Shown in pieces: positions 1 to 64,000 of a stretch of 64,000 nt of DNA; the first letter of the stretch is position 1, and the number at the start of each line of letters is the position of its first letter. The notes beneath the pieces were generated by a model. The model was not told where the DNA came from and searched no databases. It saw only the letters and a list, made by a program, of their open reading frames with translations. A program made the translations under genes and the position numbers. Source of the stretch: Lepidostoma basale (lineage: Eukaryota; Arthropoda; Insecta; Trichoptera; Lepidostomatidae); the NCBI GenBank assembly GCA_022606425.2, contig JAHDVF020001552.1:434001-498000 (forward strand), read 5' to 3'.

Positions 1-424
1 ATTAATATGCTATCTTTTAAATCTCCTATTTGTGAAATAACCACCACATTGATACATGCTTTTAATTTTAAAATGATATCTCAATAAAAACAAACATACA
101 AATTAAATTTTCATTTGGGATTGAAATATGAAAAATATGGGTTTTCAAATTAGACCTGAAATCTGTAAGATCATTATGCACCTAAGGTATAAATGAAGAT
201 TATTCCAAGCTGATGAGCTACTGCAAAGGGTCAATCCTTAAATTTAGGCTCTTTGTTATACAGAGTTCTAATCTATTGTCTTGAAGAGTAATTCTCTTTG
301 TGGACTATAAAGCCATTGATATATTTGTCATTAGCTAAACTATTATGGATGTTATATGTATAATCCTTTAAAGGAGATGTATATTGTGCAAGCTCCCAAA
401 TTTCATATCATTTCATGCTATTGT
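1..424. other. AT-rich sequence, nothing recognised
   Basis: This is AT-rich DNA with many stops in all frames. I see no coding signature, repeat family or RNA gene. Confidence 0.6.
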
Positions 425-785
425 TTTTATCATCAGCCGTCTGTCATCTACTGCTGAATGTAGGCCTCTTCCAAAGTACGCCACCGCCCCCTATCCATTG
501 CCGCTCCCATCCATCCATGTCCAGCAATCCTCTTCAGATCGTCGGTCCAGCGGGCAGGGGGACGTCCAACTCTCTACGGAATCCTGTACGCGGTCTCCAC
601 TCCAGAACCCGTCTTCCCCATCGGCTGTCGGTTCTTCGACAGATATGGCCAGCCCACCGCCACTTCAGCCCACCTATCCGTAGAATCTCCTAAGTCACCT
701 TGGTTAGTTGTCGAATAAATTCGTTTTTAAATCTGTCCCTCAAGGTTATTCCAAGCATGGCTCTTTCCATGGCGCGCTGGGCAAA
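425..785 (-). mobile_element. RTE-like LINE fragment, 3' end
   Basis: On the - strand the sequence reads as the C-terminal tail of a non-LTR reverse transcriptase: AQRAMERAMLGITLRDRFKN, a K-x-T stretch, LKWRWAGHI, RWGRRVLEWRPRTG and a final segment ending near a YIQQ-type tail. These are standard features of RTE-clade LINEs. Stops and frameshifts are present. It is a 5'-truncated dead copy. The rest of the element is absent. Confidence 0.75.
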
Positions 786-1344
786 TTGTCTTGCTGTATT
801 TAAATCTGCAGTATTCTTCGGGATACATATTCATTATATGTAATATTTTAATTATATGCACCACGTAGATGAAAAAGGAGACTAAGAATTTTAATACTAC
901 GAAGCATGAATACACCATTAAAGAGCTCTTCGTAATTACTAAATTAAAATATCTTTACAATAGTTGTTTGGTTACAAGTATAATGAAGTCATTTTACGAG
1001 CACACCACGCCCAACAGGCAACTCAGCTGCGAGTTACATTAGGAACAATGTTATGTTAGTACAGGGTACATATAAGCCCTTGTCATCATGTTCCGCGACA
1101 GGTAACATGAAACCGTTTTGCGTGTCGCCATGTTGTGTTCGCTGTTTCCCGCCGCCCGAGATTTTACTGTTCCCACCGAGACATTTAACGCGGGAAAGCA
1201 TCCGGACCTGACGTCACTTTCTATTTCCTGTAAAATCATTCTCGAACATTTCAAATTAGTTCTATTTTTAAAACTTGAAAACCATTTTGTTTAACTAATC
1301 ATGCGATGGTCCAAGTTCTCCTGACATCGTTTTTTTAAACTAAC

Positions 1345-1405
1345 TAACTTCACGCCGTTTCTCCGGAAGGGTAGGCAGAGAGGATGGACACATGGCTTTG
1401 TTCTT
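1345..1405 (-). mobile_element. 3' terminus of a TAAC-tailed RTE-like LINE
   Basis: A run of TAAC units is followed by CACGCCGTTTCTCCGGAAGG and GGTAGGCAGAGAGGATGGA. The same terminal block recurs at many places in the window (for example 11629, 49830, 44218) next to reverse transcriptase fragments on the - strand, so TAAC repeats are the tail of this LINE family. Confidence 0.65.
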
Positions 1406-1424
1406 CAATACCTCTAGAGCATGG

Positions 1425-1677
1425 GTACCCAATTTTTTTTTCCCGTAGACCCCTTGCCGATTTCTTTTATTTTTTGCAGACCACCTGACCTCATTTCCTT
1501 CTTCCTTGTTGTAGACCTATATGGTATGTTCTCCAGAGGGTCGCTCCTCCTGTGATGGAGATTCCCTGCTGTCGTTCCATCTTTTAGGAGGTCTCTTATT
1601 GGGACTAGTCCCGTATGACTGATTATATAGTGCAATACAGGGGAGTCTGGTGGTATCCATTCTTTGGATATGACCAT
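1425..1677 (-). mobile_element. GAA-tailed RTE-like LINE fragment, 3' end
   Basis: In a shifted frame this matches the last portion of the copies at 63360-63775 and 55495-56090 (GTTAGNL, SDPLENIPYRSTTRK in the alternative frame). It is a short 5'-truncated copy lacking the reverse transcriptase core. Confidence 0.6.
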
Positions 1678-1739
1678 TGAAAATTATGACTTCTTTGATA
1701 ACCTATAGAAATTATGAATCTTCCAAAAAAAATATTATT

Positions 1740-1865
1740 TATTTTTGTATATTATACAAGTCGGTGAGCATTTACAAAAACCACAAAACACGCCGGGCGC
1801 GTATTGAGCACTTAACGATATGTCGATAGTGCGCACCTAACGCGTAATCAACAATCAACGTGTTA
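1740..1865 (+). repeat. Dispersed repeat with CGCCGGGCGCGTATTGAG core
   Basis: A GC-rich stretch in AT-rich surroundings contains CGCCGGGCGCGTATTGAG followed by CACTTAACGA and GCGCACCTA. An inverted copy lies at 23735-23860. The copies share flanking sequence such as a TATATTATACA stretch, so this is a dispersed repeat of unknown class, perhaps a non-autonomous DNA transposon. Confidence 0.5.
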
Positions 1866-2487
1866 AGATATTATTTTACAAAGAAATATATTTTTTTAAA
1901 TGTTGGTGCAATCGTTTAAGTACAAAATACACTCCGTAGAGTTTGGGGTTGAGGGTACAAAATAGGGTGTGATAATATTTATTTATTCACGCAGAGCGAG
2001 TTAATGTTTCCACACATTCTTGCCCGAACGTCGCCTATTAAGTAATCAGTTTTATGACTCGAAGCCAAACAACCGCAGACTCCGCTAGGTTCCCCTATCG
2101 AGTTATAAAGGTGTCACGAGTGACGGGGCTAGGGGGGCCGCGATGTTAGTTGCTTGATTTCTGGATGTAACCATCGCAAGTGGTGTCCCTGGTTGACGTG
2201 GTACTTGCTTTACACTCAGTAAATTAGTTTTAGGGTTCCTTGCTCTATTATCTCCATAGAGCTAACAATACATTTAGGGGGTATTATGGTCTAGAATTTT
2301 GGTAAAATAAATTTTGAGCATACATATTTAAAAAATAAATAATTCCAATAATTTACCGACTTTTCATTAAATTAAATGTCCATGGAATCTATAACTGGTC
2401 GTAAAATTACAACGAGCGTCCGAAAAAATATATTTTGAAGGCACACTTTATGAACAAGAATCGCCAATTAACAAAACATAAGTATAG

Positions 2488-2722
2488 ACGACCTTCGTGG
2501 CAGAGTGGTTAGAAGCTCTGACTTCCATACCGAAGGTCCCGGGTTCGATTCCCGGCGATGGCAGTGTGATTGTCACATTGTCTTTGGTCTGGTGTAGAAT
2601 TCACGTGACAATAAAATGGCGATAGATTGGCTACCAACCACATGTCATGTGGATCATCAATATAATAGCTAAAAATAATGTGTATACAGTAATTGGGTTT
2701 AAGCGACCTGTTGTATACAAGA
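2488..2722 (+). mobile_element. tRNA-derived SINE, nearly complete copy
   Basis: The 5' part folds like a tRNA and has internal RNA polymerase III promoter boxes: A box TGGCAGAGTGG and B box GGTTCGATTCC. It is followed by a SINE body (GATGGCAGTGTGATTGTCAC, ACAATAAAATGGCGATAGAT) and a tail with CAGTAATTGGGTTTAAGCG and CTGTTGTATAC. The same unit recurs at 12276, 23410, 36950, 40887, 50846 and 60085, so it is a transposed family rather than a functional tRNA. SINEs depend on a LINE for copying. Confidence 0.85.
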
Positions 2723-3130
2723 AAAAAAAAATAACGTTCAAAAGGGTAGTAGAGCTACTATGGGGTATGTTTTGCTGGAAAATATGCCTCTACAAAATGT
2801 CATAAGGCGCCATGTTGCATTTACAACGGCAACACTACTATCAAGTCCAATTCTCTAGCGTCCACAAGAGGTCTTTTTAAAGACCCCGTGAATCCCGGGC
2901 AATGTGGCGCATATTACTTAGTGCCATAGCAGATAGAGAGAGGACGAATGGCGAGCTTCCCGCGCCATAAAACTGGGTACACCCAGCTAAGGGAAGGTAA
3001 CCCCGACAGAAAATCCACCAGAGGAGGCAAGGGGATACCACTCTGGATATTTTTCCCCAGGTCATCAATCTCAAGGGTGATAGTCAACGTTAGGGAGACC
3101 TGACAGGATACAGTAAGAAGAAGTGTAACG
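2723..3130. other. Unidentified stretch with higher GC, possible LINE 3' end
   Basis: Composition rises over the flanks. It holds the short palindrome CTTTTTAAAG and ends in AGTAAGAAGAAGTG, similar to the GAA tails of LINE copies elsewhere. I see no protein match, so a LINE untranslated end is only a guess. Confidence 0.35.
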
Positions 3131-3289
3131 TATCATTCCATGACTTACTGCTACGGCTGCCTGACACTTTTTTTCAAATCATTAAACACGTTTTTCTCTC
3201 AAACTATTTTTTTTCAACGTGGTTGACATGATAATTCAAGTTCTATTTCACCAATTTACTTCAAATTAATGAAAATATTTTTATGTAAA

Positions 3290-3400
3290 AAATCTTTTTT
3301 ATATGTATATTTAGTTTAAATCCACTGTTGTTTGTGTCTTCGACCGGTTTTGACAGATCGCTACCATCTTCTGATACCTTATCAAATTTTGTTAGGGTTA
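3290..3400 (-). repeat. Half of a hammerhead-like inverted-repeat element (GAUG class)
   Basis: The complement contains GAUGGUAGCGAUCUGUC followed by AAAACCGGUCGAAGACAC. It matches one arm of the element at 42309-42407. The ACCGGUC segment is the palindromic stem III plus cleavable C seen in related families, but the usual CUGANGA is not present. Confidence 0.5.
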
Positions 3401-3589
3401 TATATGAAATTAAAATAGTGGGGGGTTGAAGTTTAATGATTCTATATAATCCAATGATTTTAAAATGTTCTAACAGTATTACTAATATTAATATTATTGT
3501 TATTGTTTTTTTTGTAGGTTAAATTGTTTTTAGTTTCTATATATTATAATAAAAAAACAATTACGAGTGTGACTAATGTTAGTAATGAT

Positions 3590-3765
3590 GCTATGCAATG
3601 TAAGGCTTATAACTTCTTCTCCAGCGCTACAACCCTTGGGGGGTCTTAGCCTCCTCCAAGAAACGTCTCCATCCCGTCCTGTCTCTGTCCAGGACGCTGA
3701 CATCCTGATATAGATCGTAGAGCTCTTCGTTGTATCTCCTTCTTCACGTCTGACCATCCTTAATG
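3590..3765 (-). mobile_element. LINE 3' fragment
   Basis: The - strand reads LRMVRREEGDTTKSSTIYI, then SWTETGRDGDVSWRRLRPPK and GL/GC-x-x-x-EE, which resembles the extreme C-terminus of RTE-like reverse transcriptases (R-D-R-x-x-W motif before a short tail). Very short and truncated. Confidence 0.5.
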
Positions 3766-4149
3766 GGTCCGGAGATTCTAAATATATATTTTAAAAAGAT
3801 TTTTTTCAAATTTGTTTTATTTTAATTATTTAAAATGAACTTCTACCATGAAATTTCAACTGAGATTTTTTTTTCAATTTACTTAAAATTTTGTAACCAC
3901 CTTCAATATTAAACTTTCTATTACCCCTACCACGTTTGTATCAAAACGTCAAAACGCCCAAAATGTATGCCTCTGGACCAGAATACCCCCCTTAAGCCCC
4001 TAGATGAATTTAACTTTATAATGCTCGAATAAAACCCTATTCAGCTAAAAATATGATTACTTGGATTATTTATCTAGTTTTGATTGTATATCGACTAGTT
4101 TACATTAATGAAGGGGGATTTGGATTTTTGAACATGAGCGGCAAATCTC

Positions 4150-4372
4150 AGGTTTTTTTAAGCTCTTTACATAATTACAGCGCGAGCCAAATTGATTTAA
4201 AGGGTAACATTATTCTCATGACATATGACAGATAGCTAATCTATCGGCATTTTATTGTAAAAAGAATTCTACATCAGACCAATGACAGCGTGATAATAAT
4301 GCTGTCTTTCGGAAACTGAACACGGAACCCTCGGTGATTTTTCTTTGCCACGAAGGTGTTATTTTTTTCTAT
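4150..4372 (-). mobile_element. Degenerate tRNA-derived SINE
   Basis: Complement of the SINE family: the body element ATCGGCATTTTATTGT and the tRNA-like 5' end TTTGCCACGAAGGTGTT are recognisable, but the B box is decayed. Its 3' tail begins GCGCGAGCCAAATTGATTTA, the second tail type (also at 23410 and 41070). Confidence 0.65.
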
Positions 4373-4525
4373 TATCTAAAAGTTTTATTAAATTATATGG
4401 AAATGGTATTTTTCGCCTTGCCAAGTCATTGTCAAATGTCACATAGACACGATAATGAATATTTGATAATGCCTTAGCCTGACGAAACATGTTACTCCCA
4501 TTAATTATAATAAAATTTCTAAAAA
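4373..4525 (+). repeat. Inverted-repeat element with GAAACATG hairpins (family 5)
   Basis: Left arm has AGTTTTATTAAATTATATGG and TTTTTCGCCTTGCC; right arm has TTTGATAATGCCTTAGCC, GACGAAACATG and AATTATAATAAAATTT. The right half resembles a hammerhead second half (stem II hairpin, GAAA, ACATGT-type palindrome) but UUGAUAA replaces CUGANGA. Other copies: 7385, 16705, 17790, 22305, 34925, 41740, 54500, 58520. Confidence 0.65.
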
Positions 4526-5551
4526 ACAAACATTTTCAATCTTATTAATTTTTTCGTGTGGAAATTACATCATTACTCAAGAAACAATATACAAAGTATT
4601 CTATAATAACTGATTTAAGAAAAATACGTTTTATTATACTAATTTTTCATTTTATGAACGTTTATTTCTTTTTTTTATATCGTTTGATGCATGTTTTATT
4701 TTACTTCATAAAATTTTAGAAACTTTTATTTAAAACATGAAAGAATACTGAATGCTAAATTCCGCTCTCGGAATTTAAAAGTTCTGATCTCTTATTTCAG
4801 TTTTAAGAAAAACTTTTCAGTAAATATTATTTCAAACAATTATTTAAAGGATTCGAATCTTGGAATTAAATCTAATCAATTAATTAATGATTTTTCGATT
4901 GGAAAATAAGTGCCTGCTTACTAATTAGAAGCGTTTCAGCGTGGCTGAAAGATTGAGATGTTGGAGTGCTTAAATCTGTGCAAAGTAAAGTCATTGCGGG
5001 CGGAAGTTTGGGATTTATAGACTCTCCTAAAGAGCTCTCAATACTATATTTGCATAACTCGGGTATAGTGCTTGAACCTAATGATGAAAGCTATCGTTTA
5101 TCTTGAATTGTTTATCATTCTGAATTCTTATTTTAATTTAATCAAATTAACACTCTCATAATATTAAGAAATTTCCTTCACATAGTATTAGTATTATCCC
5201 AATAAACAGAAATATTTTTTTCTTCAATAGAACTTGAACCCGCAACTCAAGCTTTTCGAAACGAATCCTTTTTACCAGTCCCTTTATATTTTTTGAATTT
5301 TTCTTAAAATGTTTTTATTTAATTGAATTCTTTGAGTTGATTTCTTAATGTGTAATCTGTGAGCATTTTATACGGATCAAATGAATGGTTGAAGTAAAAT
5401 AGGCATTAAGTACCAAAAAATAAGTTTGAAGTTTCGATCTATATACGAGTATTATAAATAACGAAACTGATTAAAAAATCTAAACACAAAATAATTTATT
5501 TTTCAGATAATCAAATGATTTTACTGAAATCTCTTGATGGATGTTCATTTT

Positions 5552-5714
5552 AAATAATAATTAAATAAAACGATGTTTTTAAACTACTTCCACTTTTGTC
5601 TTTATTTCGAATACCAGTCTGTCAGTGCCAGCGAGCCTGGCGAAACCGGTCGCTGTCGAAATAAAGACAAAAGTGGAAGTAGTTAAAAACATCGTTTTAT
5701 TTAATTATTATTTA
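5552..5714 (+). repeat. Inverted-repeat element with hammerhead-like head (GAUG class)
   Basis: Two arms of about 58 bp (5552-5610 and 5657-5714) are near-perfect reverse complements with one indel. Between them is TGCCAGCGAGCCTGGC followed by GAAACCGGTCGCTGTCG. The arms would form a long stem I, CCAG/CUGG a stem II, and ACCGGU a palindromic stem III with C at the cleavage position. The 5' core is not canonical. Related: 34849, 25580-25625, 42309, 3290. Confidence 0.75.
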
Positions 5715-5894
5715 ATTACTTTTTTTTCAAATAACCTGTTGTGTACAAACAAATGGAAAACAACGAAAACTGCTTCATTAAAAAGGTCACGTGGCAAACC
5801 AAGAACCAGGAAAATTTTTAATAGATTTTGCTGCAAACCTATCCCTAGGATTAAAACATAAAAATATATAGGTATATGTTCTTATTTAGTATTG

Positions 5895-6015
5895 TTTTAC
5901 AGTGGATCCACCGTAGAATGCTAAGAATATCTTGGACCGATATGATAACAAACACTGATGTATTACGTAGAGCCAATACAAATAGTGAACTGTTCACCAC
6001 TGTTAAACTCCATCA
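5895..6015 (+). mobile_element. RTE-like LINE fragment, split by a MITE
   Basis: The + strand reads RRMLRISWTDMITNTDVLRR, then ANTNSELFTTVKLHQI, matching the segment RMFRIPWTHRVTNTEVLNR of the copy at 38040-38520. The reading breaks off at about 6015, where the inverted-repeat element at 6018-6575 begins, and resumes after it. Confidence 0.72.
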
Positions 6016-6017
6016 AA

Positions 6018-6575
6018 TATTTTACATCATTTTGAATGTATACAAATACTTGTAGACGAATACTGGATTTTACCCATTGTAGGTTATCAATTCAAAAATT
6101 AATTGTATCTCAATAGAGATGAAGATGCAAATAGGAAACAGAATATGGCGATCGAGGTGTTTAGAGGACTTATGACCTGTTGGTTGGGTTAAGCGCATGC
6201 TTTATGTAATACAACATTCCCCATTCCACTTTTTCTTATGACCACCATGTCTGACAACTTTTTTTGGAAGTTGTATATATGTTAATCTGTAACACCAAAC
6301 TTCACATGTTAGTTTCAATCTACACACTAGCGCCATCTATGAATATTGGATTTTAAGTGTTAAGCAGAAGATCTTTTTATTAACGCAATGTGAAAGGCTA
6401 CCGCCATTATCGTATTGCTAGATAACGCCTGTAGATTTCGCTCCAATTAACTGGAACCAGTTTTTGTTTTTACATAACCAATGACAGGTCATAAGTCCTG
6501 TAAATACCTCGATCACCATATTCTGTTTCCAATTTGCATTTTCGTCTCTATTGAGATACAATTAATCCTCCATAA
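6018..6575 (+). mobile_element. MITE-like element with long inverted repeats, inserted in a LINE
   Basis: It opens with TGTATACAAATACTTGTAGA and TACTGGATTTTACCCATTG. An inner segment, ATTAATTGTATCTCAATAGA to the GGACTTATGACCTGT region (about 85 bp), is repeated inverted at 6485-6570. No coding capacity. Other copies: 13170, 34545, 48538 and 48699. It is inserted within the LINE copy whose halves lie at 5895 and 6576. Short AT-rich AAATAT-type sequence at both junctions may be a target duplication. Confidence 0.75.
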
Positions 6576-6694
6576 AATATCATATTTTGGCCATGTAACG
6601 AGGTAAAAAATACACCGTACTTCAGCCGTCATGAAGGGGAAGATTGAGGGCCGCAGAAGGTCGAGAGAAGACAGCTTTCCTGGCTTTGAAACAT

Positions 6695-6728
6695 CCGAGA
6701 ATGTACCGGCGCGCCGGTACATTCTCGG
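6695..6728. repeat. Perfect 34-bp palindrome
   Basis: CCGAGAATGTACCGGCG is followed immediately by its exact reverse complement. Part of the right arm is repeated directly at 6729-6743. It interrupts the LINE reading. Confidence 0.9.
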
Positions 6729-6749
6729 TCCGGTACATTCTCATACCTC

Positions 6750-6779
6750 ACAGTTCTGACGCCGCGGCGTCAGAACTGT
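6750..6779. repeat. Perfect 30-bp palindrome
   Basis: ACAGTTCTGACGCCG is followed without spacer by its exact reverse complement, 21 bp after the first palindrome. Confidence 0.9.
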
Positions 6780-7384
6780 AAGGGAGCTGTTTCGCGCCGC
6801 CAAGGACAGGGAAGCTTTCTCCCAAATAGTCGTCAACGTCGGGGGATCCGGGAGGACACGTGAAGAAGAATAAAAATATTGTTTCATGTAATATTTTTGA
6901 ATGGGAGAAATTATTCACAGGGATATAAAACATTATTCAGCTACAATCATCTTCCATAAAACAGTTTTAATCTCGTGGTCATTGTACGGTAGCGATTAAA
7001 CTCGTTCCCGCAACAATGAGTGCAGATCAAAGGGCGCAGATCGGGTCGCAATCTTCCATTGTCAGCTGCAATAATGGTCCGAAATAGAGGATTGCATATG
7101 CCATTTACCAACTGACAATCCACATTGTAAGCCTGTGTGATGGGATTCCATTGAAATTCATGCTGAATCACTTTTATGGAGTCTACTAAACATTTTATTC
7201 TGCTATGTCCCAATTATTAAAAGGCGTTTGGATTTATGAATTTAAATTTGTTATGCTTAAAACTAAAATTTCAATTAGTTTTAATAAATTAGCACTCAAC
7301 AGACATGATGTAATATTATTTATTGTTTATTGAACAATGATATAATACTCTATTTTAAATAATTATTACGAATGAAATCGATGT

Positions 7385-7460
7385 TGTCTAAAAGTTTTAT
7401 TATAATGTCTTTTATAGAAGTGACATTTTTCGCCTTGCTCGGGCAATATCAATTGTATAA
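7385..7460 (-). repeat. Half of a family 5 inverted-repeat element
   Basis: AAAGTTTTATTATAATGTC and TTTTTCGCCTTGC match the left arm of the family 5 elements at 22305 and 41740. Confidence 0.5.
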
Positions 7461-7625
7461 CAATGAATCAGTTTGGTTATGTAAGAAGTCTGAAGAATCG
7501 ACGTGCGTGTATGACTCGCTGTATGAATGTGGAGGAACTAGAGAGGTGTGCCAGAATAAAGTAGTTTGACGGTCCATTCTCTCTGCTTACCCCAACGAGA
7601 AAACGGTGTGATGGTTTGTTGTTGT
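7460..7625 (+). mobile_element. 3' end of a TAAC-tailed RTE-like LINE, + orientation
   Basis: GTGTATGACTCGCTGTATGA through GAGGTGTGCCAGAATAAAG and CTCTCTGCTTACCCC to ACGGTGTGATGGTT corresponds to the C-terminus (MNVEEAREVCQDRTVW-SAYPS-GET) of the better copy at 11643-12113. Degenerate. Confidence 0.65.
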
Positions 7626-8254
7626 TTCTGTTGTTATAACAATGAATAACATTTCATTATGCACTAGAAAGGCGTCACATGATTTTTCTTTAAAATATTA
7701 TAGAGCAAACGTTTTCATCCGTATAAATTTCTTTTATTTTATATTATTTTTCAGGCACGTCCGAGAGATGTCTGCTAATCAAGTAATAAAGTTTAGTGAA
7801 ATTTCATTTGAAAGTTGTATTTTATTTATTCCGATATGAATCTACAACACAAAGTGAAGGCGAATATAGACGAAATACAAATGTTTAAATAAGATTTTAA
7901 TCCTATAATTCTATGTGCAATGTTAACGAACAGAACTATTTTAATTCAAGCTAGATGTGAAGTGAATTCGACATTTAAAATCTTCAACCCGGCGAATCCG
8001 AGATTCTGGAATGTTGGAGGATTTATTACAAATACGAGATAAACCCGAACAAAGCTCATAAAACGTCAGGTGAATTATGCAGCTTTGTTTGAAGAGGTAC
8101 TTTCCCCCTAAAATGTTTATGGCCGTGGAACTTGTTCAATATACTATTTTTAAGAGCACTACTCCGTCGTTCGTTTGAATGCATTTGATCATTCTGCAAT
8201 GTAAGATTCAAATAATGTTTTCATACGATGTATGCACACATACATGAACGTGGC

Positions 8255-8460
8255 CGCCTTTTAGTATTTGATTAAATTTGTCATTCCATCCTTTTCTTTA
8301 TCTTCCTCGGTTTCTTTTTCTACTCACACTGCTTGTATAACCATTCTTCTCGTTCATTTGTTCCATTTGTCTGAACAATCTAAGGGATCCTTTTTTAATT
8401 TAACTTATGATGCAACCATCTGCTTTACATTTCTTACTTATTTTGTCGTTCGGTAGTCTA
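8255..8460 (-). mobile_element. RTE-like LINE fragment
   Basis: The - strand matches the family member at 44430-44642 (KKGSLRWFGHMERM, VEREAS). Degenerate and truncated. Confidence 0.55.
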
Positions 8461-8900
8461 TCGTGTCATCATCATCGGCTGTCCCTTGTGTTCGAGGAAG
8501 ACTCCTTTACGGTTGTGGGTCTGCATGTGACTGAAAAGCCCGATCCTGGACCCACAAATTCTGGGGCATCTGGGACAGGGGAAATCGCTTGTAATGGAGC
8601 CATCACCGTCTCCCAGTGGTCTTTCCTTTCTCGTCCTCCACTTCTCTGCGACATCGTCTCTGGGCTGTGCTTCAAAGTCTTCCGTACCTTTATGTACTGT
8701 TGTTCTCCACCTAAGTCTGTCTTCTACAGTATTTTCCTATCAATCACAGTCGATGCCAGTCTTTTGTAGGTTTTCTTTAAGGGAGTCCTTAAAACGTTTC
8801 CTCTGACCACCGTGTGAGCGTTTCCCTTGGGTAAGCTGAGTTCTCGAGAAGTCTGAGTTCTGAAGACCGCAATCCGCACATCGATGTTTAACGTCAAAAC
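8461..8900 (-). mobile_element. LINE C-terminus, different RTE-like family
   Basis: On the - strand: RTQLTQGKRSHGGQRKRFKD, SLKENLQKTGIDCD, then after a frameshift ERKDHWETVMAPLQAIS and a Cys-containing end. This is the tail (GE-L-x-x-GKR-x-x-GG-x-KRFKD) common to a widespread group of animal non-LTR elements, some of which end in a C2H2-like finger. Several frameshifts. Confidence 0.7.
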
Positions 8901-8999
8901 GTACTATGATCAAGATTTGTAGATTCTTCAATTGGAACAAAAAAATTGTTGAAATAACAACTTTTGTTTAAGCATATTTCTTGATAAGGGATAAGCGTA

Positions 9000-9770
9000 T
9001 ATATTTAAGTACTTATAAAGTAATTATGAAAAAAGGTATTCAAATTTAGAATGGTTTTTATTCCGTTCCACCCTATCAGCGTATTCCAAGCAACCGGTGA
9101 GTTAATTGGACGTTAGATCGGCTTTCAAATTTATTTTGAATTAGCTTCATTATTTCGGGGCTGTTTTCTTTTCCCGAATTTATTTGACTTCTGAACTCAA
9201 ACAAACGAACATTATCCGAAAAGAAATTAACCCCTCCCAACTTTTCTCTCCCGGCTGTTTGCTCGGGATATTGTCAAGCTAATTGTATTTTCAGATGAAA
9301 CCGGATGGACGAAAATAATCATTTCATTTTACCAAATGATATGCAAATAAACGCTCCGTCTCATAGTGCTTGGATCGTATTTTTTGTATACCGTACGATG
9401 CTAGCAAGGTTCTAATTTCATTTTTAATCTCCATTGTTTGAAGTCCATTAAAAATAATATAATTCTCTATTTTTTCGTGAATTTTGTTTAACCACATAGT
9501 GCTATTTAAATCCAATGAAAATCGTTTTAATTTAAATGAAAATCGTTTTAATTCAAATTGGCACTTTTTAAAGTACTGATGTTTTTAAAACATTCAGAGG
9601 AAAATTATCATAAGGAGCATGTGTAAAATTTCCAAGACAAATGAATTGATATGAATTAGCCCCTCTAAAAGCAAACATTTCCAAGCAATTATTTGTAAGC
9701 CATTAAATTTATTTATTAATTAATATTAGGTGTGTTATTTAATTAAGAAATTTGTCTTAGCAAGGAAAAC
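9000..9770. other. AT-rich sequence, nothing recognised
   Basis: No reading frame with a family signature. A direct repeat of GAAAATCGTTTTAATT lies near 9515-9560. Otherwise no structure found. Confidence 0.5.
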
Positions 9771-10044
9771 AAATCTAATTCTTCATCTTCCTAACCATCT
9801 CTCCATTGCTGGATGTAGGCCTTTTCGGAGCGCCAGCTTATTTTTTGACCCTCTGCGTAAGACCCATGCCAACGGAAAGGCAACGTTCACTTCGATCAGA
9901 GGAACAATTGCGAACAGTATTACGTTTTCAGTCGGAGGCAATAAAGCAACTTTATAAAATCGTGCGTTCAGTATTGCGGGTCCGTTGGCGAGGGATAGCC
10001 TTCCTGTTAGAATTAAGTATGAGGATAGTAACGTTAAATTTAAG

Positions 10045-10155
10045 AAACCTAAAATGCACTGTTCGGTCAGTCTTTTCCTTGTGCACCCTTAGAGCTATTA
10101 ATTCTACAAAACGGCGCACTTAAAATATAAATAATAATAATAATAATAATAATTC
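10045..10155 (+). mobile_element. CR1-like LINE 3' end with AAT-repeat tail
   Basis: TTGTGCACCCTTAGAGCTAT and AAAACGGCGCACTTAAAATA lead into an AATAAT run at 10128-10151. The same end (GTGCCCTTGAGGTGATTACA, AACGGCGCTTTAAAA, ATT run) closes the longer copy at 45520-46043, and a reversed one is at 39678-39780. Confidence 0.6.
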
Positions 10156-10370
10156 TCCATTTTTCTCTATCCTGCGCGACTCTTTTCCATCATCTTCTCC
10201 CGACTAGAATTCTATCGTCAACCCATATTTTTTGGAGTCGACCGACACTTTTTTCCTCCCATCTCTCAATTCCCTATCTGGCGACACGTCCTGCCCATTT
10301 TCACTTAAGTTTGGCAACACAGTCCATCACATCGACAAGCTTAGTGCGGCGTCTGATTTCGGTATTAGGT
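10155..10370 (-). mobile_element. RTE-like LINE fragment
   Basis: The - strand reads EIRRRTKLVDVMDCVAKLK, KWAGRVAR, SVGRLQKIWVDD, then GRRWWKRVAQDREKWR. This matches the RTE pattern E-I-R-R-R-T-K, W-A-G-H, GRP-x-x-W-D-D, A-Q-D-R. Short and broken. Confidence 0.7.
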
Positions 10371-10734
10371 ATATTCGGTATTGCACATATTATATGCATA
10401 TAATTCCTAAAAATAATGAAACTTACATAAAAAAATACATTTTCAACAATATTTTAAAAGTAGTTTTACGTGATTGGTATTCATTATTCATGAACCATCA
10501 TCATCATCGTGTCAATGACAAGATTATTTTGAAGCGGTGGCGTTAAAAAGGACCATATTTCTCTTCTCTTGCCATTGTGGTGGAAGGTTTAGTCAATTTT
10601 GTGTCGTTTCCATGTGTGCCGGATGTTAAAGTAACACCACACGTCGAGGCATCTTGCTTTTAACAATATATAACATAGTTAACAATAAATAACATTTGTT
10701 TTGTCTAAGTCCATCATTATAACAACAACAGCAA

Positions 10735-10985
10735 ATCATCGCGCCGTTACCTCGTAGGGGTAGGCAGAAAGAATGGACTGATCCTGTTACACCTCTCTAG
10801 AATCCTCCACATTCATACAGCGAGTCATACACGCACGTTGATTCTTCCGACTTCTAACATGGTCAAACTTTAAAATTTGATTAATTTCGCCTCGACTCCG
10901 TACTCCATTTACATCATTAACGTATACTTTCTTAACCATTTTTTCTCCATCCATGCGCTCCATATGTCCGAACCAACGTTATAAA
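10735..10985 (-). mobile_element. TAAC-family RTE-like LINE 3' fragment
   Basis: Contains CATCGCGCCGTTACCTCGTA, GGGGTAGGCAGAAAGAATGG and the complement of MERMDGEKMVKKVYVNDVNG. Same family as 11630-12113, truncated at 10985. Confidence 0.7.
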
Positions 10986-11404
10986 AATACGAAAATCAGT
11001 TATTTAGTATAAAGAATATCACGATTGTTAAATTTGACGTTTTTCTTATCATAAATCCTCTTTTTAGTAATAAATAATGAGTACCAGCTACAAGTTATAA
11101 AGGGTAGACGTTTTTTATAGTTGAAATGCTCAGTCCTTGCGAAAGATCAAAGGTAAGCGTTAGTGATGGATGACATCCGCCCTGTGCGCTGTCGCCAGGA
11201 CTAATAACACAAAATGTCCGCCTGATGGAGCGCCCCCAATGTCATACAATAAATGATTAATGTATTTTAAACGTAATTAAGCATTACAATATTACACCGG
11301 CGCTTTCAGTTGCCAGCCTTATTGATTTTATCTATTTTTTATGGAATTTGGACAAAACAAATTGTAGTTAAATACGTTCCACATCTATTTCAATCCTTGA
11401 TTTA

Positions 11405-11575
11405 TATTATAACTAACAAACTAACCATCACGCCGTCTCCCCGAAGGGGTAGGCAGAAAGAATGGACTGCCACACTTTTCTTTCCTGACATATTTCTCTC
11501 GCTACCTCAACATTCATACATCGTGTCATGCACGCGCGTCGATTTCTCTGACTCCTCACATGGCTGACATTCAAT
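11405..11575 (-). mobile_element. TAAC-family RTE-like LINE 3' fragment
   Basis: TAACTAACAAACTAACCATC, then the conserved CACGCCGTCTCCCCGAAGGG terminus and about 120 bp of the C-terminal coding end. It lies just upstream of a longer copy in the same orientation. Confidence 0.7.
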
Positions 11576-11626
11576 ATTTATTTTTAACTATTTTAATAAA
11601 CAAATGATACTTTAATATTATCCTTA

Positions 11627-12113
11627 AATAACTAACTAACCATCACGCCGTCTCCCCGGAGGGGTAGGCAGAACGTATGGAACGCCACACTGTTCTGTCC
11701 TGACATACTTCTCTCGCTTCCTCTACATTCATACATCTTGACAAGCACGCACGTCGATTTCTCCGACTACTCCCGTGACCGACATTTAATATTTGATTGA
11801 TTTGATCGTGCCACGTTTTCCTCGGCCTTCCTCTATTTCTAGCTCCGTTCAAGCCTTTTACATATACCTTCTTTACCATTCTGTCTTCACTCATTCTTTC
11901 CATGTGCCCAAACCATCTTAATGACCCTTTCATTATTTTGTTCATAACACTTTCATTCGCACCACATTCACTTCTTATACTTGCATTTGACACTCTATCA
12001 TATACAGATTTGCCACACATTCGTCTTAGAGATCTCATTTCTACTGCACTTATTCTACTTTCATCCTTCTTTTGCCAGTTCCATGCTTCACTTCCATACA
12101 TAATGGTCGGCAC
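11627..12113 (-). mobile_element. TAAC-family RTE-like LINE, longest open C-terminus
   Basis: An open frame of 156 residues (11643-12113) encodes the C-terminus of a non-LTR reverse transcriptase: MYGSEAWNWQKKDESR, AVEMRSLRRMCGKS, SLRWFGHMERM, RNRGRPRKTWHDQI, CMNVEEAREVCQDR, SAYPSGET and stop. The end is followed by a 3' terminus and a TAAC repeat tail. Very similar C-termini are widespread in moth genomes. The polymerase and endonuclease domains are missing. Confidence 0.85.
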
Positions 12114-12275
12114 AAAATCACCATTATCCTAAAATAGCGCTATGAAAACTCGATTTTTAATGCTTAGATAATAATCATTCAAGCAGTTATATATAATATG
12201 TTTAAATGAATATGTGTATATAATAAGAATACGTTTTTCTGGACGATGCGGGTAATTTTTGTATTTTTTTTTTTA

Positions 12276-12505
12276 ATACAACAGGTCATTTGAACCCAAT
12301 TACTGTATACAATTTTTTTTTAACTATAATATTGATTATCATGACATTGATAGGTAGCTAATCTATCGCCATTTTATTGTCACGTAAATTCTTTACCATA
12401 CCAAAGACAGTGTTACAATCACACTGCCATCACCGCGTATCAAACCCGGGACCTTCGGTATGGCAGCTAGGGTTCTTACTATTCTACCACGAAGGTAGTG
12501 ATATA
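12276..12505 (-). mobile_element. tRNA-derived SINE
   Basis: Complement carries the tRNA-like head (CTACCTTCGTGG, GGTAGAATAGTAAGAACCCT), B-box region GTCCCGGGTTTGATACGCGG, the body and the tail CAGTAATTGGGTTCAAATGA. One of the better preserved reversed copies. Confidence 0.8.
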
Positions 12506-12929
12506 AAATACAGAAATTTATAAAGATTATCACAATTGTTTTTGACCCTACACTTAGTAGACTACATAAAATATACTTTTATATTGAAACTTTAATCTTT
12601 ATACTTCGCATGCTAAAAAAATATTAATTGATAAAATTATAACAAATAAGTATTATGTACAAACAAACGAACTAATTGTGCGAGAAATATTGTATTTTGA
12701 TCCGACAATTTAAAAATTTCACCGTTATAAACGTAATCACAAGGACGGCAGCGGCTCACATTATATTCATATTTTAAACGAGAAAGTAAACATGCTTACA
12801 AATCTCATTACATGCATAAATCAATTCAATTTGAATAAAAAACAATTGTTGTGTTCATAAAAAAATATTATCCGAGTTCCATTATTTCGGGTACTTTGGT
12901 GTTGTATATCTTCTCTTCTAATGTTCTAT

Positions 12930-13115
12930 TAGGCGCGCAAGATGGATTGGTCATGTATGCGACACGAATGTTTCCTGGATAATGTGTTTGCCGAGATATG
13001 GGATGCACCTCTTATGCGGAGATGAAGAGAGTTGCCGAGGACCGAGCGAAGTGGAATAGGAGATGCGTCGCCTTGCTGCAGACCAATCATTAGATTGAGA
13101 TCGGAGAAGAAGAAG
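12930..13115 (+). mobile_element. GAA-tailed RTE-like LINE 3' fragment
   Basis: RRRARWIGHVCDTNVSWIMC-like reading, then YAEMKRVAEDRAKWNRRCVA and LLQTNH, ending in GGAGAAGAAGAAG. It matches the end of the - strand copy at 60425-61035 (YAELKRVAEDQVEWKRRWVA). Confidence 0.75.
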
Positions 13116-13169
13116 TGTAGTTTCAGGTTCCCTTGGCGTTAACGATCACTGTAGCGAAAGCTTTCTCAA

Positions 13170-13350
13170 CATTTTTTGAATGTATACAAACACCTGTACA
13201 CGAATACTGGATTTCACCCATTGCGGGTTATCAATTCAGCGCGCTTCAGTGCGCTTAGCCCAACCAATGACAGGTCAAAGGTCCTGTAAACACCTTGATC
13301 AACCATATTCTGTTTCCAATTTGCATATTCGTCTCTATTGAGATTTAATT
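13170..13350 (+). mobile_element. Short MITE-like copy (TGTATACAAA family)
   Basis: TTTGAATGTATACAAACACC, TACTGGATTTCACCCATTGC, then a deletion and the opposite arm (CCATATTCTGTTTCCAATTT, CGTCTCTATTGAGAT). An internally deleted relative of 6018-6575. Confidence 0.7.
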
Positions 13351-14380
13351 CTTGAAAGTTTTCTCGCCCCACACAGTGATTTCCTGGGAAGTGTTACTGG
13401 AGTAGATTCACGTTGCCTACTCCAGGGATTTTCTGTAGATGTGACCTTCCCTTTAGCTGGTCTCGGTTTTGTGACCCGGAAAATACGCACTACGTTCCTT
13501 TTCCTATCTGCTATGACCCTGCTAGTAAGGACAGGAATTATATTGCCGGAGACTCTAGGACGCCAGAGAGTCGGACTTACTAGAAGCCTTGCTGTTGTCA
13601 TGCAAGATTGCGTTTCACGTAATTTTAAAACAACCCTTTCAACAGGGTATTTTAGATGGCCGAGCCATAGAGGGCTCCCTCCGCTTACCCGAAGCTGTTA
13701 TAGGCGCAGCGGCGCCTTTCGTCAGCTTCACTTGTGCACTCCCTAAGCCCGTCCCCCGTCCATGGGGGACTCACGTTAAAAAAAAATACTATATGTATAT
13801 TTGCAACCAAGGGGGACCCAGACCACATTTAAGCTACGCTACTCTCCCTCGATGTCCCGCCGCACACATATAGCAATACAACAGCAAAAGAAATACAAAA
13901 TATTCTACAGGGTATGTCCCATCATGGCACGTTTAGTCAGTGAAGTCCCTGGGTATAATGTGGATATGTTGAAATTTTAAACCTCTAAAACCTCCCGAGC
14001 CGCCGCTCCCGCGCTATCCACTTAATCCGAGTATTAATGTACTAGTTGGAAAGTTCCCTAAGCGATCCGCTAATCACCAGCCGCTACACCTCGCTATTAC
14101 CATTATTAGCGCGATAGAACAACACCTCCTCACACACTGCCCCCCTCTCACCTCCTACCTCCTACTCTTCTTGACGCCCCTGTTCTCTGGTAGTTTATTC
14201 CTATTATAATATTGCTATCGGTGTTTGGTACTTGATCCTCTCACGCAGGGTACAAACTTTGCTTCTAGTCTAATTGTTAATCCTCGGGCGTATAAGTTTA
14301 CGTGGTTTGTACTTGATTTTTACTCCACAATGAACATTTACACGTGTAATATATTGTACGTAAGCAATACATAAACAATT
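13350..14380. other. GC-richer unidentified stretch
   Basis: The part 13370-13870 has higher GC than its surroundings and two short inverted motifs (GGAGTAGATT versus CTACTCC, and CCCCCGTCCATGGGGG near 13753). Long frames are open by composition, but none shows a family signature. It may be a repeat unit not otherwise present in the window. Confidence 0.4.
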
Positions 14381-14384
14381 CCTC

Positions 14385-14700
14385 AATTTTCTTCTTTTTC
14401 TTTTTTATATACTCGTACTTTGTATATACAACATTATATGGTTGACATGTTTCGGACAACCAGTGCTTCTTCAGTGATACATATTATAAAGATACTTGTT
14501 TAAAATATTCCAAAATTGTGATCTGAAAGATGTTAGATCATGTAACATCTGTCAGATCAAGTAAACAATTTTATAATATTTTAAATATGTAACACTGAAA
14601 AAGGACTAGTTGTCCGAAACATGTCTATGTAATATATATTTTTTTAAATATAAGTGTTGTATCTACAAAGTTTATAAAAAAGAAAAAGAGTAATAAATTC
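14385..14700 (+). repeat. Inverted pair of hammerhead-bearing units (family 1)
   Basis: A foldback element: the left end (TTTTTTATATACTCGTACTT) and right end (AAAGTTTATAAAAAAGAAAA) are complementary, and each half holds a hammerhead core. Left, - strand, 14444-14474: CUGAAGA, stem II, GAAAC, ACAUGU, C. Right, + strand, 14595-14625: CUGAAAA (one core change), GGAC/GUCC stem II, GAAAC, ACAUGU, C. The left core is complete but stem II has a mismatch. Confidence 0.8.
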
Positions 14701-14999
14701 CTTCATTTACTCCTTTTCTTTAAATATTTTGTTTACCTTTAGTCTTCCAAGCTCTCATTTCTAATCATACGCAAAATATGTTTTTTCCAAATTACAATTT
14801 TATTTAACATTTATATTATATAATATTACAGTTAAAAATTACTAATGAGTTCATACTGAACACAATGAATTATTAGTACTTAAACCAATTATTCCAGGTT
14901 ATATTTTGTCACATCAGAATGTTAATGCCAACACATACTCGTACATTGTTGTGCATAAATGAAGGTCTTCTTGAAGGTTTCTGACATTTCTGACTGCCT

Positions 15000-15880
15000 T
15001 AAACTTCAATCAGATCTCGACAGACTCTCTCATTACTGCACACTAAATGAATAATCCATAACACGGACAAGTATCGCTGTATGTTATCCTTATTTAATAA
15101 ATAAATAAATATATCACACAATTTTTTTTTCATTATAAACAGTGAACTTCTGAAAAAAAAGTATTTAATCTTAAAATAACAAAATATTTCACCTCTGAAT
15201 GTCTTATCCACGCCATCTAATAATCCACTTTGCGTATACATATGAAATAAGCTTAGAATTACGAACACTGCATTTCAGTGAGCTTTTAAGTGCTTTAGGG
15301 CGGTCTGCGGGTTTGTTCATCTCGTTTAGTATCCAATAACCTTCAAGTATCATTGGTCTACGAGGTTTTTATATGTTTTAAAATTGCTCACTAAATACAT
15401 GAATTTATAATTTTGAGAAAAATACGGGTATATATTTTGAATAGCACAATTAATTATATTTACTAAATAAAATTAACAACATGTTTTATTATTACTTGTG
15501 CTGGTCAAGCGAATATTAATTATTGAAGTTTCTGAGTGAAACAAGCGAAATAAAACAAATTTAAAATTTATTATCTTAAAAATGAAGACACTGCAATTGA
15601 TTATCTTACTATTTAATACAACTCTTTAAAATAATACAGTTATTTGTAACAAGTCGAAATAAAATTTCTGTACACCCATTTCATTGCATAAAAATGGTAC
15701 ATCATTTTTAAAAGTTATTATTCATATTCATAAGAAATTAGAAATATTTGTATTGTTTGCCATACGTAGAAAAAATACTTAATTGTATTATTTTTATCAA
15801 TTAAGTATTATATATAGAACATGGTGTGTATTGCAGAACTTGGTAGTTTGACATATTTTAAAATAAAATAAACGCGTTCT
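15000..15880. other. AT-rich sequence, nothing recognised
   Basis: No coding signature, RNA gene or repeat that matches other parts of the window. Confidence 0.5.
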
Positions 15881-15885
15881 CTCTT

Positions 15886-16033
15886 AGTATAAACCACTTT
15901 ATTGTAAGTTTCACTGTGTAGCTAGCTCCCTCATAGCTATACATAAACTTTAATTTATATATAGCCCTGAGGAAGTTTGATACAGAGTGAAACCTGTTGG
16001 CGATTCTTACTCAAATAAAGTGGTTTATACTAG
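15886..16033 (+). repeat. Inverted-repeat element with hammerhead core (family 6)
   Basis: Arms TAGTATAAACCACTTTATTG and its complement flank two facing half units. On the + strand CUGAGGA lies at 15967-15973 and GAAAC at 15989-15993, followed by CUGUUGG. The left half (GTTTCACTGTGTAGC, CTCCCTCA) is the degenerate inverted twin. Stem II pairs only weakly, so activity is doubtful. Confidence 0.6.
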
Positions 16034-16477
16034 GTGAAAATTTGTTTATTTTAATTTTATTATAACTAAGGTAACAATATCTCGACATTCCATCCAAAGG
16101 ACATCCAAGGACGCCACCCCCTCCCAGTTAGACCGTGAGATGTGACCTCTGCGAAGGCGGAGGAACATTTTGACATCCTCTGACGTGACGAGCTCCCGAA
16201 GAATATCTCTTACATGCGGGACTTGTGATGAGAATCCTTAACAAGGACATACTGTCTTACCGCTTATTACTTTGTAATACCTGCACACCTATTTATAGAA
16301 TTTTTTGATTTCTAGCTCCCCTAAAATCATTAATGTGTAAAATTCTTACTATTGTTCATATTTATTCATTCAATCCATACGTTTTAACCATTCTCATTAC
16401 TCAAATCAGGTTTAGCTGTTTGAATATTTGTATTTATTAATTAATACATCTATCAAATGTTTTCATAATTAAAAAGT

Positions 16478-16625
16478 CCACTGTTTTAGCCGAAACACTA
16501 TGATACCTTAACATTTTAAACTGTTAAATTAAATAACTTTGTTTTTGTATCACAATGGTATTTTATTTTACGCGACAGCTGTTTCATCAACCTATGTTGA
16601 CATCATCAGGTATTTTAATAATTTA
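16478..16625 (-). ncRNA. Hammerhead ribozyme candidate, family 2
   Basis: On the - strand: CUGAUGA (16603-16609), a stem II of GUCAAC and GUUGAU around a short loop, GAAAC (16581-16585), palindrome ACAGCUGU, then C and GCG. All invariant core bases are present. Stem I near the core pairs poorly. The unit carries the family's outer motif GCCGAAACACTATGATACC at 16491. Copies: 31333, 44690, 47045, 53540 (pair) and a decayed one at 62715. Confidence 0.75.
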
Positions 16626-16704
16626 TACCAATTAAATCGAATGATTTTTTAAATATTAATTATAGTTTAAAGGAATGACAGTATCGCATTTCTAAGGTAT
16701 CATT

Positions 16705-16800
16705 AAATGTGACTGACACTTGTCATTTGATAACGCCTTAGAAAGACAAAACATCTCATTCCCATATACGAAAATGGATCTTCTATAAAACTGACGTTTT
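16705..16800 (+). repeat. Family 5 half element
   Basis: CATTTGATAACGCCTTAGAA, GACAAAACATCTCATTCCCA. Decayed copy of the hairpin-plus-GAAACATGTC unit. Confidence 0.5.
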
Positions 16801-17379
16801 CATTAGTATTAATGATTCAATATGGAGATTTACATTATTGCTCAAGAAACAATAAATAAATATTTTAATCTTTGTATATTTTATAAATGTTGCGCAAAGT
16901 TCTCAGTAAACAATAACTTACCAAGTATCCATTTGTTGTTGAGGGCCTTCTCTAAGTCTGTCCTGAGGGAAGTTATCGCTTTATCTGGGATTGTTTCTTT
17001 AGAGATTTAGGCTGGCGCTGTACATACATTTCGGCTTGATCCCGAGGGTGGAATTTGTCAACGGAAATTTAAGGGGTCCAAAACAGTCCTGGGTAAGTAG
17101 CCCTAAGTATGAGAAACTCTACAGCCTACAGCAGCGGGAAGAATACATAATACACGTTGAATAAGTACCCAAGCCCTTTGGTTAGTGGCGGAGCGGGTGG
17201 GACATTAAATCATTAATTGCTTAATATTTAAGTTCATAACCTTAAAGTTTATCTTAGTTAAGTCATCATTGTGAAGTGCCAATGTGATTTATTTATACCC
17301 TGAAAATGGCACTCGGGATTATAAAATTTGTTGAAGAAATATATGTACATGTGGAAATAAGAAATAAGACAGAAGAGGA

Positions 17380-17605
17380 TATCGTTCGGTGAAGTAATTC
17401 CAGAAGAAGATACTGGAGGGACCATGTACCCAGAATGGATAGCGACAGACTTGCATATATAACCGCTTACAAAAGGGCCTGCAGACACCGTCCACGTGGG
17501 AGACCACCTAAGAAATGAAGGGACAGCTAGACTTCATCATCCCAGGATACATGATATTTGTGCCACAGTTCTTCAGATCTAGTAAAAGAAGAAGAAGAAG
17601 CTGAA
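17380..17605 (+). mobile_element. GAA-tailed RTE-like LINE 3' fragment
   Basis: RRYWRDHVPRMDSDRLAYI, then PRGRPPKK and W-DS region, with tail AAAAGAAGAAGAAGAAG. Resembles the 63360-63775 group. Confidence 0.6.
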
Positions 17606-17789
17606 CTGGAAGTTAGCGTACGTTATTCCATAGATGTTGACACATGAATGGAACCACATGTTAAAATGTGTTAAGCATTCATTTATTGTGTTCTTAAGAA
17701 CATAATAATCTATATTTTTTATTTATTGTTTCTTGAACAATGATGTAAAACTCCATATTAAATAATTAATACGAATGAAAACGTCAGTT

Positions 17790-17905
17790 TTAATTATCAA
17801 ATGTTCATTTGATAATGTCTTAGAAGGGCGAAACATGTCATTCCCATAAAATATAATAAAACTTGTAGAAAACTGACGTTTTCATTCGTATTATTTTTAT
17901 TTTTT
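17790..17905 (+). repeat. Family 5 half element, well preserved
   Basis: TTTGATAATGTCTTAGAAGG, GCGAAACATGTCATTCCCAT, AAAACTTGTAGAAAACTGAC, CGTTTTCATTCGTATTA. It gives the clearest reading of the right half of the family. Confidence 0.65.
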
Positions 17906-18061
17906 ATGTTATAGTAACAATTTTCACATATTATGGTTTTAATTTCAAATGAAAGCACTTAATAAATCAAATTTTATTTTTAACATTATTGGTGATATAA
18001 ACTATTTTGTCACTCTGATTAAGATTTCCTTAGAGCAAAATCGATTGGTAATATTAATTAA

Positions 18062-18125
18062 CTTACTAACCATCACGCCGTCTCCCCGAAAGGGTAGGGA
18101 GAAAGAATGGACTGCCACACTTTAA
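18062..18125 (-). mobile_element. Terminus of a TAAC-family LINE
   Basis: ACTTACTAACCATCACGCCG then TCTCCCCGAAAGGGTAGGGA. Only the last 60 bp remain. Confidence 0.6.
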
Positions 18126-18191
18126 TCGATGCGGCACTCCATCCTTCTCTTTTCGCCAATATCAATTAAAATCTTTCTGAAACAATCAAGT

Positions 18192-18270
18192 AAACTTTTG
18201 TAACCCTGACGAAGCTCCAGCGGGAGCGAAACCGCTTGGTTTTAACAAAAAATAAAATGGTGTAAAAACT
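18192..18270 (+). ncRNA. Hammerhead ribozyme candidate, family 3
   Basis: CUGACGA (18206-18212), A, stem II GCUCC/GGAGC with a 4-nt loop, GAAAC (18228-18232). Stem I: AACC (18202-18205) pairs with GGUU (18238-18241), and UUUUGU further out pairs with ACAAAA. All core bases are intact. Stem III is ACCGCU, one change from the palindrome ACCGGU of sister copies. Other copies: 24140, 32490, 39340. Confidence 0.8.
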
Positions 18271-18667
18271 ATTAACAGTGTGTTCATATTACCGTATTTT
18301 TGAATTATACAATACATAGTCAATATTTTCGAACAAATTATCATATCTGTTCTCATAAGGGATGGAGTCTGTTCTGTGATGTCAGTGTACAGGGAGCGTA
18401 CCAACTGGGGTTATTTATGCCCTTGGGTCCGGCGGTCAGCGAGCCTGTCGAGGACAGATTGTAATAACTTATACGGGAGGGAATATCACTTTGTAGTGCG
18501 TTGTTTAGGACGAAAATTCATTGTTGTATTAATTACATGAAATATGTGACAAAACTGCTCCAATCACTAAATATGTATCATTAAATATAAACCTATGAAT
18601 TTATTAATTATCAACAATGAACTTCTCCCGAGAATTCCAATTATCAACATTAAGAGATTTTTTTTAA

Positions 18668-19145
18668 CTAACTAACCATCACGCCGTCTCCCCGAAGGGA
18701 TAGCCAAAAATAATGGATCGCAATATTGTTCTTTCTTGACATACCTTTCTATTTTCCTCAATATGAATACATCGTCTCATCAACGCACGTTGATTTCTCT
18801 GACTCCTCACGTGGCCGACAGTTATTATTTGATTGATTTAATCGTGCCACGTTTTCCTCGGTAATGCTATATTTCCAATTTCGTTTACATTGTTTGAATT
18901 TCCTATTTTACCACACTTTATTCATTCATTCTTTCCATTTGTCCGATCATGACCCTTTCGTTATTTTGATTATATCAATTTCGCAGTGCATTCACTATAA
19001 ATATTTTTATTTAATAATCTAATATACAGATTAACCACGCATTCGGCTAAGAGAGTTCTACTGCTTTGAATTTACTTCCATAATTTTTTTTTTGCCAATT
19101 CCAAGTTTCACTTCCATGCATAAGTCGGCACAAGAACACTATTTT
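18668..19145 (-). mobile_element. Degenerate TAAC-family LINE copy
   Basis: TAACTAACTAACCATCACGC, CGTCTCCCCGAAGGG terminus followed by a heavily mutated complement of the C-terminus up to the SEAWNWQKK region at 19090-19140. Many indels. Confidence 0.7.
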
Positions 19146-19699
19146 GCATTTTTTTCAACCCAATAATTATAATCTGCGATTTTATAACTTTATTTATTAT
19201 AAATTTTATTTTAAATTTCTTGTGTCGTAGCGGACAATAAAATCTATTAAAAATAAAAATACTTACTTTATTTTTATGAAACGTCAAAGCTTTTTATTGC
19301 ATTTTTTTAATTTTTTTATTTTTGTATTTTCAAATACCTCTTATTTGATGTCTACGAAACATTCAGTATAAATTTTTTATTAAACCCGTATGAATTTTAT
19401 CTTCGTAAATGTTAAAAGTTCCACTCATAAAATGTTGAGTGTTTAGTATACCGATAAAGAAAATGCTTTCGTTTAAACTTCCTTTTGCTTTAATATATGA
19501 AAAAGTAATAGAATGTTATTTAATATTCACAGCCATACAATTTTTAATTTTTTTCTTTTGTGGAACTGTGTACTGTCTTACTACTAGATTATATTGTCTT
19601 CTGCGCAGATTATCGGAGAGTAAAAAGTAATCTAGTTGTATTGTCCACAGGCAAAACACAAAGTCTAATCTTGTGGACTTAGTGGCGTTACGTGTTTGT

Positions 19700-20310
19700 T
19701 TGTTTCTTCAATTAGTTTTTAAAGCGCTTCACCCGGATATTGAAATAAATTTCAAAATTGAAGTTGAACGTCCTGCATTTAATAAATTGAGAACCTTCTT
19801 TTACGACGACAATCTAAACCTGAAACTCCGACAAATAATGGTTAAATGCTTTATATGGTATATTCTACTATATGGCTGTGAAACATGAACTCTGAAAGTG
19901 AACGTAATAAACCGGTTAGAGGCATTCGAGATGTGAATATACCGCAGAATTATCCGTATACCGTGGACCGAAAAGGTCAATAATGCAGACGTACTACAGA
20001 GAACCGGAGCCAATAGAGAGATGTTGTCAAGTGTAAAGGTTAGAAAGGTCTTATGTTTTTTTTTTTTTATATTTGGGTCATACGCTGAGGGTAAAAAATA
20101 CCACCTCTTTCGGCTAATAATAATGGGCAAGATAAAGGGAGAGAGGGAAGTTGAAGGCAGTTGTTCTAGCTACAGAACATAAGGGATTGGAATGGAATGA
20201 CGAGAGTTGAGAAACTGATTCAAGTAGCGCAGGATAGAGATGGTTTCGCTGAAATGATCGCCAACATTGGAATGATCTGACAAGGCACCAAAAGAAAAAG
20301 AGATATTAAA
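19700..20310 (+). mobile_element. RTE-like LINE fragment
   Basis: LLYGCET, then MNRLEAFEM-like (VINRLEAFEM), IYRRIIRIPWTEKVNNADVL, ANREMLSSVKVRKV and VEKLIQVAQDRDGFAEMIAN. Same family as 38040-38520 on the other strand. A run of T at 20050-20067 and stops break it. Confidence 0.8.
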
Positions 20311-20567
20311 CTCACAAATTACTTACAATCCTTCGTCTACCATCGCACTTTTTAGAATACGACGTTGTTAATTCACCCTTAACAAGAATTTACCAGTTTT
20401 ATACATTGTGAAAAACATCTAAGTGACGATTTAATTGAAATATAATGTATTCATTCTCTTAAGTACACATTTAACATCACAACGGTGTATTGTAAAAGAT
20501 TTTTGAAATATTAGATCTATAATTTATTATGAATGTGGTCGAATCGCCAATTTTAAAAGGTCTCAAA

Positions 20568-20973
20568 TGAGGGTATTATTTGCAAACCTGCAAACTCCAT
20601 TATTAGATGTTTTGAGTAAATCGCAAAAAACTGATACGCTAATAAAATGCGCTTTTTTACGATATTAATTTTTTTCATCTCAACCAGTTAGTATTTTAAA
20701 AGCAATCAGCCATGAAATAATTATCATTATGTTGATAATTAAAGTAAAATAATGAATTTCATTTTGAAGTTTGCCAGCTTTGCAACACTCAAGTGGAGGT
20801 TGCCATGTTTGCAACAAACCCTATATTTTAATAGCAAAATTCTTCAGAATGAAGCCGAATTTGAAACTGAAAATCAGTAAAAATTATGTGCAAATGTATT
20901 ATGAATAAGACACAATTCATATCTCACTTTTGATTGTTGGTGGAGTTTGCCGGGTTTGCAAATAGTACCCTCA
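20568..20973. mobile_element. 406-bp MITE with 31-bp terminal inverted repeats
   Basis: The left end TGAGGGTATTATTTGCAAAC continues CTGCAAACTCC, and its complement is at the right end ending GTACCCTCA. Inside, further GTTTGCCAGCTTTGCAAC and GTTGCCATGTTTGCAAC subterminal repeats point to transposase binding sites. No coding sequence. Confidence 0.78.
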
Positions 20974-20979
20974 AATAAA

Positions 20980-21900
20980 GTATGTCGAAAGTCTATTCAA
21001 ACCATCACAGAAAGCACTAACATTAGTGTTTTGATTGATTTTATACGAATAAAGGCTACCTAATAACATTCGCATATAATACGTTTATTATTGATATTAA
21101 TTTAAGCATAATTGAGTTTTCAAGGAATCCACTTGCTCGTGTTCGATTTTAACATGTCAATTACACGCTTGGAGAAATTATTAATTTACACATGGAACCA
21201 TGTCTAATTGTGTTTGCCTGTTGGAGGTGCGAACAGCGCGGTTGTTAGTCTGTTGATGTGACGCGATGGTTTCTCGAGGAAAGGATTCCCCTCCAGGTCC
21301 CTGGAGCTTTTCACTGCTTGTTTGAATTTCAATGTGTAATTATTATTCTGTCACGCATTGAGTGAGTGTGAATATTACAACGTGCTTATACATCGATATT
21401 GAATAAACCAACCACTTGATTATAATCACAAGTTTCAATAATGTTTATTGAGATCATTTGCTTATTAGAAGTTACTGCTTTGAATTTACTGCGTGCAGGA
21501 ATCTGATGGAACGTGTATTGTATGTTTCACCAGAAATATTCGTGATTATTTTGTAAAATAACATGCTTATATCCAACTTGTATTATTGTTTTGTATCCTA
21601 CTTACGGTCTGTCAAGTTTTCTCTTTTCACGAAGTGGAGATAGTATAGATCTAGTGCGATATAAACGATTAATTATGGACTCTCCCTTATAGGGCATCTA
21701 ATCCATACCTTTTTTTGTCTACAATTTGCTCTTGTGATGGTTTTAAATTTGCTGTTTAAGAAACAAATTTTTTTTTAATTATCTTATTAAACTAAAAGAT
21801 CTTTTTTTTATTTCCTTTGTTGTAAGTGAACCTTATCCTGAACCCCAATAAGAACTTTAAATCATTATTTTCAATTTTAAATTGATTCATAATGATTGTT
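20980..21900. other. Mostly AT-rich sequence with one GC-richer block
   Basis: The block 21215-21320 (GTTGGAGGTGCGAACAGCGC, GTGACGCGATGG, CCTCCAGGTCCCTGGAG) is GC-richer than its flanks and has no repeat partner here. It could be a conserved noncoding element, but I cannot test that. Confidence 0.35.
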
Positions 21901-21909
21901 ATAACAAAA

Positions 21910-22095
21910 GCATGAACGTTCCAAGTAAACCTTCATAACATCTGTCAAAACTGATCATATATGTAAACAATTTTATTATATTTTAAATATGTTTCTTTAT
22001 AATATGTATCACTGAAGAAGGACCGGTCGTCCAAAACATGTCTGTAATTTTTTATTTAATTTAATTTTTTTAAAGTTAGTTTTGTTTATAAAAAG
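21910..22095 (+). ncRNA. Hammerhead-bearing unit, family 1, decayed at one core base
   Basis: CUGAAGA at 22012-22018, stem II GGAC/GUCC, then AAAAC where G of GAAAC is A, ACAUGU palindrome (22036-22041) and C. The G-to-A change sits in a CpG of sister copies, as expected from decay. The upstream body AACGTTCCAAGTAAACCTTC is shared with 38530 and 55400. Confidence 0.7.
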
Positions 22096-22304
22096 TATAA
22101 AAAAAAGAAAAAGACAAATAACACTTTCTTAATTTTGGAATATTCAGAGTTTTATTTATTTATTTTGTTTTTGGTATTTCTAATGTTACATGGATTTGTC
22201 ATGTTTACCTTGCTAGTTAAATAATTAATCCGTCAATTCTATATAATAAGTTGATTTTATAATTTGAAAAATATAATTAATAAGAATTAAATCGTCTGTT
22301 TTCT

Positions 22305-22430
22305 AGAACTTTTATTATGATGGGAATGTCATGTTTCGCCTTACATTTGATAAAACCTTAGAAAGGCGAAACGTGTCATTCTCATAAAACGCAATTAAAC
22401 AGACGTTTTCATTTGTTTTAATTATTTTAT
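22305..22430. repeat. Inverted-repeat element, family 5
   Basis: Arms GGGAATGTCATGTTTCGCCT and AAGGCGAAACGTGTCATTCT surround ACATTTGATAAAACCTTAG. Both arms therefore hold GAAAC plus the ACATGT-type segment, in opposite orientation. Confidence 0.7.
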
Positions 22431-22500
22431 AACAAGTTTTACATCATTGTTCAAGAAACAATTATCTAACTAGAAATGAAAAAATATTATAAATCTTAAA

Positions 22501-23102
22501 TTAGTTGAAAGATGCGGAGCTTATTGAATTTCAATAGTGGATATGGTTGGTATCCGAGGGAAAAAAATATTTTTATATATAAAAATATTTTTATATAAAA
22601 AATATTACTATCATACACAGAGTGTCACACATTCGTCTAAGAGATCTAAAGTAATTAATGATCAGTAAATTAATGAATCTTCAAAATTAAAATTTAATGT
22701 TATAAAATCATATCGCACGCTTAATAGAACACTGGCTTAACTAAAAAAAGCAAGTTTTGCTCAATCTGACATGAGTCGGTGTTTTAACAAACACAGTCGA
22801 AAAACACGTACGAATGGATAGTGTTAACATTGTGAAAAATATATGGATAGCGTTAACACAAGCAATGTTAACTCAATTATGACCAAAACCATAATCATCG
22901 GTCAGTTTACTATTAAGCGTGCGATTTATCAATGGCTGAGGATTTCTAGGCATTGTTTTAAATTTTAAACAAAATTAATAAAAATAGTTTTGGCCACCCT
23001 AATAATATATATGTAATATCCCTGAACCTATGTAGATTAATTCCCTCGAATACCAACCATATCCACTGTTTGAATTCAACAAGCAACGCACCGCTCAACT
23101 AA
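22501..23102. mobile_element. 602-bp inverted-repeat transposon with nested insert
   Basis: About 62 bp at each end are inverted repeats: the left has GTGGATATGGTTGGTATCCG and AGGGAA; the complement of the right has GTGGATATGGTTGGTATTCG and AGGGAA. Inside lies a 35-bp LINE piece (22613-22650) and another inverted-repeat element at 22713-22924. No coding capacity. Confidence 0.8.
22713..22924. mobile_element. 212-bp MITE nested in a larger MITE
   Basis: Ends TCGCACGCTTAATAGAACAC and the complement of its right end TCGCACGCTTAATAGTAAAC form terminal repeats of about 22 bp. Internal GTGTTAAC-type repeats occur. The host element is at 22501-23102. Confidence 0.72.
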
Positions 23103-23289
23103 TTGAAGTAATTAGTCTAGTTCGTCGGATAACTGCAGAGGGATGCATCTATATTTTCAATACTTGAGTAGTATAAACCTTTACCATGTATTGTATTCCT
23201 TTGTTATATGAGCTTCGAAAACTCAATAATTGATCCGCACAATGCGATAAGTTTCACAACAGATTTCTGTTATATAAAATAATCATTAT

Positions 23290-23368
23290 GACTCTCGGCT
23301 GACGGTCTAGGGGACAGAACGCTTGACTTCTAATCCAGTTGACTTGTGTTCAATCCCTAGACACGACC
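23290..23368 (+). pseudogene. tRNA-Arg-like pseudogene
   Basis: GCTTGACTTCTAATCCAG forms an anticodon arm with TCT in the loop, as in tRNA-Arg. The T-arm-like GTGTTCAATCCC follows. The D arm and acceptor pair poorly and the B box is off consensus (GTTCAATCC). It is not part of the SINE family. A decayed gene or a tRNA-derived repeat fits best. Confidence 0.5.
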
Positions 23369-23409
23369 ATATTCCTTTTTCATAATAATAAGCTATTTTC
23401 TGGTTATAT

Positions 23410-23637
23410 TTTGTTGAATCGCTATTTACACCGTGACAGCGCGCACCAAATCGATGTAAAGAGTATTGCTATCATGACATGTGATAGGTGCTCATAGATC
23501 GCCATTTTATTGCCACGGTAATTTTTCACCAGACCAAAGATAGTGTGACAGTCACGCTGCCATTGCCGGGAATCGAACTCGGAACCTTCGGTATGGCAGT
23601 CATAGATATTGCCACTCTGCCACGAAGGTTGTCTTTG
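23410..23637 (-). mobile_element. tRNA-derived SINE, second tail type
   Basis: Complement has head CCTTCGTGGCAGAGTGGCA, B box GGTTCCGAGTTCGATTCCCG (GTTCGATTCC intact), body with AATAAAATGGCGATCTATG and a tail ending GCGCGCTGTCACGGTGTAAA. This tail differs from that at 2488. Confidence 0.8.
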
Positions 23638-23734
23638 TAAAAAATTGAAGATTGTAAAATAAATTTTAATATCATTGATTTCAGTATTTGGTATCATTTT
23701 TTTTATATAGAAAAAAAAGTTATTGACCCGTTGA

Positions 23735-23860
23735 TAGCTGAGTACGAGCTAGGCGCGTACTACCGTATTCTCGTTAAGTACTCAATACGCGCCCGGCGCG
23801 TTTCAGGTTAAACATCAATGTTTAGCAACGTGTATAATATACAAAAAGAAATAATAATAT
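23735..23860 (-). repeat. Inverted copy of the CGCCGGGCGCG repeat
   Basis: Contains AATACGCGCCCGGCGCG, the complement of the 1740-1865 core, with shared flanks. Confidence 0.5.
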
Positions 23861-24139
23861 TTTTTTAGGTACATTTTAAATTCCTATAGGATATATTCTA
23901 TAATTGAATAAGACATAATTTGAGTATCTTACCAGATAATTGAAAATGTTGCGTAATGGAAATGTGAATTTTTTAATAACAATATATTTATTTTAATGTA
24001 TTTTATGAACATCTGCTGTAATTCATCTTATACAGGTTAACGTAAAAATCGCAATAAGAAATGCATTATCTTAAACTTTCGTATGAAGCACTTCGTTGGT
24101 GGTGTGGCATTGTTAAAAAAAATTAAATACTTTTATACA

Positions 24140-24268
24140 ATACCTACTTTGTTTTTACACTACTTTATATTAGTTTTTTCTAACACTGATGAAGCTCTGG
24201 CGGGAGCGAAATTGGTTGATTCGTTAAAACAAAATAAAGTGGCGTAAAAACAAAGTATGAAGAATGTT
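24140..24268 (+). ncRNA. Hammerhead ribozyme candidate with long stem I, family 3
   Basis: CUGAUGA (24186-24192), stem II GCUCU/GGAGC, GAAA (24208-24211), then UUGGUU. Arms TACTTTGTTTTTACACTACT and the complementary GGCGTAAAAACAAAGTA would extend stem I to over 30 bp. Core bases are intact; the base of stem I has an internal loop. Confidence 0.78.
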
Positions 24269-24439
24269 TTAAATTATTTTGAATCATCCCTAGCTGTAAT
24301 GAAATATTACACAATTTCTTCACCTTTGACTTAGTTAGTTCGATACTAGTCAAAGGCGATATTGAAAGTATGACTTTTCCATGCAAATTCCATATATAAA
24401 ACAGTTAAAACAGAAAGCGATCGGAATACCTAGTTAGTT

Positions 24440-24790
24440 CCATATTATCTGAGAAATACTCGCGCTGTATCTGGTAATATGATCAGTGTTAATATCTCTG
24501 GAGAATTCCGCCTCCGGAATATTAAGAGTTTAATGGCATTCTGGAAATTTCCGGATGTAGATAGCCCCCGAGCTTCCCGGGCGCGGGATTTATTGTAAGG
24601 GACGGAGCTTTCGGCGGCAACTTAACTTGTGCTTTTGACGAAATCATTGGTTCAGTCAAATCGCAATTGTTCAGCGGGCAGTGACGCGTGAGGGCTGCCG
24701 GACTCCCAGATAATTACTCCCGGCTCCTACTTATTGATGGATTCGCTGTACATTGAGATAGGTTCCTTGTGCCCTTCACTCTTTGGAGGC
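24440..24790. other. GC-richer unique stretch
   Basis: Higher GC, with GGAATTCCGC-like and CCGGATG motifs, CTTCCCGGGCGCGGG at about 24575 and GTGACGCGTGAGGGCTG at 24682. It matches nothing else in the window and has no coding signature. Possible regulatory or conserved noncoding DNA. Confidence 0.35.
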
Positions 24791-24924
24791 ACACAAGACG
24801 ATGTAAAGTAATAAATGATTTAACGGTATTAACACCCTCACTGCATTAAGGAAAAACGAGTTACTAAAATTGTAATGGAATATATAAATCGAGTATTTCT
24901 CTTTCATTTCATTTATTCTTCTTT

Positions 24925-25375
24925 TTCTTCTTCTTCACTTTTGGTAGACTCAGGAGTCTATTATTTCAGGCGGGTCCTCTTGAGACGCTGAACTCCAGCT
25001 TTCTCTCCACCGTTTCGGGGGTCTTCCTGGTCGGCGTTGTCCGTTTAGCGTTCCATGGAGAGCTATGTGTGGTATCCAATTTGAGCTCATCCTTTCTACG
25101 TGTTGATGCTAGTATCGCTGTCTTTGACGTCCCCATCTGACCACATCTTCAACCTCGCAGATTTCTCGGATTGCTGTATTCCTAACTCGATCACGTAGGG
25201 TCTTGCCAGCTATAGCGCGGAGAGTGAGGATTGGTCGCACACAGGTCTTATAGATGCGTACCTTGCTGTCAGTCCTCATGTCCTTGTTTCTCCATATGAT
25301 ATCTTTCAGGAAGCCTGCAACCGCCGCAGCCCTATCCACCTGTGACCTCACTTCTCTGGGGAGGTCATTTCATTT
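24925..25375 (-). mobile_element. GAA-tailed RTE-like LINE, near twin of 43245-43895
   Basis: Reads EVRSQVDRAAAVAGFLKDII, WRNKDMRTDSKVRIYKTCVR, PILT, (deletion) LRAIAGKTLRDRVRNTAIRE, ICEVEDVVRWGRQRQRYWHQ, HVERMSSN. Tail GAAGAAGAAGAAAAAGAAG. Sequence is almost the same as the + copy at 43400-43895 apart from a deletion of about 85 bp near 25225. Confidence 0.85.
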
Positions 25376-25574
25376 CAACATTCAAATTTGTAATTATTTT
25401 TATTTGCAAAAAAAATGCCAGTTTATTACGTAATTATGGTACACGCAGTCAGAAGTTTATTTTTACAAAGCTCCCACAGTGTGGAAAAAAATATTTAGAA
25501 CATAAATTAAAATAATCCAATGATTTTACTGAAATCTCTTGATGGAAGTTCATTTTAAATAACAATTAACTACT

Positions 25575-25630
25575 ACCACTTTTATCTTCATTTCGACAGC
25601 TAGCCTGGCGACACTGGTCGGTGTTTTTTT
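25575..25630 (+). repeat. Truncated hammerhead-like element (GAUG class)
   Basis: TCATTTCGACAGC then TAGCCTGGCGACACTGGTCG, a deleted and mutated relative of the 5552-5714 element. Confidence 0.5.
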
Positions 25631-25919
25631 AACAAACTTACAAACCATCAAGCCCTCTCTACAAAAGGGGTAAGCAGATATAATGGAGTGCCCTACTGTT
25701 CTTTGCACCCACACAGGTTTCTCCAACTCCTCACAAAAAAGTTTATTTTATTGAAATAAAATTATGGTAAAGTTTAAATATATATTAAAAATCATAATCA
25801 TAACGTTTTTCTCGATACGACATTATCTAACAAAGTCTGGGGTTGAGCCTGTATACCATTATTATTTTGTTAAATCGTAATATATTAGAATTGTTACTTG
25901 TTTTAACATAAATACCAAA

Positions 25920-25967
25920 AAGGAAGAAATATTCAGACTGTTGTAACAGTCTGAATATTTCTTCCTT
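25920..25967. repeat. Near-perfect 48-bp palindrome
   Basis: Two 23-nt arms (left arm starts AAGGAAGAAATATTCAGACT) are exact reverse complements separated by 2 nt. Confidence 0.9.
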
Positions 25968-26109
25968 CCTTCTTAGAAAATAAAACAAATTTAAGCTTTT
26001 CTTAAACACGTGTGTACTTTCCCGTTTATCCTTTTTCCTTATTTCGGCGGCTCGTTGCCATCTTTGGTCTGAAACCGGTCGATGCGACAAGAAAAATAAT
26101 AAGTGGAAT

Positions 26110-26470
26110 AAAATCAAACATTTATTTTACTGTATTTACAAAGTACCTTTATAAAAGAATATGTTTATTTATATTTAACTCTTAACGGACGCTAGCTTTT
26201 GATATGTTATTCTATCAGTATTTAATTTTGAAAGGCACTGTGTATGTTAATCGCTCCATTGGTAATATTAAACTGACAAAGTAATTACGCGCAGATTCCA
26301 TAGACAACAATATTCAACGTGATTCATCATGTCACCTCACATGTGCCATACGACCGCAGCGTCAAAGTTCTGTTGTCACACAAAGGTGACAAACGTCCGT
26401 TAAGGGTTAAACATTAATACGGAGATTCGAAGTTACAGATTCAAATCATTGTTATTTTTTTAAGACATTA
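26110..26470. other. Unidentified sequence with repeated AACGGAC motif
   Basis: AACTCTTAACGGACG at 26177 and CGTCCGTTAAGGGTTA at 26393 are complementary. They bound about 230 bp and may be the ends of a small inverted-repeat element. Confidence 0.45.
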
Positions 26471-26559
26471 TATTTTCTTTCACAAACATGTTCCGGGCCA
26501 CAGACCTCCTTCTTCAGTGTAGATTTTTAATATTGTTTTTAAAAATAAAAATTAATATG

Positions 26560-27215
26560 TGAATCACATTAATCAAAACATTGTTCATCGTTAGTCGCTA
26601 CTTTTCCCATTTTTCTGGCAAAAAATGAATCCATCTTCGAAAAAACGCCTCGTCTTTTGAGGTAATCCCGCCATCGACCCAATTCTTGACATCTGCATAT
26701 GAATGGAAGTGCTGCTCTTCTAAGGCATGCGCCATGGATCTGAACAAGTGGTAGTCCGATAGTGCTACGTCTGATGAATAAGGCGGTGCAGTATAATCTC
26801 CCAACCCACATTCTGTAAGTAGTTTTTGACCGCGATTGTGATGTGAGGTCGAGCGTTGTCGTGTTGAGAAATCAGCTTGATATACCTGTTTTCTCATTCC
26901 GATCGTTTTCATCTAGTGCCTGCTTACATCGCATTTTGTTGTAGGTAACCTCCTTCCGAAACCGTTTCACCCGATTTGAGGAGTACATCTTTCGTTCAAA
27001 CTTTTTCGATCTTCCAGGGCGATCTTTGTCTTCAACGCAAAAATCACCAGCTTTGAAGCATCAATACCATTCCCTTCATTATTTATCCGATGGGGCATGA
27101 TCGCTATAAACTTCCACAAGCATTTTACACACCTCAGTTGCACTCTTCTTGTAATTAAAGCAGAACCGTTTCTCGCAAATGCTTCTTTTTTACCATAAAA
27201 GTCGAGATTTTTAAG
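26560..27215 (-). pseudogene. second mariner transposase pseudogene, different subfamily
   Basis: On the - strand the N-terminal part is near 27190-26990 (FCFNYKKSATEVCKML and KAGDF-x-VEDKDR-PGRSKKFE, typical of mariner). It jumps to the C-terminal part near 26930-26560 (QALDEND, then a PYS-DVALSDYHLFRSMAH segment, HFHSYADVKNWVD, FFRRWIHFLPEKWEK). The centre with the first catalytic Asp is missing and several stops and frameshifts are present. Its sequence differs clearly from the mariner at 28297, so these are two separate invasions. I could not define its terminal repeats. Hammerhead-like half elements at 26485-26530 and near 27335-27365 may flank it. Confidence 0.82.
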
Positions 27216-27379
27216 AGCGATAAAACAAATGTTGTGAGAATGACAAACATTTGCGAACTCAACAAAATTGACAGATGCTCAGCTTACTAAAAATAAATGG
27301 CCGCCAAATGTGAAGACTTGAAGAACTCTATTGTTAAACGGACCGAACTTTCCGAAACACGTAATATAATATATCTGAT

Positions 27380-28290
27380 TTTAAAGGGTTGTATTTTTAA
27401 AGTGATTGTTTTATCATTTCCCTTCGGTCTAACACCAAACACCCGGCGCAGCGCAGACCACACGGATTAACCAATATTGGAGCTTATCTCTGTGTACCTT
27501 TCTCTAGGGTAGATAGTATTCTGGACATCATCTCTCAGCGCGGGAATGTTTGCTCTCCTTATGTTTGCTTTTAATTATGAAACTCCTAGGGCCAGGCTGA
27601 AGGTGTTCTTGTGTACTCGCTCCGCGCAACTTTGATGTCGATCCCGCTATTTCGTGTCGTCCATTTCGAATTATTGGCAATAGTCCCGGATTATCAGCAG
27701 ATTGGAAGTTTGCTACTGATTCAGGCACACAACATTCTGCAGAATAAGACTTTGGTTTATTAGTTTTATCGGCGTTCGGAGAGTAAACTAATGCTTTATG
27801 TAGATTAGGCCGGCAATGTTTGACATAGTAAAATCCACAGCGAAATTAATGGCGCGGGACATCTATGAAATCTACTTCTTTGGCAATATTTAAATAAGGT
27901 ACTGTGAGGCGACAATAAATTTACAATATATTCAATTACGTATCAATGTAATGAATAGATTTTTGAGTGGATTGAAATACAATAATACAAAAATGAACAA
28001 CCAATAAAACTATTGCGTTCAGATTTATTCCGATTGAATTCACATTGAAACGCTAAAAATTCATTCGTCTATCTATTGTAGCTAAACGAAAATAATATTT
28101 GATATTGTGTTTTTTTTTTAATATTGTCGAATAGTAGAGTAATTTTAATAGCATACATCATAAAGATTGCAATAAAATCAACGAGCAACAAACCGTTAAT
28201 ACATTTTCCCTAACTAAGCACTCGTAACGTCTATGTAAAAAAATATACTACCAATGTTGCTCTTTAAATCAATGGCAAGAAAGCTTTATA
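27380..28290. other. Sequence between two mariners, nothing recognised
   Basis: The first 400 bp are GC-richer. A frame at 27528-27728 has no signature I trust. The rest is AT-rich. Confidence 0.4.
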
Positions 28291-28296
28291 AGTATA

Positions 28297-29738
28297 CCAG
28301 GGGTGGCGCTTAAATGAATATATGGTGTATAAATATATGAAGTTTTAGCCGACTTTGTGTCATTACCAGGGGCGCCAATATATGTAATAGTTACACTTAC
28401 ACCACACTTACTTCCAATTAAATTGTCTCACTTAACGTATTAAACTTGTTCATAGGTTGCCTTTTATGTTTTTACAATCGAACAATAGATGGCGTTAGTG
28501 AGTTATGGCATCACTGTATTTGTGAACATTGGCGTTTGTTATTGCGAAGCCAGTGGCAACATAGTAATTGCTCGATTAGGTTGTTGATAGTGAACGTTTA
28601 AAAGAAGCAAGTTTGTGCGAAAGTGGAGATCACTCGTGAAGGTTTTCGTTGGATGATTTTTTTATGATTTAAAAAAAGGCCTTACTCGACAGCAATGCAT
28701 AGAATTGCTTCGTGCAACTTTTGGTAATGAAGCACCATCAGAGAAGACTGTTTGCAATTGGTTTGCAGAATTATGTCATGGTCGTGCGTCCGTCAGTGAT
28801 GAATGACGAGAAGGTCGGCCAAAATCGGTTGTCATTCCGAGAAACATCGATGCTGTGGGCATTATGACTAAAGAATATCGGCATGTGACTTACGGACAGA
28901 TAGAGGTCACTCTTGGCATATCGCAGACTGCAATACAATCGATTTTGCATGAGCATTTAGGTGTGAGAAAGATTTATTCCAGATGGATTCCGCATAATTT
29001 GACCGAAACGAAAAAGGCTCGTGTTGATTGATGTCACGAAATGTTGAAAAAATTCAACCAAGGAAGGTTCAAAATCCGTATACAACATTGTTACAGGACA
29101 CAAAACTTGGATGTATTCGTATGAACCTGAAAACAAACAACAGTATACTGTTAGGGTGTTTGACGATGAACCCAATCCCACTAAAGTTGTTCGTTCACGG
29201 AGCACTTCCTAAAAAGGATCGCTTGTTTCTTCGGTTGTACTGGACACTTTGCAACCTTTCCTTTAGAGGATCGAAGAACTGTTAATGCCAAATGGTATAC
29301 AACAATTTGTTTGCCAACAGTCTTCGATGAACTAAGGAAAAACACCAAAAAACGTCGCATCATTCTTCATCACGACAATGCCAGCTCCCATAAAGCACGT
29401 CAAACACCTGAATATTTGAAGGAGAAAAACATCGAATTAATGTCTCATTTCCCGTATTCACCTGATTTATCGCCTAATGACTTTTTCCTGTTCCCTACTG
29501 TCATACAAAAGATGAGTGGTCAGCGATTTTCATCACCTCAAGAAGCTGTTGAAGACTTTCAAAACCATGTTTCTACAATATTTCTTCAGAGTGGAGAAAA
29601 TGTCTCCAGAATTGGTTTAAACGTATGCAAAAATGTGTAGACCTAAAAAGGAAACATTTTAAAAAGCAATAAAACACTTTGTTTCAAACTTGTTTGTTTC
29701 TGTTTCACTTTTTGTAAAAACTTAAGAGGCAACCCTCG
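28297..29738 (+). mobile_element. mariner transposon with both terminal inverted repeats, decayed
   Basis: This is a Tc1/mariner-class DNA transposon of about 1.44 kb flanked by TA dinucleotides (28295-28296 and 29739-29740). The ends match as inverted repeats: the left end reads CCAGGGGTGGCGCTTAA and the complement of the right end reads CGAGGGTTGCCTCTTAA. Inside is a broken transposase. The element ends 50 bp before the acceptor of the Rap-GAP exon at 29791. It is a little longer than the usual 1.3 kb for mariner. Confidence 0.88.
28650..29665 (+). pseudogene. mariner transposase pseudogene
   Basis: Reading frames broken by stops and frameshifts encode a mariner transposase. The N-terminal part has the helix-turn-helix region (a KKGLTRQQCIELLRATFGNE-type segment, then TVCNWF). 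Next come segments resembling YGQIEVTLGIS and the IHNL-type linker (here IPHNL). The middle, which should hold the first catalytic Asp, is shifted out of frame near 29040-29290. The C-terminal frame 29311-29640 is open and keeps HHDNASSHKA (second Asp) and PYSPDLSPNDFFLFP (third Asp, the mariner D34D spacing). At least three stops or shifts mean it cannot make an active enzyme. Confidence 0.88.
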
Positions 29739-29790
29739 TATGTGCATAATTTTAAATTTGTATTTGTAACTTTTCCGTTTCTTGTTCTAG

Positions 29791-29971
29791 GATACTGGTG
29801 CGAGCCATCAGCTATACGGTCCACGGGCTCATCCCGGCGTCCTGCGTGTTTGCTGACAGATACAATAGAGAGGAGGTGGTCCGGTCCCTGGGCAAGGAGG
29901 TGAACATCAGCCCTCCCCTCACGCTGGGACAGCTGCCGGACACTCCGGAAGAACTCTTAAAATTAGACCAG
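29791..29971 (+). CDS. Rapgap1: Rap-GAP family protein, exon upstream of the catalytic core
   Basis: This is an internal coding exon of a GTPase-activating protein for Rap-type small GTPases. It is preceded by a pyrimidine-rich tract ending CTTGTTCTAG and followed by a good donor (CAG|GTAAGA). The first base completes a split codon and the last codon, CAG, ends in phase 0. The 60 residues run from ILVRAISYTVHGLIPASC to EELLKLDQ, which resembles the segment before the catalytic domain in Rap1GAP proteins (an IP-x-SC motif and a hydrophobic-D-x element). The exon is much richer in G and C than the intron around it. It joins in frame to the exon at 49227. The Rap1GAP subfamily is my inference from the joined exons; SIPA1-like or GARNL3-like proteins are less likely alternatives. 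The start codon is upstream and was not found. Confidence 0.85.
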
Positions 29972-30009
29972 GTAAGACGATATGATCATTTAAACAAGTA
30001 CAGGATTGA

Positions 30010-30875
30010 GTACGCTTGGATAATCAATTTTATTCAAAATAGAAAATCAAATCAAATCAGCTTATTAACTCAAGAGACATTACAAACTAAAAAAAGCAAA
30101 ATGTTTAAGGTATCTATTAAGTATAGGTGAAATATTATAAAAATACAATATAATACCAGGAACGCATTAGAGATGGTTCGACATTAGGAAGACAAGATAC
30201 TTTCTAAAGTCAAAAGTATTTGTCCCCTGAACGTACCTTCACTAATATGAAAGACTTCGATCTCCAAGGAAATCGCGTTCAGCAGACTAATTGCTCTTCC
30301 TACCCCGTGTCACCAGAGGCAGATTGGTTCTGGTGGCCGGTAGGTAAATTTATGCTGTTGCTGTCTGAGAAATCTATCAGGGACAAAAATACCAACATCC
30401 TCTAGCACGGCCGAGTTAGTTCTCGAAATACCCCCTGATTAATTTAAAGAAATGAGTAATGAGATAGAGCCACGGATAACTACCATACTCCCTCAAGTAG
30501 AGATACCTCAGAATTTTTTTCTGAACCCTCTCCAGCATAAGGGAATATCTTGTCTCGTGAGGACTCCATTTCACAAAACCACTTTCGAGTCTGCTCCGAA
30601 CCAACGCGTTATATAGGACTCTGAGCACATTGGGATATCTGAAAACTTTTCCGGTCAGAGTGATGAAGCCCAACACCCTCAGTGCAATGTCACAAATCCT
30701 CGCGATATGTGTACGAAAAGTCAGCCTACTCTCATAGATGATTCCGAGATCCTTCATCGTAGATACATTGTGTATCAATGATACACAGTTCAATGCTCTA
30801 GTAAAAGATAGCATAACGCACTTAGAGACATTGAATTACATTTTATTACTGTGACTCCAGTTAACAATATTAAAA
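30010..30875 (-). mobile_element. Jockey-like LINE, reverse transcriptase C-terminus
   Basis: Frame 30416-30814 encodes VSLIHNVSTMKDLGIIYESR, LTFRTHIARICDIALRVLGF, LYNALVRSRLESGFVKWSPH and LERVQKKILRYLYLREYGSY, the post-palm region of jockey or CR1-type reverse transcriptases. The 3' untranslated end (AATACCAGGAACGC, GATGGTTCGACATTAGGAAG, then a TGATTT-type tail near 30035) is shared with 50515, 57660 and 61915. It starts just 40 bp after the Rap-GAP exon. Confidence 0.85.
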
Positions 30876-30884
30876 TCGCTTGAA

Positions 30885-31080
30885 ACCACAACGGGTTCGT
30901 TCCTTGCTTATACAGCCGATTTCATCCACTGCTGGATATAGGGAGGCCTATGGCACACATACCACATACACCTATCTTGCGACCATCTCCATCATCAGAC
31001 CATTGTATGGGTGGTCACCTTCTTCTTCTTCAATATTCACGAGGTCTTCATTCCACTATCCTCCTAATCTCTCTTGAGGA
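30885..31080 (-). mobile_element. LINE 3' fragment
   Basis: TTTCATCCACTGCTGGATAT on the + strand is the complement of the widespread ATATCCAGCAGTGGA end of insect LINEs. The remainder is degenerate. Confidence 0.45.
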
Positions 31081-31309
31081 AATGAGCATTAGAGCTTAGC
31101 CGCCACTCTTTTGACACCAAAAGTATTCATTTGGTTCTTTTACGTTTTATTTCGGGGTTATTATCACCCTGAAACGAAATAGGTCCATTCAGTAAGTTTC
31201 AGTTTCAAAAAATGTTTATTCCATTTCTTTTCTAAGTATATTTAATATTTTTTATGCCGCTATCACTATTCTTCAAACATGAATATTATAATAATCAATA
31301 TTTTAATTG

Positions 31310-31515
31310 TTTTGACCGAAACACTATGATACACATTATAAACTGTTAAATTAAAAAACTTTGTTTTATGTTTCACAATTGTATTTGTAGCACTTGCACA
31401 ATTGTTACATCTGATGATGTCAACATAATTAACATTAATGAAACAGCTGTCACGAAAAAAAAAATACAATTGTGATACATAAAACAAAGTTTTTAATTAA
31501 ACAGTTTATAATATT
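31310..31515 (+). ncRNA. Hammerhead ribozyme candidate in a long inverted repeat, family 2
   Basis: CUGAUGA at 31411-31417, a longer stem II beginning UGUCAAC, GAAAC at 31440-31444, palindrome ACAGCUGU (31443-31450) and C at 31451. Arms 31333-31390 and 31460-31515 (AACTTTGTTTTATG, CACAATTGTATTT and complements) give a stem I of more than 50 nt. All core bases are intact. Confidence 0.8.
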
Positions 31516-31519
31516 TTAA

Positions 31520-32440
31520 TTATACAGTTTTTCGAGATTTTTCGTAAAATTATTGAATTATTGTTGATATTCATCAAGCACATTACAGCGTTATTGAATA
31601 TTTGAAAAATGCAGGTGAAATGATCACGTATAACCTATTTTAATCATATGCAAAACCGCAAACGGGAATATCACCGATACAAACCAAACCGCGATGAAGT
31701 TTGGAGCAGGCTGGAGAACGGAATAGAGTATTCCTGGAATTGGAAGCGGGCGTATTGGTTTCATGCTCCCAATAGGAATTGTAGCGACGGTGGCTTCAAA
31801 TTATTGCAAAATGCCTCCGCCATGATGCGACAGGGATAGAACGTAAATTCTCCCCACCCCCTTGCACAAGGGGTGACATTCCGTCCCCAGTGATATTTCA
31901 CTCGAATGTTTCAAATACTTCAACCCACGCTGTTTATTCCTACGTGTGGTTTTGACACAGAAAAACTTTTTAGAAATATCAATGAATTATGTATTATTTT
32001 TAGCATTGTTCAATGTTTGAAAGTGCCATTAACTCTTGTATTATGTAAATCTATAAAATTACACATTTAAAATCTAATGAATATCTATTGATATATAAAT
32101 TTCTATTTTGAAAAAAATTCTGATTGATAAATAAACTCTTGAATGAAAATTTTAAGTTTTCCCAACGAATTTAATATTTAAGTTATCAAGATATTAATGT
32201 TTTAATATTAAATTTGTTTTGTTGTTAATTTAAAGTTCATTGTTTATAATGATTATTTTTGGTGGAATCATATTACAATCTTCTATTATATTTTAATATT
32301 GTAAAGGAATTTTAAATTATTTTCATTGTTTAAGTTACCATTTTTTATGTTAAATGTTTATATTTAAACACCTTATATTACGCATCTATTAGTGTTTATC
32401 TAGTATTTCAAAACTTACCTTAGTCAAAATCAACATATAG
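31520..32440. other. Intron sequence, AT-rich, nothing recognised
   Basis: A GC-richer part at 31650-31880 (TGGAGCAGGCTGGAGAACGG) has no match. The rest is plain AT-rich intron. Confidence 0.45.
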
Positions 32441-32489
32441 AGTGTGGAATTTTTTTTTTTTTTTTAAATAAAATAAACTACTTTTTAAC

Positions 32490-32570
32490 ACTACAAACTT
32501 CAGGATAACAAAATATATTTTATAACCCTGATGAAGTTTTGCTTAAAACGAAACCGGTTTGTAGCTTTAA
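32490..32570 (+). ncRNA. Hammerhead ribozyme candidate, family 3
   Basis: CUGAUGA (32528-32534), A, stem II GUUUU-GCUU-AAAAC (perfect), GAAAC (32550-32554), perfect palindrome ACCGGU (32553-32558), U at the cleavage position. A possible distal stem I pairs CTACAAA (near 32492) with TTTGTAG (32558-32564). Core and stem II are complete. Confidence 0.8.
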
Positions 32571-32779
32571 AAAACAAAATCATGTAGAATATATTCCTAT
32601 AAATTTTCATTTACATTTAAAAATATCACACAATAAATTGAATGCGTAATACGATATATTTTTTTAATTCGACTTGTGTTTTTGAAAATATTTATGATGA
32701 TAAATTAATCTTGTTAATGCTGAATTTTTTTTTTTAATAAAATCTATTTTTAAAGAACCCAATTGGGTTATATGGATAT

Positions 32780-33090
32780 ATTTTTAGATCTTGCTTTTAA
32801 TTATGAAAAGTTTCAGGTATTTTTTAAATTGAGTTATAGTGAGACTCCTTGTGTCTCTTGGTAGTTCATTGTAGAGTTTCAGTCCATTGTTCAATATTCT
32901 TGATTGTCCAGTCTTATTTCGTGCATTCGGTAAGTGATATAGGTCACACTTCCTGCTCCAGTGTATGTGTATGTCTGAATTTTTAGTTAATTTGTAGCTG
33001 CAGTCTGTTTTCTCTTCCATGGTCACTCGGTGTACAATTTTCAAGGTCTCAAATTTGGTCAGGTCTGATATGTCCATTTGTTTTGTTTGT
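32780..33090 (-). mobile_element. LINE reverse transcriptase C-terminus
   Basis: Open frame 32784-33077: CDLYHLPNARNKTGQSRIL, GLKLYNELPRDTRSLTITQF, KKYLKLFIIKSKI. It matches the final segment of jockey/CR1-type proteins (LP-x-AR-x-x-x-GQ, LYN-x-LP, F-KK-x-LK). Truncated upstream. Confidence 0.72.
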
Positions 33091-33129
33091 CTGTATGGTT
33101 GGGGTAAGATAGTTAATGTTATAAGCTAC

Positions 33130-33690
33130 TTTTATTATTTTATTTTGTTGTCTTTGGAGTCTGGAGATGTCCTTTTGGTTTTCTGCCCCCCAGAAGGGTC
33201 ATGTATGTCTTATTCTTCTTCCATAGCCCATATCAAGCCTAAGCCTCCAGTATTCTTCGCCTCCAACTCCTCCTGTCCTCCGCTTCGACCCTCCAATCTG
33301 ACACTCGTAACAATCTTGCCCCATCTCTCCCAACTTCATCCTCACATCGCAGCCTTCGTCGTCCAATTGGTCTTCTACCACCTGGGTGCCACACCAGCAA
33401 TCTTTTTGGCCGTCATGACGACATCTGTCATGACGGCATCCTCTGCACGTGACCGGCCCATCTCAGTCTATTCAGTCTGACCTGTGTGGAGAGACTGGGA
33501 GCTTTGTAAATATGGTACAGCTCGTCATTATGCCGTACTCTCCAGCCTTCACCATCATTCACAGGTCCCAAAATTCTGCGCAGCACCCTTCTCTCAAAAG
33601 TAACCAGTCGCTCTGCGGATTTCGCTGTCATTGTCCAGTCATTGTCCAATTTTCGCTGGTCATGTATGTCAGTCGGCGAAAAATAATTTG
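33130..33690 (-). mobile_element. LINE C-terminus, well preserved
   Basis: DNDWTMTAKSAERLVTFERR, VLRRILGPVNDGEGWRVRHN, DELYHIYKAPSLSTQVRLNR, LRWAGHVQRM, then after a 29-bp inverted duplication GVAPRWWKTNWT in another frame. The first part is free of stops. The disruption coincides with the short palindrome at 33409-33437. Confidence 0.82.
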
Positions 33691-33699
33691 TTTACAAGG

Positions 33700-34540
33700 G
33701 GCATAAATAATTGTTATATGGCCATGCTAGGTTTAAAAATAAAAATAAAGGAAATTTAATAAAATGTCTTTCTAAAAGAAATAATATATATTACATGGTT
33801 AAAGTTTATGCTTTGATTGTTAAAACGTTTCCTTCTTTCTGAAAATGAAGTTTTTATTTTCTCGTTTTATGAAATTAATTTAGTTAAAAATATTTTCAGG
33901 AGCAAAATAAATCAAAAAATATCCTTTAAATCAGGTTGTTGTTTCGCTAACGCGAAATATTTATATTAAATTTCTCGCCGTAAATACAATTTTAAATGAG
34001 TGTTTTCCGTCTAGAAAGTTTCCGCAAAAATAGCAGTCAAATATTCGAGTGCCAGGACACACCAAGATATTCTTTCATTTGAAAAATCCGCGCCGTTATG
34101 AATTTTTCGTTATTATGAAAGCTACTTAAAGTATGTGGCGTAATTACAGGTAAGCATTTTAATTTTTCATACTTAAAATTCCAAAGCAGCGCCGTCAGAT
34201 ATTTAATAACAATCAAGACGGTGTTTTTAGAAGCGAATGACAGACATTTCATGGAAGTTATTTCTCATCGCCCCGGATTCTTGAGATGCTTCATAAAAAT
34301 TAATAATCCTAATTATTTATAATTTTGCTCCAGCACAATGTGATTAATAAAGTAATTACAGTAGAGATATAACTTAATATCTCTCATTTATAATAATAAA
34401 AATGGTGCTTTTCACCTTATGGTCGAGTGAATTATTTTTATGTACGAATATAACAAGCCTTTGTTACATACCTATGAGATTTTCATAAAAAAACATTTGC
34501 ATTGATGATAATATTTAATTTATTATTTATAATATACAAT
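33700..34540. other. AT-rich intron, nothing recognised
   Basis: No signature or repeat match found. Confidence 0.5.
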
Positions 34541-34544
34541 TTGT

Positions 34545-34800
34545 TTTTTGAATGTATACAAATACTTGCAGACAAACACTTTCACCAATCATTTCGAAGG
34601 ATTAATTGTATTTCAATAGAGACGACGATGTAAATTTTGTCAGACGCGGTAGTCGTAAGAAGGGCGGAATGGGGAATGTTGTTAAAATAAAGTGATCGCT
34701 AAACCCAACTAATGACAGGTCATAAGTCCTGTAAACGCCTCGACTACCATATTCTGTTTCCAAAAAAAATTACATCGTCGTCTCTATTGAGATACATATA
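34545..34800 (+). mobile_element. MITE-like element (TGTATACAAA family)
   Basis: TTTGAATGTATACAAATACT at the left; inner inverted arms ATTTCAATAGAGACGACGAT and CGTCGTCTCTATTGAGATAC; middle shares GAAGGGCGGAATGGGGAATG with 48960. Confidence 0.72.
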
Positions 34801-34839
34801 TATTTATAATATTTTAAGGTTATTGTTGATATTATCAAA

Positions 34840-34990
34840 CATAAATATGGCGATGCCAGCGAGCCTGGCGAAACCGGTCGCTATTATATAAAATATAGAT
34901 AATTGTGAAATGTACATATGGTATTAAACAAAACATTTGATAATGGCTTAGCAAAGCGAAACAGACGTTTTCATTTGCATTATTTTTTCA
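34840..34990 (+). repeat. Hammerhead-like unit (GAUG class) followed by family 5 half
   Basis: ATGGCGATGCCAGCGAGCC and TGGCGAAACCGGTCGCTATT: AUGGC/GCUAU can pair as stem I, CCAG/CUGG as stem II, ACCGGU then C. The residues between stems I and II are GAUG-C instead of CUGANGA. From 34925 a family 5 half (ATTTGATAATGGCTTAGC) follows. Confidence 0.6.
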
Positions 34991-35109
34991 AAAACAGAAT
35001 TTAACATCATTGTTCAAGAAAAAACAATAATATTATATTATTATTGTGACCGATTACATCATTATCACCGAGATCAAGCGATTATTAGATATTTATCTAA
35101 ACCTTCTTT

Positions 35110-35620
35110 CTATCATATTTTATATTAAAGAAGTGAGTGGTTCTGATGATAATGAAATCTGAATGAGCGACAGCGAGGAACTGTGAAATTAAGATGAGAG
35201 GAATCTTGTAGGACGGTTATGTTGTGATCTCGAATTTGAAATTTGGAGAAAATAGCTGATATTTTTCTGTAGAGTTGTCGAATACTAAGGATTTGATATT
35301 CTTTGAATAACAATGACGAAGGATGCCTAATGTCTTTTTTGGTAATAATACGCAATATATTTTTATGGCACTTAATAAGGGGATCAATTGTAGTTTTTGC
35401 GCAAGCACTCCAGCTCAAGATCCCATAGGTTATCACAGATTGACATAGGGCTAAATAAACATCTTTACACAGCTTAGGGTCTAGAATTTCTCGGAGGCAT
35501 ATAAAAGCATATGATAATTTTCTAACACGTGAGGTGAATGAGGTATAAGTGAATTCCATCCAAGGTTATTGTCCAAAGTAATACCTAGGTATTTTATACT
35601 ATTGACCCGCTACAAAGGAA
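35110..35620 (-). mobile_element. L2/CR1-type LINE, reverse transcriptase C-terminus
   Basis: Open frame 35125-35559: VRKLSYAFICLREILDPKLC, YLALCQSVITYGILSWSACA, IDPLIKCHKNILRIITKKDI and LLFKEYQILSIRQLYRKI. The pattern SVITYG-x-x-W and the K-x-x-N-x-ILRII motif are typical of L2/jockey-like enzymes. Confidence 0.8.
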
Positions 35621-35838
35621 GACGCTGGGACACGAAGTGAGCTGGGTACAATAAAAATTTTCAGAAATTTTGAGGATTTTACCAGCCTCAGGTCGGTTTG
35701 TTTTTGTTAATCCAAAAGTGATATTTTGTTTTAAATATAGTTTTTTTTTATCCAAATCTACATACATAAATAGGATTTAAATTACTTATTGAACGCTACG
35801 GCATTAACACTGGAATTCCATTGTATTATACTTAGAAA

Positions 35839-36097
35839 ATTGGAAAACTTTGTTTAATTCACTATTTAATAAAAAAATATTAAAAAACACGACATGTTTC
35901 GGAGGATACTTCCATCTTTAGGTGTAAAAATATAATAAAAACTCATTGAGTTTTTCTTTGTTTAGTTTTTATTATATATTTACACCTGAAGATTTATTAT
36001 TATTATTTATTATTTTTATTATATATTTATCCTCCGAAACATGTCGTGTTTTTAAATATTTTATATTAAATAGTAGATTAAACAAAGTTTTCCAATT
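35839..36097. repeat. Foldback element with two hammerhead cores, family 7
   Basis: Arms 35839-35905 and 36030-36097 are complementary (ATTGGAAAACTTTGTTTAAT and its match). Both inner ends carry CCTCCGAAACATGTCGTG. The + strand core is complete: ACAC (35982-35985), CUGAAGA (35986-35992), an AT-rich expanded stem II, GAAAC (36036-36040), ACAUGU, C (36045), GUGU pairing with ACAC as stem I. The - strand twin has CUAAAGA. Confidence 0.8.
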
Positions 36098-36594
36098 TCC
36101 AAAGGGTATAAATAGTATTAGCTGTTTATCAAACTTTAATGTTTTGGACCGTTTTAAGAGTTGGAGTAAATATTTGTGTACGATATTGTATCCCGGGACT
36201 AACAAAAGGTATTTAATACGGAATTTCATTTGATCGAACTGCAGATAACCCGCAACGTTTTCCCCACTCAGAAGTCCTTTGAGGTCCTTTATAATCTTAA
36301 AAGGGATTCCGTGTAGTCCTGCCATCCTTAATAACTTCCCGCCGAGTTGAGTTTACCTTCCGAAATGTTTTTCCAATAGTTTGTAGTCTTGAAGGGATCT
36401 GATCAATAGGAGGCCCCTCGCCCTCGCCGCCACTCGCAGCACTCTGAATATTCAGTTTGGAAACAATCCATTCATATTTATAATATTGCAAAGATTATAT
36501 AATATTGTATTCGCTTTTATCATCATTTACTTTTAAATTTAACTTAAATCCTAAATAATAAATAAGATAATAATTAAATAAAAGAAGTGAATGC

Positions 36595-36935
36595 GGTGCG
36601 AATGATGGTGTCATGAACAAAATAATGAAAGGATCATTAAGATGGTTTGGACATATGGAAAGAATGAATGAAGAAAGAATGGTAAAAAAAATTATATGTT
36701 AATGATGTAAATGGAACCAGAAATAGAGGAAGACCGAGGAAAACGTGGCATGATCAAATCAATCAAATATTATGTTTAATGTCGATCATATGAAGAGTCA
36801 TAGTAATCGACGTGCGTCCACGGCACAATCTATGAATGTTAAGAAAGTGATTGAAGTATGTAAGGAAAGAATGTTGTGGCAGTTAATTATTTCTGCCTAT
36901 CCCTTCGGAGAGACGGTGTGATGACGTGTGTTAGT
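36595..36935 (+). mobile_element. TAAC-family RTE-like LINE 3' end, + orientation
   Basis: Frames read KKLYVNDVNGTRNRGRPRKT, WHDQINQI, and end TTCTGCCTATCCCTTCGG, AGAGACGGTGTGATG, GTTAGTTAAAT. Several frameshifts. Confidence 0.8.
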
Positions 36936-36949
36936 TAAATTTGAAATAT

Positions 36950-37168
36950 ATGGCCTTCGCGCCAGAGTAGCAATAGCTATTACTTCCACACGGATGGTCC
37001 TGGGTTTGATATCCGGCGATAGCAGTGTGATTTTCACACTATCGATCTGTGAATATGACAATAAAATGACGATAGATTTACTACCTTTCACATATCAAAG
37101 GAATATATGATAGCTAAAAAGAAGTTGTATACAGTAATTGGGTTAAAATGAAATTGTTTGTATACAAA
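36950..37168 (+). mobile_element. tRNA-derived SINE, decayed head
   Basis: CCTTCGCGCCAGAGTAGCAA, B-box region GGGTTTGATATCCGGCGAT, body AATAAAATGACGATAGATT and tail ACAGTAATTGGGTTAAAATG. A second partial copy follows directly. Confidence 0.78.
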
Positions 37169-37171
37169 AAA

Positions 37172-37290
37172 ATCGGTGGCCTTCGTCGCAGAGTGGCAAC
37201 TGCCACACCGAATGTCCCGTATTCGATTCCCGGTGATGACAGTGAAATTTTCACACTGTTATTAGTCTCATGTAGGTTTTATAATAACAA
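37172..37290 (+). mobile_element. Tandem partial SINE
   Basis: GTGGCCTTCGTCGCAGAGTG, TATTCGATTCCCGGTGAT, CAGTGAAATTTTCACACTG. Head only. Confidence 0.75.
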
Positions 37291-37916
37291 ACATGTGTTT
37301 CTAGTGATAAAGTAATTTAGACATTGGTACATTCTGATATAACTTAATTATAAATTAATTTATAAGGCAATATATTTAAAAAGGTTTTAAATAATTATTA
37401 TAGAGGTTTAAAAGGGCATTATAAAACGGAATAACGGACTCAAGAATCATTCTTCGGTTAATATCCTAATTCTCTTTAAAGATGAGACTGGTTTAGATTA
37501 TTTATTGGGGGAGTTCTGCGGAGACTATAAATTATTCAAGACCGAAAACGCAACCGGATGTGACGGTGACAGCGGAAGTGGCTCAGGTGAGCACAATGGC
37601 GAAACGGAAATAACTCTAAACTTGTTCACAACGCAGGTACCCGTTAACTGGTACTTGCGTCGGTAAATCACACGTAAATTTACTTGCGCTAATGTAAAAC
37701 GTTGTATATGCAGAATTGTTATTATTGTAGATGCTTTTCAGAATTTTTTTTCTTTCTAATTTGTATTAAGATTTTACTAGCACACATATAAACAATAAAT
37801 ACATATCTTCTTTGTTCGCCATACTTTGTGTTGTATTGTACAAAGATGTTTTATATTTTTCTTTTTCATACACAATACTTTGTTTACAACAGAAACATTT
37901 AAACAAATTAAAATTA

Positions 37917-37962
37917 AATATCAAACATGTTTCGGACTACCCAGTCCTTCCTCAGTGATATT
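37917..37962 (-). ncRNA. Complete type I hammerhead ribozyme candidate, family 1
   Basis: Read on the - strand: stem I strand AAUAUCA, core CUGAGGA, A, stem II GGAC/GUCC with a 6-nt loop, GAAA, palindrome ACAUGU, U at the cleavage position, and stem I strand UGAUAUU, which pairs perfectly with AAUAUCA (7 bp). Every invariant base is present. Stem III can only form between two ribozymes because ACAUGU is self-complementary, as in dimeric hammerheads. The surrounding family 1 body runs to about 38045, where a LINE copy begins. This is the best candidate in the window. Confidence 0.85.
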
Positions 37963-38039
37963 ATATAGTTGAAATATTATAAAATTGTTTACAAATATGG
38001 TCAGTTTTGACAGATATTATAAAGATTTATTTTGGAACG

Positions 38040-38525
38040 TTTCCTTCTTCTTAAAGTGCCCTGTCAGGTCCCCCCGACGTTGGTGATCACTCTGGTAAAC
38101 TCTTCCCTATCCTGCGCTGTCCGGAATAGCTCCTCCACAGTTGTGATTCCCGTCCATTCCCTCACATTGCGCAGCCAGGATATCTGCCTTCTCCCTGCCC
38201 CCCTGCGGCCCTCTATTTTTCCCTTCAATATTAGATGCAGCAGGCGATACTTTTCTCCTCGCAGAACGTGACCCAGATATGCAATCTTGCGGACTTTGAT
38301 TAATGTCAGCAGCTCTCTATTTACTCTTGCACGATTCAGGACTTCTGTGTTCGTCACTCTGTGTGTCCATGGGATCCTGAACATTCTTCGGTGAAGCCAC
38401 ATTTCAAATGCCTCTAACCGGTTCATTGTATTTACTTTTAATGTCCATGTCTCACACCCATATAACAGAACAGACCACACATAACACTTTAACATCCTCT
38501 GTCTTAGTTTTAAGTTGACAACGTT
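38040..38525 (-). mobile_element. RTE-like LINE, longest copy of its family
   Basis: Open frame 38064-38495 of 143 residues: MLKCYVWSVLLYGCETWTLK, RLEAFEMWLHRRMFRIPWTH, RVTNTEVLNRARVNRELLTL, KIAYLGHVLRGEKYRLLHLI, LKGKIEGRRGAGRRQISWLR, ELFRTAQDREEFTRVITNV. Family also at 5895/6576, 19700 and 59390. It separates two inverted pieces of family 1 (GGAACGTT left, AACGTTCC right). Confidence 0.85.
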
Positions 38526-38529
38526 TTAA

Positions 38530-38625
38530 CGTTCCAAAATAATTTTTAATAATTACCATAAAATGTAATTAAACTTTTGGAAAACGGACGTTTTTAATTG
38601 TATTAATTGACAAAAGGTTTTTTTT
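38530..38625 (+). repeat. Fragments of family 1 and family 5 repeats
   Basis: AACGTTCCAAAATAATTTTT (family 1 start) then CCATAAAATGTAATTAAACT and GGAAAACGGACGTTTTTAAT (family 5 end). Confidence 0.5.
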
Positions 38626-39334
38626 CTTGACGCATATTAATTGCACGTTGAAGTTTCTCAAGATACAACAGCGTTACGTTCCTTTTTCTCTATTTTTCCC
38701 TTTATGGTGTGATGGTTACTTAGTTAGTTAGTTATGAAAATAGTGTTATTAAATTTTTTCCTGAAAAATATTTCCTAAAATTGTAAATAGATAATAATAA
38801 TAATTATTATGTAACTACTCATTCACTTTCTCATCTGTTGACTGTGTTTCCTACTATAGAAAATAACTTCAAAAACTTCATGAATTGTAGTTAGTAGCAA
38901 CTGCTACTTAAATACCAACGTTCATATTTAAATACAAAACGATTTATTCAGTAATCCCCCCGCCTAAGGGCTGGTATTTTCCCGGTTTTTCACCCCGAGC
39001 GCGTGTTGTAATTCCTCCCTCGCAACCCTTATTTATAATGCAACACGTACAAGGGAAGAGTGTTGCCAAAAGGGAACATTAAAAAACCGGCCACGTATGA
39101 TGAGTGGCAAAAAAAACACTTTCAATAAGATTTAATGCCCGCTCCCCCGCCCAAACTACATCGGGTACAAATGTTTAAAGATATTTCAGAAGCTAGTACC
39201 CGGTCCAATTGTTTAAAGCTCTGAACATTTTTAGAATATTTGACTTAATTTATAATACTTTGTATCAAGCACTTAATAATATGGCATTGTTTAAAATAAT
39301 TTTAAACATTTGTGTAATTTGTTTTTATATCGCT

Positions 39335-39450
39335 TTTTTTAAGAACCAACCGATTTCGCTCCCGTCGCAGCTTTGTCAGGGTAGTCTGTTTTGTTACATT
39401 AACGAAGCTCCGTTAAGATTGAAACCGGTTAGCTTCAAAAAACAATTAAA
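39335..39450. repeat. Inverted pair of family 3 hammerhead units, decayed
   Basis: Left, - strand: CUGACAA (G8 changed), GCUGC/..GGGAGC, GAAAU, UCGGUU at 39349-39379. Right, + strand: AACGAAGCTCCGTTAAGATT then GAAACCGGTTAGCTTC. Neither core is complete. Confidence 0.65.
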
Positions 39451-39677
39451 GAGTTTTTTAAAAATATGATATAAGAGAAACATATTTCGCCTTGTAAGGG
39501 CATTCAAAAATCTCATTATATAATACGAGTATTGTATCATAAAGAAGAACGTGATTCCAATATTATGACATTTTATAAAACTTCAAAAAAATTGGCTTTT
39601 TCTTTATGCATACATTAGGTATTGCATTATTCTTCAATCAATACGAGTACAAAAGAAAAATATGCTCCATCATTGAT

Positions 39678-39785
39678 AATAATAATAATAATAATAAATT
39701 GGATAATTTATAAAGCGCCATTTTTATGAATTGCTCATCTCAAGGGCACTGTAGAAGATGCTCCGTTTTATCAGGCTGTAACTCT
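39678..39785 (-). mobile_element. CR1-like LINE 3' end with TAA repeats
   Basis: A TAA run at 39679-39698 is followed by TTATAAAGCGCCATTTTTAT and CTCAAGGGCACTGTAGAAG, the complement of the end of the 45520-46043 copy. Confidence 0.6.
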
Positions 39786-40117
39786 TAATGTTTTGGCATA
39801 TAGTAAAAGTTCACAAATTATTTCCAAGAATTTGGGCGTTCCCTCATAAATCATCCTGTTGCACTTCACACAATTCACTGGACACTCGGACACACATGTG
39901 GCAACCATCTTTGAGGTCTCGACTCGGAAATAGCCGTTTAGAGACGTTTACACGATGCACTTTATATTAAAAACTTTCACGTATTTCAACTTAATTTTTT
40001 CTTTTCACTGAAACTATACGTAAATAATTAATTTAGATAGATAGTTCAGTAGTTTCATTAAAATTAGCTAGTGTTTCAATCTTAACAATTAAAAATCTTT
40101 TCACGGCCACAAAAGGG

Positions 40118-40165
40118 GGCGGTATGGCAGTTAGAGCTCTTACCACTGTGCCACGAAGATCATTG
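40118..40165 (-). mobile_element. SINE head fragment
   Basis: GGCGGTATGGCAGTTAGAGC and TGTGCCACGAAGATC, complement of the tRNA-like head. Confidence 0.6.
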
Positions 40166-40334
40166 TGTTATCTAGAAGTGAACGAGAAAAATTAGCTCGG
40201 AGACCTAATTTTTCTGAGAGTAGAGAGTATTGTAAAAGTTGTATAAGGGGATGTTTTGTGGATATTTTGTGAACATTTCTAACATTTGACACTCTTGGAT
40301 ATGAAGAAAATACTATCTTTTAATAGCCATATTT

Positions 40335-40660
40335 TCTTATTCTTCTTCTCGGCGCTAGATCCCGGTGTGGGACTTGGCCTCTTCCACAACACCTCCACTG
40401 GCTCCTGTCCTTGGTCATCTATTGTATATCCAGTCTCCAGATCTTTCCAATTTCTCCCAGTCCTCTTCAACGCAGTCGGCCCATGGTCTTGTTTAATCCC
40501 GTGTCTCTTTTTTATATTTTGTTTTTGGAATATTTTAAGTGTGTTTTTTAATGTCATCTGCATGTATGGCGGGACATAAAGGAAAATATGAATAGATTCA
40601 ATGTGGCCTAGTCTCTCTTGATTTCTTAAATATATTTTTTCTAACGTAAGTCCCATATGG
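40335..40660 (-). mobile_element. LINE 3' end
   Basis: Reads KKRHGIKQDHGPTALKRTGR, NWKDLETGYTIDD, EVLWKRPSPTPGSSAEKK: a LINE tail similar to other copies that end just before an AGAAGAAGAA run. Confidence 0.55.
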
Positions 40661-40886
40661 AGGAGAGACTGGTCTAGGGATTGAATGAGCGAAACTCATG
40701 AAAGGCGTCGTTCTCCAATAACAGATTCTCTATGTCCTATGGTCTGCCTCTTGGTCTCTTTCGCACGGCACTCATCTGGACATGATTATTGGTGCCCTAC
40801 TCTCTGGCATTCTTTCTATACTCATAAACATATAATAAAAATGACCTAGGATACGAGAATAGTCGTATACACATAATAATCATAGA

Positions 40887-41138
40887 CGACCCTCGTGGCC
40901 GAGTGGCAAGTGCTTTGACTGCCAACCCGAAGGTCCCGGGTTCGATTTCCGATAATGGCAGTGTGATTGGTACACGGTCTTTGGTGTGGTGCGGAATTCA
41001 CTTGACAGTAAAATGGCGATAAATAAGCTACCTATCACGTGTCACGAGAAACAATATGATAGCTATATACCCTTTCAATCGATTTGGCTCGCGCTGTAAT
41101 GATGTAAAGAGCGATTCAACAAAATAATAATAATAAAA
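40887..41138 (+). mobile_element. tRNA-derived SINE, second tail type, AAT-tailed
   Basis: A box TGGCCGAGTGG, B box GGTTCGATTTC, body GACAGTAAAATGGCGATAAA, then tail TCGATTTGGCTCGCGCTGTA, ATGATGTAAAGAGCGATTCA and AATAATAATAATA. Confidence 0.83.
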
Positions 41139-41139
41139 T

Positions 41140-41735
41140 ACGTCACTCTCTTAAAATTCAATAAAACATTCAACAAAATGTACATTTCCTTACCTCGACA
41201 TTTCAATCTAAAAATGAATATGAAATTGTAAACATTCATATAGATTTGGTTATCTCGAAAATTCTTCAGCGCTAAATATCACACATTATTAAAAAAAATT
41301 GTCATATTCTATATAACAGACAAGTAGTTAATTACAGATAAAAAGAACTCACAATGCCTACTTTGAATATTCTGGTAATTTTGTTATTCTCGATTTACAT
41401 TTCTATGAAATTCTTTTCGTTTTTGTTAATATGGTGGAAACTTCCCCTCCAGATTCAAATTGGGGAAGTTTTAAATCCAAAAGTTTGTCTTACAAGAAGA
41501 AATTCAACAAACAATTTCTCGAGCAAACTGAGAGCTTAATATTATGATAATGTATTTTTTTTTACTTTTTTGCATCTAATTTTGAAAATCAACTAGCAAA
41601 CGTTTCTCATTTTAAAAGATGTGTGCCTGGTTATAAAATACATTTCCAAAGATCACATTTTCGCTTTGAAAAAGGTTTGTGAAATCATGTTTTTTTTAAC
41701 AGATATTTTTTTATACAATAATTATCACGAATAAA
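41140..41735. other. AT-rich intron, nothing recognised
   Basis: No signature found. Confidence 0.5.
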
Positions 41736-41737
41736 AA

Positions 41738-41905
41738 CGTCTGTTTTCTACAAGTTTTATTATATTTTATGTAAATGTCATGTTTCGGCTGTATAAGGCA
41801 TTAGACAGGCTGACATTTGATAATGCCAGGCGAAACATGTCATTTACATAAACTGTAATAAAACTTCTGTAAAACAGACATTTTCATTAGTATTACTTAT
41901 TTAAT
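41738..41905. repeat. Inverted-repeat element, family 5, symmetrical copy
   Basis: Left arm CGTCTGTTTTCTACAAGTTT, TATGTAAATGTCATGTTTCG; right arm CGAAACATGTCATTTACATA, AACTTCTGTAAAACAGACAT. Centre TTTGATAATGCCAGG. Arms about 55 bp. Confidence 0.75.
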
Positions 41906-41989
41906 ATGGATTTTTCCATCATTTTTCAAGAAACAATTAGTATTTTTACAATATTTTTACACCGAACATTTAAATACGCAATTTGTAAA

Positions 41990-42155
41990 AAATAGGAAGA
42001 CCGAAGAAATCATGACACGACTATATTAATCAAATATAAAATGTCGGCCACGTGATAAGATCGAGAAATCGACGGGCTTACATGACACAGTGTATGAATG
42101 TTGAGGAAGCAAGATTATTTCAGAAAATTAAACAATGTGGAGTTTCATTTTTCTC
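41990..42155 (+). mobile_element. Degenerate TAAC-family LINE fragment
   Basis: GGAAGACCGAAGAAATCATG, ATGTCGGCCACGTGATAAG, GTATGAATGTTGAGGAAGC. Corresponds to GRPRKTW to MNVEEAR. Confidence 0.65.
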
Positions 42156-42308
42156 CATACCCCTTTTTTTTAGTTTATTCTGTTATTTATGTCAATAAGT
42201 CCATTTTGGGATATAGTTCTTTAAAAAAATAATGTTGTTATTTAAAATTTCATGGTAGGAGTTCATTGTAAATAATGAAAATATTTTTTTTGTAAAAAAT
42301 TTTTTTTA

Positions 42309-42407
42309 GATGTATATTTAGTTAAAATACACTGATGTTTGTGTAGTTACGAGCTGCCGTAACCGGTCAAAGACATAAACAGTAGTGGATTTTAACTAAA
42401 TATACAT
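42309..42407. repeat. Inverted-repeat element with hammerhead-like head (GAUG class)
   Basis: Arms 42309-42344 and 42372-42407 (GATGTATATTTAGTTAAAAT and complement) bound AGTTACGAGCTGCCGTAACC, GGTC. The half at 3290 is a relative. Confidence 0.68.
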
Positions 42408-42409
42408 TT

Positions 42410-43235
42410 TAAAAAAAAATCACTTTATACAGTTATTTAAATTCAAAAATAATTTATCCAAAGGGAAATTTAATTTAAGGGTTAGACCTAGTCAGGATTT
42501 TCAAAAAATCGTTTTTTTTTTGCATTTTCTATTTTTGGAAGTCAAGTCAAGTAAATCCAATGGCCCACAATGCAGGACCGTAGTACCCCTAACTAGGCAT
42601 AACCCCTTCAATACTAGAACAAGATGTATAATACTTTTGTAGATTGTTATTTTATGTTTTATCTGTAGTTTTAAATCACTACTCAAGAAATAAAAAATTA
42701 AGATTAAAACTATCTGGGTACATTGAATTTTTCTAATCATAAATATGATGTTTCTCCTTTCTATTGAATTTTGAAGAGGGATTTTCATTTTAAAAGACAC
42801 AAGTGTTTGTTTTGTTCTCATTAAGGGTGCGAAATGGGAAGTTAATGAAGAGACAACGCAACATGATACCATTTTAATATGTTTGTCATCTCATCTCACA
42901 TGAAAGTGTAACAAGCGATATTAAATGATGGAACGGGGAATACGATGTTTGTTATTGCGATGTTCAAGTATAAATGATATCGCCGGGCCACATCTGCCGC
43001 CCGTGACACGTTAGCGCACTCCCAGCTGAACATTACAGGAGTGAATTTCAATTTCCGGAATATGGGAAATTTTTCATTACACCTCCCTCCTTTATTTGGC
43101 CCTCCCCGCGTTCCCTGCTGATGCCGGTTCTTTGTCGCTCGATACAGGAATCAAAGATTTATTCACTCACCCAGCTATTCGAAATGACACAATTGACATC
43201 TGGTTGCAAAGTAATATATTTGAATTTTTTCGCTT
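42410..43235. other. Intron sequence with a GC-richer block
   Basis: 42960-43120 (ATCGCCGGGCCACATCTGCC, GCCCGTGACACGTTAGCGC) is GC-richer and unique here. No coding signature. The rest is AT-rich. Confidence 0.4.
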
Positions 43236-43239
43236 TGTA

Positions 43240-43900
43240 ATTTTCGTAAGCTCAAAATACAACATGATCATATCCATCCCAAAAACGAAGTGTATGACAT
43301 TCTCAAGAAATCAACTGAGATGCGAAGTCACCGTACGTCAGGAGGAAAATGAACAGGTGGACCAATTCAGATATCTCGGAAGCGAAGTAACCAGCTCTAC
43401 TGACCTCCCCAGAGACGTAAGGTCACAGGTGGATGGGGCCTGAAAGATGTCATATGGAGAAACAAGGACTAAGGACTGACAGCGAGGTACGCATCTATAA
43501 GACCTGTGTGCGACCAATTCTCACATATGGCATTGAATCGAGGGCAGACACTGTCAAGACAAAGAACATGCTCAGGACAACCGAGATGAAAACACTCCGC
43601 GCTATAGCTGGCAAGACCCTACGTGATCGAGTTAGGAATACAGCAATCCGAGAAATCTGCGAGGTCTAAGATGTGGTCAGATGGGGACGTCAAAGACGGC
43701 GATACTGGCATCAACACGTAGAAAGGATGAGCTCAAATAGGATACCACACATAGCTCTCCATGGAACGCCAAACGGACAACACCGACCAGGAAGACCCCC
43801 GATACGGTGGAGAGAAAGCTGGAGTTCAGCGTCTCAAGAGAACCCGCCTGAAATAACAGACTCCTGACTCTACCAAAAGTGAAGAAGAAGAAGAAGAAAT
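43240..43900 (+). mobile_element. GAA-tailed RTE-like LINE, longest copy
   Basis: Frames give TKCMTFSRNQLRCEVTVRQE, VDQFRYLGSEVTSSTDLPRD, TDSEVRIYKTCVRPILTYGI, LRTTEMKTLRAIAGKTLRDR, VRNTAIREICEV, WGRQRRRYWHQHVERMSSNR, PGRPPIRWRESWSSASQ. A one-base deletion near 43440 and a stop near 43669 break it. Tail GAAGAAGAAGAAGAAG at 43882. Confidence 0.88.
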
Positions 43901-43964
43901 TTTCGTCTTAAAATGCAAATTCACTTGTATAAATATGTCACAGCGATTGAATCTCTTATTCTTC

Positions 43965-44205
43965 TTCTTTTTGTCCTTCTCCACCGACTCTATCGCATGC
44001 CTGATGCCTAACATCATCCCAAGTGAGGCCTACTGCCTTAACCTCGTCCTGTAGGGCTCTTCTCCAGGTGGCTCTAGGTCTGCCTCGCTTCCTCTTTCCC
44101 CCCGTAGGAGACCAGTCTAGTGCGCCCTGAGTGATGCAGGCTGGGTTCCGTCTCAGAATGTGACCGATCCACTGCCATTTGCGTCTAGCGACTTGCGTCA
44201 CATCG
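43965..44205 (-). mobile_element. RTE-like LINE C-terminus
   Basis: Open frame: MTQVARRKWQWIGHILRRNP, LDWSPTGGKRKRGRPRATWR, LTWDDVRHQACDRVGGEGQK, EEE. Matches the piece at 50613-50795. Confidence 0.82.
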
Positions 44206-44214
44206 ATTGAATAA

Positions 44215-44660
44215 TATAACTAATTAACTAACCATCACGCCGTTTCCCCTAAGGCGTAGGCAGAGAACATGTACCGCCATACTGCTCTGTCTTGATTTAC
44301 CATTTTAGGTTTCTTTACATTCATACATGTTCGTACATACATTCATTCATACAAATACGCTCGTCGATTTTTCCGACTTGTGACCGCCTTTTAGTATTCG
44401 ATTAATTTGGTCGTGTCATGCTTTCTTTGTTATTGCGAGGCTTCCCTTTCAACACAAATGCTTGTATACAACATTTTAACCATCCTTCTTTCGTCCATTC
44501 GTTCCATATGCCCAAACCATCTCAAAGATCCTTTTTTAATTTTGCTAATGATGCAATCATCTGCCTTACATGTCTTTCTTATTTCATCGTTCGTTATTCT
44601 ATCATATATCATTTTCCCGCCCATTCTTCTCAGTGATCTCATTTGTACGGCACTTGTCTT
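44215..44660 (-). mobile_element. TAAC-family RTE-like LINE, second subfamily
   Basis: TAACTAACCATCACGCCGTT terminus, then coding end with MRSLRRMGGKMIYDRITNDE, KKGSLRWFGHMERMDERRMV. Divergent from the 11627 copy. Confidence 0.8.
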
Positions 44661-44689
44661 ACATAATAATACAAATTTTAATTAAATAG

Positions 44690-44835
44690 TCCATTGTTTT
44701 GGCCGAAACACTATGATACCTTAACATTTTAATATTAACTGTTAAATTAAATAACTTTGTTTTTTGTATCACAATTGTGTTTTATTTTACGCGACAGCTG
44801 TTTCATCAACCTATGTTGACATCATCAGGTCTGGT
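44690..44835 (-). ncRNA. Hammerhead ribozyme candidate, family 2
   Basis: Same core as 16478-16625: CUGAUGA (44823-44829), stem II GUCAAC/GUUGAU, GAAAC (44801-44805), ACAGCUGU, C. Outer motif GGCCGAAACACTATGATACC at 44701. Intact core, weak proximal stem I. Confidence 0.75.
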
Positions 44836-44994
44836 GTTACAATAATATATCAAATGTCAAAGTTTCGTGATTTTTCGAATCTTTATGTGTATTTGTTCCT
44901 TTGTCAACTTTTTTTTTTTTTTTTTTTTTTCGTTTCACATGTTTTGAATCATCGGAAGAACTATGTAAACGAGTATACATCGTTCTCCCGATAG

Positions 44995-45110
44995 TAAAAA
45001 TGTAAACCCACAGAAACGTCTAATAGTTCTCATTTCTACCGCGTTTATTCTGCCCTCATCCTTCTTCTGCCAGCTCCATGCTTCGCTTTCAAACATATTC
45101 TGAAAAAGAA
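44995..45110 (-). mobile_element. TAAC-family LINE fragment
   Basis: SEAWSWQKKDEGRINAVEMR, TIRRFCG. It overlaps in family position with the 44215 copy, so it is a separate insertion, not its continuation. Confidence 0.7.
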
Positions 45111-45519
45111 CGATATTTATATTTTTTATTCTACATTTTAATACAATGAAAAAAAAATGTTTATTCTTTATGCTCGGAATAAGAATGGTACTTATACACT
45201 TATATATTATGTACATGTTTGTTTGAACACATTAACACATTTGGCGTCGTAAAATGGTGTTCATATATTGCCATTAATATTATCAGAGTGTTTATGATGC
45301 AATTCCAGTATTTATGCATTACGCACCTTACAGGAAATTGGAAAACATCATATCCGGTAACACGGGATGTAAATTGAATTTATTGGGCTCGGTAATGTAG
45401 TCTTCACAATGTGTAGTCCCCCTTTAATAAAATGTATCTTTCTGAATTCAATACTTCAATGTGTATGTATCAAGATTTAAAAACATTGATAATATTAATG
45501 CAAACCCTTATGCATAGCT

Positions 45520-46043
45520 TGGAGCTGGCAAAAGAAGATTAACTGCTGGACTCTTAAGCTAGTGATTAACTTCACTAGCTTAAGAGTCCAGAAAGAATCT
45601 AGTATAAACTCTGCTAGACAGTCTTCAAAGCTCTACATAGAACGGCTCCAAATTATATATCCGAACTCTGTATAATAGATAGCCCTAATACAAGGAAATC
45701 CACACGTCGCGTCGCTCGGTGAACTCCTCGGCAATAGGAAGATTAGTAGAGCCAAAGCGTTGTCCTAGTACAAATTTCGGGGATCGAGGAACAATCTTCC
45801 TTCACACCTCAGATGCATAAATGATCCGGCAGACTTCAGATCTAAGTTGAAAACACGTATTTTTCATATTTCATACCCAATTGAAAACCTGTATATTTTG
45901 TTCTATTATACTATCTAATCGATCGCGAATATCAATCAGATGCAGTCAATCATTTAAAATGCGTCTTATAGTGCCCTTGAGGTGATTACATCACAAAAAC
46001 GGCGCTTTAAAACATAGCATATTATTATTATTATTATTATTAG
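45520..46043 (+). mobile_element. CR1-like LINE 3' end with ATT-repeat tail
   Basis: Reads KFRGSRNNLPSHLRCINDPA, DFRSKLKTRIFHISYPIENL, matching the LP-x-HLR, D-x-FR-x-x-LKT end of CR1/L2-type proteins; then GTGCCCTTGAGGTGATTACA and an ATT run at 46021-46042. An internal palindrome lies at 45546-45591. Confidence 0.75.
45546..45591. repeat. 46-bp palindrome, 20-nt arms
   Basis: CTGGACTCTTAAGCTAGTGA and its exact reverse complement, separated by 6 nt. Confidence 0.9.
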
Positions 46044-46044
46044 G

Positions 46045-46335
46045 AATAAATATACGGCAGATGATTGCATCATACGTAAAAATAAAAAAGCATCCTTTTG
46101 ATGGTTTGTACAGATGAAAAAAATGGTTAAAAAGTTGTACACAATCAGTGTGAGTGAAAAGAGAAGTCAAGGACGACTGAGGAAAGCATGGTATGACCAA
46201 ATTAATAAATCATTAAAAGACGGCTTCACTCAAAGTCGGAAAAATCGATGAGCGTGCATGTTACGATGAATGAATGTAGAAGAAGTTCGAGATTATGTCA
46301 GGATAGAGAAGTTTTGATGGTAAGTTAGTTAAATA
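46045..46335 (+). mobile_element. Degenerate TAAC-family LINE fragment
   Basis: GCAGATGATTGCATCATACG, AAAAAGCATCCTTTTGATGG, GGACGACTGAGGAAAGCATG, TGAATGTAGAAGAAGTTCG. Second subfamily (like 44215). Confidence 0.68.
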
Positions 46336-46339
46336 ATAT

Positions 46340-47040
46340 TAAAGATATTTGGTTTTGATTTGCAGAATATTTTATCCCAAAATCAACGTTAATTATTTTA
46401 ATGTTATAAATATCTTCATTCTCAAAGTCATTTAATTTACGAACGGAATATTACATATCTATGCAATAATGCCGCATAGTACATCGAATCCGTAGAATAT
46501 ATCATTTATCTAAGTAAATTTAGTTTTGTATGTAAATGACACGCCATCTCTCTGTCAACGCCATAATCGTGTTGAGATAAACTTTCCAAGGAAATTGGTC
46601 TTTGAGTAAATCCAAGGTCGATCTCTTGACATTGCAAATTTCATCGCCTTTGATCTTTTGGGTTTAAAAAAGCGTTTATATTAACAATCATTTGCAAAAT
46701 TCACAAAGAAACTTCACTTATCTTTAAAAAATCACAAGACAAAAATGCGTTTATTTTAGTGTCCTTTTTTATGTTACACATGATTTTTTTGTAGAAAATA
46801 ACAAGTCTACGTGATATCTAGTTGGTTCTCAGTCCTAACGTTGTATTTTGTTTTAATTACGTACAAATTGTTCTATTGTATTCCCCTTGGTTGACAACTC
46901 TTTACGATTCACAAACAACTCAATTAATTTCTTCACACATCCTTAAGATAACAACACAAACTAGACAGTAACTAGACAAAAAACTTGTTCTCTCACAAAA
47001 TATTATAAAATCCACATAAACGTATCGTATTAATTTTTAG
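46340..47040. other. AT-rich intron, nothing recognised
   Basis: No signature found. Confidence 0.5.
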
Positions 47041-47044
47041 TCCT

Positions 47045-47185
47045 TTCTTTTGGCCGAAGCACTATGATACTTCAACATTATTAACTGTTAAATTATAAAT
47101 CTCTGTTTTTATGTATCACAATTTTATTTTTATTTTTCGCGACAGCTGTTTACACAACCTACATATGTTGACATCATCAAGTGTT
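47045..47185 (-). repeat. Family 2 hammerhead unit, decayed
   Basis: GGCCGAAGCACTATGATACT outer motif; core reads UUGAUGA and UAAAC on the - strand, so two core bases are lost. Confidence 0.65.
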
Positions 47186-47379
47186 ACAATAATATATCAA
47201 ATGATCAATTTTCATGATTTTTCTAACCTTTATGTGTATTTGTTCCTATGTCAATTTGAATATTCTCTTTGATATAATTTTAGTAACCTAATTAAAATTA
47301 ATTAAAAAAACGGTTAGTTACTATTTATAGGATACATAAAAACAAGGTTTTATAATTTAACAGATTATATTTATTGTTT

Positions 47380-47655
47380 TTTTTTTTTTTTATATACATA
47401 CTTAGTATACAACACTCACTTTATTAAAAAAATTAAAATTATACACCAAACATATTTTGGACTAACAAACCGGATTTATAAATGATTTTAACATCTGTCA
47501 AAACAGACCACATTTATATTCATATAATATAATTTATTTATATTTGTATAATATCACTGATGAAGGGCTTGTTAGTCCCTAACATTTTGGTGTTTAATAT
47601 ATATTTTTTTTAATAAAGTGAGTGTTGTATACTAAGTTTATAAAAAAAGAAACAT
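47380..47655. repeat. Inverted pair of family 1 units, decayed cores
   Basis: Left half - strand (ACATATTTTGGACTAACAAA), right half + strand: CUGAUGA at 47557-47563 is intact but GAAAC has become UAAC. Ends TATACATACTTAGTATACAA and TTGTATACTAAGTTTATAAA are complementary. Confidence 0.72.
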
Positions 47656-47659
47656 TAAA

Positions 47660-48535
47660 CATTTACAACACAAAGTTATGGCGAATATAGAAGAATACTT
47701 TATATTCATTTTTATTAATTATTATTTAAAGAAATCGTCAATCGTGCAGTTTTACAAAACGATTAAAAAAGTTATAATCTTTATTTTTACTGAACGTCGA
47801 TTACATACGGACATAATTGATGTTGTTTTAAAACATCCTTTATCGGCGCATAGGCTTACGTAAAACGTTGTTTTTTTCATTTTATTATCAACATTTTAAA
47901 CCAACCACCACAGTTTATTGTTCGGATATTTCTACCAGGAGACAATAAATGTCAAATGTTCACACAACCGACACATTTGTTAGTAAATAAATGTAATCAT
48001 TTTTTAAGGTTTAATCCCCTGGCGGATTCGTAATACCAATTCCCACAGCATATATATCTGGGGAGGAAAATTTAATCAGGGTCCATTTCTCTGTTTTCGT
48101 CCCTAAAGCGAGAAGGGATAAGCAGTTCTCATCTCCAGTCTAATTAAGTTACTTTATAATTTCAATTATAAAAAATGCAGACGGCGAAGCCAAGGGAATT
48201 ACTTTCGTTTGTAAAGAAAACTTTATCATGAAACCAATTTTAAAACCAACTGCGCACTTGTGGAACTGTTGGTTTGGCTTCTGAAAATTACTTCGGATGG
48301 CTGTGGAATGCAATGATCAAATAACATTTATGAGGCTTTCTACCATATATTACGACTACATGGATATGTTTATTTATTATTACCCTGAAATATGTGTCTT
48401 ATAAAAATGTGTAAAAACGTATTTCATATCCATGTTTGAAGATAATTTTAAATTAATAATTTATTATTTATTAAAGTATTCTAAACTTTTACTATCTGCA
48501 ATGCTTAGTGGCAAATATTCATTTATATATAATAA
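47660..48535. other. Intron sequence, nothing recognised
   Basis: A frame at 47678-47863 has no family signature. CGAGAAGGGATAAGCAG at 48110 may be a LINE scrap. Confidence 0.45.
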
Positions 48536-48537
48536 AA

Positions 48538-48698
48538 AATTTCAATGTATACAAATACTTGTAGACAACGCCTCGACCACTATATTCTGTTTCCAAATAA
48601 TTTACATCTTCGTCTCTATTGAGATACAATTAATTCTTAATGATTAACCCGTAATGGGTAAAATCCAGTATTTGTCTACAAGTATTTGTATACATTAA
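48538..48698. mobile_element. Compact MITE with both outer ends (TGTATACAAA family)
   Basis: Starts TGTATACAAATACTTGTAGA and ends with its exact complement at 48676-48696. It defines the outer terminus of the family. About 160 bp. Confidence 0.78.
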
Positions 48699-49115
48699 AA
48701 AAAACAAAATGTTGTATGAAAACTGGTCAAAGTTAAAAGCAGTTAAAAATTTGAGAGTTTTCTCCAGGCGTTGTCTAGTAATGTGTGATAATTGGGTTGA
48801 TATCCTTTCACATTACATTAATAAAGATTTTCTGCTTAATGCTTACATCTAGTCTCAATAGATGGCGCTAGTGAAAATTGAACTAAAATATGCGAAATGT
48901 TTCTCAAAATGGTAGCATATAAACAACTTTAAAAAAAAAAATTGTCAGACGTGGTGTTCGTAAGAAGGGCGGAATGGGGGATGTTGTATTACATTAAGTC
49001 ATCGCTTAACCCAACCCATGACAGGTCAAAAGTCTTGTAAACGCCTCGACCACCATATTCTGTTCCCAAATAATTCAAATCTTCGTCTCTATTGAGATAC
49101 AATTTATTCTCATTT
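48699..49115 (+). mobile_element. Longer MITE-family body copy
   Basis: Shares TCTCAATAGATGGCGCTAGT, GAAGGGCGGAATGGGGGATG, CCATGACAGGTCAAAAGTC and CGTCTCTATTGAGATACAAT with 6018 and 34545. Ends 110 bp before the exon at 49227. Confidence 0.7.
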
Positions 49116-49226
49116 ATGTATCTTTAGAAACTGTTTTATTATTTTACGTTATATTAATCTAGTCTTAGCTTAAATTTTTTTTAATGAATATAAAAAGGTA
49201 TCTTAAAACTTTTCCCTTTATTTTAG

Positions 49227-49371
49227 GTGTTCATAAAATCCGAGCTGAAAGTGGGAGTCATCTATGTGAAGGAGGGTCAGTACACTGAGGAGGAAATCCT
49301 GGACAACAATGAGAACTCGCCCTTATTCGAGGAGTTCCTTCAGGTTCTCGGGGATAAAGTCAGACTCAGAG
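49227..49371 (+). CDS. Rapgap1: Rap-GAP family protein, N-terminal part of the Rap-GAP domain
   Basis: This internal exon starts in phase 0 after TTTATTTTAG and ends in phase 1 at G|GTGAGT. It encodes 48 residues beginning VFIKSELKVGVIYVKEGQ, then T-EEE, N-E-x-SP and EFLQVLGDKV. This is the opening of the Rap/Ran-GAP domain, where family members share GVIY-x-K-x-GQ, EEE and F-x-EFL-x-x-LG. The pattern is closer to Rap1GAP than to SIPA1-like proteins, which usually have a Y-C-x-AGQ variant. The exon joins the 29791 exon across a 19255-bp intron and the 57252 exon across a 7880-bp intron, with reading frame kept at both junctions. There is no stop codon or frameshift, so the gene looks intact here. 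Confidence 0.92.
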
Positions 49372-49499
49372 GTGAGTGTTGAATTTCATAAGTTACTCGT
49401 TTAAATTTTAAAACGGACTTTTAATAATACGAAAAATGTTGAAATAGAATCTTATTGCATGAAGTGAAAGACGTTTATTTGATTTTTAACTGTCTTTTC

Positions 49500-49800
49500 A
49501 AAGCAATAAATGCAGAGAGGATGCACCGCCATACTGCTCTATTCTGACATACCTCTCTAGCGTCCTCTACCTTCATACTTCCTAACATGCACCCTGCAAT
49601 GCTTTCCTTAGACTTTCACGGTTTCTTTTTCCACTTACACTACTTGTATACAACATTTTAACCATTCTTCTAGAAATTCACTATGGAGGCCACCTTTGCT
49701 TGAGTGGATACATTTCTATTTGCGGTGATGACTTTGAGAGCCCCATTTATTTTGTTAAAGGCAGTGACCCTTCTTTCGATGTCTTTCTCCATATCTTGTA
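49500..49800 (-). mobile_element. TAAC-family LINE with internal deletion
   Basis: Terminal coding part joined to an upstream segment reading DMEKDIERRVTAFNKINGAL. The same internal junction type occurs at 62810-63070. Confidence 0.65.
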
Positions 49801-49824
49801 AACATGCTTAATTGTATATAAATT

Positions 49825-50355
49825 GTAACTAACTAACTAACTAACTAACTAACCAACCATCACGCCGTCTCCCCGAAGGGGTAGGCAGAAAGAATGGACT
49901 GCCACACTTTTCTTTCCTGACATATTTCTCTCGCTTCCTCAACATTCATACATCGTGTCATGCACGCGCGTCGATTTCTCTGACTCTCACATGGCCGACA
50001 TTCAATATTTGATTTATTTGATCGTGCCACGTTTTCCTCGGTCTTCCTCTATTTCTGGTACCATTTACATCATTAACATATAATTTTTTTACCATTCTTT
50101 GTTCATTCATTCTTTCCATATGTCCAAACCATCTTAATGATCCTTTCATTATTTTGTTCATGACACCATCATTCGCACCGCATTCACTTCTTATATTTTC
50201 ATTCGACACTCTATCATACACAGAATATCACACATTCGTCTAAGAGATCTCATTTCTACTGCATTTATTCTACTTTCATCCTTCCTTTGCCAGTTCCATG
50301 CTTCACTTCCATACATAAGGGTCGGTAGAAGAACACCATTGTGCACTGCCATTCT
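49825..50355 (-). mobile_element. TAAC-family RTE-like LINE with long TAAC tail
   Basis: Seven TAAC-like units (49828-49856) then the CACGCCGTCTCCCCGAAGGG terminus; coding end has YDRVSNENIRSECGANDGVM, NKIMKGSLRWFGHMERMNEQ, RNRGRPRKTWHDQINQILNV and upstream KQRKDESRINAVEMRSL. Very close to 11627-12113. Confidence 0.85.
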
Positions 50356-50612
50356 AGCTTTAAATTATATGATACAATATAAATAAATATTAAGTTACAT
50401 TTCGAATTATAAGAACCATTTTTATCTTTCTTTTATTTTCTCTTACTCTCCTTATGAAGAATGTTTCTTGTGCTAAGGAGAGGTGTTTCTGGAGGATTTC
50501 TCTTATGTCACAGTAATCAAATCAGTTAATTATCTCAACAGACATTACAAACAATATTAATGTTTAAGCCATCTATTGAGTACAGGTAAAATATTATATA
50601 TATACAATATAA

Positions 50613-50795
50613 TAAAAAGTCTCACATCCGAACGGATGGAAAGGATCCACCTGGAGAAGAGTTAACTACAGGACGAGGTCAAAGCAGCAGACCTCACTTG
50701 GGATGGTGTTAGGTATCAGGCACGCCATAGATTTGGGTGGGGAAGGTTCCTTGAAGCCCTACGCACCACGGAGGTGTGACAGAACAAGAAGAAGA
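50613..50795 (+). mobile_element. GAA-tailed LINE fragment nested in a LINE
   Basis: GGATGGTGTTAGGTATCAGG, CACGCCATAGATTTGGGTGG, ending CAAGAAGAAGAAG. Same end as 43965-44205. Confidence 0.75.
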
Positions 50796-50845
50796 AGATT
50801 ACCAGGAACGCATGAGAGATGGTTTGACATTAGTAAGACAAGATT

Positions 50846-51100
50846 CAGTGGTAAGAGCTCTGATTCCCATCCCGAAGGTTCTGGGTTCGATTCCCGGCGA
50901 TGGCAGTGTGATTGTCACACTGTCTTTGGTCTGGCGTAGAATTCTCGTGACAATAAAATGGCGTTAGATTGGCTACCCGTCACATGTTACGAGAATCAAT
51001 ATATCAGCTTAAAAAAAAACAAATTGTATACTTTAATTGGGTTCAAGCAACCTGTTGTATACGTAAAAAAAATATATATATAATAAAATAAAAATAAAAA
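50846..51100 (+). mobile_element. tRNA-derived SINE nested in a LINE
   Basis: 5'-truncated head, B box GGTTCGATTCC, body AATAAAATGGCGTTAGATTG, tail TTTAATTGGGTTCAAGCAAC, CTGTTGTATACG. AAGAT borders both sides, a likely target duplication. Confidence 0.83.
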
Positions 51101-51169
51101 ATAAAAAGATACTCTCTAAAGACAAGGGTATTTGTCTTCTGAACGCAAATTCACTAATATGAAAGATGT

Positions 51170-52120
51170 CACTAAATTCTTGTCGCAAAAAAGTCACACT
51201 TGACCAAATTTCAGGTTTTAATTTAAAGTTTGTATTTTTTGTATGAAACTTGATTTCTGAGCTCTTCTGAGAGAGCATTAAACAATTATTGTCCAATTTA
51301 TATCAATCGCGTAAAAGTATCGCAGCGGGACTACGTGGCTCCGTATTTATTATGATATTCAACAACCACTTTCGATAATAGACAGCTTGTTGCTTCGAGT
51401 AGATGGATTCAATTAACCTAAATTTCGTATTCCATTATACCAGGGAAACCCATCACCGTTCATTAAATTGTATTCTCTCTGGCAAAAAAGTTCTCCGTGA
51501 GATTGTTAGAGCATTTTGATAATACGATTGCATTTCAATGAGTTTGCGTCATTAATGTATTCAAGTTACGTACCCACGAAACAGCTGTATCCAAAATTGG
51601 GTTTCAAATTATAAAACTTAATTAGTCGTTTCATTGTAATTACTGAAATAAAAATTAACTTTATTATTTAAATTGTATTTAATATGAATTCAAACTGTAT
51701 TTTTCCACTGCTGAGTATGTTATACTTCTCTGGACGGAAAGTATTAAACATTCTCGTCTGGAGAACTAATATAATAGACAAATTAAAATTTCACAGAATA
51801 CATGAGGTAGAATACAACTAGAGAAAAATGTATTATACTCGTATACTGTGTTTGAATTTTTTAGAGTGAGCGTTGGTGAGTGATTTCGTGGTTATTTTTT
51901 CAAAGAAGTAAAGAAAACTAAACATTATAACAATGGCAAATAATATGTCGTAAACAAATACATCGCCTGTCAAACACAGTATTTAATACACATATCATTA
52001 TTCGGGAATTCACCAGTATTCCACCGATTAGAAATTTAAAGAAAATGTGTGGCGATGAGATTGCAACCCATCACACCGCGTCTCTCGCGGGGGCGAAAAG
52101 AGAAGGATGGAGTGCCGCAT
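51170..52120. other. AT-rich intron, nothing recognised
   Basis: No signature found. A possible LINE terminus in - orientation (CATCACACCGCGTCTCTCGC) is at 52070. Confidence 0.45.
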
Positions 52121-52129
52121 CGGTTAAAG

Positions 52130-52200
52130 AGTGGCAGTCTATTCTTTCTGCCTACCCTTTTCGTGGAGACGGCGTGATGGTTAGTTAATTAGTTAGTTAC
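52130..52200 (+). mobile_element. Terminus of a TAAC-family LINE, + orientation
   Basis: TCTATTCTTTCTGCCTACCC, GGAGACGGCGTGATGGTTAG, TTAGTTAG. Adjacent to the reversed terminus at 52070, so two termini face each other. Confidence 0.7.
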
Positions 52201-53144
52201 ATTATCTGCTAATAATGGTTTACAAAATAAGATATATAAATAAAAAATCAAATTGTATTTATAACGCAACTCGCCAATGTTAATGAAACCTCGTTGTGAT
52301 AAAACGATAAACGATTTTTAAGTTAATATATTACTTTAGTTAGTAAATGCTTTTCTGGTTATTGTACATATGTCAAACTTTTAGACATGATATACGAAAA
52401 GTTTGAACAACATCACAAATTAAAATATTTCGTGATTTAATATTCATCGTTCACGGAATTCAACTTGCAAATTTAAATTAGAATCCTCGGAATACAAACA
52501 TAAGAGCAAGATTAATTACAGAACCGGCCAGGTCTGAAAAAGCCCTTCAAGTTACTAATTTCTCTACAGAGTCGGCTAGACGATAACGGAAGCAGATCGC
52601 TCATTCTGGAACGAAAGGAAATGATGCCACTGTTATACGAGTATACAAAAAAATAATAATCAAACACATTTTATGCAATCTCGCACTCTTTTTAACAAAC
52701 CTAATTGATAGTTGAAGTATTAGTTTTGTAAAACTCTATTGTTAATTGGATATTACTTATATAATTTATATGAATTAAATCCAAGTTAAACCACTGCCAA
52801 TCGTGTTTACTATTAAAAACTAATTATTATAATTTTCATTTGTATTCTTCTTCCTAGCCTATGATTAAATTACTTAGTTTGGTGGGACCGTTTTTTTAAG
52901 ACTCTTGTTAAAATTTCGTATCCACGTCAACTCTCATAGAAAAAATCGGTCGATCCCATGTATTCTTGTTTTAATATCCATTTATTTTTGTATTTTCAAA
53001 TCACAGACATGATCCATCTTCAAAAATCAATAAAGTTTAGCTATATCTCTCCGTTTGGTAATCTGTTGTCATAATATTTCAATATCTAATCATCAAATGT
53101 GGTACAGAAAGCAAAGGGAAACCACTTCTCCCACGATAATCTAT

Positions 53145-53455
53145 GAAACGGACAGACAAGAACTAGATTATCTGTAATATACAGTCGACGAGTATTAAGT
53201 TTCTTTGCCAGAAGAGACCTGGATTACCTGGAAAAACGTTTTGTCACAGAAAGTGTTCTAGACAAAAGAAGTAGAGGCAGATCTCCTGCGCGGTGATCAG
53301 ATTTAGGAGATGACTGGGGCGACCTCTACTAGTCGGTGCAGGTTACGAAGAACAGAATGGATTGGAAGCGTTTTGTTTTAGCAACGGCCTCTTGGTGGAT
53401 CACATGCCTCAGTTATGAAGAAACGATGAAAGAAGAAGAAAAATCATAATTTTAT
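53145..53455 (+). mobile_element. GAA-tailed RTE-like LINE fragment
   Basis: FFARRDLDYLEKRFVTESVL, DKRSRGRSPAR, MDWKRFVLATASWW, tail AGAAGAAGAAAAA. Matches the RTE end (FGH-x-x-RRD, RGR-x-P-x-RW). Confidence 0.68.
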
Positions 53456-53539
53456 CAATAAATTAAAATATTCTTATTTAGTCTGTGATTACTAATTGAA
53501 ACACTGTTTTTCTCACTTTTCACTTTGTGTTAATTCAAT

Positions 53540-53845
53540 AGTTCATTGTCTTGATCGAAACACTATGATACTTCAACATTCTAAACTTTTTAATTAAAAA
53601 ACTTTGTTTATGTATCGCAAATTATATATTTTTGTTTTATTTTTGCGACAGCTGTTTCGTCAAACTATGTTGACATCATCATTTGTTACAATAATCTATC
53701 GACTAGAGAGTTGATAGATCATTGTAACACCTGATGATGTCAACAAAGGTAAACGAAACGGCTGTCGCGAAAAATAAAAAATATGTACATTGTGATACAT
53801 GAACACAGTTTTTTTAAATAAACAGTTTATTGTTTTAATTCATAT
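53540..53845. repeat. Inverted pair of family 2 hammerhead units
   Basis: Left (- strand) is decayed at one base (AUGAUGA for CUGAUGA). Right (+ strand) is complete: CUGAUGA 53731-53737, stem II, GAAAC 53755-53759, ACGGCUGU, C 53766. The two meet at CTATCGACTAGAGAGTTGAT. Outer ends ACTTTGTTTATGTATC and its complement pair. Confidence 0.8.
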
Positions 53846-53849
53846 TCAT

Positions 53850-54495
53850 TCGTCATTATGGAGTTCTACCGTGTTACGCTTTAAAGTTATCATTAATTAT
53901 TATGTGATTCTTAACTAATCTGATAAGATAATTAAAATATAAATATTTAAGAAAATAGCAAATATTTGAAATCCTTTACCTGTCAAAAACATTGAAAAGC
54001 GACCTTTTTTTATAACATTCCCGGTATCCTTCCTGAAGTGTACGGAATACTGCAGTGTTCCGCTGAAAATGAACCATACAAGCATGTCTCTCCCACTGTT
54101 TGAACAAATTATACAACTTTCTGGAGCGCTTTCCACTTTTCAACTTTATTAATACGAGGAGCATGGACCAATCTGTGATTTATGTAGCTTTCTGGGAAAC
54201 TTTGGACTTTTTCGTTTTAATTCTTTTTCACTTCGACCTCGAGCGAGTAATGTTCCGGATGGAAGAATGTTCACACCATTATTTATTAAGTATTAGAACT
54301 GAGTTATAACTGAGTTTACTACCTTACAATCAGTTAAAACTTATTTCGGATCAAAATCATATTACAATTTTATTTTCTTAATTTCGCTTATAATATGCTG
54401 ATTCAATATATAAAGTGTAAATAGTCTTTAAATTTCAGATTGATTTTATTTACTTCGAGGAATGTGACTGTAACCACACTTACATTGGCAATCTA
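53850..54495. other. Intron, nothing recognised
   Basis: A frame on the - strand at 53915-54136 shows no known motif and AT-rich flanks; not called as a gene. Confidence 0.45.
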
Positions 54496-54499
54496 ATCG

Positions 54500-54575
54500 A
54501 CTATTTTCAAATGTCAATTGTAATGCCTTAGATGGGCGAAACATGTCATTCCCATAAAACATAATAAATATCTGA
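54500..54575 (+). repeat. Family 5 half element
   Basis: TAATGCCTTAGATGGGCGAA, ACATGTCATTCCCATAAAAC, ATAATAAA. Confidence 0.6.
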
Positions 54576-55239
54576 ATTTTACGATAGGCATATTTACGTA
54601 GATCTGTTTTGCTTTATTTTTTCTGTTGTTTATTTATTTGTGAAATTCTTATAATACAGATAAATCTAAAATACTAACGTAAATAATGTATTATATAGTC
54701 AACGTTTTTAAAAAAGGATTTGAACGATTAAATTCTTTGAATTTTCTTTTCAACATTGTATTTTCAAAACACTTTTGTGCAGTTTTCACAAAAATGTTTC
54801 GATCCATAGAAGCCGTTCCTCTGCGTATAAATTTTGATAGAGAAACATGTTTGTGAAAAGTGCAAAAATGTTTAATGAAAATATGAGGAATCAAATGTGA
54901 ATCCACACATAGTGATATCGAATATAGAAGGGAATAAATTATTAGCTGTTTTCTGATTATTACGTATTTATATTTCCTTCAACATTGACAGGTCCCGGGT
55001 TAAGGGTAGGAAATGAGCAGAAGGATGAGGGGTGCCGACCCTATAATGGTTTTCTCGTGTTTGGTCCCAGGTATTAATTGACATGGATCTAAAATCCGGA
55101 ATTCTTGCAGTGTTTTACGAAATTGAATAAATAAAATCTCATCCGATATATTTAATGTATTAAGTGAACAATTACTCTGATTAAATTATCAATATGCATT
55201 TTTTCAAGTTTCAACATTTCTTTATTTCTCCTTTTCTTT

Positions 55240-55410
55240 ATTATATACTTTGTATATATAAAACAACACTTACATTTAAAAAATAAAATTACATATACGA
55301 GTACATGTTTCGGACAACCAGCTTTCTTCAGTGATACATATTCAAAATATTATAAAATTGTTCACGTGATCTGAGAGATGTTATAAAGATTTATTTTGCA
55401 ACGTTTTTTG
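55240..55410 (-). ncRNA. Hammerhead-bearing unit, family 1, stem II broken
   Basis: - strand core CUGAAGA (55325-55331), GAAAC and ACAUGU (55303-55308) are intact, but deletion leaves AAGC against GUCC, so stem II cannot form fully. Confidence 0.68.
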
Positions 55411-55800
55411 GAAGAAGAAATTCAACATTTCTAACTGAAACAGATCTTTCATTCATGTTAAAGTGATTAAATTTCGAGATAAACTTATGTAATTATCTTC
55501 TTCTTCTTCCTTTTTGTAGGCCTATGTGGTATGTTCTCCAGAGTGTTGCTCCTCCTGAGAGGTAGATTCCCAGCTGTCCTTCCATATTTTAGGAGCTCTT
55601 CCACGAGGATGAGTCCCATGAGGCTGATTATGTAATGCAATATAGGGGAGTCTGGTGGTGTCCATTCCTTTAACATGACCGTACCAGTCGCTTTTTCGCT
55701 GTCTGCTCCATCTTATAATATCCTCAACCTCACATATCTCTCTTATTCCGGTGTTGCTTGCGCGATCTCTGTGTCTTGCCTCCTATAGTTCTCAGTGTAT

Positions 55801-55845
55801 TCATCTCGGAAGTCCTCAAAACTTGTTTAAGGACTTCCGAGATGA
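55801..55845. repeat. 45-bp palindrome with 16-nt arms
   Basis: TCATCTCGGAAGTCCT and its exact complement flank 13 nt. It lies where TYG..LRTSEM should be in the LINE. Confidence 0.88.
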
Positions 55846-56000
55846 TTCTAATTGTAATCTTACTCTTAATGGCCATGACTTTGTTTTTCCATATTGTGGA
55901 TTTTAGAGCGCCAGAGATTGCAGCTGCCTTGTTTACTTGGGTTTGTATTTCTTCCCGCATATCAGCTCCCTCCACCAGGTCTATGCCTAGATACTTGAAG

Positions 56001-56019
56001 GTCCTAACCTAACCTAACC
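56001..56019. repeat. Short TTAGG-type (telomere-like) run
   Basis: About three CCTAA units. TTAGG is the usual insect telomere repeat; here it is interstitial inside a LINE. Confidence 0.6.
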
Positions 56020-56329
56020 TTTGGGTTGATTTTCTGATGTGGGTGTTTTGAAAAAGGTCATACATTTCGTTTTTTCGATAGAGATCGTCATGTTGTATTT
56101 CTTGCAGGCGTTACGTAGTCTGTCTAGCATTTTGTAAGTCATTATTGTTTTCAGCTATGATTATAGCATCGTCTGCATAATATACCACATTGACAATAAT
56201 ATCATCTTGTATTGAAAACATGCATATAAAATAACTTAGAGGTGTATTCCATCGGTATGATAAGATTTGTAATCCGGCTATATTGTACATTGAAATGTAA
56301 GTGGCGTTACGTCTGAATAACATTCAAAC

Positions 56330-57245
56330 ATTCATATAACACACTAGTGTAATTAATACGTTTAACTTTAAGTAAATAAATATCAGGAATGGTTGTCGAC
56401 TTATCTTTGAGAAAAGAAAGCCGAGAATTTGGACGTCACATTATTACTTTTATCTATAATAGTTGAAGGTTGTATATACATTTCGAGAGTTCTGGATTTT
56501 TTTTGGTTTCGTTAACTATTTGTAAATGAATATTGTGGGTTGTTAAATCTTCGTGATATTATGTCAAACTGCCAATGTTTACGAGTATGCCTGTATTGTT
56601 TGAAATATTTAGTCATCATCTGGAACCTATATTATTTTGGTATGATGATTTACGTTTTTTTAACGAAAATTTTATAAATTACAACACAAGTTTTTTTTTC
56701 TCACTTTTAAGTTTATTTTTCTCAATATCTATCGAAGACTTAACACTATCATAATTGGAAGAACGATATAAACTTGTATAAAAAGATTTTATGTAATATT
56801 ATTGCATATAAAAAATAGTCTTTACGGAATTCCACATTGTGAACGCCATAATTTTAGCAGCTTTAGTTAAAAGAATTTATTAAATTATCTTTATTAACAC
56901 ATAAATATAATTAAATTCAAAATTAAATCATAAAACTTTTTGGATTACAGCGCTTAAGTACATCATACACTCTCAAAACCCAAATATCGTTTGATTTTTT
57001 TGGGTTACGCGACTTCTTTGGAGAGATGAAACATAACGCGATATTCCAGATTTTATTCTTAACTGTACTTTAATATAACAATTGCAGCTTATATTTATTT
57101 TTCTATATTCTACAATTAATTTACTAGAAGAATTTGTAAAGTATTGAATCTACAATATTTCACGATAAACTATCGTGCATCATTATCAAGCATTTACACA
57201 AATTTGTTTTCCATGACTTGTCGTTTCAATAGTTTATTTTTGTTT
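56330..57245. other. AT-rich intron up to the catalytic exon
   Basis: No repeat family recognised; the last 40 bp hold the pyrimidine-rich acceptor region. Confidence 0.5.
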
Positions 57246-57251
57246 TCCTAG

Positions 57252-57509
57252 GATTCGACAAGTACAAGGGCGGGCTGGACACCGTGCACGACCTGACGGG
57301 GCTGTACTCCGTGTACACGAGCTGGCGGTCCATCGAGATCATGTTCCATGTGAGCACGCAGCTGCCCTACGAGAGGCACGACCCGCAGAAGCTACAGAGG
57401 AAGCGCCACATTGGCAACGACATCGTCTGCGTGGTCTTCTTGGAGGCGGACAACACGGGCTTCTCGCCCGCCTGCATCAAGAGCCATTTTCTGCACACAT
57501 TCATATTGG
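57252..57509 (+). CDS. Rapgap1: Rap-GAP catalytic exon with HIGND motif
   Basis: This exon encodes the catalytic core of a Rap GTPase-activating protein, which speeds GTP hydrolysis on Rap and so shuts off Rap signalling at membranes. The acceptor is TTTTCCTAG; the first two bases complete a Gly codon from the previous exon. The protein reads GFDKYKGGLDT, then TG-x-x-SVYT, EIMFHVSTQLPY, QRKRHIGNDIVCVVF and SHFLHTFIL. KRHIGND is the family signature; by analogy with human Rap1GAP its His and Asn correspond to the catalytic-helix residues, and the Asn acts in place of the arginine finger of other GAPs. The donor is G|GTAAGG, leaving phase 1. Reading past the donor soon gives unrelated sequence and a stop at 57646, so the splice site is real. 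The rest of the domain lies downstream. GC is clearly above that of the flanks. Confidence 0.95.
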
Positions 57510-57659
57510 GTAAGGATTTCTTATTCTTCTTCTACCACGATCCTTATTCCAGTCAAGTTTTTAATATTACGCAGCCACGACACCTGCGGCGAGAACCACG
57601 TCGCCCTCCGATTTTGCCCATTAACCTTAGTTGGAGAATCAAATAAAAATTCTTTTTTT

Positions 57660-58290
57660 TATTGTTTTCAAAAGACATTACAAATGTATTAAGAATTTTT
57701 GGCATATATTTGAGAACGGATAACTAGGAACGCACGTAAGAAAGTTGTAGGTAGAAATAATACAAAGATAGATATTTGTCTTCAGAACGTACTTTCAATA
57801 ATTTGAAAGACGTCGATCTCTGAGTAAATCGTGTTCAACAGACTGATTGTTCTTCCCACCAGTGCCACCAGAAGCAGGTTGGTTCTGGTGATCCGTAGGT
57901 AAAACAATCTATGCTCGCATCGTCGGATATATCTATCGGGAACAAAAAGATCAACACCCTCCAGCCCTGTCGAGTTCTCGAAATATCTCCTGATTAATCT
58001 TAATTAATGAGAAACGAGAAACTTAAATATTCGGAGGTGCGAGGAGTCCTCAATATTCCCAAAAAATACCTTGCGGTAGAACCACGGATAGCTACCATAA
58101 TCCCTCATGTAAGCGATGCCTCAGATGCAAACCAATGAGTTGTATAGGACTCTGAGCACACGGATCTCTGGGATGGCATCTCTAAAAACCTTCCGTTCCA
58201 AATAATGAAGCCCAACATATTTGACTCCATGCAAGATAAAAAAAATCCGATTCATTTTAACAATTTTCTGCTACAATGATCTCCCCTCAG
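57660..58290 (-). mobile_element. Jockey-like LINE, degenerate 3' half
   Basis: AAGACATTACAAATG, AACGTACTTTCAATAATTTG, CAGGTTGGTTCTGGTGATCC, TTGTATAGGACTCTGAGCAC match the copies at 30010 and 61915. It begins 150 bp after the catalytic exon. Confidence 0.75.
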
Positions 58291-58514
58291 GACTTCTGAT
58301 TTGCTGGAAAAATCTGCCTACGGTAAATGAAGCATTCTTCTGTGTAGTCACATTTCTAACCGGTTCGTAGTACGCACTTTCAGACACCATACAACAAAAC
58401 AGACCAAATAATATAACACTTGGATATTATTTTGGAAGAAGTCTCACTGTATAATCTGCACATAGTTTTTTCAATATTTTTAGAAAATAATATGTAAAAA
58501 AAATATTTAATAAA

Positions 58515-58665
58515 CGTATGTTTTATACAAGTTTTAATAAATTTAATGGGAATGATATGCTTTGCCTTGCTAAGATACTTACAATCAAATGTTGTTTGCT
58601 CAGATATTTGATAATACCTTAACAAGGTGAAAATATCATAAAACATTTAGGAAACAGACGCTTTC
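58515..58665. repeat. Inverted-repeat element, family 5
   Basis: TACAAGTTTTAATAAATTTA, ATGGGAATGATATGCTTTGC; right ATTTGATAATACCTTAACAA, GGTGAAAATATCATAAAACA. Confidence 0.6.
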
Positions 58666-58669
58666 ATTC

Positions 58670-59385
58670 GTATTAACTATCAAAAAATATCTATAACTGT
58701 TTCTTGTACATTATTTTCCCCCATCTCATAGTGTATTTTAACACAGCGATAGAACTGCTCACGGTACGAAATGTCCCAGAATGGTCATGTATATTTTCCA
58801 TGAAACCATCAAAATTGAAATCAACGGTTGTATGAATTGTATTAATTAATTTTGGCTACCTCCACTTAAATGGAAAATTCCGATCCTTATTTCACCAATA
58901 CCTCCAGAATACGCCATTGTTGTGCCTTCGTCATTCCTTCAAATTCATTTAACTTATTAAACTCGTTAAAACATCCTCCCTCCCCGCTGGAAAAGAAAAC
59001 TCGATGAATTCATAATAACATTGTTTAGAACCCAATTTCTGTAGACGAAAACAATGAAAAATATTTCACTTCATTGCCCCAAAAGAAAATATCGAAATTT
59101 CCATTTAATTTTAATTTTCATTCCTTTACAATCTATTTGAATGATTCGACGGAAACTTTGTTGTTGAGATTGATATTTCCTTCGTTTTTATCAGTTGACA
59201 ATTTCTAAACAATGCAGACATCTATACAACTAACATCATATTTTTAACAAATTCTAACCTTTATGAATATAATTTACCATTTAATTTTTTATCATCTTAA
59301 ATTGGATGATTACAGAAGTATTGTCACTAAATCACTGTAATAGAAGCTAAGAAAAAGTCTAGGAAAACATTATATCTTCTCATCT
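58670..59385. other. AT-rich intron, nothing recognised
   Basis: No signature found. Confidence 0.5.
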
Positions 59386-59389
59386 GGTG

Positions 59390-59650
59390 TCGCGTCAGGT
59401 CCCCCCAACATTGACCTCGTTTATATCCAATCCTTTATACTCCGCAGTCAGGATGACTGCCTTCTCCTAACTCTTTGCTGTCCGGCTTCTTCTTGTCCAC
59501 TATTATCAGCTGAAGGGGGCGGTATTTTTCTCTCCTTAGCACATAACTATATATCGGACATATCTAACCTTTACACTCTACAAAAGCTCTCTATTGGCTC
59601 CAGCTCTCTGTAGTACGCCTGCCTTACTGACATTTGCACAGGAAAATATC
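59390..59650 (-). mobile_element. Degenerate RTE-like LINE fragment
   Basis: GTCGCGTCAGGTCCCCCCAA, CAGTCAGGATGACTGCCTTC, AGGGGGCGGTATTTTTCTCT correspond to the 38040-38520 family. Confidence 0.65.
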
Positions 59651-60084
59651 GCGTAACTATTATAAAATGATTAATTACTCAAAGGCGACTCTTGTCACTT
59701 GGATAGAAAACTGTAGTGATTGATACTCTGTCTTCTTCTCTGAAGAAACGGCGCGATGGTTAGTTAGTCGAAACATTTTTGAGATGTTATTTAAATGTGT
59801 ATACTTATTTTTTTTTAAATCAACGATATTTTATTTTATCATATAGTCAAAACCACTCGTAGTCTCAATTCTTTGGCCAGAAGCCCAAGACAATTTGCTT
59901 AAACTGTTTTCACGTGGAATTGTAAATTTTTTGTCGATTTCGTAGAAAAAGCTTTTGTAATTCTCAATCATAGGGAATCTTCAATCATCTTCACAGAAAA
60001 ATCTCTTAACTGGTTCTTGAGATGCCACTTGAGCCTTGGGCCACGTGGCAGTTTCCCGTTGCTTTCCACGTTATTTTGTAGCTT

Positions 60085-60305
60085 ATAGGTTATTTGAACC
60101 CAATTATTGTTTATATTTTTCATCTATTAATTTTCATGGCTTGGGATAGTTTAATAGTCTACCGCTATTTTTTATTTTCACGTGAATTCTACCAGACCAC
60201 AGACATCGTGAGAATTTTTTTCAGGCTGTAATTGTTGGGAATCGAACTCAGGACCTTCGATGTGGTAGTCATAACTGTTATCACTCTGCCACTAAGACCG
60301 CCAAT
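60085..60305 (-). mobile_element. tRNA-derived SINE
   Basis: TAGGTTATTTGAACCCAATT tail, body, B box complement GGGAATCGAACTCAGGACC, head GTTATCACTCTGCCACTAAG. Confidence 0.8.
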
Positions 60306-60424
60306 GTCATTTATTAATCGAATCTTCACGCGCATACAAAAACGTATTTACGTGAATATCATTCAAACGATATGCAAAATGTATTAAGTTTGTCTTTCTA
60401 CGGTCCAACGTGTTTTCTTCATCT

Positions 60425-61035
60425 TCTTCTTATTCTTCAGACTTCTTCCCTCCACTACTGAATATCTCCTTCTCCGGTCTCAATCTAATGATTGGTCTGC
60501 AGCAAGGCGACCCATCTCCTCTTCCACTCCACTTGGTCCTCGGCAACTCTCTTCAACTCCGCATAAGAGGTGCAGCCCATATCTCCGCAAATCTGGTCTA
60601 GGTACCCCTGGTGAGGTCGTCTTCTACCAATCGATCTTTCGACCATTCCCTCTAATACATCATGCAGGAAACATTCCAAACAATCCATCTTGCGCGTGGT
60701 GTCTCTCCGCTATGGTGTTCAACATGTACCTATTATCTTCAACTCTGCTAAGAACCTCCTCATTTGTAAGGTGGTCTCTCCATGAAACATGAGCAATTTG
60801 TCGGTAGGTCCACATCTCAAATGCCTCCAACCTTTTGCGTTCTCTTTCGCCCAGGCACCAAGTCTCGCATCCGTACAGTAAAACACTCCACACCAATGTT
60901 TTCATAAGTTAGATCTATGTTAGTGAGGTTTAGATCTATGTTGTTGGCCTCGAACATTTTAGATTTTTTATTCAAGGCAAGTTTAGCCTGGTGGATACGA
61001 CTATTGACGCCTTTCTTTGATCGACCACCCCATGT
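60425..61035 (-). mobile_element. RTE-like LINE C-terminal region
   Basis: GGRSKKGVNSRIHQAKLALN, KKSKMFEANN; then MKTLVWSVLLYGCETWCLGE, RKRLEAFEMWTYRQIAHVSW, RDHLTNEEVLSRVEDNRYML and YAELKRVAEDQVEWKRRWVA. Matches 12930-13115 at the end. The best preserved copy of its family. Confidence 0.83.
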
Positions 61036-61044
61036 AATGCAGAA

Positions 61045-61275
61045 CTGAATATAGACCTTTTATTTTCCTCCATTCGCCCCTGTTTTGTCGCTTCTGCATC
61101 CAGGTCATTCCAGTTATTCGGGCAAAGTCGTCAGTTCATATTTTAGGTGGACTTCCGACACTCGTTTTCATTGTTTAATTGAAGTATTCTGAATGTCCGT
61201 TGGATACTGCCCACTGCCACTTCAAGTAAGCTGTACAATCCATGATGTCGGCTATTTTAGTTCGGCGTCTTATTT
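61045..61275 (-). mobile_element. RTE-like LINE fragment
   Basis: EIRRRTKIADIMDCTAYLKW, QWAVSNGH, SVGSPPKI-TDDFARITGMTW, MQKRQNRGEWRKIK. It follows directly upstream of the 60425 copy. Confidence 0.7.
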
Positions 61276-61914
61276 CTTTATTTTTTATTTGTGTGTGAAA
61301 ATGTTTTTTTTTTCGTTTCTATAAGCGTAATGAAAAACGATCATTCCGTAAATTGTTCGCTCCGGAGATGAATCATGAATGAGTGATGAATGTCGCGGGT
61401 ACCTACTCGCACGCAGCATCTTTATTATTTGCCCTGAATAATCGTGACAGTTTTCTTATTTGACAATGACAAATCTTGCGGCTCCGTCCTAAACGCGGAG
61501 CAAGATGCGTATTGGTGTGATCGGAACAAATTGAATTTTTTATAAAACAATCAAACTGGTATACAACGTGTATCCTAATCGATTGTGTGATTGATGGTAT
61601 TTGCGTACACTTCTCTGAGATCATATTTACAATACATTCGCTTATTTTGTACCATTCTATATGATGTTTATTTGATATTGAAATTCCTACACAGTATTTT
61701 ATTGTCACTCATTTCAAATATGTATAAAAAGAACTAGAATTAAATTATTAATAATACTTACTTATTTCATGCCAAACAACTCTTATAGATTTTTAACCTG
61801 CTTGGTAGTTTTCGCTTCTGTACCTTTTGCTTCCAGCAGTCCGATTCGCTCTACCTACAAGAACATTATTCAGTAGGCTCTTCTTTTCTTCCTACAAATT
61901 TAACTTTGATTGAA

Positions 61915-62700
61915 GAGTTCAAATCAAATCAGTTTATTTTCTCAAAAGATATTACAAACAACGTTTATAGTTTAAGAATTTATTGAAATAAGGTAAAATA
62001 TAATAAATATATAATACCAGGAACGCATGAGAGATGGTTCGACATTAGGAATGCAAGATACTCTCCAAAGTTAGAGTATTTGTCTTCTGAACGTACTTTC
62101 ACGAATATGAAAGCCATCGATCTCCGAAGCGATCATGTTCAGCAGTTTGATTGCTCTCCCCACCGGCATCACCAGAGGCCGGTTGGTTCTGCATGCTGGG
62201 AGATAAAACAGTCTGTGCTGACGCTGTCAAAGATAAACATCCGGAACATAAAGATGGATAGCCTCCAAGATGACGGAATTCTCAAAGAATCCCCTGATAA
62301 GTCGGTAAAGAAGAAATGGGTAAGTGTGCACCCACCCCTTCTTATCTGTAAACTATTGGTCCCCAGTATGCCCAAGAGGAATGCAATGGGATGAAGCAAC
62401 GGATAGCCAAACTACCTCATGTAGAGATATCTCAGAAATTTTTTCTGAACCCTCTCTAACATAAGCGAGTACTCGCCTCGTGGGGACTCAATATCACCGA
62501 ACCACACTCGAGCCGGCTCCGGACCAACGAGATATGCAAAATTCGCAAAACATAGGGATTCTTGAAAACTCTACCAGTTCGGAGAATAAATCCCAACATT
62601 TTCAGTGCAACTCCACATATTTACTCGATGTGAGCATCGAAAGTCAGCCTACTTTCACAAACAATACCAAGATCCTTAATCGTTGAAACACGCTGAAACG
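61915..62700 (-). mobile_element. Jockey-like LINE 3' half
   Basis: TCAAATCAAATCAGTTTATT tail; AATACCAGGAACGCATGAGA, GATGGTTCGACATTAGGAAT; then complement of a reverse transcriptase end. Same family as 30010. Frameshifted throughout. Confidence 0.77.
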
Positions 62701-62809
62701 CACAGTTGATTGTAACACCTGATCATGCTAACATCGTTAGGTTAGGTAAGCTCTCGCGACAATTTCAAAAGAAATATAATCAATTGTGATATTTTTTAAC
62801 AGTGTTTTA

Positions 62810-63075
62810 ACTAACTAACTAAACATCACGCCGTCTCTCCAAAGGGGTTGGCAGAAAGAGGGGTAGGCAGAAAGAATGGACTTGTTTGCGATGATAACTT
62901 TAAGTGCACCATTCACTTTATTGCCTGCCCTAACCCTTCTTTCAATATCCGTCACCACTCGCCCATATTTTGTTAATATACTACCCAAATATACGAACTC
63001 ATCTACTTGCTCCAAATTTTCACCATTCACGCTAATGTTGCAGGATTGATTGCATGATTTCTTCTTTTTCAAAAA
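62810..63075 (-). mobile_element. TAAC-family LINE with internal deletion and duplicated terminus
   Basis: SCNISVNGENLEQVDEFVYL, GSILTKYGRVVTDIERRVRA, GNKVNGALKVI then directly the terminus. GGGGTTGGCAGAAAGAG and GGGGTAGGCAGAAAGAATGG are a direct duplication. Confidence 0.8.
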
Positions 63076-63359
63076 TCAGTACTTTATTAAATTAAACAGT
63101 TAATGATGTTGAAATATCATAAGTGTTTCCACCAAAACAATTTATTATCTTCGTAGAGGTTTTACTCCGGTCGGTCTTGGCGCGTACAGGGTCTTGATTA
63201 CTCTGATCTCTTCGGCTCGGCATGCGTACCACAACCGACTCTCATAGTGGTTCATCGTATAGATCTCTTGGTTACTCCTATGCATCCAAGTTCCCGCTGC
63301 AACATCAGGTGTGGTCTCAGGATTGCAGTAAAAAATCTTAAATTTGTAATAAAATTATA

Positions 63360-63776
63360 AGATGAGAATCTATAAAGCATGCGTAAGACCAATAATAACA
63401 TATGGCGTCGAAGCAAGGGCAGACACAGTAAGGACCAAACGAGTTTTGAGGACTTCCGAAATGAAGACACTCAGGACGATAGCAGGCAAGAAACTGAGGG
63501 ATCGCGTGAGGAACACCAGAATAAGAGAAATATGTGAGATGGAGGATATTATAAGATGGAGCAGACAGCGAAAAAGGGACTGGTACGGTCATGTCCAAAG
63601 AATAGACACTACCAGACTCCCCTATATTGCATTGCATAATCAACCTCATGGGACTCGTCCTCGTGGAAGATCTCCTAAAAGATGGAAGGACAGCTGGGAA
63701 TCTACCTCACAGGAAGAGCAACACTCTGGAGAACAGACCACATAGGTCTACAATAAAGAAGAAGAAGAAGAAGTAA
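63360..63776 (+). mobile_element. GAA-tailed RTE-like LINE C-terminus, open frame
   Basis: 127-residue frame: MRIYKACVRPIITYGVEARA, DTVRTKRVLRTSEMKTLRTI, AGKKLRDRVRNTRIREICEM, IRWSRQRKRDWYGHVQRIDT, RGRSPKRWKDSWESTSQEEQ. Tail AGAAGAAGAAGAAG. Its frame is still open, so it is a fairly recent insertion. Confidence 0.85.
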
Positions 63777-64000
63777 TAAAATTGAAAGTTAAATTTTCTA
63801 CACAGAGGAATGGCATTTACGACCCGAAACATGTTTGTTGTATTACCTTGTTAGGAAATGAATGTTTGCGATTCTATATATGCACACACACATACGATGT
63901 GTGTTTTCCGTACTTGTCCTTAAACGATAAAAACCTCATCACTCGCCGCGATAAGAGAATTATTTTGAATGTGTTGCATGGAATGGAGTAGGTATGTTTG

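Follow-up and report, generated by a model that had tools for sequence, protein, structure and literature searches.

Hammerhead-type ribozyme cores with an extra base in short repeats of Lepidostoma basale that resemble pseudo-LTRs of Penelope-like elements

A 64,000-nucleotide stretch of the Lepidostoma basale genome (the window) carries short repeats whose RNA would contain a CUGANGA box, a hairpin, a GAAA box and a small palindrome, the outline of a hammerhead ribozyme. Are these cores genuine, are the repeats related to one another, and what kind of element spread them? An earlier note, made from the letters alone, had listed ten complete cores and assigned them to at least seven unrelated families.

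CUGANGA was found near the given position at all ten listed sites, the minus-strand coordinates being displaced by 30-38 nt from C3 (Table 1). BLAST joined these sites into four families: A (14474, 37955), B (16609, 31411, 44828, 53731), C (18206, 24186, 32528) and D (35986); the figure of seven, taken at face value, was ruled out by these links. Completeness held for CUGANGA and failed elsewhere in several cores: an AT-rich insertion splits stem II at 35986+, continuous stem II amounts to only 2 bp at 31411+ and 53731+, its second pair is broken at 14474-, and the palindrome at 18206+ is imperfect. Core-adjacent stem I is reduced to 0-1 bp at all four family-B sites, as well as at 14474-, 24186+ and 32528+ of families A and C. 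Ten further sites, some with core changes, brought the window catalogue to 20 cores.

Table 1. Hammerhead-type cores and the repeats that hold them, in window coordinates.
Feature	Position	Strand	Cores and remarks
C3 of ten listed cores			14474-, 16609-, 18206+, 24186+, 31411+, 32528+, 35986+, 37955-, 44828-, 53731+
Ten further sites			14595+, 15967+, 22012+, 35921-, 39379-, 39399+, 47180-, 47557+, 53682-, 55331-
Best-preserved hammerhead, family A	37916..37963	-	37955-; 7-bp stem I, CUGAGGA, extra A, 5-bp stem II, GAA, palindrome ACAUGU, U17; 56.1 bits (model trained partly on this site)
Family A head-to-head foldback	14393..14689		14474-, 14595+; arms 71% identical
Family A copy	21915..22121	+	22012+; GAA changed to AAA
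Family A foldback	47380..47715		47557+; right arm long
Family A copy	55218..55406	-	55331-
Family B single copy	16466..16660	-	16609-
Family B foldback	31264..31535		31411+; stem II mostly lost
Family B single insertion within LINE-derived sequence	44663..45007	-	44828-
Family B copy	47030..47270	-	47180-; core UUGAUGA
Family B foldback	53530..53840		53682- (C3 changed), 53731+; left arm long, right short
Family C copy	18196..18308	+	18206+
Family C foldback	24125..24279		24186+
Family C core	32520..32567	+	32528+; stem II GUUUU/AAAAC, compensatory to GCUCC/GGGAGC
Family C head-to-head pair	39340..39438		39379-, 39399+; both cores changed
Foldback with C-like core	15860..16057		15967+; stem I GCC/GGC; filed under C by core only
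Family D foldback	35826..36111		35921- (G5 to A), 35986+ (stem II insertion); stem I ACAC/GUGU
Family G foldback	41717..41901		Core UUGAUAA-U (U at 3, A at 8)
Family G core	17801..17847	+	17809+, not the only family-G site; E 0.0036, model not trained on G
Family H-like core	26477..26525	-	E 0.044
Family H core	63795..63843	+	U4 to A; E 0.017
Family F, altered core	5.6 and 34.9 kb

The families do not appear to be unrelated either. In 11 of the 20 sites, with at least one each in A, B, C and D, an ACAAAGT module lies downstream at a distance of 51-95 nt from C3; it is present in 5% of random 200-nt stretches. Because these four families have in common this module and the extra core base described below, they are probably related to one another. 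Cores are altered in families F, G and H: most of CUGANGA is missing from F, and G keeps U3/A8, its cores having been counted with an octamer near UUGAUAAU in a search that favours U3/A8.

Both boxes are present with stem II between them, altered in G and F, but with one extra A or U before stem II. A descriptor that includes this base matched eight window sites, five of them with canonical CUGANGA; 60 Markov-1 and 60 Markov-2 shuffles of the window averaged no more than 0.033 matches per class. A narrower descriptor matched five window sites, compared with none in 29 of 30 shuffles and one in the remaining shuffle. In a separate 200 kb of the same genome the one-extra-base descriptor gave nine matches; with a model built from 12 window sites there were 27 at E≤0.01 among the 69 listed to E 10. 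This excess and this recurrence speak against chance as the source of such cores. The extra base was A or U in every descriptor match (17 of 17, window and 200 kb together); versions with 0 or 2 extra bases matched nothing in the window or in the separate 200 kb, and a version with 3 matched nothing in the latter. It is the steadiest feature of the cores, and the earlier note did not mention it.

Rfam, whose hammerhead models had been proposed as a check, returned no hammerhead family in the window at the gathering threshold or up to E=10, nor in positions 37890-38000 alone up to E=10. This silence may be due to the extra base. A base at the same place, between A9 and G10.1, reportedly occurs in the hammerhead of chrysanthemum chlorotic mottle viroid, where A or U is said to be tolerated, with U speeding cleavage and C and G harming it (work attributed to de la Pena & Flores, 2001). 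That is a plant viroid, whereas here the insertion spans several repeat families. Three patterns run on viral contigs gave 0, 1 and 1 matches; both matches fall within reading frames of phages and were attributed to chance.

Stems I-III covaried in 12 window copies of families A, C and D (score 0.408 versus 0.187 ± 0.032 in shuffles; reached by 0/500) and in 21 copies outside the window (0.494 versus 0.200 ± 0.029; 0/500). The outside alignment, made of 17 of the 22 outside A/C/D rows from BLAST and four from the model or descriptor (L015:85, L018:7912, L018:6945, L011:4818 and L019:6995 omitted), leans toward structure, since the 27 model matches include 18 of its rows. A cruder count of pairs changed on both sides was reached by 134/500 shuffles for the window and 288/500 for the outside copies, and did not rise above shuffles in either A/C/D alignment or in family B. 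For A, C and D together, stem I next to C3 and the cleavage site was paired in 53% (window) and 61% (outside) of cells, with double changes in 3/5 and 4/5 pairs, respectively. The family-B alignment (24 of 27 rows; window:31403+, window:47128- and the spurious opposite-strand window:31386- omitted) gave no support for stem I, with 50% of cells paired; its stem II does compensate (pair 18-33: UA 14, CG 5, GC 2; pair 19-32: CG 17, UA 3). Compensatory changes, whose absence would have spoken against the earlier note, are present in A, C and D.

The A15.1-U16.1 pair was kept as A-U in 12/12 window A/C/D rows, 22/24 B rows and 18/21 outside A/C/D rows. A G at position 17, after the palindrome, occurred in 0/12, 1/24 and 0/21 of these rows, the descriptor itself excluding G. 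Among 14 sites folded, 37916-37963 was the sole one whose minimum-energy fold is the hammerhead; as lone RNAs the other 13 did not take it, and several favour other folds.

Taken together, descriptor enrichment and the covarying stems I-III of A, C and D support the hammerhead reading and the view, drawn from sequence, that these hammerhead-type cores are real. With decay in many copies, and with the best ones selected by a reader, AT-rich hairpin repeats might, by convergence or chance, merely display CUGANGA and GAAA. We regard this as highly improbable given the excess over shuffles, the recurrence in 200 kb not used for the model, and helices that covary in copies outside the window.

What are the units? 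They are short, non-coding and abundant; head-to-head inverted repeats, with arms 69-80% identical, hold 10 of the 20 catalogued window cores, and single units hold eight. Hairpin MITEs, non-autonomous DNA transposons, can have this foldback shape and these properties; the arms would then be terminal inverted repeats, and the hairpin and palindrome would be DNA signals for a transposase and not RNA. The ends of the units speak against this. Adjacent opposite-strand family-B pairs are head to head in 10 of 11 cases and tail to tail in one, and eight of the ten head-to-head pairs combine one long with one short arm, the other two being short/short; two of three family-A pairs are also long/short. 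In 35 alignments, family-B 3' ends fell at +94 to +112 (14) or +142 to +159 (12), with nine elsewhere and none between +125 and +141. The loop-side 5' starts are ragged (-90 to +62), although alignment ends reflect divergence too. The eight cores in single units also fit poorly with MITEs. The bases common to the families are those of a hammerhead (CUGANGA, GAA, A15.1-U16.1, non-G at 17), and in A, C and D stem I closes at C3/position 17; none of this would be required of a DNA site. An origin as MITEs is on this evidence unlikely.

The pairing of long and short arms in eight of ten B pairs is the 'tail' signature of Penelope-like elements (PLEs), and a PLE origin is the reading we favour. Reports on PLEs describe pseudo-LTRs (pLTRs) inverted head to head, one of which may bear a tail (PMC3846280), as well as 5' truncation (PMC8969392) and minimal hammerheads (PMC6155905). 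We estimate a probability of roughly three in four that the units are solo and inverted PLE pLTRs with minimal, dimer-type hammerheads, mostly decayed.

The flanks of the single family-B insertion at 44663..45007 (B44) repeat 46 LINE positions, suggestive of a target duplication whose copies have diverged; its 46 nt exceed the 8-10 bp duplications given for Adineta vaga Penelope (PMC3846280, as described there). When 12 elements were tested for flank duplication, four reached p≤0.05, all AT-rich, a result that is weak after 12 tests; the best of the 12 was 22 bp at A14 (p=0.005). No member of families A, B, C, D and G was present in two further gaps of this LINE (L016, 7.5 kb; L021, 4.3 kb). 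Pfam searches of 10 of the 20 long window frames found no PLE reverse transcriptase or GIY-YIG domain and one weak DDE_3; in 10 of the 53 long frames outside the window they found neither PLE domain beside a unit, one RVT_1 frame (L013) and one API5. Translations of family-A flanks, read by eye, contained no PLE-like frame. What ties the units to PLEs is their architecture and not any coding sequence.

Size, low GC, the lack of an ORF and type I hammerheads would suit animal non-LTR retrozymes, short circular-RNA elements mobilised by another retroelement, which are found alongside PLEs (PMC7229834). As described in the same source, retrozymes are tandem repeats of ~150-450 bp with mostly more complete hammerheads, whereas a tandem repeat finder listed no array of these units in the window, whose hammerheads are minimal and in many cases arranged as inverted pairs. 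Retrozymes are accordingly quite improbable.

Under the PLE reading, each unit would carry a minimal type I hammerhead whose palindrome (stem III) could pair two RNA copies, completing two symmetrical ribozymes. We infer that these would act as a dimer and cut after position 17, trimming the element RNA. Reverse transcription by a PLE enzyme, the presumed mover of the units, would have two internal start sites, ~45-50 nt apart, to begin from, and the choice between them would make the 3' end long or short; priming would occur on both target strands, so that two cDNAs meet head to head as a foldback, and incomplete copying would leave ragged 5' ends. In a foldback transcript the opposite arm would mask the ribozyme. 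The base at position 10 is A or U, with U giving an AUG from A9-U10-G10.1.

Minimal type I hammerheads of PLEs have reportedly been described by Cervera & de la Pena in 2014 and Lunse et al. in 2017. The cores here resemble them, as described, in their type I arrangement, a reduced stem III, the possibility of acting as dimers and dispersal in non-coding repeats and pLTRs. They differ in the U3/A8 variant of family G and in the lack of adjacent stem I in family B, and may differ in the extra A/U after A9 (17/17). PAc, a Poseidon PLE from the anole, has a hammerhead at its ORF start, reported near the AUG-equivalent place of the core, and like the mechanism proposed here starts reverse transcription at two adjacent internal sites and extends both target strands, as set out in PMC11167929. 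Its cut 26 nt past the start codon equals A9, U10, a 14-nt stem II, GAA, a 6-nt palindrome and H17, as here, but would also fit a core without the extra base and a 16-nt stem II beginning AUG (PMC11167929). PAc differs in having a PLE ORF; none was seen here in the frames scanned. In vitro insertion was unaffected in PAc hammerhead mutants, and no reads started or ended at the hammerhead cut (PMC11167929), which leaves a role in transposition as a possibility. Adineta vaga Penelope pLTRs show the same head-to-head inversion, junction palindromes, optional tail on one arm, 5' truncation and solo pLTRs, but the inverted pLTRs described there lie on either side of an ORF or captured gene, and any duplications measure 8-10 bp; a term count for that paper listed no 'hammerhead ribozyme' (PMC3846280).

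A bolder proposal is that the extra base marks a fixed design and not decay, a W10 subclass in which A9-U10-G10.1 serves as both core and ORF AUG, A10 forms are non-coding derivatives, family G is a natural swap of C3-G8 to U3-A8, and many thousands of such hammerheads in insect genomes are missed by present models. We hold this to be possible but doubtful.

Foldbacks that join a long arm to a short one are natural products on which two-strand priming by PLE enzymes could be examined. If the extra base is general in PLE hammerheads, many of these may escape searches built on the canonical core, and hammerheads in animal genomes would be undercounted. If the AUG is indeed both start codon and part of the ribozyme core, it would tie self-cleavage to the translation of a retroelement.

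The earlier note had listed ten places with a hammerhead-type core. CUGANGA is present at each, followed by a hairpin and GAAA save where decayed, and the finding is real and had mostly been read correctly. GC content is 31–40% per 4 kb across the window and transposon remnants are plentiful; one LINE fragment has 117 protein relatives, and those named for an organism are from insects, except one Wolbachia bin from a weevil, which places the host in or near the insects. The window was searched with a descriptor consisting of a core with C or U at position 3 and G or A at position 8, a hairpin of at least 3 bp with G as its first base, GAAA, and a palindrome of 6 or 8 nt ending in U and followed by a base other than G. 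In eight matching sites a single extra base separates the core from stem II (A in five, U in three); no site matched with zero or two such bases, as compared with a mean of at most 0.033 per class in shuffled windows (60 Markov-1 and 60 Markov-2 shuffles). Five of the eight carry canonical CUGANGA. An independent sample of twenty 10-kb stretches of the same genome (L003-L022, 200 kb), searched with a similar descriptor in which C3 and G8 were fixed and the first base of stem II was free, yielded nine sites that have a single extra base (U in six, A in three); no site had zero, two or three. Rfam models reported none of the window hammerhead sites.

Stem covariation was scored against shuffled alignments. 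Alignment A1, 12 window sites from families A, C (including the C-like site 15967+) and D, scored 0.408 for the structure versus 0.187 ± 0.032 (matched by 0/500 shuffles); when the partner was slid by one or two columns the score fell to 0.06–0.12, and a slide of three gave 0.31 or 0.07. Its 8 double-change pairs were no excess, a number reached in 134 of 500 shuffles, and its 19 further pair types were reached in 6 of 500. Alignment A5, 21 sites all outside the window, scored 0.494 versus 0.200 ± 0.029 (0/500; 0.10–0.18 when slid). Double changes occurred in 4/5 stem I and 5/5 stem II pairs, with no excess over shuffles in double-change pairs (288/500) or pair types (67/500). Most rows are model matches too, and they are related to one another, so the figures overstate independence. 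Family B copies, gathered by sequence, scored 0.173 versus 0.122 ± 0.011 (0/500), again without excess in either count (379 and 370 of 500 shuffles). In their stem II, pair 18-33 is U-A, C-G or G-C and pair 19-32 is C-G or U-A; the core-adjacent part of stem I is unsupported (50% of cells; second pair standard in 5/24). Outside its training sites, a model trained on A1 matched 17801-17847 of family G (+; E 0.0036), 47549+ of family A (0.0038) and 18007+ (0.007), and more weakly 63795-63843 of family H (+; E 0.017) and 26477- (E 0.044).

At least seven unrelated families had been proposed. This number was too high, as BLAST places the ten sites in families A, B, C and D, and "unrelated" also went too far: ACAAAGT is present in sites of all four. 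Of 20 sites, 11 have it at a distance of 51–95 nt from C3 (A 4/6, B 4/6, C 1/5, D 2/2, 15967+ 0/1); it occurs in 5% of random 200-nt stretches. UAACAC or a near variant is often the 5′ flank of the cores. Together these sequence features make a shared ancestry for at least A, B and D likelier than separate origins, and family C probably belongs with them. BLAST matches in the 200-kb sample numbered 70 for G, 27 for B, 21 for C (LINE flanks included), 15 for A and 12 for D. Family G has U3 and A8 in 39 of 51 scored rows and exactly UUGAUAAU in 16, an octamer that the search favoured; its core looks as if the C3-G8 pair had been exchanged for U-A. Support for families H and F is thinner.

Half of the 20 catalogued window cores (10) are inside foldbacks of about 155–300 bp, with 5′ ends toward the loop; a family C pair at 39.4 kb is head to head as well, and the other eight are single units. 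Among 35 family B alignments from window and sample (query itself counted), 3′ ends fell at +94 to +112 in 14 and +142 to +159 in 12, with none at +125 to +141 and 9 elsewhere, and 5′ starts ranged from -90 to +62. Of the family B pairs, ten are head to head and one is tail to tail. A long arm is joined to a short one in eight of the head-to-head pairs, and the remaining two have short arms only; none has two long arms. One of those eight long arms extends to the query end, into LINE sequence. Long and short arms are also combined in 2/3 family A pairs. The 44828- copy splits a LINE-derived stretch whose flanking sequences overlap by 46 positions, an overlap that reads as a long target duplication, since diverged.

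Other repeats and sequence features in the window and sample
Positions	Feature	Observation
2491-2563; copies near 12348, 23498, 40886, 50847	tRNA-like match beginning a repeat	Barely over Rfam threshold; perhaps a tRNA-derived SINE
5550-5715	Foldback	Arms 85% identical; centre GCCAGCGAGCCUGGC-GAAACCGGUC, common to 34845-34886; microRNA-model matches below threshold
11404-12128, 18655-18885, 44211-44328, 49836-50340, 62805-62859	LINE family copies	ACCATCACGCCGTCTCCCC near one end; abundant in window and L003-L022
44828 locus; L016 4555; L016 7433-7697	Three LINE interruptions	Other sequence breaks or abuts LINE at nearly one place, positions about 216-288 of window 12300-11401; perhaps a preferred target
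24919-25225 / 43592-43898	307-nt repeat, two inverted copies	Relatively young, because copies are 96% alike
29185-29637	Weak DDE_3 match	Under Pfam cut-off; may be a piece of a mariner-type transposase
45546-45591	Short hairpin	Arms 92% complementary; no hammerhead motif seen
L012:2227-2682	Frame matching API5 (apoptosis inhibitor 5)	May be an exon of a host gene

The units are best read as decayed solo or inverted terminal repeats of Penelope-like elements (PLEs). Penelope has head-to-head inverted terminal repeats, one arm with an optional tail (PMC3846280), and minimal hammerheads, usually without helix III, occur in PLE sequences (PMC6155905 and PMC7761336). In an anole PLE, reverse transcription starts at two internal sites and both target strands are extended; its ribozyme cuts only with protein present, mutants still insert in vitro, and the cut lies 26 nt past the start codon (all from PMC11167929). 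The present elements match the PLE picture save for the PLE ORF, none being found in a partial look. If A9-U10-G10.1 is read as AUG, the distance also comes to 26 nt when stem II has 14 nt and the palindrome 6, which is one of several possible layouts. Families B and D have this AUG because of U10, and it opens short reading frames only.

Among 14 window sites folded, only 37916-37963 gave a lone hammerhead fold, and its dimer is predicted to add stem III. In a foldback transcript each ribozyme would base-pair with the opposite arm, because the arms are complementary along their length. Such masking and the rarity of the lone fold suggest that many copies are probably inactive remnants. In intact parent elements, dimers may have trimmed the element RNA.

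The extra base that separates the core from stem II is A or U in all 20 catalogued window sites (families A-E), and U in 24/24 aligned family B copies. In A5 the counts are 17 A, 3 U and 1 C. A core-like octamer could be located in 51 of 61 family G rows, and there the base is U 44 times, A 4 times and C 3 times. In a viroid hammerhead study, an extra A10 was reportedly examined and A or U tolerated at that position. Beside CUGAnGA, known alignments show insertions no longer than one or two nucleotides, according to PMC10085705. The constant extra base is the point that specialists would want compared with published PLE hammerheads.
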